The notes beneath the pieces were generated by a model, which did not search any database, was not told where the DNA came from, and saw only the letters and a list, made by a program, of their open reading frames with translations. A DNA stretch of 39,369 nt from an uncultured Clostridia bacterium. GTDB taxonomy: Bacteria > Bacillota > Clostridia > Christensenellales > Borkfalkiaceae. The stretch spans positions 1 to 39,369 of the forward strand of contig CANRFW010000003.1 of NCBI GenBank assembly GCA_947630035.1, read 5' to 3'. This document shows, in pieces, positions 1 to 39,369 of the stretch (its first letter is position 1; each line of letters opens with the position of its first letter). A program made the position numbers and the translations under genes.

Positions 1-2032
1 GGTCGGGATCGGGGTCGGGGTCGGGATCGGGCACGGGGTCCGCCGCGGCAACGGTTACCGTAATCTCCTTCGTGTAGGTCGCGCCCTTGTATTCCGCGGT
101 GTAGGTGACGGTGTAGTCGCCCGCCTCGTCGGGGGTGAACTTGCCGCCCTCCGCGGCTACGGGGGTCTCCCCGCGCTTGACGGTCACGGTGATCTCAACG
201 CCTTCGATATCCTGTCCGTCCCCGTCCTTCAAGGTGGCGGCGGGAAGGGTGACTTCCTCGCCCGCTTTGCCCGTGACGCTCTCCGAAGAGAGGGCGATCT
301 GCGGCCTTGCCTTGACGGTTACCGTAACGGTCGCCGTCTTCGTCTCATAGGTGACGGTGACGGAGGTATCGCCGACATGGAGGACGGTCTTATCGACGGT
401 GTAGCCGTCGACGGCAATCTCCTTCCTGCTTGCATAGGTCGCGGTGACGACCATGCCCGCCTTCTCGAACTCCTCGCCGTCGAGGTAGTTTGTCTTCGCG
501 GGCTGTGCGGTGATCGCAATGCTCTGCACCGTGTCCGCGACGGATTCGACCGTTATCGTCTTCTCATACGTCTGCCCGTTCAGGGAGGCGGAGTATTTGA
601 CGGTGTACGTCCCCACCTTTGCGAGGGTGAGTTTGTTGTCCGCACCGAGGGTGACGCTCTCGTTTTCGCCGAACGTGACCGCCGTCGTCACGGGCTCGGA
701 AGTTGCCTGCCCGTTCTCGCCATACAGTTTTGCCGTGGGAAGGGTGACTTCCTTCCCGCAGTACTTGGGCGCGGTATCGAGTTCGGAATCGAGTTTGATG
801 ACGGGGTGTTCGTACGCCGTGAAGGTGTAGGTGTGGAAGGAAGTGTAGCCCTTCCGCGTGACGAGCGCCACCTCGAGGGTGTGTTTGCCCGAACAGAACG
901 GAGTAAATTCCGCCCCCTTCTCCCAATATTTCTTATCCTCGTCCCAACTCGTTTCCGTAACAGCGGTGACTTTTTCCTGCCCTTGAGGCCCTTTGATCTT
1001 CAAGAAGATCCCCGTCTCGCCTTCATACGGAGCATCGGGATCGCCGCCGAAGTCACCCATGAGACTCTTTACGACTTTTGCCCAATAGGTCGCCCCGTCC
1101 GGTTTTGCAACGGTGCTCGCTTCCTTGCTGTCAGGGCTAACGCCCGCGAGTTTGAAGAAATATTCGTCTCCCGCCCAGAATTTTGTCTCTTCGGGTTCGC
1201 AGAACGAGGTGTTGAGGGCATGGTTGTTCAGGGTGATCTTGCCGTCTTTCAGGCAAAGATTTTGCCCGTTCCACTCCTTGATTACGAGTTTGGTCTTCGT
1301 AAGAGTGCCGTCCCAAATGCGCTGGATGCGGACGCGGGTGATGTAGTTGACATCGAAGGTCGCGAGCGCGGCAAGATATTCGGGAGCGGTGGAGACGGGC
1401 TTGTAGGTCGCGCTGCCGTTTTCGAACACTTCGGTGAGCCAGCCCTCCTCCTTGCTGAATCCGATCTTCAATCCGCCGCCCACTTCGGCTACCTTCTTGG
1501 GGACTTTGATGTCCGCATATACCCCGTCGTTGTTGCCGATATGCCCGTTGACGGCATATTTCGCGGTCAACGTCTGATGGGAGGCATTGTAGCCGTTTCC
1601 GCAGATCGCAAACTGCAAGAGGAGCTCATCCTCTCCGTGATACAGCATGATACGGTATTGCGTGATCTGCGTCGCTTCTGCCACGGAAGTGCCCGCCTTG
1701 TCGTGGAGCGGGAGCTCTAACACAAATTCGAGTCTGTTACCGTCTGTAATGGACACGGGTCCATTGATGATATTTGCGGCGTTGTCTGCCGCCGTTCCCG
1801 AGATGATCGCGCCGTCCTCGGTGTATTGCACCGTGCCCGCGTTGCCCCAATAGTCGAACGTCTTTTTCCACGGGTTCTCCGTGACCGTGCCCGCATTGAG
1901 CGTTTCCGACGTGACGGTCGCGGGGGCGGGGAATGCCTCGTCCGCCCGCGCCGTCTTTGCCGCCGTGCCGACCGTCGCGCCCAAGGTGAGCGCGAGAAGA
2001 GCGGTCACGGAGAGCAATGCAACCTTCTTCAT
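1..2032 (-). CDS. Secreted Ig-like (Big_3) surface protein, partial at left edge
   Basis: The reading frame is open from an ATG at 2032 to the window edge, so the C-terminus is missing; 677 codons are visible. AAGGAGG lies 7 bases upstream of the ATG. The N-terminus (MKKVALLSVTALLALTLGA...) is a signal peptide ending near ARADEA. Next comes a region of about 300 residues that could be a carbohydrate-binding or LamG-like beta-sandwich, but I cannot assign a family. After it are Ig-like modules. One, beginning VQSIAITAQPAKTNYLDGE, fits the bacterial Ig group 3 (Big_3) pattern, and another ends in GDYTVTYTAEYKGATYTKEI. The last visible residues are a DP-repeat linker (PDPDPDP), usual before a wall- or membrane-anchor segment. 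It is the last visible gene of the sugar-uptake operon, 38 bases after the lipoprotein gene, which suggests a role in glycan capture at the cell surface. Confidence 0.85.
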   Translation of the reverse strand, partial: MKKVALLSVTALLALTLGATVGTAAKTARADEAFPAPATVTSETLNAGTVTENPWKKTFDYWGNAGTVQYTEDGAIISGTAADNAANIINGPVSITDGNRLEFVLELPLHDKAGTSVAEATQITQYRIMLYHGEDELLLQFAICGNGYNASHQTLTAKYAVNGHIGNNDGVYADIKVPKKVAEVGGGLKIGFSKEEGWLTEVFENGSATYKPVSTAPEYLAALATFDVNYITRVRIQRIWDGTLTKTKLVIKEWNGQNLCLKDGKITLNNHALNTSFCEPEETKFWAGDEYFFKLAGVSPDSKEASTVAKPDGATYWAKVVKSLMGDFGGDPDAPYEGETGIFLKIKGPQGQEKVTAVTETSWDEDKKYWEKGAEFTPFCSGKHTLEVALVTRKGYTSFHTYTFTAYEHPVIKLDSELDTAPKYCGKEVTLPTAKLYGENGQATSEPVTTAVTFGENESVTLGADNKLTLAKVGTYTVKYSASLNGQTYEKTITVESVADTVQSIAITAQPAKTNYLDGEEFEKAGMVVTATYASRKEIAVDGYTVDKTVLHVGDTSVTVTYETKTATVTVTVKARPQIALSSESVTGKAGEEVTLPAATLKDGDGQDIEGVEITVTVKRGETPVAAEGGKFTPDEAGDYTVTYTAEYKGATYTKEITVTVAAADPVPDPDPDPDPD

Positions 2033-2070
2033 GATTTTCCCTCCTTATTTTCCCTTATCGGTTTCCGCTA

Positions 2071-3606
2071 TCACGAAACGGTGACTTTGTACTCCCTTGT
2101 ATCCGACCCGTCGGCGCTCTCCGACGTGTAGCGGATCACATACTGTCCGCCCAACGTGAAGGTGAATTTGCCGTCTTCATCGACTTCCACGGGCATCCCG
2201 AGCGGGTTTTCCACTTCCACCGTGTAGGTGTAGTCGTTGCCCTCGGCATCCTTGCGGCTTCCCTCCGCATTGGTGACATAGGCAGAAGGGAGTGTGAAGC
2301 TCGAGCCTTTCGCCGCCGTCTCGGGAATGGTCCCCTCGAGGTTGATGCGGTAGGTATCCTTTACCTCAACGGTGAGTGCGTTCGAGGTGTAGGTGTTGAA
2401 CGCCCCGTCGCGGACGGTGACGGCGATCTTGTAGGTCCCCGCCTCCTTGGTGGAGAACTTCAGCCCGCGGATGTTCGAGGTCGTCCCGTCGGGATAGGTG
2501 ATCTTCAGCCACGATTCGAGGGAACTCCAGCAAAGCACGTCGGACGAGAAGTTCGAGTAAATAACGGTGCTGTTCGCGGGGGCGTTCGCCTCATTCGATT
2601 TGATCTCAAGCGTGTAGGTGTTGTACGCCGCAAGCTCGCCGCCCTCGATGAGTACGGGATCGGAGACGTAGGGCGCCGCGGTGTCCGCAATGCGGGTATC
2701 CGCCGTGCGAAGGCTCTGGCCGCAGATCTCGGAGAAGACGATGCACTCCGTCGCTTCGCGGTCGTTAATGCCCGCGCTTTCGAGATCGTCTTTCGTCTTG
2801 CCCTGTCCGCGGACGGTGATATTGACGGACTTCGCGTCCGCAAAGAGTTCTTTGCACTTATCGATGACCGCTTTCTCTTCGGGAACAGAGGCATTGAGGA
2901 GGGGCTTCAGCTCGGTCGTGTCGCCGTCGAGATAGGTGGAGATGATATTCTCCTTGTCGAACACAAAGGTGAACGAGGAGCTTTCGCGCATGCTGCCCGT
3001 GATCCTGTGCGTGGGGACAACGTTCGTCTCCGTCGTGGTCGCCCAACCGGATTCCCAAACGACGTTCGCGCCGTTCGGCCCGACGAGGACGCGCGTGTTG
3101 CAGGATTCGGTGTTCACGGAAGTTTCGCTCGTCTCGCCGTAGATACGGAATTGGATCTGCGATTTTTCCGCCGTCTGTTCGCGGAGGATGATATCGTAAA
3201 TGGTGTTCGTGCGGATCGCCGTACCCGTATCGATAAAGCGCTCCAAGCCCGTCTTGCCCGTGAGGTCTTCCTGATAGGTGGGCAAAGAGAAGGTGAAGGA
3301 GACTTTCTGCCCGTTCTCAATGGGGAACCGCTGTTTGGAGCAGGGCGTCTTACGGGGCTGTACGCTCTCCATTTGAAGCCCCTTCTCGGTTGCCGTGATG
3401 GTGAACGGGTTGTCGTTCGCCCACTCATTGAAGAGTGTCGTATCGTAAACGACTTTGCCGTCCCCCTCGTAGGTATCGAGGGTGGGATCGTCGACCGTCT
3501 CCTGAGGCGGGGTCGGAGCGGGCGGGTTATTGTTGCCGCCTCCGCCGCATGCCGCGCCGAGGACAAGAACGCTTGCAAGTACAAGTGCCAGAAGGATCTT
3601 TTTCAT
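2071..3606 (-). CDS. Extracellular lipoprotein with Ig-like C-terminal modules
   Basis: The product is 511 residues if translation starts at ATG 3606 (MKKILLALVL...), which has GAGGT 6 bases upstream. An in-frame ATG at 3624 has AAGGGG upstream and would add six residues; I prefer 3606 because it gives a classic lipoprotein signal. The acylated Cys is probably residue 20 in LGAAC, a slightly atypical lipobox, followed by a GGGG/Asn/Pro linker. The middle (about 60-300) looks like an all-beta, possibly concanavalin-like binding domain. The C-terminal 190 residues form two Ig/cadherin-like modules (for example AGTYKIAVTVRDGAFNTY and GGQYVIRYTSES). No catalytic motif is visible. It lies between the glycoside hydrolase and the Ig-like protein of the same operon. 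A role in binding substrate at the membrane surface is inferred from context. Confidence 0.85.
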   Translation of the reverse strand: MKKILLALVLASVLVLGAACGGGGNNNPPAPTPPQETVDDPTLDTYEGDGKVVYDTTLFNEWANDNPFTITATEKGLQMESVQPRKTPCSKQRFPIENGQKVSFTFSLPTYQEDLTGKTGLERFIDTGTAIRTNTIYDIILREQTAEKSQIQFRIYGETSETSVNTESCNTRVLVGPNGANVVWESGWATTTETNVVPTHRITGSMRESSSFTFVFDKENIISTYLDGDTTELKPLLNASVPEEKAVIDKCKELFADAKSVNITVRGQGKTKDDLESAGINDREATECIVFSEICGQSLRTADTRIADTAAPYVSDPVLIEGGELAAYNTYTLEIKSNEANAPANSTVIYSNFSSDVLCWSSLESWLKITYPDGTTSNIRGLKFSTKEAGTYKIAVTVRDGAFNTYTSNALTVEVKDTYRINLEGTIPETAAKGSSFTLPSAYVTNAEGSRKDAEGNDYTYTVEVENPLGMPVEVDEDGKFTFTLGGQYVIRYTSESADGSDTREYKVTVS

Positions 3607-3628
3607 ACTATTACCTCTTTTCATAAAA

Positions 3629-5278
3629 TTACCCCTTAAAAGTGTTTGCCGTGGATGCAAGCTCGCCCGCAAGAGAGGCGATCTTCACCCGGTACACCCG
3701 CCCTTCGGCAGGTGTGAGTTTGTTTTCGGAGAGCGGTTCGCTCCCCTCCGTCTTCCATGCGCCGCCCTCGAAGCCGCCGTACTCTGCGCCCTCGAAGGTG
3801 CCGTTGCCGAGAGTTACCTCCGCCGCCGCGGAGCTGTAAAGATAGATATAGCCGTCCTTCACGATCGCAAAGCCCTTGGCGCCCGCGTTCGTCGAGAAGG
3901 AGAACTCCACCCCCCCCGCGACAATTTTCTTGCTCCAATTCTCCCTGCCCGAGGCGGTATCGATATTGAACGCCGCGAAGTCCTCGGGGGCGGTGCTTGC
4001 CGCGACGGACGAGACCTTGCGGAGGGCGTTGCACATGCTCGCGATGCGGGGCGTGTAGGAATAGTCCTCGAGGGTGTAGGGGTCGATGATGCCCTGCGGG
4101 TAGCCGCTCTTATCGAAGAACTTGGGGCTGCACAGCTCGTAGAGCATGTAGCCGCAGTTGAGGGATACGGCGGTGAGGATCTCCCCCTCGCCGTTCTCAT
4201 ACGTCCCCTCCCCAGAACCTTGGCTGGTCTTTCTGCCGTTTTCGGCGATATGGGTGAAGTTTTCGGGGAGTTCCCGCTGATAGTACTCAATGGACGCCTT
4301 GAGTTCGGTGGGGCTGTTGAGATAGGGATCGTAGCCGACCGCGTCGAGATGGGGAAGGGCGAAGACCTCTTTTGCCCGCGCGATGGGAGAATAGCCCGGC
4401 CATTGGAGATCGATGCAGTCGGGGCGCAAGAGATTGGTGCGGGTGATGACCTTGTAGCGGGAGGACTTGAACGCCTTCGCGCAGTTCTCCATCGCCGTGA
4501 GGACGACCTCCCATGCCTGATCGTTTGTGAGCCGCTTGCCGTTCTCGCAGACGTCGTACTGGTCGACGCGCTTCTCGGGGAAGGCGTCCGCCTCGTTGTA
4601 TACCTGCACGCCGATGAGGACCTTGGGGAAGGAGCGCGCCTCCTCCCACATGTAAATGTGTTCCATGAGCGCTTTGACGACGGCAGCCTCCCGTTTCATG
4701 AAGGTGGGGTCGGAAATTTTCAAAAACTTCTGGATCCCGTAGATGGTGGAGTCCGTGATATAGGGCTGCTCCACGCCGCCGTTCTCGCTGTGCATCGTGT
4801 AACAGGGCGTCTCGTTGAAGATATAGGCGGGGAGGTGCCATTCGTGGGAGTCCCCGCACATGAGGGCGGAGTACCACAAAAGCTCGATCTTGATGCCGTA
4901 CTGCTCCCCGAAGCGGAGGATATTGTTGATGACGGTGAAGTCGTACTTCCCCTCCTCCGGCTCGATATCCGCCCAGTCGACGGAGACGGCGAGGACGTTG
5001 AACCCAAGCTCCGCCGCCCGCTTGACATACTTGCCGTAGTCGGACGAAGGGGTCTCGTCGCAGTTGGTGTACGCCTCGAAGCGCGCCTCCGCGCCGAGGT
5101 ATAAGAACGGCTCCCCTCCCACGCAGAAGGTCTCCGTGCCGTCCGCATTTTTCACGATCTCGGAGGCGATGACGGCGTTCTCGTCCGGTTCGGGACCGGG
5201 GGCGGGGTCCTCTCCGCCGAAGCATCCCGCGGTGAGAAGGAGGGCGGCGCCCATGATAACAGCGGCAATCTTTTTCAT
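3629..5278 (-). CDS. Lipoprotein glycoside hydrolase, clan GH-A (GH35/GH42-like)
   Basis: The product is 549 residues, starting 4 bases after the upstream permease gene, with AAGGAG 7 bases before the ATG. A lipoprotein signal (MKKIAAVIMGAALLLTAGC) places Cys19 at the membrane, followed by an acidic Pro-rich linker. The body reads as a (beta/alpha)8 hydrolase: FLYLGAEARFEAYTN at the first strand, LGFNVLAVSVDWADIEPEEG at strand 2-3 as in GH35/GH42/GH5 enzymes, and VYNEAD with Asn228-Glu229 as the expected acid/base pair. Glu346 in HIAENGRK is a candidate nucleophile. A C-terminal beta-domain (about 430-549) contains GKVYRVKIA-type strands. Family knowledge points to exo-acting cleavage of a beta-linked glycoside such as a galactoside, but the substrate cannot be read from sequence. 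It is co-transcribed with sugar ABC permeases, so its product is probably imported by them. Confidence 0.8.
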   Translation of the reverse strand: MKKIAAVIMGAALLLTAGCFGGEDPAPGPEPDENAVIASEIVKNADGTETFCVGGEPFLYLGAEARFEAYTNCDETPSSDYGKYVKRAAELGFNVLAVSVDWADIEPEEGKYDFTVINNILRFGEQYGIKIELLWYSALMCGDSHEWHLPAYIFNETPCYTMHSENGGVEQPYITDSTIYGIQKFLKISDPTFMKREAAVVKALMEHIYMWEEARSFPKVLIGVQVYNEADAFPEKRVDQYDVCENGKRLTNDQAWEVVLTAMENCAKAFKSSRYKVITRTNLLRPDCIDLQWPGYSPIARAKEVFALPHLDAVGYDPYLNSPTELKASIEYYQRELPENFTHIAENGRKTSQGSGEGTYENGEGEILTAVSLNCGYMLYELCSPKFFDKSGYPQGIIDPYTLEDYSYTPRIASMCNALRKVSSVAASTAPEDFAAFNIDTASGRENWSKKIVAGGVEFSFSTNAGAKGFAIVKDGYIYLYSSAAAEVTLGNGTFEGAEYGGFEGGAWKTEGSEPLSENKLTPAEGRVYRVKIASLAGELASTANTFKG

Positions 5279-5282
5279 GTGG

Positions 5283-6209
5283 TTACTCCTTGATACTTGT
5301 CGTTACGATCCCCTTGATGAACACCTTCTGCGCACTGAAAAGAAGCACGAGAAGGGGAAGGGTGTAGAGGGTACAGCCCGCCATGAGGAGCTGCTTTTCG
5401 GTGGAGGAGGTACTCCCCGAGAAGTTGCTGATCGAGAGGGCGAGGGTGAAAAGCTCCCTGTCGTTGAGATAGATGCTCGGGCCGACGTAGTCGCTCCACG
5501 AACCCGTCACCGCAAACACGATCATGGTGGCGAGAATGGGCTTCATGTTGGGCAGGAGGATGCGGATGAGGATGCCGAGGGAGGAACAGCCGTCCATCTC
5601 CGCCGCCTCGTCGATGGAGCGGGGGATCCCGCGCATGAAGTTGCGCAGCATGTAGATATTGAACGCGCTCCCCGTGATGGCGGGAAGGATGAGGGGCAGC
5701 TGCCGCACGATGACCGAGGGATTGCTGATGAACCCGAGTTCGGAGTAGATGACGTAGCTCGGGACCATGGTGACGATCCACGGGAGCATCATCGTCGAGA
5801 GAAGGAGGATGAAGAAGGGTTCGGTGTACTTGTTCTTGAACCGCGCAAACCCGTAGGCGACGAGGACGGACGAGGAGACCTGCAAGAGGGTGGACGTACA
5901 CAGGATGAAGAGGGTGTTCTTCAACGCGTTGAAGAAGTTCATCACCTTGATCGCCTCGAGGTAGTTTCCGATGTTTGCAAAGCTCGGCAGGGTGAGCGGC
6001 CACGACGTGACCGTATCGGAGGACGTCTGCAGGGAGCCGTACACCATGAACACGAAGGGCAGGAAGAAGACGACGGAGATCGCGATCGTGAAAAAGTACA
6101 GAAGGATCTTCACGGTGATCCGCCTCGCGGGCGTCACGCGGTGCATGCCGTCTTTTTGGGCGGGGGCGCTTTGGACGGGCCCCGCCGCGGCGTTCTCATT
6201 CATCTCCAT
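5283..6209 (-). CDS. Sugar ABC transporter permease, MalG-type
   Basis: The product is 308 residues with six predicted membrane helices, the first near residues 34-56 after a polar N-terminus. The EAA signature that contacts the transport ATPase is visible as EAAEMDGCSSLGILIRILLP near residue 200, diagnostic for the MalG/binding-protein-dependent permease family (BPD_transp_1, CUT1). The start at 6209 has GGAAGGTG about 5 bases upstream and lies inside the end of the upstream permease gene (14-base overlap), so the two are probably translationally coupled. With its partner it should form the heterodimeric channel importing an oligosaccharide or glycoside delivered by the lipoprotein encoded upstream. 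No ATPase gene is nearby, so a shared MsmX-type ATPase is inferred. Confidence 0.95.
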   Translation of the reverse strand: MEMNENAAAGPVQSAPAQKDGMHRVTPARRITVKILLYFFTIAISVVFFLPFVFMVYGSLQTSSDTVTSWPLTLPSFANIGNYLEAIKVMNFFNALKNTLFILCTSTLLQVSSSVLVAYGFARFKNKYTEPFFILLLSTMMLPWIVTMVPSYVIYSELGFISNPSVIVRQLPLILPAITGSAFNIYMLRNFMRGIPRSIDEAAEMDGCSSLGILIRILLPNMKPILATMIVFAVTGSWSDYVGPSIYLNDRELFTLALSISNFSGSTSSTEKQLLMAGCTLYTLPLLVLLFSAQKVFIKGIVTTSIKE

Positions 6210-7185
6210 AATACACCTTCCTGTTGAGCAGTTTGAGGTAGATGAGGGTGAAGATCATGATGATGACGAAGATGACCCACGCCTCCGCACAGGCATAGCC
6301 GAGGGCGAGGTTCCCGTTTGTCGCCTTGTAACGGGAAAGCACGGACATGGTCATCGTCATCGTCGTGTACTCGGGGTCCCCTCCCGTGAGGAGCTGTACC
6401 TTCGCATAGGTCTGCAGGGCGCCGATGAACCCCGTCACCGAGGCGAACATGAGGGCGGAGCTTATCATGGGGACGGTGATCGTCCAGAACCGCCGCACCC
6501 GTCCCGCGCCGTCGATCATCGCCGCCTCCTCGAGTTCCTTCGGCACCCCCTGCAGGGCTGCGAGGATGACGATCATCGTCGAGCCGAGCCCGCAGAAGAT
6601 ATCGAGGGAGACGACGGTCACGAGCGCCGTACTCTTGGAGAACAGGTCGAAGTTGTGGATGCCGATCTCCGCGAGCATGCGCTGCACGAGGCTCGAATCC
6701 CCTTTGAGGAGGAGGATCCAGATGGAGGACGCCGCCGCCACGGGAATGAGGGAGACGGAGTACGCCATCGTGCGGTAGAGCTTCTTGCCGAACAGGTCGT
6801 GATTGTAGAGGACGGCAAGGAGCAGGGCGAAGAGCAACCCGCCTATGACGCGCATGAACGCGTAGAGGAAGGTATTGAGGATTGAGCGCAGGAAGATCTT
6901 ATCCTGCGTGAAGATATACGCGTAGTTGCGGAACGAGAAGATGAGGTCTTTGCTCGTCCACGTCGCGATCTTCGTCCCCCATGTGAAACTCAAAACGAGG
7001 GAGAGGATCATGGGCGCGAGGGAGAAGAGAACAAGCCCCGTGAGCCACGGCGAGATGAACAGGAAGAACTTCGCCGTGCGCAGCCTTCCGCGCGTCAGCC
7101 ATTTTTTCTTTGCCGGAGCGGCGGGGGCGGGCGTCTCTCCCTGTGCGGGGAGGACGGTCTCCGATGCCATGTCCGAAGATCTCAT
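6196..7185 (-). CDS. Sugar ABC transporter permease, MalF-type
   Basis: The product is 329 residues from ATG 7185, chosen because AAAGGAGG lies 5-6 bases upstream; an upstream in-frame ATG at 7206 has no such site. Six membrane helices are visible, the first around RTAKFFLFISPWLTGLVLFS. The EAA loop reads EEAAMIDGAGRVRRFWTITV followed by PMIS, typical of the MalF/UgpA side of CUT1 importers. The N-terminal 30 residues (Ala/Pro-rich, then KKKWLTRGR) are probably cytoplasmic. The gene starts 48 bases after the binding-protein gene and overlaps the next permease by 14 bases, so the uptake genes form one transcription unit. Confidence 0.95.
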   Translation of the reverse strand: MRSSDMASETVLPAQGETPAPAAPAKKKWLTRGRLRTAKFFLFISPWLTGLVLFSLAPMILSLVLSFTWGTKIATWTSKDLIFSFRNYAYIFTQDKIFLRSILNTFLYAFMRVIGGLLFALLLAVLYNHDLFGKKLYRTMAYSVSLIPVAAASSIWILLLKGDSSLVQRMLAEIGIHNFDLFSKSTALVTVVSLDIFCGLGSTMIVILAALQGVPKELEEAAMIDGAGRVRRFWTITVPMISSALMFASVTGFIGALQTYAKVQLLTGGDPEYTTMTMTMSVLSRYKATNGNLALGYACAEAWVIFVIIMIFTLIYLKLLNRKVYYGDE

Positions 7186-7233
7186 GCAAACCTCCTTTCG
7201 CGGCATTCCGGGCTGCCGCGGCGCCGCGCTCCC

Positions 7234-8787
7234 TTAAATGAGCGCCGTCTGAAGTTCCTGGTTGATGAGCTGCCCCGCCGTACGGAGGGCGAGCGCCACG
7301 GCGTCGCGGGTGGGATCGTCGCTGTGGACGGCCGTCCCGAGAGCGCTCTTGAGGGCGCCGTCCGCCACGGCGTTGTCGATATACTTCGTGTAGGTGAGGG
7401 AGTGGGTGTAGTCGGCGAGCCAGACGTACCACTCGTTGAGTTTCGCCTCTTTCGCATCGGTCGGGTGCAGGAATTTATCGGACTGCGCGATCGTCCTGTT
7501 GCCGGGGAGATTGAACCCCTTGGAGAGGGTGACGTTGGTGCCCGCCGTCATGTAATAGCGGATGAACTTCCACGCGAGGTCCGCCTTCTTGGAGCGGGCG
7601 TTGATCGCAAACCCGATCGCAACGGAGGAGCAGTAGACGTTGCCGCTGTCCTCTTCCCCGTCGCCGTTCACGTCCTTCCCGCCCTCCTTGGTGGGAGGGG
7701 GCGCGATGCCGAAGTTGACCTGCTTCCAGCTCGGCTTTGCGAACTTCCATCTGCCGTACCAAACGACGGCGACGTTTCTCTTCGGGAAGTCCGAATCGGA
7801 ACTCACCGAGGAGGTGCCGAAGATACCCGTGCTTGCAAGCGGGCCTTTCTGATAGTTGACGAAGTGGGTGTAGGCATCGAGCATCTTCTCGGACTGTTCG
7901 CCCGTCGTGCTGTATTTGAAGGTCTTGCCGTCTTCGGTATACAGCTTCTCGCCCGACATTTCCACCTGCATCTGCGCGAATTTCAGGGCGTCGGTGTCGA
8001 GAATGGTGCCGTAAATTTCGCGGATATTGCTGCTGTTATAGGTGGTGAGGAGGAAGCACATAAGCTCGCTCTGCTTCCAACTCATCGGGACATGCTCGGA
8101 GGGATAGACGCCGTCGTCCGTGGGATAGCCCACGATCTCCGCGAGCTTTCTCCCGACGACTTTGGTGCCGCGGAGATCTGCGTACTGCGGATCGTTTGCG
8201 TCGATCGCGGCGAGCTTGTCCTCCGCCTTCTGCTTGACGGCGGCGGTGTAGCTCCCCCGCTCCTCGTTGAACTCGTCGATGAGGTCCTTGTTGTAGATCA
8301 TCGCGAAGTCGGGCGACCAGTCCTTGATGACGGCATAGAGATCTCCCGAACCCATGCTCTCCGTATCGGCGTCGTAACGGTAGTAATCGTTGAGCGCCCA
8401 GAGGTCGGACTCGGTGAAGGAAAGCCCGTCGTTATACTCCGCCTCGATATAGGGCTGGAGGTTGAGGATCAGCCCGTCGCGGATATAGCTCTCGATGGTG
8501 CCGCCCTGCATCCACATGAGGTCGATATCCTTCTTGCCCGAGTAGGCGAGCTGGATATTGCCGTAGTAATCGCTCGAATAGTGTTCCTTCTTGACGGTGT
8601 ACCCCTCGTCGGCATACAGCGCCTCGAAGCCCTCGATCACCTCGTCGATGAGGGCGATCTCGTCCGAGCTGCCCCAGACGGCGTAGGTCAGGACTTTGGG
8701 GTCGGAGGACGTGCCGCCGCATCCCGCAAAGCCGAGGGCGAGGACGGCGCAGAGGGCCGCCGAAAGTGCGGTTTTCAGTTTCTTCAT
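7234..8787 (-). CDS. Extracellular sugar-binding lipoprotein (family 1 SBP)
   Basis: The product is 517 residues. The signal MKKLKTALSAALCAVLALGFAGC gives a lipobox with Cys23. The mature part begins with strands typical of family 1 solute-binding proteins (VLTYAVWGSSDEIALIDEVI), followed by KDIDLMWMQGG and the aromatic-rich region DFAMIYNKDLIDEF near the hinge; VAVVWYGRWKFAKPSW and DLAWKFIRYYM also fit the SBP_bac_1/8 fold. At over 500 residues it is longer than a maltose-binding protein, closer to the larger LipO-like binding proteins of Clostridia. Its ATG overlaps the stop of the AraC/nucleoside-hydrolase gene (ATGA), with GAGGTG upstream, so regulator and binding protein are translationally coupled. 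It should capture the substrate of the locus and deliver it to the two permeases. Confidence 0.93.
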   Translation of the reverse strand: MKKLKTALSAALCAVLALGFAGCGGTSSDPKVLTYAVWGSSDEIALIDEVIEGFEALYADEGYTVKKEHYSSDYYGNIQLAYSGKKDIDLMWMQGGTIESYIRDGLILNLQPYIEAEYNDGLSFTESDLWALNDYYRYDADTESMGSGDLYAVIKDWSPDFAMIYNKDLIDEFNEERGSYTAAVKQKAEDKLAAIDANDPQYADLRGTKVVGRKLAEIVGYPTDDGVYPSEHVPMSWKQSELMCFLLTTYNSSNIREIYGTILDTDALKFAQMQVEMSGEKLYTEDGKTFKYSTTGEQSEKMLDAYTHFVNYQKGPLASTGIFGTSSVSSDSDFPKRNVAVVWYGRWKFAKPSWKQVNFGIAPPPTKEGGKDVNGDGEEDSGNVYCSSVAIGFAINARSKKADLAWKFIRYYMTAGTNVTLSKGFNLPGNRTIAQSDKFLHPTDAKEAKLNEWYVWLADYTHSLTYTKYIDNAVADGALKSALGTAVHSDDPTRDAVALALRTAGQLINQELQTALI

Positions 8788-10541
8788 ACAATCACCTCGT
8801 TCGTTCTCATAATGATTTCGTTGATCTGTTCTGTCGCTTCTTTCGCCTTGTTCAGGCGGAGGAGCCTGTGGTTGCCCTCGCCGGGGGTGAACGTCGTCCT
8901 GCCGTCATCGTCCACATGGACGGTGCCGCTATCGGAGAGTTCGAACATGCCCCCGCCTCCGAGGATGGTGTAGAGGACGGTGATGACGTCCCAGCTCTCC
9001 CTGTCTTCCACGCCGAACATTTTGTAGATGCGCGCCGCGGGATTTTGGGAGAAGTCTTTGAGGACCTTGCCCGTGAGGACGCCGATCCCCTGGTTGAAAT
9101 CGAGGAAGGTGAGCGGGAGATCGGTGTTCGCGACCACCGCCTGCGCCCCCTTTACGTCAAGCCCGATATTGAATTCCGCCTTGAAAGAGGTCTGTTTGTA
9201 GCAGAACGTCTCCCCGTACTCTTCGAAGTTGCCGCCCATAATGTTGATGGCGCACACCTTGCTCCGCACGAGCGCCGCGCCCTCTTCGTCCGCGAGAAGG
9301 GCGGCGAGGTTGTTGAGCTGCCCGATGAAGACCATCGTCACGGACTTATCCGCCGCCGCGCGGAGTTTGCTCTTGACGAGCGGGAGCGCCTCATAGAGCT
9401 TCTTGCTGCGGTCGAATTCGCCGCGCAGTTTGTAGACGTACCGTTCAAGATACTTCTCTGCCCCGGAAAATGAGGTCGCCTTGTCCGCGATCCCGATATC
9501 GAAATCGTTCCCGTAGAAACGGTTGATGAAGTCGATACACCTGCCCGCGTCCTCGTCGGCGATGCAGTGCGTCATGCACAGGACGTTGACGTAGCGCTCC
9601 CTGTGGAAGACGTTGACGATCGCGAGTGCGAGCGCGTCGTCGCAGTCGCAGCCGAGATCGGTATCGATCATGAGATTTGCTCTTTCGTTCTTGCTGATGT
9701 CCGTCAAATTCAAAACAACGCCCCATCTGATGAGTTTATTCATATTGCGGTATCGGAGCGGCGAGACCCCCGCAAGATTCCCGAACCAATGACAAAAGCG
9801 CGCGCTGTCCTGAAATCCGCACCTGTGTGCGAGTTTTTCGATTTGCCAATCGGTGACGACGAGCATGCGCTTTGCGTAATTGAGCCTGACACTCTGCTGG
9901 TATGCCCACAATGTCATGCCCGTATATTCCACGAAAATGTGACGGAACCTGTCGTAAGAGTACCCGCTGTCCTCCGCGAGGATCGCGAAATTGATTTTCT
10001 CGAGATAGTGCCCGCGGATATACTCTTTCACCACGTTCACGAAGTCGGTGAAGTACTTCGTCTTGCCCTTCTGCCTCTCGTTGATGAGGCGGAACACGGC
10101 GACGCCGAGGTGGGTAAGCCCGTCCCCTATCTCCGCCGCAAGCACGGGGTCCTTCCCCTTTTTGTAGCGGGCGTACTTCTCGTGGATGCCGAGCATGAGC
10201 GTCTCGATCTTGGAGAACAGCTCCCCGCTCCGCGCGCTCTTCTTGAAGAAGCATGCCTCGGAGGGCTGGGCGCCGGGGATCTCGAGACAGTTGCAGACGA
10301 TCTCCGTCTCCTCGGCGGCGTATTCCTCGTGTTCAAGCCCCGCGGGGATGATCACGACGGAGTCCCCCTCGTAGGGGAAATTGGTGACGCCCGAAGCGCC
10401 GTATACCGAGGTCGTCCCGCGGCCGCGCCTGTAATACACGATCTCGCAGTTCTCGTGTTTGTGTCTCGTTACGAAATCGGTCGGCTTGTGCATAAAGGCG
10501 ATCGATCCCACATTTTCGGCGCTGACTTTTTCCGTCTTCAT
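8784..10541 (-). CDS. AraC-type regulator fused to nucleoside-hydrolase-like domain
   Basis: The product is 585 residues from ATG 10541 (GGGGATAGG just upstream). The open frame continues further upstream, but that part is antisense to the FAD gene and is not coding. Residues 8-90 form a cupin-like sensor (HKHENCEIVYYRRGRG, VVIIPAGLEHEEY). Residues 165-268 are a two-helix-turn-helix AraC domain (FAILAEDSGYSYDRFRHIF, IEKLAHRCGFQDSARFCHWF). After a 20-residue linker, residues 289-575 match the inosine-uridine nucleoside hydrolase fold: the calcium-site motif DTDLGCDCDDA (293-303), NIMGG (434-438), EFNIGLD (456-462) and ESWD (Asp518). The metal-binding aspartates appear intact, so activity is possible. 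The regulator probably controls the operon it heads and perhaps the divergent FAD gene. The hydrolase half may sense or destroy the inducer; that is inference. Confidence 0.92.
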   Translation of the reverse strand: MKTEKVSAENVGSIAFMHKPTDFVTRHKHENCEIVYYRRGRGTTSVYGASGVTNFPYEGDSVVIIPAGLEHEEYAAEETEIVCNCLEIPGAQPSEACFFKKSARSGELFSKIETLMLGIHEKYARYKKGKDPVLAAEIGDGLTHLGVAVFRLINERQKGKTKYFTDFVNVVKEYIRGHYLEKINFAILAEDSGYSYDRFRHIFVEYTGMTLWAYQQSVRLNYAKRMLVVTDWQIEKLAHRCGFQDSARFCHWFGNLAGVSPLRYRNMNKLIRWGVVLNLTDISKNERANLMIDTDLGCDCDDALALAIVNVFHRERYVNVLCMTHCIADEDAGRCIDFINRFYGNDFDIGIADKATSFSGAEKYLERYVYKLRGEFDRSKKLYEALPLVKSKLRAAADKSVTMVFIGQLNNLAALLADEEGAALVRSKVCAINIMGGNFEEYGETFCYKQTSFKAEFNIGLDVKGAQAVVANTDLPLTFLDFNQGIGVLTGKVLKDFSQNPAARIYKMFGVEDRESWDVITVLYTILGGGGMFELSDSGTVHVDDDGRTTFTPGEGNHRLLRLNKAKEATEQINEIIMRTNEVIV

Positions 10542-10563
10542 CCTATCCCCGCTCTGTGATTTT

Positions 10564-10592
10564 ATTATAACACAGAAAAATTGTGTTATGTG
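10564..10592 (-). promoter_or_regulatory. Promoter and palindromic operator candidate for the AraC/sugar operon
   Basis: On the minus strand a perfect TATAAT (plus-strand positions 10564-10569) lies 22 bases before the AraC-fusion ATG; the matching -35 (CACATA, 17-base spacer) is poor, as in activator-dependent promoters. A perfect inverted repeat, ATAACACA (10567-10574) and TGTGTTAT (10582-10589) with a 7-base gap, overlaps the -10 and the spacer. It is a candidate binding site for autoregulation or another regulator. Confidence 0.6.
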
Positions 10593-10634
10593 GCTAATGT
10601 GAAAGAGAAACAAAAACGGTTTCTTCGAAGACAC

Positions 10635-10663
10635 TTGACAACCGTTTTTTGTTCCATTATAAT
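10635..10663 (+). promoter_or_regulatory. Consensus sigma-A promoter of the FAD oxidoreductase gene
   Basis: TTGACA (10635-10640), a 17-base spacer and TATAAT (10658-10663) form a perfect consensus promoter, giving a leader of about 64 bases before the ATG at 10734. An inverted repeat, AAAAACGGTT (10612-10621) and AACCGTTTTT (10640-10649), flanks the -35, with its second arm in the spacer, so it may be a repressor or regulator site. Confidence 0.85.
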
Positions 10664-10733
10664 AAAAACGAAGACGAAATGGAAGATTTTTCCGAAAAAT
10701 TGTGAATTTGAAAAGATGAAAAAGGAGGCGGAA

Positions 10734-12494
10734 ATGTTCCCCGAAAAACAGACGGAGTGCGATCTCGCGATCATCGGCGCGGGGCTTGCGGGAATATCGG
10801 CGGCGGTCGCCGCGGCAAGGAGAGGGGTGCGGGTGTGCCTCCTTCACGATAGGCCCGTCCTCGGCGGGAACGCTTCGAGCGAGGTGCGCATGTGGGTCCG
10901 CGGCGCGAGCGACCACTTCCCCGCCTACCGCGAGGGGGGCATCCTCGAGGAGATCGCCCTCAAAAACGCGCGTCTCAATCCCGATATGAACTACCCCATG
11001 TGGGATGCGGTGCTGTACGGCCTCATCGAAGGGGAGCCGAATATCGAGCTGCACCTCAACACCGTCTGCACGGGCGCCCGCTTCGAGGGGCGGCGCATCC
11101 TCGCTCTCGAGGCCTTTCAAACGACAACATACACCAAACTTCTCGTAAAGGCGAAACTCTTTGCCGACTGCTCGGGGGACAGCGTATTGGCGGATCTCTT
11201 GCCCGTCCCCGTGATGAGGGGAAGGGAGAGGACGGAGGAGTACGGCGAATCGCTCGGGCGGGAGCTGCCCGATCCCTGCACGATGGGCAACAGCGTCCTC
11301 CTGCAGGCGAGGGAGACGGACGGCCCCGTCCGCTACGATCCCCCCGCCTTTGCGCGGAAGATAGACCCCGAAGAGCTTCGCTACCGTCTCAACACCGAAA
11401 AACGCACGGGGTTCACCGCCAACAACTTCTGGTGGATCGAGCGGGGCGGCACCCGCGATACCCTGCGCGATGCGGAGGATATCCAAAGGGAACTCCTCGC
11501 GGATGCCTACGGCGTGTGGGACTATATCAAAAACAGCGGCAACTACGATGCGGAGAATTGGGACCTCGACTTTGTGGGCTACTACCCCGCCAAGCGCGAG
11601 ACGAGGCGGTACCGCGGCGCGTATGTGTTGAGCCAGAGGGATATCGACGGGGGGCGGCCCTTTGAAGACGAGGTCGCATACGGCGGGTGGACGATGGACG
11701 ATCACGACCCGCGGGGGTTCTTCGGCGGCGTAAAGCCGAACACCTTCCACCCCATCCCCGGGCCGTACCCCATCCCGTGGCGGTGTCTCTACACCGAGGC
11801 GTTCGAAAACCTCGCCTTTGCGGGGCGGAACATCAGCGTGACCCACCTCGCCCTCTCCTCCACCCGCGTGATGGCGACGTGCGCCCTCCTCGGGCAGGCG
11901 GTGGGGACGGGCGCCTCTCTCGCCGTAAAGTACAGCTGCGGCTTCGGCAGCGTGCCCGTAAACGAACTCAAACAGGCGCTGCGGGACGACGACTGCTATC
12001 TCCTCCACACCCCCCGCGTCCTCTCCCCCGCCCTGCTCTCCTCCGAAAACAACCTGACAAAGGAGGAAAGGGCCGCCCTCTTCAACGGCGAAGAGCGGGA
12101 GTTCGCGGCGCCCGCCGTGCGTATCCCCCTCAAAAAAGAGGTGTGCTTCCGCTTTGAAAAGACCCATGCCGGCGGCGTGCGCCTCCTCTTCGACGACGAC
12201 ATTGCGCGGACCTGCCAAGAGAGCAAGGATCTCAAAATGTACCCCCAGCGGTGCCACATTCCGAAAGTGCGGGAACGGGCGATCGTCCCGCCCCGCCTCA
12301 CCAAAAAGTTTTGTTTGGACGCCCTCCTTCCGGACGGGACATGGCTGCCCCTCGCGCGGGAGGAGGAGAATATCCTCCGCCTCCGCAAGATCCGGGTGGA
12401 TGGGGAGATCTGCGGCCTGCGGTACGTAGGGACCGAGGCATGGGATGCCGCCTATCCGACGAGCGATCTCTTCTCTTTGGACCTCATTCCGTGA
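10734..12494 (+). CDS. FAD-dependent oxidoreductase (FAD_oxidored, PF12831-like)
   Basis: The product is 586 residues. The start at 10734 is fixed by AAGGAGG 5 bases upstream. The N-terminus is a Rossmann dinucleotide-binding motif, CDLAIIGAGLAGISAAVAAA (GAGLAG at 15-20), followed by the family hallmark VLGGNASSEVRMWVRGA. The central part contains LFADCSGDSVLADL and the second FAD-contact region FENLAFAGRNISVTHLALSS. Residues after about 460 form a separate beta-rich domain. Proteins of this family commonly occur in polysaccharide or glycoside degradation loci of gut and soil bacteria, but their substrates are mostly undefined. No signal peptide is present, so it is cytoplasmic and probably oxidises the imported compound. 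It is transcribed divergently from the AraC fusion and ends at a bidirectional terminator. Confidence 0.92.
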   Translation: MFPEKQTECDLAIIGAGLAGISAAVAAARRGVRVCLLHDRPVLGGNASSEVRMWVRGASDHFPAYREGGILEEIALKNARLNPDMNYPMWDAVLYGLIEGEPNIELHLNTVCTGARFEGRRILALEAFQTTTYTKLLVKAKLFADCSGDSVLADLLPVPVMRGRERTEEYGESLGRELPDPCTMGNSVLLQARETDGPVRYDPPAFARKIDPEELRYRLNTEKRTGFTANNFWWIERGGTRDTLRDAEDIQRELLADAYGVWDYIKNSGNYDAENWDLDFVGYYPAKRETRRYRGAYVLSQRDIDGGRPFEDEVAYGGWTMDDHDPRGFFGGVKPNTFHPIPGPYPIPWRCLYTEAFENLAFAGRNISVTHLALSSTRVMATCALLGQAVGTGASLAVKYSCGFGSVPVNELKQALRDDDCYLLHTPRVLSPALLSSENNLTKEERAALFNGEEREFAAPAVRIPLKKEVCFRFEKTHAGGVRLLFDDDIARTCQESKDLKMYPQRCHIPKVRERAIVPPRLTKKFCLDALLPDGTWLPLAREEENILRLRKIRVDGEICGLRYVGTEAWDAAYPTSDLFSLDLIP

Positions 12495-12571
12495 CCAAAA
12501 ACCGGCGGCGGCTCTTCCGAAAAGTGCGGCACGGAGGGGGATGACTCTGCCGAAAAGTGCGACATGGGGTG

Positions 12572-12606
12572 AAAAAACGGCCCGTTGGCGATACGGACCG
12601 TTTTTT
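12572..12606. terminator. Bidirectional intrinsic terminator
   Basis: AAAAAACGGCCCGT and ACGGACCGTTTTTT pair around a 7-base loop with one mismatch. The T-run on one side and the A-run on the other let it stop transcription from both directions, 78 bases after the FAD oxidoreductase stop. Confidence 0.85.
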
Positions 12607-12649
12607 CTTTTGCGCAAAGGACGAGGACGTAAGGGCGGGATTCCTCCGC

Positions 12650-13034
12650 CGCAAAAGGCGCGGCGTCGGAATGACGTGACGGGGTGCGCGGGCACACGTC
12701 ATGTTGAGCGTAGTCGAAACATGACGCGCGGGGGCATGGTCGCGGCGCACGGGCACACGTCATGTTGAGCGCAGTCGAAACATGACGTGCGGTGATACCG
12801 TCACCCCTCGACTACGCTCGGGGTGACGTGGCGGGCGGGGCGACGTGCCCTCGCACGTCATTCCGAGCCGAGCAATCGCCGCACCGCAAAAGCGGCGATT
12901 GCTCGTGTCGAGGAATCTCGCCCGCCCGCCCCTTGCCTTCCCCTTGTGAGGGGAAGGTGTCACGGCTGCCCTTGCCGTGACGGATGAGGTGTATAAAAAG
13001 GCATCCCATTTCTACCACCTCATCACCGCCGCGA
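12650..13034. repeat. Cluster of palindromic intergenic repeats
   Basis: This gene-free stretch holds several palindromes. Two copies of a GGCACACGTCATGTTGAGCG unit (12691-12729 and 12752-12790) carry 11-bp arms CACGTCATGTT/AACATGACGTG or close variants. Another palindrome at 12798-12826 pairs GTCACCCC with GGGGTGAC. A perfect 13-bp hairpin at 12870-12904 pairs GAGCAATCGCCGC with GCGGCGATTGCTC. A 36-base unit at 12954-12989 recurs at 39120-39155 with three differences. Short open frames here are by-products of the repeats. No transposase is present, so REP/MITE-like elements are the likely class. Confidence 0.7.
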
Positions 13035-13040
13035 GCGGCG

Positions 13041-13192
13041 GAGCTTCCCCTCAAGGGGAAGCCAAAGCGTAATCGAAAACAGCTCCCCCAAAAGGGGGAG
13101 CCAAGAAGTAAGCGGAGCGGCGTGACAGCTCCCCCTCAAGGGGAAGCCAAGGCGTAATCGAAAACAGCTCCCCCAAACGGGGGAGCCGAGAA
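13041..13192. repeat. Tandem compound hairpin repeat, terminator-like
   Basis: Two copies of a compound unit (13041-13126 and 13127-13192, the second shortened) each contain a TTCCCC/GGGGAA-type hairpin, the spacer GCGTAATCGAAAACAGCT, and a CTCCCCC/GGGGGAG hairpin. On the minus strand, the copy nearest the stop of the MBG-repeat gene is followed by TGTTTTCG, so it could end that operon. The stems are G/C blocks with small loops. Confidence 0.7.
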
Positions 13193-13219
13193 GATTATTC
13201 GAAGCGGGCGTTGCGGCGC

Positions 13220-16200
13220 CTATTCATTCGGGAGCCGGCGGGAAACGGGTTGTTTGGGTTCCTCCTCGTCGGGGAGCCAGCGCAGGGTGCCGTAGAGCGT
13301 TTCGATCCTGTAATACTCGGTAACGTCCCGCCCCGTCCGATCGTAAATGCGGATATTCGAAAGGGTGTTCTCCGCCTCGTCTTCCTCGGGCATGAGGACG
13401 CCCGTCACCTCGCACCGGATAGAGTGCCCCGAAAGAAGGGAGCCGCGGGACAGCCAATAGACCTCCCCGCCCGCATCGGTCTCGGTGCCGTAGAGAGGCT
13501 CGTCGCCGCGGGTGCGGGCGATGGAGAGGGTGGCGATCTGTATCGTCCGCCTCGTCACTTTGAGGGGTTCCTCCGCCCCCTCGAAGATGAATGCGTTCCT
13601 CGCGGTATAATCGGTGACGCCGTCCGAAACGGTCCCCGAGCAAGAGCTGCGGATCGTCTCGAGAGAGACGGAGCCGGGGGCCGTGATGCTCCCGCCGAGG
13701 ATCGCATGGATCCAGCTCTTCTCCACGTCCGGCGGCTTTTTCACGACGAGGTAGTCCCTCTCGCTGTAGGTGAGCGGCTCGCCGTCGTATTCCTTGGTGA
13801 GGGTGAAGACGCGGATGATGATGGGCGTCTTCACGCGGAGTTTGCCCTCCTTCCACTCGATCTCGTAGCACTCGTTGATGATATCGCCGTCCCGGTTGCG
13901 GATGATCGCATCCAATCCCGCATTGGGGACATAGCCGACCTCGTCGTCCTTATCCGTGATATCCGTGACGGTGGTACCCGTTACCGAACGGATCGCATCG
14001 CTCGGGGCAAGTCCCCTGTCCCCCTCCGCCTGTTCATAGGTAAATGCGGTGGTGGAGTGGCCGTTGCCGTCGTACACCCACTCGCCGTCCCCCGTCGTGA
14101 TCGTGATTTTCCGCCTGTAAATGGTTGCCGTGCCGTATTCCTGCGTGATCGTAAAGTTGTTCGTGACGTCCTTCGTCCCCGCGAAGATTTGCGTCGTGAA
14201 CTCGTTACGGAAGGTCGTCGCACGCGTGTACGCGGTAAAGCGGGGCCGCACCTCGTGCCCCGCGAGGGCGGGATACCCCTCGGGATAGACGGCCTCCCAA
14301 CCCTCCTCGAAGGTGTGCGGCTCGCCGTCGTAGGTGATGCCCCCGTCCCCCGATCTCACGGTGATGGGGCGGGGAGTAATTTGAAGTGTTCCGTACTTGT
14401 ATTCGATCTTGTAGTTTGCGGCGACGTCCTCCCCCTCTTCGTCGAGGATGACGAGGGTCACATGCAACATGTTGGGGCGGGGTTCGCCGACGTCGATCAC
14501 GCGGAGCGCCGTATCGGGAACGGGTGTATAGCCCTCTACGGTCTGCCCCGTCGCGGGCGCGCCGACCTTGCAAGTCTCATTGAAGTGGTACGCCCCGTCG
14601 TACACCCACACGCCCGAGCCTGTCTCGACGGAGATGGGACGGGGGGTGACGACCAAGGTGCCGTATTCGAAGGTGACATCGTAATTTTTTGTGACGTCCG
14701 CGCCCGCGCCGTCCACGATCGTATAGGTGACGGTGAGGACGTTTTCCGTACCCTCTGTGACATTTTTGACCGACGTGGGGTCGATTTCGGTGGGCTGAAT
14801 GCTGTGCCCAGAGACAAGCCCGCCGTCCTCGCGCCCCTCGGGGGCATGGCTCGTGAAGCCCTCCTCGGTGTGGGCCTTTCCGTCGTACTGCCACTCGTTG
14901 GAGTTGGTGAGAACGACGACGGGGCGGGTGTTTATCGTGAGCGTGCCGTATTCCCAAGTGATCGTGTAGTTCTCCGTCACGTCGTTGTGCTGCTCGTCGT
15001 AGACGCGGGTATCCCCGTCCGAGGCCCTGTTCTCCTCATCACCCGCGTCGGTGCGGGAGGCGTAGACCGTCTCGACGGTATGCCCCCTCACAAGGGTATT
15101 CTCCGTCTCGATATAGCTCTGCTGTGCGTGGGGCTGTGCGTCGTACGTCCACTCCCCCGAAGCGGTGCGGAGGGTGACTGCGCGCTTTGTGACGGTGACG
15201 GTGCCGTATTCCCACGTCTTTGTGTAGTTTTCCTCCTTGACTTCGGTGCCGTCCGCGCGGAGGATGCGGATATTTTCGGGCTTGTTCACCGTCTCGCCCA
15301 CAACGGTGCGGGCGGGATAATCCGCCGCAACGCGGTGCCCCTCGATAAGTTTGGTCTCCTTCACCGCTTCGGCGGAGGGCACGGAGTGGGGCTGCGCGTC
15401 GTACTCAAAGGAATCGCTGCCCGAGAGGAGGGTGACCGAAAGGGGGGTCACCTCGAGGGTGCCGCAGCGGTACTCGATCGTGTAGTTGCGGGAGAGAGAC
15501 CTCCCCTCCCCGAGAACGCCCGCCGTGAACTCGTTTTCGAGGGTGCCGACGTCGCGGATGCGGGTGGAGGCGGTGATATCCAAGGTGTGCCCTTCGACGA
15601 GGGGATAGTAGTTCGGCTCGCCGAGGACCTCGTAACCGCGGTATTCGTGCCATGTGTCGTCGTAGAGGAAGGAGCTGCCCTTGGTCTCCACGAGGATGGG
15701 GCGGGGCGTGATCGTGAGTGTGCCGAAAGAATAGGTGATCCTGTAGTTTGCGGTGACGTCCTCCCCTCCCGCCGTCACGGTCGCCTCACAGCGGTTGGGG
15801 TATTCTCCCACGTCCGCCGAGACGGGGACGAGGAAGCGGAGGGTCACCTCGTGGCCGTCGAGCTTGGCGGCGTCGGGATATTCGGGGCGGCCATGCTCGT
15901 ACGCCCGCGCGATACCGTCGTAAATGCGGGGCGCCTCCGTCTCGGTGACAATCGTGATCGGACGGGGGGTGACGGTGAGATCGCCGTTTACATAGGTTTC
16001 GATCTTATAGTTCGCCGTGACGTTCTCTTCCCCCGCCGAGACGGTGAATTCGGAGAAGATAAAATCGTTCTTTTTCGACCCCACCCCCTTGATTTCGGGG
16101 AGAGAGGCGATCGTTCCATGAAAGGCATGCTCGCCGACGAGGTTCTCCACCGTGTAGCCGTCTTCGGTGTGGGACTGCGCGTCGTACATCCAGCTGTGCC

Positions 16201-18616
16201 CCGAAGTTGTCACCGTGAGCGGGCGCTGCAAAATGCGGAGGGTGCCGAACCGCCATGTGATCTCGTAGTTCTTCGTGACGTCGTTGCGGTTTTCGTCGTA
16301 GATCAAAGTCTCGCCCGAGGTCCTGTTCTCCTCGTCGCCCGCGTCCGTGCGGGAGGCGTAATCCGTCTCTGCGGTGTGGCCGTTTACGAGGGTGTTCTCC
16401 GCGGCGGTGTAGCTGCGCTTGGAGTGGGACCGTGCGTCGTACGTCCACGTCTCCGAGTCGGTGAGGAGGGTGACTTTGCGCTTTTCGATGGTGACGGTGC
16501 CGCTCTCCCAATGGACGGCGTAGTTTGCGGTGACGTCCTCCCCGTTGCGGTCGAGGATGCGGCAATTTGCGGGACTGTTGACGTAGGTTTCGGCGTCCGT
16601 CCACTCCGAAAAAGTCCCCTCTGCGCGGTGGCCGGGAGCGAGTGTGCCGCTCTCCTCCGTCCATGTGCGGACGGAGTGGGGGCGCGCGTCGTACTCAAAC
16701 GTGCCTGAACCTGCGCGGAGGGTGACCGCCCTCTGCGTGACGGAGAGGGTGCCGAGGGTCGGCGTTATCGTGTAGTTTTGGGAGACGTCCCGCCCGCCCC
16801 CGTCTCTCACGGTGAAGGAAAGCTCGTTGGGGATATTCCCGCAGTCGGTGATCCGGGCGACGGCGCGGGCGGTAACTACATGCCCCGCGGCGTGTTCGTA
16901 CCTCCCCTCCCCCGCGGGAAGTTCGTTGAATTCGGGATAGGTGTGCGCCGTCCCGTCGTACTCAAAGGTATACGACAGGGTCTCCACGGCGACGGTGCGC
17001 TTTTGGACGGTGACGGTGCCGTACTCCGCCTCCAAAGTGTAGTTGCGGGTGACGTCCCTCCCCGCGGCGCGGACGGTGATGCGGGGGCTGTTCGCATGCT
17101 CCCCCGCCTCGGTGAAGGAGTACGTCCCCGTAAGGAAGAGGGTGTGCCCCTCCGCAAGGGCGGTGCCCCCCGTTATCTCCACCGTCTCGGCGCCGAAGGT
17201 GTGCGCCGTGCCGTCGTAGACAAAGGTCTCCGTGCGGGTGAGAAGGGAGAGCGGGCGGGGCAGGACGGTAATGGTGCCGAAGTTTTCCTCTATCCTGTAG
17301 TTGACGGTGACGTCTTGCCCCTCCCCGTCGAAGACGGCGGTGCGGACGGTGTTGGGATAGTCCCCCACCTCCGCCGCCGAAACGTAGCCCGAGAACTCCA
17401 CGCGGTGGGCGGGGACGGGGTCGGAGGAGGTGCAGTCTTCAAAGGTGTGCGCCGTGCCGTCGTAGACGAAGGAGGGCGAGGAGGTGGTAACGGTGAGCTG
17501 CCGCCTTTCGATCTCCACCGTGCCGGGCTGCATTTCGATCTCGTAGTTGCGGGTTTTTTCGACCCCGTCCGCAAAAATCGCGACAAGGGGTGCGTTTTTG
17601 TAACTTCCCGCGGCGGTGGCGGTGAGAAGTTCCGAAAGGACGATCTCATCCCCTGCCGCAAGTTCGCCCTCCTCGAGGGTGTAGCCGCTATAGGTGTGTT
17701 CCGCCCCGTCGTAGGGGAAGGCATCGGAGGGGGTGGAGAGAACGAGCTTGCGGGGATTGACGGCAAGCTCCCCCGCCTCGAAGGTAATGTTGTAGTGAAC
17801 GGTGACGTCCTCGCCGTTCTCGTCGTAAATACGGAACTCCTCGGGGAGGTTCTTGCAGCGGCCCGCCTCGGTGAGAGCGGGGAAAGTTGCCGCAAAATCG
17901 TGCCCCTCCGCAAGCCCGTTGCCGCCGAGGACGATCTCGCGGGAGGAGTGGGGGGTGCCGTCGTATTCGAAGGAGGCATCCGCCGTCGTGACGACGAGGT
18001 TGCGGCGGACGTCCGTCACGGTGCGGGAAACAAGGTTGAAGGTGTAGGAAGAGGTGACGTTTTCCCCCTCCGCGTTGTAGACGGCGACGCCCTCCTCATC
18101 CGCTTTGACGGAGAGCCTGCCCGAAGAGACTTCCTCGAGGGTATAGGAGGTGACGGAGAGGGTATCGTCGTATTGAAGCTGCGCGGTGAAGGTGGGCTTT
18201 TCGCCGAAGACGAGGCGGTCGGTCGCCGCCTGTACGGAGACGGGGGCGGGTTCGATGCGGAAGAGGTGGGTGCCGCCGTACCGCTTGGTGCCGACGACGC
18301 TCCGCCCGAATGCGCGGCACTCGTATTCGCCCGCGGTGCGGGGCTCCTCTTCCGACCACGCCTCCGTGCCGAGAGCGCGGTACTCGAAGCCGTAGTCCCT
18401 GCCGAAGACCGTCTCCGCGGAGACGGAGATGGGCTGGCCGTAGACGAGGGTCTCGGGAACGGTCTCCGCCGTCACGCCCCCCGCAACGCCCATGAGGGCG
18501 CATGCCCCCGCAAGGAGGAGGAGAAATCCCGCCAAAAAGAGCAAGCGAAAGCGCCAGACGCGCTCGAAAGCGCGCGCCCGCTTCGCAAGTTTTTCCCGGT
18601 AGGACGTATACAGCAT
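13220..18616 (-). CDS. Giant surface protein with MBG-type repeat array
   Basis: The product is 1798 residues. GAGGAG lies 7 bases before the ATG, and the stop of the previous gene is one base away, so they are coupled. A basic N-terminus precedes one membrane helix (about 25-47); the rest should be outside the cell. From about residue 205 to 1600 it has some 17 modules of about 80 residues, each with a strand like FEYDGTAHT, a conserved GEDVTANY-type turn and a closing GTLTVTPRPI strand, the pattern of MBG domains in bacterial surface proteins. Modules with WTYDARSHS and WTYDAQPHA are nearly identical over long stretches (both contain ASRTDAGDEENR), as are their preceding modules to a lesser degree, suggesting duplication of a two-module block. 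No LPXTG sorting signal ends the protein; it stops in a Pro/Arg tail. It is probably a stalk or adhesin held by the N-terminal helix. Confidence 0.88.
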   Translation of the reverse strand: MLYTSYREKLAKRARAFERVWRFRLLFLAGFLLLLAGACALMGVAGGVTAETVPETLVYGQPISVSAETVFGRDYGFEYRALGTEAWSEEEPRTAGEYECRAFGRSVVGTKRYGGTHLFRIEPAPVSVQAATDRLVFGEKPTFTAQLQYDDTLSVTSYTLEEVSSGRLSVKADEEGVAVYNAEGENVTSSYTFNLVSRTVTDVRRNLVVTTADASFEYDGTPHSSREIVLGGNGLAEGHDFAATFPALTEAGRCKNLPEEFRIYDENGEDVTVHYNITFEAGELAVNPRKLVLSTPSDAFPYDGAEHTYSGYTLEEGELAAGDEIVLSELLTATAAGSYKNAPLVAIFADGVEKTRNYEIEMQPGTVEIERRQLTVTTSSPSFVYDGTAHTFEDCTSSDPVPAHRVEFSGYVSAAEVGDYPNTVRTAVFDGEGQDVTVNYRIEENFGTITVLPRPLSLLTRTETFVYDGTAHTFGAETVEITGGTALAEGHTLFLTGTYSFTEAGEHANSPRITVRAAGRDVTRNYTLEAEYGTVTVQKRTVAVETLSYTFEYDGTAHTYPEFNELPAGEGRYEHAAGHVVTARAVARITDCGNIPNELSFTVRDGGGRDVSQNYTITPTLGTLSVTQRAVTLRAGSGTFEYDARPHSVRTWTEESGTLAPGHRAEGTFSEWTDAETYVNSPANCRILDRNGEDVTANYAVHWESGTVTIEKRKVTLLTDSETWTYDARSHSKRSYTAAENTLVNGHTAETDYASRTDAGDEENRTSGETLIYDENRNDVTKNYEITWRFGTLRILQRPLTVTTSGHSWMYDAQSHTEDGYTVENLVGEHAFHGTIASLPEIKGVGSKKNDFIFSEFTVSAGEENVTANYKIETYVNGDLTVTPRPITIVTETEAPRIYDGIARAYEHGRPEYPDAAKLDGHEVTLRFLVPVSADVGEYPNRCEATVTAGGEDVTANYRITYSFGTLTITPRPILVETKGSSFLYDDTWHEYRGYEVLGEPNYYPLVEGHTLDITASTRIRDVGTLENEFTAGVLGEGRSLSRNYTIEYRCGTLEVTPLSVTLLSGSDSFEYDAQPHSVPSAEAVKETKLIEGHRVAADYPARTVVGETVNKPENIRILRADGTEVKEENYTKTWEYGTVTVTKRAVTLRTASGEWTYDAQPHAQQSYIETENTLVRGHTVETVYASRTDAGDEENRASDGDTRVYDEQHNDVTENYTITWEYGTLTINTRPVVVLTNSNEWQYDGKAHTEEGFTSHAPEGREDGGLVSGHSIQPTEIDPTSVKNVTEGTENVLTVTYTIVDGAGADVTKNYDVTFEYGTLVVTPRPISVETGSGVWVYDGAYHFNETCKVGAPATGQTVEGYTPVPDTALRVIDVGEPRPNMLHVTLVILDEEGEDVAANYKIEYKYGTLQITPRPITVRSGDGGITYDGEPHTFEEGWEAVYPEGYPALAGHEVRPRFTAYTRATTFRNEFTTQIFAGTKDVTNNFTITQEYGTATIYRRKITITTGDGEWVYDGNGHSTTAFTYEQAEGDRGLAPSDAIRSVTGTTVTDITDKDDEVGYVPNAGLDAIIRNRDGDIINECYEIEWKEGKLRVKTPIIIRVFTLTKEYDGEPLTYSERDYLVVKKPPDVEKSWIHAILGGSITAPGSVSLETIRSSCSGTVSDGVTDYTARNAFIFEGAEEPLKVTRRTIQIATLSIARTRGDEPLYGTETDAGGEVYWLSRGSLLSGHSIRCEVTGVLMPEEDEAENTLSNIRIYDRTGRDVTEYYRIETLYGTLRWLPDEEEPKQPVSRRLPNE

Positions 18617-18617
18617 C

Positions 18618-20042
18618 TCAATTCTCCTCGGGTCTCACTGTGAGTTTGCCCCACTCCATCCGCACGGCGTAGTAGGCGGTGACGTCCTCGCCGAGGGCGT
18701 TCACGATGCGGAAGCCGATGATCTCGTTGGACCGCCAGCCGTAGTCCGTCTGCCCCTCGCCGAAGAGGACGTCGACGATTTGATCCCCCTCCGCAAGCCC
18801 TTCGGCGGTCCACCGCATGCAGACGAGCGGGGTGCCGTCGTACGGCTTTTCCGCCGACTCCGTGCGGATGACGATCTCCCGCTTGCCGAGTTCGAGGGTG
18901 CCGAAGATCCTCTCCACGATGAAGTTCCCCGTGACGTTGTTCCCCTCCCTGTCGTACACGCGGACGGAGAAGGTGTTCGCCGTTCTGCCGACATGGGAGA
19001 GGGTGGCAAAGCCGAAGTACTCCACGCGGTACGCGGAAAGATCGATCGCGGCGGAGCGGTCGGTGACGATATGCGCCTCCTCGTATTGCAGGTCGGAAGT
19101 GTCGCCGTAGGGCGCCGTGTGCGATTCGCTCGCGCACACAAGGCGGTAGCGGTGGCAGAGGGTACACTGTAGATTTCTGTCGAATACGTGCTGCCCCGTT
19201 GCGGGGATATCCCGCTCGATCGTCTGTTTGCAGATGAGGCAGTAGTTGATCTCCACCCCCGCTTCGCTGCACGTCGCCTCCTTTTGGACGACCCACGGGA
19301 CGAGGGGGTTTACCTGATGCTCGTGTTCCCAAGGGAAGAAGCCCTCGGGGAAGATGCCGTCGGGGACGGCGTCGGGCGGGACGAGGAGCCACGGGATCCC
19401 AAGGAGGGGGAGCATTTCGGGCGGGATATTCTCCCAAGGCAGATCCTGCCACGGGAAGTCTTCGCCCAAGTCCTGCCAAGGCACCTTATCCCACGGGAAG
19501 TCTGCGGGAAGATTATCCCAAGGCATTTTATCCCAAGGGAAGTCTTCGGGGAGATCGTCCCAAGGCATTTTGTCCCAAGGGAAGTCCTCGGGGAGGTTAT
19601 CCCAAGGGACGTTCCCCCAATCGAAGTTCTCGGGCATGTTGTCCCACGGGAGGTTCTCCCACGGGAAATCTTCGGGGAGATTATCCCACGGGATCTTATC
19701 CCAATCGAAGTCGGCAGGCGCGTCTTTCCAAGGCACGTCCCCCCAAGGGAAATCGTCGGGGAGGTTATCCCAAGGGATCTTATCCCAATCGAAATCGAGG
19801 GGGAGATCGTCCCACGGGAGTTTATCCCAAGGGAAGTCCGCATAGTCCTCGAAGGGGAAGGTATCCCACGGGAAATTCTCCCAATCGAAGGACTCGAGGA
19901 GGTTTTGCCAGAACGCCTTGCGGCTGTCCTCGCTGAGGATATCGAGGTGTTTGGAGGACGCGATGAAAGAGATGCTCCCGAGCAGGATAAGCACCGCCGT
20001 TAAGAAGACACCGATAAGATAGAGAGGCCGTATCCGTTTCAT
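18618..20042 (-). CDS. Membrane-anchored protein with Trp/Pro/Asp 14-residue repeats
   Basis: The product is 474 residues; GGAGGGG precedes the ATG, 12 bases after the upstream ATPase gene. Residues 8-27 are a membrane helix. Residues 69-208 are ten head-to-tail 14-residue units of the form DFPWDKMPWDNLPE, with degenerate flanking units at 52-68 and 209-240. Trp occupies positions 4 and 9; Pro usually occupies positions 8 and 13. Then comes a Cys motif common in Firmicutes surface proteins (ATCSEAG, CLICK, DIPATGQH, CTLC; Cys258, 268, 271, 293, 296), possibly a zinc ribbon. The C-terminal third (about 305-474) is two MBG-like modules (RVYDREGNNVTGNF, KPYDGTPLV, GEDVTAYYAV), related to the array in the next gene. 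I do not recognise the Trp repeat as a known family. The likely location is the outer membrane face or wall. Confidence 0.85.
   Translation of the reverse strand: MKRIRPLYLIGVFLTAVLILLGSISFIASSKHLDILSEDSRKAFWQNLLESFDWENFPWDTFPFEDYADFPWDKLPWDDLPLDFDWDKIPWDNLPDDFPWGDVPWKDAPADFDWDKIPWDNLPEDFPWENLPWDNMPENFDWGNVPWDNLPEDFPWDKMPWDDLPEDFPWDKMPWDNLPADFPWDKVPWQDLGEDFPWQDLPWENIPPEMLPLLGIPWLLVPPDAVPDGIFPEGFFPWEHEHQVNPLVPWVVQKEATCSEAGVEINYCLICKQTIERDIPATGQHVFDRNLQCTLCHRYRLVCASESHTAPYGDTSDLQYEEAHIVTDRSAAIDLSAYRVEYFGFATLSHVGRTANTFSVRVYDREGNNVTGNFIVERIFGTLELGKREIVIRTESAEKPYDGTPLVCMRWTAEGLAEGDQIVDVLFGEGQTDYGWRSNEIIGFRIVNALGEDVTAYYAVRMEWGKLTVRPEEN
19419..19838 (-). repeat. 42-bp tandem coding repeat (ten units)
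   Basis: Ten tandem 42-base units encode the 14-residue Trp/Pro/Asp repeat. Neighbouring units are close at the DNA level, with GGGAAGTCTTCGGGGAGATC and TCCCAAGGCATTTTGTCCCA recurring on the plus strand, so the array expanded by duplication and may vary in copy number between strains. Confidence 0.9.
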
Positions 20043-20054
20043 CGCTCCCCTCCC

Positions 20055-21509
20055 CTACTTCCCGATCCGCGCAAGATAGGCGCGGCACTTGGGCATGCTC
20101 TCCTCGCCGAAGAGCGTTTCGAGATATTTGGACGCCTCGTCGAGGTCCCCCTTCCGCATGGAGAGGTCCTGATAGGCGAGTTTGCGCAAGACTTTTTTGC
20201 AGAGGATATCGTCGAGCGCCTCCAGCTCCCCGCCGCCGCAGCTCGCATAGACGGAGATATAGCTCCGTATCTGCCGCATGATGCGGTTGCCGAAGGAGAT
20301 GCGGAAGCGGTCGGCAAAGAAGGCGTCGAGCTTTGCAAGCCGCCGCTCGTTGCGCCGCGTGAGTTCGTACCCCTTCTGCGCATTCTCCGAAAGACGGTTG
20401 AATTCCGCATAGGAGACGGGGACGGACGGCACAGGCTCCGTACCCCCGAAGGGGACGGCGCGGACGTCGAGATCGACGATCATCGCACGGTCGTACACCT
20501 TATCCGAGATGGAGAAGGTGGAGTCGTCGTTGTTGGCCGTGCCGATGAACCACATGTTCTCGGGGAGTTTGATGCGCCCCTCTTTGAGACCCTTGGGGTC
20601 GTCCTCCCACTTGTCGGAGACGACTTCGAGGTACCGAAGCTCGGGATCGGGGATCTCGAGGAGGGACAGAAACTCCGCAAAGTAGTATTCGACGCGGGCG
20701 ATATTCATCTCGTCGAGGACGGTGAGATAGATCTGCCCGCTCCCGTTCGCCTCGTACATTTTACGGAGGAGAGGGGTCTCGTTGTACTTCTTGGTGAATT
20801 CGTTGTAGTAGCCGAGGAGGTCGCTCCTCTCCTTCCACATGGGTTGGACAGGGACGATGGAGGAGGAGTTGCCGAGGAATTCCCCGAACGCATAGGCGAG
20901 GGAGGTTTTGCCCGTGCCCGACATGCCCTGAAGAATGAGGATGCGGGAGACGGCAAGCCCCGCGATGAACTCGCGGATCTGCGCCTCGGTGTAGTAGAGG
21001 TGAAGATCGGCCGCCGCGAAGACGCGGAACTTTTCGCACAGTTCCGCGAGGGAGCGCACCGCCCCCTCCTTGGGCGCATCGTCTCTCGGCATCATCTCGT
21101 TGAGACGGCTGAAACGGTTCTTCTTCTCCTTCTTTGCCGCCTCCGCCGCCGCTGCCTTTCTATCCGCCCCGAGGGCGAGCTGCGCCACGTCCGCCCATGT
21201 CCTGTGATAGTAGCCGAACTGCCGCCTGCGCAGGATATTGATGACGAGGAGGATGATGAGGATGAGGGGCACCGCGAGCATCCAGAAGATGAAGAGGGTG
21301 CGGAAAAATTCGTTTTCGAAGACCACGTCCGAGATGACGGTGAGGATCTCCGCAAGTTTCCCGTTGGTGTGGAGGAGCAAAAGGAGCGCGATCAAAGACC
21401 CCCCGACCAAGAGGACGGAGACGAGAAGCAGGATGACGGAGACGGTGCGCCGCCGCGTTCTACGCTTGATCCGTGCCGCCGTCTTTTCGGCTGTCGTCAA
21501 TTCCTTCAT
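20055..21509 (-). CDS. Membrane-anchored McrB-like AAA+ ATPase (second copy)
   Basis: The product is 484 residues from ATG 21509, supported by AAGGAG 4-5 bases upstream; it overlaps the end of the coiled-coil gene by 50 bases. Two membrane helices (about 24-47 and 71-93) lie before a cytoplasmic AAA+ domain. Walker A is GMSGTGKT (Lys201), Walker B is TVLDEMN (Asp266-Glu267), and sensor 1 is FIGTANND (Asn326-Asn327); Arg341 in DRAM is an arginine-finger candidate. ERSDLLGYYNEFT and the YFAEFLSLLE helix resemble the McrB/MoxR-like group. Classical McrB is a GTPase partner of the McrC nuclease; neither a GTPase signature nor a nuclease gene is visible here. It is very similar to the ATPase at 23323-24606, with which it may form a mixed ring. 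Confidence 0.92.
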   Translation of the reverse strand: MKELTTAEKTAARIKRRTRRRTVSVILLLVSVLLVGGSLIALLLLLHTNGKLAEILTVISDVVFENEFFRTLFIFWMLAVPLILIILLVINILRRRQFGYYHRTWADVAQLALGADRKAAAAEAAKKEKKNRFSRLNEMMPRDDAPKEGAVRSLAELCEKFRVFAAADLHLYYTEAQIREFIAGLAVSRILILQGMSGTGKTSLAYAFGEFLGNSSSIVPVQPMWKERSDLLGYYNEFTKKYNETPLLRKMYEANGSGQIYLTVLDEMNIARVEYYFAEFLSLLEIPDPELRYLEVVSDKWEDDPKGLKEGRIKLPENMWFIGTANNDDSTFSISDKVYDRAMIVDLDVRAVPFGGTEPVPSVPVSYAEFNRLSENAQKGYELTRRNERRLAKLDAFFADRFRISFGNRIMRQIRSYISVYASCGGGELEALDDILCKKVLRKLAYQDLSMRKGDLDEASKYLETLFGEESMPKCRAYLARIGK

Positions 21510-23313
21510 AGCTCTCCTTGCTCTCTGCGCTTTCTTCCGTTTCTTCCGAGGCGCGCGCCCTTCTTCTCTCGGACGCGGCACTCATGGCGCCGTATTCCTT
21601 GCTCTTTTTTGCGTTCTTCTTCTGCATGACGGCGCGGAGGTTGCCGTAGAACTCCTTGCGGAGCATCTTCCTGACCCCCTCCCACTCCTCGCGCACCATT
21701 CTGCCGAGGACTTCGTATTCGTGTTCGAGGGCGTTGAATCCCTCCTCCGTCGTGAAGTCTTCCCCCGAGAGAAGCCCGTGTTCCCGCCGCAATGCCGTGA
21801 GGCGTGCCTCAAGAAGCTCCGTCTCCTTTTCGGCATGCTGCCGGTCCTTTTGCGCCGCCGCAAGCTCTTCGCGGGCGAGGGAGACTTCCTTCGCCTTTTC
21901 GGCGATCTTCTCGCGGCTCTCGCGGATGCGGGCCTCGCAGTCCGCCGTGACCCGCGCGACCTCCTCCGTGCGCAGTTTTTCGGCACGGGCGAGCGCTTCC
22001 GCATGCTGCTTTTTGAGTTCCGCCTCCGCCTCGGCGCGTTCGCGGCGCATCTCTTCGATCTTCTGCCTGTGCCGCTCTTCCGCCTCCTCCATCTCCTTTT
22101 TGAGGTTCTCGATCTGCATACTCATCTCGCCGAGTTCGAGGACGAGTTCCTCCTCTCTTGCACGGAGGTCGGCGATCGTGCGGTTCATCTCCTCTATCTC
22201 CGCCTGCGCTTCCTTCAAGAGCCTGCTGTCGAGTTCGAGGACGGCGTTGCGCTGTTCGAGGAGGATCATGTACTCCTCCATGCCGAGGCCCGTCTCCTCC
22301 ACCCGCTTTTTGAGCGCCTTGATCTTTTCGACGAGTTCGGCCTGCCGCTGTGCTTCCCGCCTCGCCTCCTCGAGTTCGAATTCCTCGCGGAGCCTCTCCT
22401 CGATGCCGAGCCCGTGTTCGAACACGAGAAAGGCGGAGAGCATGGGCGCGAGGGCGAATTCCCCCGCCACCTCTTCGGAGACGGGATCGAGACGGGTGAC
22501 GACTTCCTCCACCGTAAAGCCCTCCCCCTCATAGGCGAGAAGGTACTCATAGAGGGAGACGGCCTCCTTGAAATTCTTGTCCATGCGGAGGACGTTGGTC
22601 TTGGTTATCTTGGACTTTATCTTATCCGCCTTGGCGACTTCCGTCATGAGCGGGGTGCGCAAGAAGTGGGCAACGCTCTTTAAGATCTTCTCCATGCGGG
22701 CGATATAGGCGGCGCATTCCCCGTCCGTGGGGAAGGAGAGCGCATCGTCCTGCACGTCCGAAAGGCGGAGGGAAAAGGCGAACTTTCTCCCCTTTACGGA
22801 GACCTTCTTCTCGGAGGTAAGCTCCCCCTTATACGCCTTATAGGCGCTCGTGATCGCATCGTACCTGTATTGGACGAAATCGCGGATGCGGGTGATGAGG
22901 GCATAGAGGAAGCGGTTTTCGTACACCGCATAGTCGCTGAGCCTCTCCACCGTGTAGAGTTTATCGGGGACGATATCGTCCTCGGCCGGCTCGCGGGTGA
23001 TGAGGTCGCTGTGGCGGGAGAGGTGGACGACGGACTCGCGGGAGACGTTGCGCACCTTTTCGATGGGCTTTACCTCCCCCTCCGAGCGGATGAACTGCCT
23101 ATCCTCCCCGATGGCGTTCGCGATGAATTCGAGGCCGCGCTCGACCGCCGCCACCCACTCCTCTTCGACGTGGCAGAGATTATGGGTGACGACGGCAACG
23201 TCCCCCTCCTCCGCCTTTGCGAGCGCGGAGGCAAAAGAGAGGATCTGCCTGTCGTTTTCGAGTTCCTGTCTGAATCCGCCGAATGCGCGGTAGAGACGGT
23301 CGATCTGCGTCAT
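21460..23313 (-). CDS. Long coiled-coil protein, McrC/DUF2357-like N-terminal part
   Basis: The product is 617 residues; AAGGTGG lies 4 bases before the ATG. The N-terminal 300 residues are mostly helical and include ERLSDYAVYENRFLYALITR (YENRF at 131-135), which resembles the ENRF signature preceding the nuclease in McrC and DUF2357 proteins. That relation is tentative. Residues about 315-535 are an unbroken Glu/Lys/Arg/Ala coiled coil (for example EEAEERHRQKIEEMRRERAE). The C-terminus is polar and acidic. No PD-(D/E)XK nuclease motif, signal peptide or membrane helix is visible, so it is a cytoplasmic scaffold. Lying between two McrB-like ATPase genes, it could take the place of McrC as their partner, connecting the rings to another target. 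Confidence 0.85.
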   Translation of the reverse strand: MTQIDRLYRAFGGFRQELENDRQILSFASALAKAEEGDVAVVTHNLCHVEEEWVAAVERGLEFIANAIGEDRQFIRSEGEVKPIEKVRNVSRESVVHLSRHSDLITREPAEDDIVPDKLYTVERLSDYAVYENRFLYALITRIRDFVQYRYDAITSAYKAYKGELTSEKKVSVKGRKFAFSLRLSDVQDDALSFPTDGECAAYIARMEKILKSVAHFLRTPLMTEVAKADKIKSKITKTNVLRMDKNFKEAVSLYEYLLAYEGEGFTVEEVVTRLDPVSEEVAGEFALAPMLSAFLVFEHGLGIEERLREEFELEEARREAQRQAELVEKIKALKKRVEETGLGMEEYMILLEQRNAVLELDSRLLKEAQAEIEEMNRTIADLRAREEELVLELGEMSMQIENLKKEMEEAEERHRQKIEEMRRERAEAEAELKKQHAEALARAEKLRTEEVARVTADCEARIRESREKIAEKAKEVSLAREELAAAQKDRQHAEKETELLEARLTALRREHGLLSGEDFTTEEGFNALEHEYEVLGRMVREEWEGVRKMLRKEFYGNLRAVMQKKNAKKSKEYGAMSAASERRRARASEETEESAESKESYEGIDDSRKDGGTDQA

Positions 23314-23322
23314 GCTGCCACC

Positions 23323-24606
23323 TTATCCGTTCTTCGCGATGCGCCGCACCGTCGCAAGACACCTCTTCATCCTCTCCTCGCCGAACAGCTCGTTGAGCTT
23401 TTCGCAGAGGGCTTCGAGTTCCGCCGTGCGGTAGGTCGTGTTCTGCGTCTCGAGCTTGCGGAGGATCTTCTTCGCAAGGATATCGTCGAGCGCGTCCAGC
23501 TCCTCCCCGCCGCATGCGACGTAGACGGGAAGATAGCTCGTGATCTGCTTCATGATACGGTTGCCGAACGAAATGCGGTAGTGGGCGGCAAGATAGCCGT
23601 CGAACTCCTTGAGGAGGGCTATTGTCTCCTCCGAGACGCCGATGAGCCGCACCGCGTCCGCCGCGAGGGAGGAAAAGGTCTCCGCCTCCACGGGTACGGC
23701 GCGGAAGACGGGGGCGATGAACGGCTCGCACTTCACGTCGATATTGAGGATCATCGCACGGTCGTACACCTTATCCGAGATGGCGAACGTCGAGTCGTCG
23801 TTATTCGCCGTCCCCAAAAACCACATGTTGTCGGGAAGATGCACCCGCCCGTTTTTGAGTTCGGCGGGGTCGTCCTCCCACTTATCGGAGACGACTTCGA
23901 GGTAGCGCGCCTCCGAATTGGGAAGCTCGAGGAGGGACAAAAACTCCGCGAAGTAGTATTCGACGCGGGCGATGTTCATCTCGTCGAGAATGGTAATGTA
24001 CATATCTTTCCGCCCGTTCGCCTCGTAAATTTTTTCGAGGAGAAGGGTCTCGTTGAACCGCTTGGTGAACTCGTTGTAGTAGCCGAGAAGGTCGCTCCTC
24101 TCCTTCCACATGGGTTGGACGGGAATGACGGTGGAGGGGTTTTTCACGAATTCGCCGAACGCATAGGCGAGGGAGGTTTTGCCCGTACCCGACATACCCT
24201 GCAAAATGAGGATATGGGAGACGGAAAGCCCCGCTATGAACTCGCGGATGGTATCGATGGTGTAGTAGAGGTGCAGCTTGCCCGCGGCGAAGTTGCGGAA
24301 CTCGTCGCAGAATTCGCGCAAACTCCCCACGGGGGCGAACTCCGTCTGCGGGCGGGTGGCGCGCTCGGCGTCGATGCGGTTCAGCATGTCGAAACGCGAA
24401 CCCCCCTTTGCCTCCCGCTCCGCCTTCTCCGCCCTGTCGGCGCTGTTGCCGAGGCGGCGCGCGTACACCGAGAACTTATGCTCGTTCACCATCACCGAGA
24501 TGACGATGGCGAGCATCAAGAGGACGACGACCGCGATATAGACGACTACGAAGATGGGTTTTGTGAGGACGCTCCAGATATCCTCCAATGCTATGAGAAG
24601 GTTCAT
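23323..24606 (-). CDS. Membrane-anchored McrB-like AAA+ ATPase (first copy)
   Basis: The product is 427 residues; its ATG overlaps the stop of the GH3/AAA fusion gene (ATGA). One membrane helix (17-39) is followed by a charged stretch and a cytoplasmic AAA+ domain. Walker A is GMSGTGKT (137-144, Lys143), Walker B is TILDEMN (Asp208-Glu209), and sensor 1 is FLGTANND (Asn268-Asn269). Long blocks such as QPMWKERSDLLGYYNEFTK, ARVEYYFAEFLSLLE and YLEVVSDKWEDDP are shared with the 20055-21509 ATPase, so the two are paralogues, differing mainly in the number of membrane helices and the C-terminal helical part. It should be an active ATPase facing the cytoplasm. Its substrate is unknown. Confidence 0.92.
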   Translation of the reverse strand: MNLLIALEDIWSVLTKPIFVVVYIAVVVLLMLAIVISVMVNEHKFSVYARRLGNSADRAEKAEREAKGGSRFDMLNRIDAERATRPQTEFAPVGSLREFCDEFRNFAAGKLHLYYTIDTIREFIAGLSVSHILILQGMSGTGKTSLAYAFGEFVKNPSTVIPVQPMWKERSDLLGYYNEFTKRFNETLLLEKIYEANGRKDMYITILDEMNIARVEYYFAEFLSLLELPNSEARYLEVVSDKWEDDPAELKNGRVHLPDNMWFLGTANNDDSTFAISDKVYDRAMILNIDVKCEPFIAPVFRAVPVEAETFSSLAADAVRLIGVSEETIALLKEFDGYLAAHYRISFGNRIMKQITSYLPVYVACGGEELDALDDILAKKILRKLETQNTTYRTAELEALCEKLNELFGEERMKRCLATVRRIAKNG

Positions 24607-27600
24607 TCGTCTTCACCGCCCTTTTTCTCTTTGAGTGCTTCCTCCGTGAGACGAATGCCGTCCGTGCCGAAGATGCCGAGGAGAGCATCGTCGAGGGTCC
24701 CCCCGCACTCCTCCTCGTTCCACGTTTCGGAGAGCCACGGGAAAAGCTCGCAGGCGATCGCCTCGTCGAGGGCCTCCGTCTCCCCCGCGCCGCATGCCGC
24801 GGCAACGGAGGCGTGCAGTTCGGTGCGCACCCACAGAAGATTTCCGATATGCCCCGTGCGGCAGCGCGCGTCGAGCGCGTCCACGTTCTTCCACGCCTGT
24901 TCGCCGAGGGGATACTCGTCCCGCACCGTCTGGCGGAGGGCGGAGAACCGCTCGAAGCCCACCGTCTGCAAAATCGTCTTTTTGGCGGCGACCTCCCCGT
25001 CTTTGCACTTGGGGGAAAGCACCGCCGCGACCTCCGCGATGCCCGCGGGGAGCCGCTCCACCCGATCCTTTTCGATCTCCACGACGAGGCGGAGATTGGG
25101 CGGGAGAATGACCTGCGTGCCGTCCGGCATGACGATCGCCGTCTTCTTGCGGGCAAACACCTCCGCGACGGGCGCGAGGGCCTGCATCACGCGGACGGGG
25201 TCGGCGTGGCGGATGAGGACGGTGTGCAAAAACGCGCTCTCCCTCTTCGCCGCGGCAAGCGCCGCGCTGAACTCCGTCTGCACATAGATGCGTTCGCTCT
25301 GTCTCCAATGGGTGAAGAGATCCTCGCCGCGAGCGTAGCTCTCGCCGTTGTCGATGAACGCCCCCCTGCCGAAATACTCGGCGACCATGGAGCAGAGCGC
25401 CGCGCCGTCCCCCGCGGGGACGAGAATGAGCTGTGCGGAGACGAGGGCGGCGAGCCATGCGCGGAGGGCGCTCTCCCCCACGACAAGCCCCCGCTCCTGC
25501 GCAAAGAGCCTGCAATCGCGGAGCATCGTCGCAAAATCGAGATGACGGTCGTAAAACTGCGGGACGTCGGGGAGGGGCAGAGGCTCCTCCTCTTCGGGCT
25601 TCTTACGCTTCTCCGTGCGGACGGAGACGGAGGCGAGGCGGAATGCCTCTTCAAACTCCGTTTCGGGGGTGACGAACGCCTCGGGCTCCCGCTCGAGATA
25701 GTACTTCGCCCAGCTGTTCACCCCGCCGTCGTACTTGCGCAGCGCCCTGTCTACGATCGCCGCGACGATCGCCGCAAGGGGGGCGCCGACGGCAAAGCAG
25801 GAGATGATGCGGAGGGCGAGCCTCTCGGCGTATCCCCCGTCCTTTGCGATGAGGATGAACCCGAGGACGAAGCAGACGAACATGAGGATGGGGCAGACGA
25901 CGAGCGCCGCCGCCTTCCACCGCACGAGCCGCTTCCGGTTGAAGGTAAAGAGAAGGGGAAGAATGCCGATCACCGCCACGGCAAGGATATAGAGGAGCCA
26001 TTCCACGACGGCGGGATCGTCGATATAGAAGAACAGGGTGTAGTCGAGGGTATACGAGAACACCAGCATGGTGACGAGGAAGAAGAAGAGATAGGCGAGG
26101 GCGGGCAGGGCGAAGAGGGCGGCCTTCCGCGCCGTCTTGAGCTTTTGGGGCACCTTGCCCGTGTAGGCATTGCCGAGCCTGTGTTCCCTGCGCACGTTCT
26201 TGGCGCTCGAGAAGTCCCCGCCCGGGAAGAACTCCGCGGGGGTCTCCTCCGTCTTCTCCCGCTCCACGCCCGCGAGGTTGCGCTTCGCCCAGAGTTTTAT
26301 ATCGAGGGCGGAGGAACAGACGTAGACGCGGTACACCCCCTTCTCCACATTGTCGGAGAGGGTGCGGGGGTCGAACGTCGCATAGCTCGAAAGGGGAAGG
26401 GGTACGGTGACCCGCTTGCTCTCCCCCGGCGCGAGATACACTTTGGCAAAGCCCGCGAGCCGCTTTTTGGGGGAGACGTGGGAGACGGAGGGGGCGCCGA
26501 TATAAACCTGCGCAACCTCGCACCCCGCACGCTTGCCCGTGTTTTTCACGGTGAAAGAGACCTTGTTCGCATCGAGGGAGATCCCCGAGTAGGAGAAGGT
26601 CGTGTAGCTTAATCCGTAGCCGAAGGGATAGCGCACGCTCTCCCCCGCCGTGTCGTAGCGGAGGTAGCCGAGGAATCCCCCCACCCGCATGCGGCCCGCG
26701 TCTTTATTCGCTTTCCACACGCGGAAGTAGCCGTCCGCCCCGTCGAACGCCGTGCGGGTGAGCCTGCCCGCGGCATCCGTCTCCCCCATGAGGACGCGGG
26801 CGAGCGCCTCCGCCGCATAGGGCCCGTCTGCGGGGACGGCGAGGGTCGCATCGAGGTCGCTGTCGAAACTCATGTCCGCGGGGAGATCCCCCGCGACGAG
26901 GGCAACCACTTTCCTGCCCGTATTTTTGAGGGCATCGAGGAGGGCGAGACGGTTGGCGGGCATCGCAAGGCTCTTGCCCGTCTCCCCGAGGGTGAGGAAT
27001 ACGAGGACGACTTCCGCCTCCCCTGCCGCGCGCACCGCTTCGGGGAGGTAGGTATCGCTCCTGTCGGTTGCGGGTTCGTACCCGCGCGCCCGCCCCGCGA
27101 CCGTGAACCTCGCGCCGAACGGGGTGAGATCGGAATAGGCGTCCCCCACGATCGCGATGCGCGTGCCCGTCGCAAGCGGGAGAACGCCGCGGTTTTTGAG
27201 GAGGACGATGCACTCTTCGGCGACCCTTTGGCGGGCCTCCTCCCCCATGTCCCCCGCGGGCGTATGCTCCGCAAGGCGGAGGGCGAAGTCGGCGATCTCA
27301 TCCGCCGCCTCGTCGAGCTTGCTCTCTTCGAGCGCTCCCCCCTCGCGGACGGCGTCCTCGAGGTCACGTTCGTTGATGCTCCCCTCGTCGAGGTACCCTT
27401 TGAGCTGGCGGTACCGCATGACGGCGCGCTCCAAGGGGAGGGTTGCCCCGCCGAGGGCGACCTTTCCGCGGAGAAGGGTGAGGGAATCCGCCGTGGGCGC
27501 GACTTCCTCCGCCACCGTAAAGACGTTTCCGAAATAGCCGCTTACGGAGTCCGAGAAGAGGGCGCGGTTGGTGTTGGCATACCCCGCCTTTCCCCGCTCG

Positions 27601-28118
27601 GGGGTGAGGAAGATCGCCTCGCACGGCTCCTCCTTTACGGCGCGCAGGAAGGGGGCGGAGACGCGTTCATGCACCGTGCCGGGGTTCTCCCGCCTGTCGA
27701 GATAGGAGAGGTCCTCCCCGTCGAGGGAGAGGCGGGAAAGCCCGATCGCCCCGCCCGCCGCATGGGTCGCGCCGACGATCGCCGCCCCCATCTCGCCGCT
27801 GAAAAACGCGTCTTCCGAGAGGGCCTCTTTGTAGGGATCGATCGCAGCTTTGAGGTCGGGAGAGACGAAGAGACGCGCCCCCGCGCCGCCTGCCTCGGAG
27901 ACGAGTTCCTCCGTCATCTTGCCGACGAGTTCAAGGTTCCATGTCCGCGCGGCGCAAGGATAGGAGACCCCCCTCTTCTTCCCAAGCTCGGAAAGAGAGG
28001 CCTTGCCCGCGGCGGGCAGCCCCGCCTGCGTGAGCGCCTCGTCTTCGAGGGGAGAGGAGACGAGAGCCGTCTTCTGAAGGGGTTCCAATGCCCCGATGAT
28101 ATCGCTATGCTTCAACAT
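24603..28118 (-). CDS. GH3-like / 4-TM / degenerate McrB-like AAA fusion protein
   Basis: The product is 1171 residues. Residues 45-260 follow the GH3 barrel domain (YPCAARTWNLELVGKMTEEL, EALSEDAFFSGEMG), 295-460 the GH3 C-domain (ECIVLLKNRGVLPLATGTRI, MGETDAAGRLTRTAF) and 490-610 the GH3 fibronectin-like domain (YPFGYGLSYTTFSYSGISL). The usual SDW nucleophile region reads FTVAEEV, so hydrolysis is doubtful. Four membrane helices follow (665-690, 704-725, 734-758, 767-789). Residues 855-1171 align with the two ATPases of this operon (RLFAQERGLVVGESALRAWL; GHIGNLLWVRTELHAS; GETEALDEAI) but have lost Walker A (VPAGDGAALCS, no Lys) and Walker B (VLIRHAD). With no signal peptide and four helices, both ends are probably cytoplasmic. 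The start overlaps the previous gene by 14 bases. Confidence 0.85.
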   Translation of the reverse strand: MLKHSDIIGALEPLQKTALVSSPLEDEALTQAGLPAAGKASLSELGKKRGVSYPCAARTWNLELVGKMTEELVSEAGGAGARLFVSPDLKAAIDPYKEALSEDAFFSGEMGAAIVGATHAAGGAIGLSRLSLDGEDLSYLDRRENPGTVHERVSAPFLRAVKEEPCEAIFLTPERGKAGYANTNRALFSDSVSGYFGNVFTVAEEVAPTADSLTLLRGKVALGGATLPLERAVMRYRQLKGYLDEGSINERDLEDAVREGGALEESKLDEAADEIADFALRLAEHTPAGDMGEEARQRVAEECIVLLKNRGVLPLATGTRIAIVGDAYSDLTPFGARFTVAGRARGYEPATDRSDTYLPEAVRAAGEAEVVLVFLTLGETGKSLAMPANRLALLDALKNTGRKVVALVAGDLPADMSFDSDLDATLAVPADGPYAAEALARVLMGETDAAGRLTRTAFDGADGYFRVWKANKDAGRMRVGGFLGYLRYDTAGESVRYPFGYGLSYTTFSYSGISLDANKVSFTVKNTGKRAGCEVAQVYIGAPSVSHVSPKKRLAGFAKVYLAPGESKRVTVPLPLSSYATFDPRTLSDNVEKGVYRVYVCSSALDIKLWAKRNLAGVEREKTEETPAEFFPGGDFSSAKNVRREHRLGNAYTGKVPQKLKTARKAALFALPALAYLFFFLVTMLVFSYTLDYTLFFYIDDPAVVEWLLYILAVAVIGILPLLFTFNRKRLVRWKAAALVVCPILMFVCFVLGFILIAKDGGYAERLALRIISCFAVGAPLAAIVAAIVDRALRKYDGGVNSWAKYYLEREPEAFVTPETEFEEAFRLASVSVRTEKRKKPEEEEPLPLPDVPQFYDRHLDFATMLRDCRLFAQERGLVVGESALRAWLAALVSAQLILVPAGDGAALCSMVAEYFGRGAFIDNGESYARGEDLFTHWRQSERIYVQTEFSAALAAAKRESAFLHTVLIRHADPVRVMQALAPVAEVFARKKTAIVMPDGTQVILPPNLRLVVEIEKDRVERLPAGIAEVAAVLSPKCKDGEVAAKKTILQTVGFERFSALRQTVRDEYPLGEQAWKNVDALDARCRTGHIGNLLWVRTELHASVAAACGAGETEALDEAIACELFPWLSETWNEEECGGTLDDALLGIFGTDGIRLTEEALKEKKGGEDE

Positions 28119-28680
28119 AAGTCGCTACGCTCCCTTCCGCCGCGGCCTCGCGCGGCTGCGCCTGTTTGAAAAATCCGAACCGCCATGCAAGCCCCATCGC
28201 AAGGAGGGCGAACCCGAGCAAAAGCCCGAAGGCGGCGAGAATATACTTATCCGATTTTTTGGAGACGGAGTGGGTGGACTTGTGGCGGAATCCCACCTCC
28301 TTCCCCCTCTCGCGTGCGCCGTAACGGAGGGTGACGCTCTCATCCTCGAACACATACTCATAACTGCCCGAAAGAACGGACTCCATCCGCGCCTCGACCG
28401 CTACGCAGTTGCGGTTTACCGTGACGTCCGCCACGGCGAACTCCCCGCCCCGTTCGGCGGCAAGCCCGTTCCGCTCCAAGGGACGGACGGCAAGCTCGTT
28501 GCCCTTCTCGTCCTTTTCCACGAGATAGAACCGCACCCCCGAGATCTCGATCTCGCTGGCGTTGAAAAAGTGGAGGGCGACCCGCTTCTTCGCGTTCCCG
28601 AAGATGACGTAACGGGACAAAAAGACGGGAAATCCCCCGGGATAGGGCAGTTTTGCCGCAATGGGATTGAATTCAGGCAT
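28105..28680 (-). CDS. Unknown protein with one C-terminal membrane helix
   Basis: The product is 191 residues and I do not recognise a family. Residues 1-130 look like a beta-rich cytoplasmic domain (FPVFLSRYVIFGN, RVALHFFNASEIEISGVRFY, VADVTVNRNCVAVEARME). Residues 146-168 form a single hydrophobic helix (YILAAFGLLLGFALLAMGLAW) followed by a short tail. There is no N-terminal signal, which suggests a tail-anchored protein with its domain in the cytoplasm, near the AAA+ proteins encoded downstream. The start overlaps the previous gene by 8 bases and the end overlaps the GH3/AAA fusion gene by 14 bases, so it is translated as part of the operon. Confidence 0.8.
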   Translation of the reverse strand: MPEFNPIAAKLPYPGGFPVFLSRYVIFGNAKKRVALHFFNASEIEISGVRFYLVEKDEKGNELAVRPLERNGLAAERGGEFAVADVTVNRNCVAVEARMESVLSGSYEYVFEDESVTLRYGARERGKEVGFRHKSTHSVSKKSDKYILAAFGLLLGFALLAMGLAWRFGFFKQAQPREAAAEGSVATYVEA

Positions 28681-29374
28681 CGTGAGGGTCCCCCTTTCTG
28701 CGCATCAAAAAGAACCGCGCAAGCGAAAAGGCGCAGGTGACGGCGATCACCGCGAGCGCGGTCGAACCGAGGAGAGCCGCCCACATCCACAGGGGCGGCG
28801 AATAGGTGAAGGTGAACCCGTCCATACAGCGGAACACGAACATGGAGACGAGCCACACGAGGAGGTCCACCGTGACGGCGAGGGAGAAGCAGAGCGCGGC
28901 AAGCCACGCGCAGTACCGCCCGTTGAGCTTTTTCCGCTCGACGGGGAAGGGGGTATCGTCCACATAGCAGAGGCGCAGGGTGATAAAGTCCGCCTTCTTC
29001 GGGAGCCGCGTGACGCGGGTCAGCCGCCCGCCGTTGAACTTCTCCTTCACGCGAAGCACCTCGATGAGTTCGTTGCCCGCGCCGTACACGACGAGTTCAT
29101 ACACCGCGCAGGCGATCTTTCTCGCCCACTCTCCCTGAAAATAGGCGCCGTTTGCGTCACGGCCGATGCGATACCATGTGATATAGCGGCGGACGGCGGC
29201 GGTGGGCTCGTAGTAGAGGGCCGCGCCGAGACTGTCCGCCCCGCGGCCGATCGCCCTGTCGCGGATGGGCAGGGTCGCCGCGTGCGTCCTCATCATGATC
29301 CGCGGGAGGAAGAAGCACGCGAACAAGATCACGATGCCGATCCCCAGCAAAAACCATATAATCCAAAATACCAT
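28673..29374 (-). CDS. Unknown 3-TM membrane protein, first gene of the AAA operon
   Basis: The product is 233 residues with no recognised family. Membrane helices lie at about 3-24, 155-181 and 194-222. The segment between the first two (about 25-150) contains Tyr-rich and basic stretches (RRYITWYRIGRDANGAYFQG, KKADFITLRLCYVDD) and could fold as a small soluble domain. The ATG at 29374 lies only 7 bases after a TATAAT box, so the message is probably leaderless; the next in-frame Met (residues 27-28) would remove the first helix. It heads the eight-gene operon that continues to 13220. Confidence 0.78.
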   Translation of the reverse strand: MVFWIIWFLLGIGIVILFACFFLPRIMMRTHAATLPIRDRAIGRGADSLGAALYYEPTAAVRRYITWYRIGRDANGAYFQGEWARKIACAVYELVVYGAGNELIEVLRVKEKFNGGRLTRVTRLPKKADFITLRLCYVDDTPFPVERKKLNGRYCAWLAALCFSLAVTVDLLVWLVSMFVFRCMDGFTFTYSPPLWMWAALLGSTALAVIAVTCAFSLARFFLMRRKGDPHDA

Positions 29375-29381
29375 AGTCTGT

Positions 29382-29411
29382 ATTATATCATCCCACGCCC
29401 GCGCGTGTCAA
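29382..29411 (-). promoter_or_regulatory. Consensus promoter of the AAA operon, leaderless spacing
   Basis: Reading the minus strand, TTGACA (29406-29411), an 18-base spacer and TATAAT (29382-29387) precede the ATG at 29374. Only 7 bases separate the -10 from the ATG, placing the expected transcription start at or next to the A of the start codon. No ribosome-binding sequence fits in that space. Confidence 0.85.
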
Positions 29412-29527
29412 CCGTTTCGCGCCGCGCGCCCGCATTTTACACGAAAAGGCGCAAAAGATTTTTACGGAAACCTCCCCTCTTTTTTCCTTTTTTACCGCCA
29501 TACCCCGTACATGCCCCCCCGATATGC

Positions 29528-29558
29528 GCCGCGCCGCCCCAAAACGGGGCGGCGCGGC
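29528..29558. terminator. Strong GC hairpin between two minus-strand operons
   Basis: A perfect 13-bp stem (GCCGCGCCGCCCC with GGGGCGGCGCGGC, 5-base loop) lies just after the CPBP protease gene and upstream of the AAA operon promoter. It has no clear T-run on the minus strand, so it may be an inefficient terminator or a structural barrier. Confidence 0.55.
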
Positions 29559-29583
29559 AATGATCGATGAAAATAGAAAAGGG

Positions 29584-30330
29584 CTATTTTTTACGGGAGA
29601 TATTGACGGCTGCGGCGATCGCATGGGCGGCGCAGAGGGCGCCGCAGACCGCCGTAACGATCCAGAAAGAAAGCTCCCACGGGGAGCCGCTCCCTATGGA
29701 GGAGACGAGGTTGCCCCCGACGTCGAACAGGGTATGGACGGCGACGCACAGCCACACGTTCTCCGTTCTGTCGAGAAGGACGGCGAGCATGCAGCCGAGC
29801 AAAAAGGTGTACCCCACCTGCAAAAACGTGGCGCCGACCCCCGCCCCCTCGAGGAGGTTGAAGAGGTGCCAGAGGCCGAAAACGGCGGAGGATAAAAGGA
29901 CGCTCCCGATATATCCCCCCCTGCGGGCGGCGAGCTTTTTGCGCAAAAACGCATGCACGATGCCGCGGAAGAACAGCTCCTCCATGAGCCCGATGGCGAG
30001 ACATTCGAAGAGGAAGAGGGGGAGAAGATCGGGCCTGTCCACCGCCGCCCCGCCGCCTATCAGCGCGCCGAAGGGGAAATTCGCTATGGCGACGAGAAAA
30101 CAGGGAATGCACCAGAGAAGTTTTTTGCCGAAGCGGGTGAAATCGCTCTTCAAGTCCCCCGCCCCCGCGAGCAGGACGATGAGGAGGATGGAGAGCATCC
30201 CGCGGGAGAGCAGTCCCTTGGAGAGGGCGTCTACCCGCGCATCCGCCGAAAAGGGCACGAAGAGGGTGACGGCGATCGCCGCGACCGCCGCCGCAAAGAG
30301 GAGATAGGTTGCGATCTTAATCTTTTTCAA
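29584..30330 (-). CDS. CPBP-family intramembrane metalloprotease
   Basis: The product is about 248 residues with roughly eight hydrophobic segments. The CPBP (CAAX protease/bacteriocin-processing, ABI) signature is complete: GLMEELFFRGIVHAF with the EExxxR motif, FGLWHLFNLLEG with the second His, and VAVHTLFDVGGN with the third His and Asp. The longest frame starts at a GTG (30339) directly abutting the AAGG of the ribosome site; I prefer the TTG at 30330, which has AAGGTG about 6 bases upstream and overlaps the lgt stop by 14 bases. Family members cleave prenylated or other membrane proteins, or give self-immunity to bacteriocins. The partner here is unknown. It is the third gene of a three-gene operon. 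Confidence 0.87.
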   Translation of the reverse strand: MKKIKIATYLLFAAAVAAIAVTLFVPFSADARVDALSKGLLSRGMLSILLIVLLAGAGDLKSDFTRFGKKLLWCIPCFLVAIANFPFGALIGGGAAVDRPDLLPLFLFECLAIGLMEELFFRGIVHAFLRKKLAARRGGYIGSVLLSSAVFGLWHLFNLLEGAGVGATFLQVGYTFLLGCMLAVLLDRTENVWLCVAVHTLFDVGGNLVSSIGSGSPWELSFWIVTAVCGALCAAHAIAAAVNISRKK

Positions 30331-31126
30331 CCGTTTCACCTTGTATCGTTTCGCCGAGCCGTTTGCAGTATTTGTCGAACCAGAAGAGGCGGAAGAGGAG
30401 AAGCCCTATCCCCAAAAGGATCATGAGGAGGGAGACCGTCTGCGAAGGGGAGAGGAAGGGAAGAATGGAGGCGCCGCGGTCGTCGGCGCGGAAGAACTCG
30501 ACGACAAACCGCCACACCCCGTAGGCAAAGAGGTAGTAAATGTGGACATAGGGACTCTTGCGCCCGATGAGGAAGTAAACAAGTATCCCGAAGAGGGCGA
30601 AGAGAAAGAGGGATTCGAAGAGCTGCAGGGGCACCCTTTTTTCCCACTGCCCGCCGACATACATGGAGATGCCGATCCAGCTCTCCGTCCTTCCGCCGTA
30701 GCAGCACCCCGCGAAGAGGCACCCGATCCGCCCGATGGCATGCGCCGCCACGATGCACGGAAAGGCACAGCAGACGACGGTGTTGAGATGATAGATATGC
30801 TCCTTCTTTTTGAAGAGGAAGTGCCCGATCCCGAAGTAGAGGGCGAGGAAGAACGCCGCCGCCCCGATGAGCCCCCCCGCGAAGGTGGCGCCCTGCCAAT
30901 CCCATACCCCCGTCTCCCGCCAGCTGTACACCGCCTGAAAGAGAACGGCGGAAAAATAGCCGAAGAGAATGGAGCCCAGCCCGACGAGCAGGGAGAAATT
31001 GAAGACTTTTACGGGGAGCTTGCGCCTGTCGCAGAACACGCGGAAGAGAACGAGCGCCGCGACGATGCCCAAAAGGAGCATCCATGTATAGAGGTCCAGC
31101 CCTATGAATGTGACGTCGGGGAACAT
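30317..31126 (-). CDS. lgt: Prolipoprotein diacylglyceryl transferase (Lgt family)
   Basis: The product is 269 residues from ATG 31126, chosen because AAGGAGG lies 4 bases upstream; the open frame upstream of it is spurious. Seven membrane helices are likely. The Lgt core is visible as AAHAIGRIGCLFAGCCYGGR, the GCCxG variant of the signature common in Firmicutes, and YGVWRFVVEFFRADDRG matches the conserved C-terminal Lgt region (R-x2-E-F-x-R). Lgt transfers a diacylglyceryl group from phosphatidylglycerol to the lipobox Cys of prolipoproteins, the step needed by the three lipoproteins of the sugar locus. The variant signature means a specialised paralogue cannot be ruled out. Confidence 0.88.
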   Translation of the reverse strand: MFPDVTFIGLDLYTWMLLLGIVAALVLFRVFCDRRKLPVKVFNFSLLVGLGSILFGYFSAVLFQAVYSWRETGVWDWQGATFAGGLIGAAAFFLALYFGIGHFLFKKKEHIYHLNTVVCCAFPCIVAAHAIGRIGCLFAGCCYGGRTESWIGISMYVGGQWEKRVPLQLFESLFLFALFGILVYFLIGRKSPYVHIYYLFAYGVWRFVVEFFRADDRGASILPFLSPSQTVSLLMILLGIGLLLFRLFWFDKYCKRLGETIQGETVEKD

Positions 31127-31145
31127 CTTCCCTCCTTGGGCGGGG

Positions 31146-32189
31146 TCACACCGCCTTGGCGAACTTCTTCTTGTTTTTGAGCTGCGTCTCGAGGTCGCTG
31201 CACGCCTCCTGCAATTCCTCGGGGGTCTCGCTGACGTCCACGCCGTCGAGAATGTTCTGGAGACGGTACTCCGTTGCGAGATAGCGGATGGTCTGATAGC
31301 CGATGACGGTGGTGAGGGTGCCGTTGACAAGCCCCTGCACGGAGGAATCGACGATCGCCGAGATCGCCGTACCGAGGAAGGGAATGCTCTTGACCGCGTC
31401 CCCCATCGTCTTGACGACGGTGCCGCCGAGGTTGATCCCCCCCACGCCGTAAGCTACGAGCGCATTCTGAAGCACGGAGCAGAAAATGCGGAAGAGGCGG
31501 GCGTCCGAGGGGCGGAACCCATAGAGGAAGACGAGGTCCTTCACGAGCTGCAAATTGACGAAAACGACGAGGAGGGTGTCGATTTTCGCCGTCTGCGAGA
31601 GGGCGGAGTAGGTCGCCGAGCGCATCGAACTGCGGAAGATGAGATCCTTTGCGGACTTTTTCACCGAGCCGCCGTAGAGGCGGGTGAGGTTGCGCTTTAA
31701 GCCCTCGTCGTCCCCCTCGCGGAGGCAGTCCGCCATGCGGGCGACCGTCTCCGAATCGTACCAGCCGACGCCGTCCACGCTCGCCGTGAGTTCGATCATC
31801 TTCTCCGCGATCTCCCGCCGCACCTTCTTATTGTGCCGCTTGGCGGCACGGGCGGAGTAGGCATTGACGTTCGTCTCGAAACGGGGGGCGTTCATCACCC
31901 GCGCGACGGGCACGATATAGAGGAGAATGAAGAGGAGCAGGAAGACGCCGCCCGCAACGTAACCCGCATATTCGTTCACTTTATATACTTCGAGGGAGAC
32001 GAAGAAGAGGAGAGCGAAAAGGGCAAGCCCGACGATGACGGCGGCGAGCCGCAGCATCCCCCGTGCGCCGCGGGTGTTCTGCCTGCGGGCGTACTTCCTC
32101 TCGTATTCATAGATGGAGAGCTTGTTTTCCGTCCCCTGCCCTTTGCTCTCGGCGTCCTTTACGGGAACGAGCGCTTTGTCTTTCTTCAT
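31146..32189 (-). CDS. DUF697 (YcjF-type) membrane protein
   Basis: The product is 347 residues from ATG 32189, where GGAGG lies 5-6 bases upstream; a longer frame to 32243 would begin upstream of or within the promoter. Two membrane helices (about 44-65 and 78-98) follow a basic N-terminus. Residues about 190-290 carry a DUF697 pattern (ALSQTAKIDTLLVVFVNLQL, YGFRPSDARLFRIFCSVLQN, AISAIVDSSVQGLVNG). DUF697 proteins are often linked to GTPases and envelope stress in other bacteria, but their biochemical role is unknown. It is the first gene of an operon with lgt (19-base gap) and the CPBP protease. Confidence 0.85.
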   Translation of the reverse strand: MKKDKALVPVKDAESKGQGTENKLSIYEYERKYARRQNTRGARGMLRLAAVIVGLALFALLFFVSLEVYKVNEYAGYVAGGVFLLLFILLYIVPVARVMNAPRFETNVNAYSARAAKRHNKKVRREIAEKMIELTASVDGVGWYDSETVARMADCLREGDDEGLKRNLTRLYGGSVKKSAKDLIFRSSMRSATYSALSQTAKIDTLLVVFVNLQLVKDLVFLYGFRPSDARLFRIFCSVLQNALVAYGVGGINLGGTVVKTMGDAVKSIPFLGTAISAIVDSSVQGLVNGTLTTVIGYQTIRYLATEYRLQNILDGVDVSETPEELQEACSDLETQLKNKKKFAKAV

Positions 32190-32233
32190 GGGTGCCTCCG
32201 TGCGGGAAGGGTCTTTTCCCCCCGCCGTAAAAT

Positions 32234-32262
32234 ATTGTAGCACGGCGCGGCGGTTTTGTCAA
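32234..32262 (-). promoter_or_regulatory. Promoter of the DUF697-lgt-CPBP operon
   Basis: On the minus strand TTGACA (32257-32262), a 17-base spacer and TACAAT (32234-32239) lie about 45 bases before the ATG at 32189. It is back to back with the plus-strand promoter at 32277-32305; the two -35 boxes are 14 bases apart. Confidence 0.85.
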
Positions 32263-32276
32263 CGGGGAGGAAACGC

Positions 32277-32305
32277 TTGCAATTTTTTTCCGTATATGTT
32301 ATAAT
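32277..32305 (+). promoter_or_regulatory. Promoter with leaderless spacing upstream of zinc-ribbon gene
   Basis: TTGCAA (32277-32282), a 17-base spacer and TATAAT (32300-32305) are followed by only six bases (TCCCCC) before the ATG at 32312. Transcription should start at or beside the start codon, and no ribosome site is present, matching the spacing seen at 29374. Confidence 0.85.
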
Positions 32306-32311
32306 TCCCCC

Positions 32312-32596
32312 ATGAGAAAAGACGAAGAAAAAGCGGCAAAGAAGGCGGCGCGCGAGGAAAAGCGCGCGGAGAAGAGAAAGCGGGCAATGGAGAGACATAT
32401 CGTCTCCTGCCCCCATTGCGGGAAAGAGGTACTCGACCACATGACGGAGTGCCCCTTCTGCCACGGGCAACTCACCCCGCTCGGCTACGGCGGGAGGGAC
32501 GAGAAGAAGTTCAAGATCGCCCGCATCGTCACCTACTCCGTGCTGTTCGCAATCGCAATCGCCGTCGTTGTCGTCATGTTCGTCGTCGCAAATTAG
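32312..32596 (+). CDS. Small zinc-ribbon, C-terminally membrane-anchored protein
   Basis: The product is 94 residues. The first 27 residues are a Lys/Glu/Arg/Ala helix. A four-Cys zinc ribbon follows (CPHCGKEV and CPFCHG; Cys33, 36, 47, 50). A single membrane helix fills residues 70-92 (RIVTYSVLFAIAIAVVVVMF), ending VVAN. This layout suggests a cytoplasmic zinc-binding head tethered to the membrane. The function is unknown. Translation probably begins on a leaderless mRNA. The tex gene starts 10 bases after its stop, so the two share a transcript. Confidence 0.85.
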   Translation: MRKDEEKAAKKAAREEKRAEKRKRAMERHIVSCPHCGKEVLDHMTECPFCHGQLTPLGYGGRDEKKFKIARIVTYSVLFAIAIAVVVVMFVVAN

Positions 32597-32606
32597 AGAG
32601 GACCCT

Positions 32607-34796
32607 ATGGAAGAAGCACAGGCCAAGACGGAGCGGATCGTCTCCCTTCTCGCCGCCGAATTTTCAAAACCCGAACAGCATGTGAGAAATATCGTACAGC
32701 TCCTTGACGAGGGAAACACCGTCCCCTTCATCGCCCGCTACCGCAAGGAGATGCACGGCACGACGGACGACCAGACCATCCGCGGCATTGCGGACAGGCT
32801 CGTGTATCTGCGCAACCTCGAGGCGCGGCGCACCGAAGTAAAGAACGCCGTGGCGGGACAGGGAAAACTCACGGAGGAGCTTTCCGCCGCCATCGACAGG
32901 GCCTCGACCCTCGCCGAAGTGGAGGACTTGTACCGTCCCTATAAACAGAAGCGCAGAACGCGGGCGACCGTCGCAAAGGAAAAGGGACTTGAGCCCCTCG
33001 CCCTCCTCCTCTCCGGTCACCCCGAGCTGGACCCCGCCGCCGAGGCGGCGAACTTCGTCGACCCCGAAAAGGGGGTGAATACCGCGGAGGAAGCGCTCGC
33101 GGGGGCAAGCGACATCCTCGCCGAGAACATTTCGGACGATGCCGCGATCCGCAAGGCGCTCCGCCTCTTCTACGAACAGCGCGGATTCCTCTGCGCGGAG
33201 GCGGCAAAGAGTGCGGATAAAGACGGCGTCTATTCGACCTACTACGGATTTTCCTCCCCCATCGGCAAATTACAGGGGTATCAGGTGCTTGCCCTCAACC
33301 GCGGCGAGCGGGAGGAAGCCTTGAAAGTCTCCCTCGAAGTGGACCGCCTCGGCGCGGCGGAGCTTGTCGTGCGGAAGACGGCAAAGCAGGGGAAGGCCGC
33401 CTCCTTCCTCCGCGGGGCGGCGGAGGACGCATATGAGCGTCTCCTCGCTCCCTCCCTCGAACGGGAGGTGCGGGCGAGCCTCACCGACAAGGCGAACGAG
33501 GGCGCGATCGGGCAGTTCGCCCTCAACTTAAAGCCCCTCCTCATGCAGCCCCCCGTGAAGGGATTCGTGACCATGGGGCTGGACCCCGGCTACCGCATGG
33601 GGTGCAAAGTCGCCGTGGTGGACGGCACGGGCAAGGTCCTCGATACCGCCGTCGTCTACCCCTCCCACGGGGAACGGCAGAAACGGGAGTGCATCGAGAC
33701 GCTCGCCCGTCTCATCAAAAAGCACCGCGTGGCGCACATCGCCATCGGCAACGGCACGGCGAGCCGCGAGACCGAGCAGATGACCAACGAACTCATCGCG
33801 GATCTCGGACATGGTGCGGGGGTCTCGTATGCGATCGTCAACGAAGCGGGGGCCTCGGTGTACTCCGCCTCCCCTCTCGGCGCAAAGGAATTTCCCGAAT
33901 ACGACGTGAACCTCCGCTCGGCGATCTCCATCGCGAGAAGATTGCAGGACCCCCTCGCCGAACTCGTAAAGATCGATCCCAAGTCCATAGGCGTCGGGCA
34001 ATATCAGCACGACGTGCCCGAAAAGCGGCTCTCCGAGACCCTCGGCGGCGTGGTGGAAGACTGCGTGAATGCCGTCGGTGTAGACCTCAACACGGCGTCC
34101 GCCCCCCTCCTCGCCCGCGTCTCGGGACTGAATGCCTCCGTCGCCGAAAATGTGGTGAAGTACCGCGAGGAACACGGCTCTTTCCGCTCCCGCCGCGAAC
34201 TCATCAAGGTGAAGGGGCTGGGCGAAAAGGCGTATGAACAGTGCGCGGGATTCCTGCGCGTCCCCGAGAGCGAGCGCGTTCTCGACAACACCGCCGTCCA
34301 CCCCGAGAGCTACGGGGCGGCGGAGACGCTCCTTGCCCTCCTCGGCTATACGATGGAGGACGTGCGCGCGGGCAGGCTCGGCGAACTCGCCGAAAAACTC
34401 AAAGTTTACGGTGCAGAGCGCGCCGCGAAGGAGTGCGGCGTGGGCGTTCCCACCTTGCGGGACGTCGCCGCCGAACTCATGAAACCGGGGCGGGACCCCC
34501 GCGACGAACTCCCCCCTCCCCTCCTCCGCACCGACGTACTCGAGATCAAAGACCTGAAGCCCGGCATGGAACTCAAAGGCACGGTGCGCAACGTGATCGA
34601 CTTCGGCGCATTCGTGGATATCGGCGTCCATCAGGACGGGCTTGTCCACATTTCGCAGATCTCCGATAAGTTCATCCGCCACCCCTCCGAAGCGCTCTCC
34701 GTGGGACAGGTCGTCACCGTCTGGGTGCTTGACGTGGACCTCAAAAAGAACCGCATCTCCCTCACGATGAAGAAGGACCGCGCAAAGAAGAATTGA
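32607..34796 (+). CDS. tex: Tex-family RNA-binding transcription accessory protein
   Basis: The product is 729 residues, the usual Tex length, from ATG 32607 with GAGAGG about 6 bases upstream. Visible domains in order: the Tex N-terminal region (VRNIVQLLDEGNTVPFIARY, YRKEMHG), the YqgF RNase H-like domain (TMGLDPGYRMGCKVAVVDGT), the helix-hairpin-helix region (VGVDLNTASAPLLARVSGL, FRSRRELIKVKGLGEKAYEQ) and a C-terminal S1 RNA-binding domain (LKGTVRNVIDFGAFVDIGVH). Tex proteins bind RNA and influence transcription and translation; many Gram-positive species have one copy. It follows the zinc-ribbon gene in the same transcription unit. Confidence 0.97.
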   Translation: MEEAQAKTERIVSLLAAEFSKPEQHVRNIVQLLDEGNTVPFIARYRKEMHGTTDDQTIRGIADRLVYLRNLEARRTEVKNAVAGQGKLTEELSAAIDRASTLAEVEDLYRPYKQKRRTRATVAKEKGLEPLALLLSGHPELDPAAEAANFVDPEKGVNTAEEALAGASDILAENISDDAAIRKALRLFYEQRGFLCAEAAKSADKDGVYSTYYGFSSPIGKLQGYQVLALNRGEREEALKVSLEVDRLGAAELVVRKTAKQGKAASFLRGAAEDAYERLLAPSLEREVRASLTDKANEGAIGQFALNLKPLLMQPPVKGFVTMGLDPGYRMGCKVAVVDGTGKVLDTAVVYPSHGERQKRECIETLARLIKKHRVAHIAIGNGTASRETEQMTNELIADLGHGAGVSYAIVNEAGASVYSASPLGAKEFPEYDVNLRSAISIARRLQDPLAELVKIDPKSIGVGQYQHDVPEKRLSETLGGVVEDCVNAVGVDLNTASAPLLARVSGLNASVAENVVKYREEHGSFRSRRELIKVKGLGEKAYEQCAGFLRVPESERVLDNTAVHPESYGAAETLLALLGYTMEDVRAGRLGELAEKLKVYGAERAAKECGVGVPTLRDVAAELMKPGRDPRDELPPPLLRTDVLEIKDLKPGMELKGTVRNVIDFGAFVDIGVHQDGLVHISQISDKFIRHPSEALSVGQVVTVWVLDVDLKKNRISLTMKKDRAKKN

Positions 34797-34806
34797 ACGA
34801 AAACGC

Positions 34807-34830
34807 GCCCTTGCCATTCGGCAAGGGCGT
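34807..34830. terminator. Hairpin after tex
   Basis: CGCCCTTGCC and GGCAAGGGCG form a perfect 10-bp stem with an ATTC loop, 10 bases after the tex stop. The plus-strand tail is only TT then A-rich, so it is weak as a classical terminator. The same stem recurs at 35217-35240, which suggests a mobile or dispersed hairpin used as a terminator. Confidence 0.55.
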
Positions 34831-34846
34831 TAAAAATGCAACTATG

Positions 34847-35253
34847 CAGCACTCGCGGAAAAGATTTGCCGCCCTGAATTCGAACCCTCACCCCTACCCC
34901 TCCCCCTTCGAAAGGGGGAGGGCAAGACGGGGGCCTCCCCTTCGAAAGGGGGCAAGAGAGGAATGGCTCGTTCTCTTAAAGAGGGGGGCAAGACGGGGCG
35001 GCAAAGATTTTCCGCGAAGAGGAGCCGCAGGCGCAAAAGACAAAGAGATTGCCATAAAGCAACCCCTTAATAAATTGCAATTCCGCAGCACTCGCGGAAA
35101 AGATTTGCCGCCCTGAATTGGGACCCTCACCCCTACCCCTCCCCCTTCGAAAGGGGGAGGGCAAGGCGGGGGCGGCAAAGATTTTTCGCGAAGAGGAGCA
35201 ACCGACGCATAAAGTGCGCCCTTGCCGTTCGGCAAGGGCGTTAAAAATGCGTC
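34847..35253. repeat. Duplicated intergenic repeat with long hairpin
   Basis: This gene-free stretch contains two near-identical units of about 88 bases (34847-34934 and 35085-35173). Each begins GCAGCACTCGCGGAAAAGAT and carries a CCCTCACCCCTACCCCTCCC block whose C-tract pairs with a following G-tract around TTCGAA. Between them are further C/G-tract and GCAAAGATTTTCCGCGAAGA sequences. At 35204-35253 the CGCCCTTGCC hairpin seen after tex is extended by outer arms GACGCAT/ATGCGTC. No gene is supported in this region. Confidence 0.75.
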
Positions 35254-35265
35254 GCGTTGCGACGA

Positions 35266-35340
35266 TGGAGGCGCCACCCGGATTTGAACCGGGGAGTCAG
35301 GGTTTTGCAGACCCTTGCCTTACCACTTGGCTATGGCGCC
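35266..35340 (-). tRNA. tRNA-Cys (anticodon GCA)
   Basis: The minus strand folds as a cloverleaf: acceptor GGCGCC pairs with GGCGCC before T-CCA, D-arm AGCCAAGTGGTAAGGC, anticodon arm AGGGT-CTGCAAA-ACCCT, and T-arm CCCGGTTCAAATCCGGG. The CCA end is encoded. It is the last of three tRNA genes. Confidence 0.97.
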
Positions 35341-35372
35341 GTAAAAAACAACAGTGCGGACGCTGCTGTGTC

Positions 35373-35447
35373 TGGAGCGGGAAACGAGATTTGAACCCGC
35401 GACATCCACCTTGGCAAGGTGGCGCTCTACCACTGAGCTATTCCCGC
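35373..35447 (-). tRNA. tRNA-Gly (anticodon GCC)
   Basis: The minus strand reads GCGGGAATAGCTCAGTGGTA at the 5' end, with anticodon arm CCACC-TTGCCAA-GGTGG and T-arm GCGGGTTCAAATCTCGT. Acceptor GCGGGAA pairs with TTCCCGC, and CCA is encoded. It is the middle gene of the cluster. Confidence 0.97.
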
Positions 35448-35470
35448 ATAATGAGCTTTCCGCACTGTTA

Positions 35471-35546
35471 TGGTGGAAGTTATAGGACTCGAACCTATGA
35501 CCCTTTGCTTGTAAGGCAAATGCTCTCCCAGCTGAGCTAAACTTCC
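35471..35546 (-). tRNA. tRNA-Val (anticodon TAC)
   Basis: The minus strand reads GGAAGTTTAGCTCAGCTGGG at the 5' end, with anticodon arm TTTGC-CTTACAA-GCAAA and T-arm ATAGGTTCGAGTCCTAT. Acceptor GGAAGTT pairs with AACTTCC, and CCA is encoded. It is the first gene of the cluster, 13 bases after the promoter -10 box. Confidence 0.97.
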
Positions 35547-35559
35547 GAACTGCTTGATA

Positions 35560-35588
35560 AATATAACACAATCGGAGCAAGATTGCAA
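35560..35588 (-). promoter_or_regulatory. Promoter of the tRNA cluster
   Basis: On the minus strand TTGCAA (35583-35588), a 17-base spacer and TATATT (35560-35565) lie just upstream of tRNA-Val. The three tRNA genes have short gaps and no internal promoter that I can see. Confidence 0.75.
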
Positions 35589-35675
35589 GCGATTTTTTAT
35601 GCGATTTACGATTTTTCCGAAAATTTTCTCGATTTTCCCCGCATGCCTGCCGTAAAAAGAATTCGGGCGTCCCGG

Positions 35676-35704
35676 TTGACATTTTCTCTGTGCCGTGTTA
35701 CAAT
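35676..35704 (+). promoter_or_regulatory. Promoter of the rubrerythrin gene
   Basis: TTGACA (35676-35681), a 17-base spacer and TACAAT (35699-35704) give a near-consensus promoter about 40 bases before the ATG at 35745. No PerR-like palindrome is obvious in it. Confidence 0.85.
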
Positions 35705-35744
35705 ACCCTTGCGGATACGATCCCGCAAAAAAGGAGAAAAGAAG

Positions 35745-36287
35745 ATGGGCAAGAATCCCTACAAAGGCACCAAGACCGAGAAGAACCTCCGCGAGGCATT
35801 CGCGGGCGAGAGCCAGGCGCGCAACAAGTACACCTATTTTGCATCCGTCGCCAAGAAAGCGGGCTACGAGCAGATTGCGGCGCTGTTTCTGAAGACCGCC
35901 GAGAACGAGAAAGAACACGCAAAACTTTGGTTCAAGGCGCTCGGGGAGCTGGGCGACACCAAGGAAAACCTCCTCGCCGCCGCCGAGGGCGAGAACGCCG
36001 AATGGACGGATATGTACGAGCGCATGGCGCGCGAAGCGGATGAGGAGGGCTTCCACGAACTCGCCGCCCAATTCCGCGGGGTAGCCGCCATCGAGAAGGC
36101 GCACGAGGAGAGGTACCGCGCCCTCTTGAAGAATGTGGAGACCGCGCAGGTCTTCGAAAAGAGCGGCGTGCATGTGTGGGAGTGCCGCAACTGCGGGCAT
36201 ATCGTCGTCGGGACGAAGGCGCCCGAAGTGTGCCCCGTGTGCAACCACCCGCAGGCGTACTTCGAGATCCAAGCCGAGAACTATTGA
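35745..36287 (+). CDS. rbr: Rubrerythrin
   Basis: The product is 180 residues from ATG 35745, with AAAGGAG about 8 bases upstream. The N-terminal ferritin-like diiron domain shows the Glu/His ligand pattern ([54 protein letters not shown]). The C-terminal rubredoxin-like domain has two CxxC knuckles (CRNCGH and CPVCNHPQ) for one iron. The domain order is that of classical rubrerythrin. It reduces hydrogen peroxide to water in anaerobes using electrons from rubredoxin or NADH systems, and it supports an anaerobic lifestyle for the host. It is monocistronic, with its own promoter. Confidence 0.97.
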
Positions 36288-36350
36288 TTGTTACGGCCCG
36301 CCCGCGGCAGATATCCGTATTTTTTCCGTGATGCGGTCACGCGCAACTCC

Positions 36351-37202
36351 ATGATCAAGACATCGATCCGATTTTTCGACGATATACCGATAAGGGCCGT
36401 TTGGGACAACGAGGATTCCAAATGGTGGTTCTGCGCTGTCGATATCGCCGAGGCGCTCGCGAAGAGCAAGAATCCGCGCTCTTATTGGAATGCGTTAAAG
36501 CGTCGTCATTATGAGTTGTCGACAATTTGTCGACAACTGAAACTCACGGCACGGGACGGGAAATCCTATCTTACCGACGTGGTAGACGCGGGCGGCGTCA
36601 ACACGGTGGTTGCCCTCATCCCCGCCAAAAACCGCGAAAGTTTTGTCCGTTGGCTTTCGGGCATGGGCAGCACCGTTGACGAAAAGAGCAAGCAGAAGGC
36701 ATACGAACTGTTTGAAAGCGGCATGATCGGTGAAATAGAGGTCGGGACAGTCAAGGGCTTGCAACAGATCCACGGCTACATTTTCGGCGGGCTGTTTGAC
36801 TTTGCGGGGCAAATTCGCGGGTTGAATCTTGCAAAAGGCGGCTTTGCCTTTGCACCTGCAATGTACTTAAAAGAAAACCTCGCACGCATTGAGAAAATGC
36901 CCGAAAGCACCCTTGAGGAGATCGTCGAAAAATACGTTGAAATGAATATCGCGCACCCGTTCATGGAAGGGAACGGGCGCAGCACGCGTATCTGGCTCGA
37001 CCTTATTCTGAAAAAGAATTTGCAAAAGTGCGTCGATTGGAGCAAGATAGACAAGCGCGCCTATCTCGACGCCATGCGGAAAAGCCCCGTCGACGCATCG
37101 GATATTTTCAAACTTATCGAGGGTGCGTTGACCGACCGTATCCATGACCGCGAACTGTTTATGAAAGGGATCGATTATTCCTATTATTACGAGGAACCGT
37201 AA
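36351..37202 (+). CDS. Bro-N / Fic domain fusion protein (class III-like Fic)
   Basis: The product is 283 residues from ATG 36351; the only earlier in-frame start is a TTG at 36288 directly after the rubrerythrin stop, and neither has a good ribosome site. Residues 1-125 match a Bro-N domain as in phage antirepressors ([35 protein letters not shown]). Residues 130-283 are a Fic domain: [20 protein letters not shown], then the active-site motif [12 protein letters not shown] (202-213) with catalytic His202. The C-terminal SYYYE (277-281) fits the inhibitory helix motif SxxxE of class III Fic proteins such as Neisseria NmFic. Family knowledge predicts AMP transfer to a target protein, held off by the inhibitory helix. 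The role of the Bro-N part is unknown. Base composition is richer in A+T than upstream genes. Confidence 0.9.
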
Positions 37203-37234
37203 CGGCAGCTCGGTTCCCGGAAACAGAACGAAAG

Positions 37235-37263
37235 ACAGCGGGGATATTTTCCCGCTGTTTTTT
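37235..37263 (+). terminator. Intrinsic terminator after the Fic gene
   Basis: ACAGCGGG and CCCGCTGT pair around an 8-base loop, followed by a run of six T (37258-37263), 33 bases after the Fic stop. Confidence 0.9.
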
Positions 37264-37382
37264 CGTGCATTCCGCAATCGTTTGGCGACGGCCGGAAGTC
37301 ATTGCATAGATATTTGAAATATATCGGTTTTTGAGGATTTTCACCCCGATTCTCGGCGGACATTTCGCCCGAAAAATTCAGC

Positions 37383-37412
37383 TTGACAGGACCGCCTTTT
37401 TTGTGTTATACT
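37383..37412 (+). promoter_or_regulatory. Promoter of the structured RNA / membrane-protein transcript
   Basis: TTGACA (37383-37388), an 18-base spacer and TATACT (37407-37412) place the expected transcription start at about 37418-37420, exactly where the RNA closing stem begins. Confidence 0.85.
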
Positions 37413-37418
37413 GTATAT

Positions 37419-37568
37419 GCCAAACCAACTGAATCATTATCGGCAAGAGCTAATTTTTGTTTATACGGGCAATTAGCTTGTTTTACGTTATTCCTTTTGG
37501 ATTTGATAAAATGCAAATCCCTTTCCGGAATAGCGTAGAAAAGTTCTTGCTTATTCGGTTGGTTTGGC
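37419..37568 (+). ncRNA. Structured three-way-junction RNA (unidentified; sRNA or leader)
   Basis: The RNA folds by eye into a compact three-way junction. P1 has 16 consecutive pairs (37419-37434 with 37553-37568, one U-G). After an 8/2 internal loop, P2 has 6 pairs (37443-37448 with 37545-37550). P3 is a hairpin of 7 pairs (37449-37455 with 37471-37477) with a 15-base loop. P4 has 10 pairs (37485-37494 with 37527-37536, one G-U) and, past an internal loop, a 7-pair extension (37499-37505 with 37514-37520). The promoter starts it precisely at P1, and a terminator follows 22 bases after P1. I recognise no Rfam class: T-box, SAM, TPP and c-di-GMP motifs are absent. 6S RNA is an alternative, but 6S is a single bulged hairpin. 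It may be a riboswitch-like leader of the next gene or a stand-alone sRNA. Confidence 0.8.
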
Positions 37569-37590
37569 GACTATCGGGGTTTGTGTTTTT

Positions 37591-37619
37591 GTGCGCTTAC
37601 TTCGGTAGGCGCACTTTTT
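37591..37619 (+). terminator. UUCG-loop intrinsic terminator between RNA and membrane-protein gene
   Basis: GTGCGCTTAC pairs with GTAGGCGCAC (10 pairs, one U-G) around a stable TTCG tetraloop, followed by TTTTTATTTT. It ends the structured RNA or acts as an attenuator, since the ribosome site of the next gene begins only a few bases later. Confidence 0.9.
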
Positions 37620-37642
37620 ATTTTCGGAGGAGGAAAATCACG

Positions 37643-38623
37643 TTGATCAGAACCTATTCGGACAAAAGAATTTATAAGTATTTTAGGATAGTGCTGGGTC
37701 TGTCTGTCGTTTCGCTTTTTATTGCCGTGGTGTCTATCGTTGCGCACGCCTGCGCAACTTTTCTGCACACGCCCAAACCCTCGATGGGGTTCTCGGACAT
37801 TTACAATCTCATAATTTTTTATGCTACGATAATCGCGATTCCAAATTTGGTTCTCTCTTATTCCGCAAGATCATTGAAATCCATCAAGCGAAATGCGGAA
37901 AAACCGCTGGAAGAGCAGTTGGAAGAAAAGAGATGGTATAAGTACTCTGAATCAAAATCGTTCAACGACTTTACAAATACCCTTACTCCTATTATTCTTT
38001 CGTTTGCTCCATATATCCTTCTTGTGTTCTATGGTTTTTTATTTCTTTGTTTCGGCGCTCCGAATCCGGGAGTTTGGGCTCGTATGTGCGGATATATGTT
38101 GCCCTCGCACATATTTGTCTATATAGCCGACGCATTCTTAAAAAACATTTGCATTTTGATCAAAAGAGAATGGAGGGAAACTCCGCCTGAATTTGTAATA
38201 CGGATGCAGGAAGAAAAGGCACAACGGCGGGCGGAACAAATAAAACAAAAGGCAGAGACGGAAAAACAGCGGAAAGACGCGCAATGCCGTTCTTTGCTTC
38301 AAAAGTGCGGAATGCGGTTCTTTATCAAATACTATCGGCAAATCAAAACGTTGCCGCTGCGGGACGTCGTCCTGTCCGAGGTCTATTCCCCCGAGGAAAA
38401 AGAGGAACGGCTGTCTGCCGCCAAACAGATCATAGATTTGAATTTATCGTCGGTTGCGCTGAATATCATTCTCGACGGCTACGGCGAAAGTTTGGAGAGC
38501 GAAGAAATTGAACAGGCAAAAAAGTTGCTCGCCGACATAACGCCCGACGAAGTTCCGCAACCCGACGAGCCGCACGAAACAGAACAAGAGGAGCCGGAAC
38601 TTTACGACCCGTATGACGAATAA
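37643..38623 (+). CDS. Unknown 4-TM protein with charged C-terminal tail
   Basis: The product is 326 residues from a TTG at 37643, supported by GGAGGAGG 9 bases upstream. The longer open frame back to 37457 runs through the structured RNA and terminator, so I reject it. Four membrane helices are likely (FRIVLGLSVVSLFIAVVSIV, YNLIIFYATIIAIPNLVLSY, LTPIILSFAPYILLVFYGFL, and a region near SHIFVYIADAF). Residues about 195-230 form a Lys/Glu/Gln coiled coil (EEKAQRRAEQIKQKAETEK). The C-terminal 30 residues are very acidic. No family is recognised. The gene is A+T-richer than those upstream of 36 kb. It follows the structured RNA and terminator, so expression may depend on readthrough. Confidence 0.8.
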   Translation: MIRTYSDKRIYKYFRIVLGLSVVSLFIAVVSIVAHACATFLHTPKPSMGFSDIYNLIIFYATIIAIPNLVLSYSARSLKSIKRNAEKPLEEQLEEKRWYKYSESKSFNDFTNTLTPIILSFAPYILLVFYGFLFLCFGAPNPGVWARMCGYMLPSHIFVYIADAFLKNICILIKREWRETPPEFVIRMQEEKAQRRAEQIKQKAETEKQRKDAQCRSLLQKCGMRFFIKYYRQIKTLPLRDVVLSEVYSPEEKEERLSAAKQIIDLNLSSVALNIILDGYGESLESEEIEQAKKLLADITPDEVPQPDEPHETEQEEPELYDPYDE

Positions 38624-38658
38624 ACACTCCGTCGGGTTATCATTACAAGGAGGGATCC

Positions 38659-39048
38659 ATGAAAACGTTGAAAGCGGGCGAAGTTATCCATGTCAAGACA
38701 AACGCGGAACTATTAAATACATTGCTCGGTACAACCTATAAAAGGTGGATGAGAACGATCCGCTCCCTGTACAATGGCTCGTTTATATGGATCGTCGAAA
38801 TCGACGGAAAAGTGCGTTCGGGGTGGTCGAATACTTGGCAAGACGGAAAAGCCATCGAACGCTATGTCTGCGCTCCTCCGTACCCGAGCAATATTTACGA
38901 CGGACTTAACATGAAAAAAAGAGTGGCATTCGAAAAATGCAACGCGGGCGGACGGCATTATATCTTCCGCGGTGTCTTTGAGATTGAACAAAATTTTCCT
39001 CTGACGCACCGCGTTTTGCATTTGATCTCCGATCAAATCACGCTGTAA
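38659..39048 (+). CDS. Hypothetical small cytoplasmic protein
   Basis: The product is 129 residues with an excellent ribosome site (AAGGAGG about 5 bases upstream), 35 bases after the membrane-protein gene, so it is probably in the same transcript. No membrane helix or signal is visible. The fold looks alpha/beta (MKTLKAGEVIHVKTNAELLN, SFIWIVEIDGKVRSGWSN), ending with GGRHYIFRGVFEIEQNF, which slightly recalls beta-barrel PUA/EVE-like modules, but I do not assign a family. The function is unknown; pairing with the membrane protein is the only contextual clue. Confidence 0.75.
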   Translation: MKTLKAGEVIHVKTNAELLNTLLGTTYKRWMRTIRSLYNGSFIWIVEIDGKVRSGWSNTWQDGKAIERYVCAPPYPSNIYDGLNMKKRVAFEKCNAGGRHYIFRGVFEIEQNFPLTHRVLHLISDQITL

Positions 39049-39059
39049 AGAAAACACGG

Positions 39060-39369
39060 GGCGGGCGCCGAAGAGAAAGCCTTCCCCCTTCGGGGGCGCC
39101 GTAGGCGTGCCTTGCGCTGAAGGTGTCGCGGTTGCCTTTGCCGTGACGGATGAGGGCGCAATATCGTGGGCGAACCCTCACTCCTACCCCTCCCCCTCAC
39201 GTAGGGGGAGGGCAAACGAAGGAGAGCGCCGAGGCGCTCTTCTTCGTCATTCCGACGCCGCGCTTTGCGCGGCGGAGTGAATCTCGCTTTTCGCGCTTAC
39301 GGAAAATCGTGGGCAACCCCCACTCATCACGGCTATACCGTGACACCCGCCCCCTTCAAAGGGGGCAGG
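39060..39369. repeat. Intergenic palindromic repeats at right edge
   Basis: No gene is supported. The stretch contains a CCCCCTTCGGGGGCG hairpin, the 36-base unit (39120-39155) shared with 12954-12989, a CCTACCCCTCCCCCT/AGGGGGAGGG block like those at 34.9 and 35.1 kb, a CGCCGCGC/GCGCGGCG hairpin, and a final ATCACGGC...CCGTGA palindrome. These are the same dispersed repeat families found after the FAD oxidoreductase and tex genes. Confidence 0.7.

Follow-up and report, generated by a model that had tools for sequence, protein, structure and literature searches.

What does a set of ATPases related to McrB do in an operon of membrane and giant surface proteins? McrBC is familiar as a restriction enzyme, and the question is raised here by a locus on a 39,369-nucleotide stretch of DNA from an uncultured Clostridia bacterium (the window).

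Layout of the operon and its first genes

ORF analysis of the minus strand identified eight co-directional genes (g1 to g8, 29374-13220), all of whose junctions are overlapping or short-gapped (Table 1). The overlaps, gaps and strong promoter reported in an earlier note made from the letters alone were all borne out on checking the ORFs, the junctions and the promoter match. Promoter-like sites expected at the scan threshold number 0.3. The -35 hexamer begins 37 nt ahead of the g1 ATG, so that the transcript would be expected to start approximately at the start codon, i.e. to be leaderless. Counting the window, 40 loci have a called g1, and in 14 of these the promoter-to-first-codon distance is 35-38 nt.

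Table 1. Features of the g1-g8 operon in the order of transcription, with the junction to the following gene
Feature	Positions	Strand	Description	Junction with next gene
Promoter	29382..29411	-	TTGACA-18-TATAAT with TG (TG.TATAAT); perfect sigma-70, 12/12 match	
g1	28673..29374	-	233 aa, three hydrophobic segments	overlap 8
g2	28105..28680	-	191 aa, N-terminal domain, one TM near C-terminus	overlap 14
g3	24603..28118	-	1171 aa, pseudo-GH3 + 4 TM + pseudo-McrB AAA	overlap 4 (ATGA)
g3, GH3-like part	26199..28118	-	residues 1-640; PF01915 4.4e-21, PF14310 2.1e-18	
g3, decayed AAA domain	24603..25586	-	residues 845-1171; aligns to g4/g6 AAA domain	
g4	23323..24606	-	427 aa, N-terminal TM then intact McrB-type AAA; GMSGTGKT, LDEMN, NNDD	gap 9
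g5	21460..23313	-	617 aa, McrC-like: DUF2357 region then coiled coil	overlap 50 with g6 ATG at 21509; 122 with GTG at 21581
g6	20055..21509	-	484 aa, two TM then intact McrB-type AAA	gap 12
g7	18618..20042	-	474 aa, N-terminal TM, PW-rich repeats (19 PW[DGQKE] sites), one YDG-like module	gap 1
g8	13220..18616	-	1798 aa surface protein, N-terminal TM, 18 YDx repeat sites	
g8, cytoplasmic tail	18545..18616	-	first 24 residues, YxxYxxK	

Hydropathy analysis of the window proteins identified hydrophobic membrane segments in every product except g5: three in g1, one in g2, four in g3 (ahead of its AAA part), one to two in g4, two in g6 and one each in g7 and g8. A Pfam search with g1 gave no match. 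Among 60 loci having g3 and more than 1.5 kb of upstream sequence, g1 is present in 40 and g2 in 43. The g2 protein exceeds 1000 aa in five fetched relatives, and the one long form tested (locus L046) matches BspA-type LRR_5 (E 1.5e-104).

McrB-type motors and their McrC-like partner

Both g4 and g6 match AAA_5 above its cut-off of 22 bits (25.2 and 31.9 bits, respectively), with no further Pfam domain above cut-off. The best solved-structure matches of a profile of their relatives are chains of Escherichia coli McrB (E 3.6e-4 to 9.5e-4), and the alignment to this protein is ungapped across the N/D signature. The McrB motifs are retained among the relatives almost without exception (Walker A in 135/135, LDE[LMI]N in 133/135, NNDD in 134/135). 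A DNA-binding specificity domain was not found on g4 or g6, in which the part ahead of the AAA domain consists of TM segments and a linker. The corresponding domain of g3 has decayed in Walker A, Walker B and sensor 1 when aligned to that of g4/g6. Profiles, motifs and hydropathy thus agree with the earlier description of three McrB-like AAA+ domains, two intact and one decayed, on proteins with membrane helices. The description of g3 as a pseudo-ATPase fusion holds for its dead AAA domain; the fusion partner, previously missed, is a GH3 glycosidase from which the catalytic SDW motif is gone.

The two ATPase cores of a locus are 98-100% identical in 26 of 63 McrB pairs, and the membrane modules of those pairs mostly (44 of 52) find their best match at the same position in another locus. 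Near-identical cores on position-specific membrane modules suggest that gene conversion has recurred and that the motor subunits are interchangeable, a pattern that would fit a single mixed ring having two membrane inputs. The window's own pair is not homogenised (64% identical), and loci L104 and L114 have a single McrB only.

The protein encoded between the ATPase genes, g5, had been recorded as a coiled coil. This is correct and incomplete, a McrC-like DUF2357 region having been overlooked. The match of g5 itself to PF09823 lies just under the cut-off of 23.3 bits (21.3 bits, 1.7e-4); 30 of 51 relatives match this family at E <=1e-3 (best 8e-8), and hhalign pairs g5 with the McrC homologue of a CoCoPALM-like locus at a probability of 99.5. 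Residues 345-511 form one long helix in an AF2 model (mean pLDDT 77, pTM 0.48), and the profile matches of g5 are dominated by coiled-coil proteins. No nuclease family was found in the 51 relatives at E 1e-3, PD-(D/E)xK was not detected, and AF2 models of g5 gave no clear structural match to McrC. On the profile evidence, g5 is a McrC-like protein with a predicted DUF2357 (the McrC activator domain) and a coiled coil in the position of the McrC nuclease. G116 reads as though McrC were absent.

Surface proteins and conservation of the gene set

The last two genes were described earlier as encoding surface proteins with MBG modules. They do encode surface proteins, but the Pfam matches of g8 are to AgI_II_C2 (45.7 bits, above cut-off) and YDG (20.3 bits, below cut-off), and no MBG match was obtained at E 0.1. 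Both tyrosines of the g8 cytoplasmic tail are present in 58/58 aligned proteins (window included). Overall conservation of the tail is only modestly above that of the first 300 residues past the TM segment (mean identity 0.37 versus 0.31, the tail being higher in 1001 of 1653 pairs). Of 62 loci, 22 have transglutaminase domains in the position-equivalent of g7; such domains occur also in g8 of at least six loci, a lower bound as just 22 g8 ORFs terminate within the locus. The active-site Cys context is retained in most. The window's own g7 and g8 gave no transglutaminase match. Loci L083 and L088 are without an MBG label, and the proteins there carry transglutaminase-like domains instead.

Conservation was assessed in 49 informative loci, namely those with enough flanking sequence (window included), a separate upstream GH3 gene being excluded from the order test. 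The core order GH3-pseudoAAA / McrB / McrC-like / McrB / surface / surface is exact in 42 of these, the called genes are co-directional in all 49, and at least two MBG-type surface genes are present in 47. This core order is far beyond chance, and the homologues are accordingly not found only separately, an outcome that the earlier note had named as speaking against its proposal. In an HMM co-occurrence test of 151 family genomes, 22 had the g8 tail (E <=1e-10), a patchy occurrence; each of the 22 has a machine gene (one ambiguous), fourteen having a McrC-like gene and the other eight a pseudo-AAA match (G120 at an ambiguous score). The set is found in gut Clostridia and in some MAGs labelled Bacilli.

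The flanks were sampled as 91 ORFs, 78 upstream and 13 downstream. Each Pfam family is limited to four of them at most and, among the 25 commonest of 94 families, those in two or more ORFs include neither nucleases nor known defence families; PADLOC models that match flanking ORFs do so in one ORF each.

A proposed function and its alternatives

Judged from sequence, the set comprises two apparently live McrB-type ATPases on different membrane modules, the McrC-like g5, a dead AAA domain joined to a pseudo-GH3 and two to three surface proteins. This gene set is well supported; the mechanism we infer. With a probability of about 0.5, the operon encodes a McrBC-derived NTPase that is anchored in the membrane, lacks a nuclease and displays or controls the operon's surface proteins at the expense of NTP. 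The evidence favours this alternative of the two raised earlier, a membrane AAA+ machine acting on the downstream surface proteins. The AAA domains of g4, g6 and g3 would form a mixed ring beneath the membrane, and the DUF2357 part of g5 may enter and stimulate it, as McrC does McrB. The dead g3 subunit would close or bias the ring, with its pseudo-GH3 part serving as a sensor of a cytoplasmic ligand or as a scaffold. Such a ring may hold g8 and g7 by their conserved cytoplasmic tails, NTP energy being used to insert, release, cluster or activate the surface proteins, to which some relatives would add transglutaminase chemistry. Its working would resemble that of those MoxR-type chaperone operons that also encode a transglutaminase and a surface repeat protein, the motor here being McrB/McrC instead. 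Rather than being substrates, the surface proteins could be partners that are regulated. A more specific version, which we put forward tentatively, is that of a McrBC-derived machine targeting neither DNA nor RNA: the mixed ring would be built of two live, interchangeable McrBs plus a dead one, every subunit having a membrane module to itself; a McrC-type stalk would act as the switch of the ring and the pseudo-glycosidase as the gate; the surface proteins would be handled mechanically by their cytoplasmic tails, and gene conversion would keep the motors identical for mixing.

Pseudo-enzymes are typical of sensing or regulation, and both the GH3 and the AAA domain of g3 are pseudo-enzymes. The operon could then be an outside-in sensor in which the surface proteins are contact or glycan receptors, the McrBC-like ring a signalling motor to the cytoplasm and the pseudo-GH3 a ligand sensor. 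The membrane segments, the conserved N-terminal cytoplasmic tail on g8 and an operon without a dedicated secretion gene agree with such a role, which is nevertheless unlikely: the conserved set is without an output gene (kinase, regulator or effector), and among the 25 commonest flanking families no such output family occurs in more than three of the 91 ORFs (HTH_3 in three).

Rather improbable is a membrane-linked anti-phage or abortive McrBC derivative, whose ring would respond to infection by damaging the membrane or by blocking adsorption via the surface layer. McrB/McrC ancestry and the patchy occurrence of the g8 tail would suit this role, as would the PADLOC candidate model PDC-M26A, which matches g4 (4.6e-45) and g6 (9.1e-53), its best stretch covering approximately 115 of 724 model positions. 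Except for this contrary sign, defence without a nuclease, the other alternative raised earlier, finds little support: the 51 g5 relatives show no nuclease family at E 1e-3, none recurs among the 25 commonest families of the flanks, and the PADLOC matches there are single. CoCoNuTs without the McrC nuclease are said, in the part of their description concerned, always to adjoin another nuclease (PMC11090510), and such a neighbour is not seen here. McrB matches alone should not count as defence. A machine for the cell wall or division, its ring working on the envelope and the surface proteins being passengers of a shared promoter, is the least probable of all. The McrBs of CoCoPALM are described, in one paragraph, as fused to an FtsB-like domain (PMC11090510), but an essential envelope function is a misfit with an accessory distribution (a g5 match is missing in 12 of 19 same-genus genomes among those listed), and in 47 of 49 loci the surface genes accompany the core. 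For gut Clostridia and some MAGs labelled Bacilli, the set offers a testable candidate for a system that would control giant surface proteins at the expense of energy.

Comparison with known systems

Like McrBC type IV restriction systems, the set has a McrB AAA+ motor with the N/D signature and a McrC DUF2357; unlike them, it has TM helices in place of the McrB DNA-binding domain, no nuclease detected on g5, a dead third AAA domain and surface proteins in the operon. With the CoCoNuTs, as far as they are described in the sections concerned (PMC11090510), it shares a nuclease-less McrC homologue and coiled coils, but here the coiled coil is on the McrC homologue, and no HEPN or other nuclease is found in the conserved set or recurs among the 25 commonest families of the 91 flanking ORFs. 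The Bifidobacterium PFNA operon, of MoxR type (pkb2, fn3, aaa-atp, duf58, tgm; PMC8430577, in the part on this operon), likewise encodes a transglutaminase and a surface repeat protein together with an AAA+ ATPase of related type; among the present loci, a transglutaminase is found in some relatives and is not matched in the window. PFNA has MoxR and DUF58 where the present set has McrB and DUF2357 without a kinase; neither DUF58 nor VWA was matched in the operon at E 0.1, and among solved structures the AAA part is closest to McrB.

The earlier statement that no described system has this gene set holds in the literature searched, although a related class has been named: the closest published relative is CoCoPALM, introduced in one paragraph (section 7) of an eLife article of 2024 (PMC11090510), which has signal peptidases instead. 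As outlined there, CoCoPALM also combines a McrB-type NTPase on TM helices, a coiled-coil McrC homologue and a link to surface structures; TM segments on McrB are present in g4 and g6 too, and a coiled coil on the McrC homologue in g5. Seven sister loci of CoCoPALM type encode a membrane McrB, a DUF2357 protein and S26-type signal peptidases, together with secreted proteins that, judged by eye, are TasA/camelysin-like (those of L056 gave no Pfam match). In the AAA part their McrBs share approximately 42-49% identity with g4/g6, and five of the seven loci share the GTANNDDST motif of g4/g6. CoCoPALM is characterised by an NxD variant of the signature; the NNDD of g4/g6, likewise present in these five loci, is readable as NxD + D or as NxxD. 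A model of the S26 peptidase built from the seven loci labelled no gene in the window or in 80 relatives (L058-L137) as a signal peptidase, the lone match at E 1e-3 being weak (17.7 bits) and inside a McrB ORF. Unlike CoCoPALM, the present set usually has a second McrB, a GH3-pseudoAAA protein and YDG/MBG-type surface proteins. Taken together, the two indicate that a McrBC motor and its activator have moved to the membrane and become tied to surface proteins; to this the present set adds the pseudo-ATPase, the pseudo-glycosidase and the apparent recurrent gene conversion between the motor genes.

Gene order and distribution of the operon

Open reading frame analysis of the window, an entire contig of a draft genome (1.69 Mb, 75.7% complete), bore out the eight-gene layout and junctions described in the earlier note, as well as the strong promoter it had placed ahead of the operon (see table). 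The -35 box starts 37 nt ahead of the g1 start codon. Of 40 loci with a called g1, the window included, 14 have a promoter-like site 35-38 nt ahead of the first codon (26 have a match anywhere in the scanned stretch); the g1 mRNA is therefore likely to be leaderless.

Features of the window and of related loci
Feature	Location	Strand	Remarks
Operon g1-g8	window 29374-13220	minus	eight genes
Promoter of g1	window 29374-29411		perfect sigma-70 consensus, extended -10
g7	window 18618-20042	minus	surface protein
Membrane protein gene	window 29584-30339	minus	presumably CPBP/CAAX-protease-like; directly upstream of operon
Three tRNA genes	window 35266-35546		adjoin GC drop
GC drop	window 36000-39369		~60% to 45% towards contig end
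Pseudo-AAA protein	L123:6213-7598		no GH3 part
Pseudo-AAA protein	L125:5498-7462		no GH3 part; begins with CxxC pairs
GH3 gene	L042:17827-19998		separate, upstream of operon; intact-looking ISDY nucleophile motif and KHF
Transglutaminase-like protein	L083:12515-19731		~2400 residues
Transglutaminase-like protein	L088:12527-19755		~2400 residues
Single McrB gene	L150 (G116:C12:19000-33000), 5071-6399		upstream-type membrane module

Scanning 84,980 species genomes with a pattern search yielded 153 confirmed relatives, of which the best 80 served as comparison loci. These 80 derive mostly from gut Clostridia MAGs (chicken, ruminants and 'Lapin' bins, the last presumably from rabbit); they also include Candidatus Gallimonas and Borkfalkia, Anaerocaecibacter muris and a few genomes labelled Anaeroplasma, Acholeplasmatales or Bacillales. 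Conservation of gene order across genomes, a check put forward in the earlier note, was assessed in the 49 loci, among them the window, whose sequence extends 7.4 kb or more upstream of the McrC gene and at least 6 kb downstream: the core order g3-McrB-McrC-McrB-MBG-MBG, MBG denoting surface-protein modules, is identical in 42. A third MBG protein occurs in one locus, two have no MBG calls (L083, L088), two lack the upstream McrB (L104, L114) and two encode a pseudo-AAA without GH3 (L123, L125). The genes are co-directional in all 49, and the surface genes remain with the core in 47.

Matches to g5 were found in 34 of 151 family genomes at E 1e-3, with window-type relatives in 14 of these, including a divergent one (G072) and one on a 3.1-kb contig (G035); the remaining matches concern chiefly the DUF2357 part. 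The pseudo-AAA hallmark of g3 was identified at E <1e-50 in 13 of 297 order genomes, from three families (77 at E 1e-5, those beyond the 13 having scores also reached by intact McrBs), and at E 1e-38 in three of 391 class genomes, two of them from the window's genus, and in a single one of 398 phylum genomes, that of the window itself. The gene set is therefore an accessory, patchy system. The flanks were sampled through 91 ORFs, 78 of them upstream and 13 downstream. No Pfam family is shared by more than four of these ORFs (25 of 94 families listed); those in at least two are, among the matches listed, oxidoreductases, ferritin, amidase, phosphatase, MreB and similar, and PADLOC models at E 1e-10 match one ORF each. 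The McrB-type proteins g4 and g6 match the PADLOC candidate PDC-M26A, as do two CoCoPALM-like McrBs tested, so this label probably follows from McrB homology.

McrB-type motors, g5 and g3

Both g4 and g6 are AAA_5 proteins above the Pfam cut-off, and among solved structures a profile built from 22 of their relatives gave its best matches to E. coli McrB chains (E 3.6e-4, 9.1e-4 and 9.5e-4). Walker A is intact in all 135 McrB ORFs from the window and related loci, LDE[LMI]N is kept in 133 and NNDD in 134. Of 63 pairs of McrBs on either side of McrC, 26 have AAA parts (~324 residues) that share 98-100% identity within the locus, and their DNA is 92.5-100% identical over ~1.1 kb; this stretch starts near the AAA domain and ends at the stop codon or at most ~110 nt beyond. 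In a tree whose deepest ingroup node has a support of only 0.44, the two members of each of these 26 pairs group as sisters, and pairs of the window clade (57-65% identical) separate into an upstream and a downstream clade. The two McrBs do not share their membrane modules: a module's best match is the same position in another locus in 44 of 52 cases, the opposite position in one and the own partner in seven. This pattern is most simply explained by recurrent homogenisation of the motor, with each copy keeping its own membrane module, as would be expected for subunits mixing in one ring.

The earlier note had described g5 as a coiled coil, which holds for a 167-residue helix after residue 345 in its AF2 model (mean pLDDT 77); it had overlooked the DUF2357/McrC-like N-terminal part, modelled as helical with hairpins. 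The match of g5 itself to DUF2357 is weak (E 1.7e-4, 21.3 bits, under the cut-off of 23.3); of 51 g5 relatives, 30 match with E-values of 1e-3 or lower, down to 8e-8. When residues 1-289 were compared by profile with a McrC homologue from a CoCoPALM-like locus, itself above the DUF2357 cut-off, the probability was 99.5. No nuclease family is among the 11 Pfam families listed for the 51 relatives. The predicted kinship of g5 with McrC rests on these sequence comparisons; structural comparison of the AF2 models gave no clear match to McrC.

By its sequence, protein g3 is a double pseudo-enzyme. The earlier note rightly saw a fusion with a decayed AAA domain and missed that the other half is a GH3 domain with a lost motif. 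Residues 1-640 are GH3 (PF01915, 4.4e-21; PF14310, 2.1e-18), and the g3 profile matches solved GH3 enzymes down to E 5.4e-119. Among 61 g3 proteins, nine have D in the nucleophile column and 29 have E; two retain the KHF histidine. Hydropathy analysis gave four hydrophobic peaks between residues 664 and 785 (one to five in relatives by the same crude scan), and both ends of this region are predicted to be cytoplasmic because positive residues lie on the inner side of the peaks. The C-terminal part aligns to the McrB AAA domain; among 66 proteins the Walker B columns hold the aspartate in five and the glutamate in three, Walker A and sensor 1 are likewise decayed, and GN(R/K) persists (N in 64). 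GH3 is not strictly part of the gene set, since the pseudo-AAA proteins of L123 and L125, which possess hydrophobic segments, lack it.

Surface proteins and their co-occurrence with the core

In the window, g8 possesses 18 YDx repeat sites and a single N-terminal membrane segment. All 58 aligned proteins keep both tyrosines of the YxxY motif in its cytoplasmic tail, whose mean identity of 0.37 is slightly above the 0.31 of the next 300 residues. Residues 58-237 of g7 contain short DFPWDxLPWD-type repeats with a total of 19 PW[DGQKE] sites. Transglutaminase domains, absent from the window, were identified in g7 position-equivalents of 22 of 62 loci and in g8 of at least six, a minimum count given that many g8 ORFs extend past the locus end; the L046 match is to PF01841 (3.5e-20), and a GICQHYASAATL-like context of the active cysteine is retained in most such proteins. 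The long proteins of L083 and L088, at the expected g7 place, carry several transglutaminase-like domains. In five fetched loci g2 exceeds 1000 aa, and the one tested (L046) contains a BspA-type LRR_5 region.

Of the 151 family genomes, 22 matched a model built on the tail and membrane segment of g8 with E-values of 1e-10 or better; five further, weak matches, which bring the total to 27 at 1e-3, were excluded. A McrC-like gene is present in 14 of the 22. Each of the remaining eight has a pseudo-AAA match; in seven of them it reaches E 1.5e-38 or better and lies in a frame of >1000 aa, and in one it is ambiguous (G120; E 1.8e-33, 867-aa frame). McrC was matched in none of these eight in a search run without a positive control. 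Contigs of four of the eight (G131, G067, G041 and G064) end in or beside a McrB gene, as short-read assembly of identical repeats would cause. In G116 the single McrB is joined directly to g7 with no McrC between them, as recombination between the direct repeats of mcrB would produce, unless the assembly took a shortcut.

Proposed mechanism and comparison with known systems

Going beyond what was observed (the parts and their order, which motifs are kept or lost, the homogenised motor pairs and the co-occurrence), we propose a mechanism to which, as a whole, we give a probability of about one half. The AAA domains would form a mixed ring beneath the membrane, stimulated by g5 in McrC fashion and modulated by the dead g3 subunit, and this ring would act on the cytoplasmic ends of the surface proteins.

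Seven DUF2357-only loci from the same bacterial family (L051-L057) each encode one membrane McrB and a DUF2357 protein. They carry genes labelled S26 by a model built from these same loci, one of which, in L056, lies above the Pfam Peptidase_S26 cut-off. Adjoining the S26 genes are short secreted proteins whose signal peptide is followed by an AWF/AWY motif known from TasA/camelysin proteins; the three tested in L056 gave no Pfam match. A GGDEF/EAL protein (Pfam) lies near the L056 set, and EAL-like proteins, judged by eye only, near L055 and L057. These loci fit the CoCoPALM class, which is named in one paragraph of section 7 of PMC11090510, where a fuller paper is announced.

The gene set is real and conserved, and is one more variant of membrane McrBC systems, with a predicted function. 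No description of it turned up in the literature searched on McrBC/CoCoPALM relatives, in line with the earlier note, which recognised no described system. The nearest functional analogue is the Bifidobacterium PFNA operon (pkb2, fn3, aaa-atp/MoxR, duf58 and tgm; PMC8430577), whose motor differs from the McrB-type one here.
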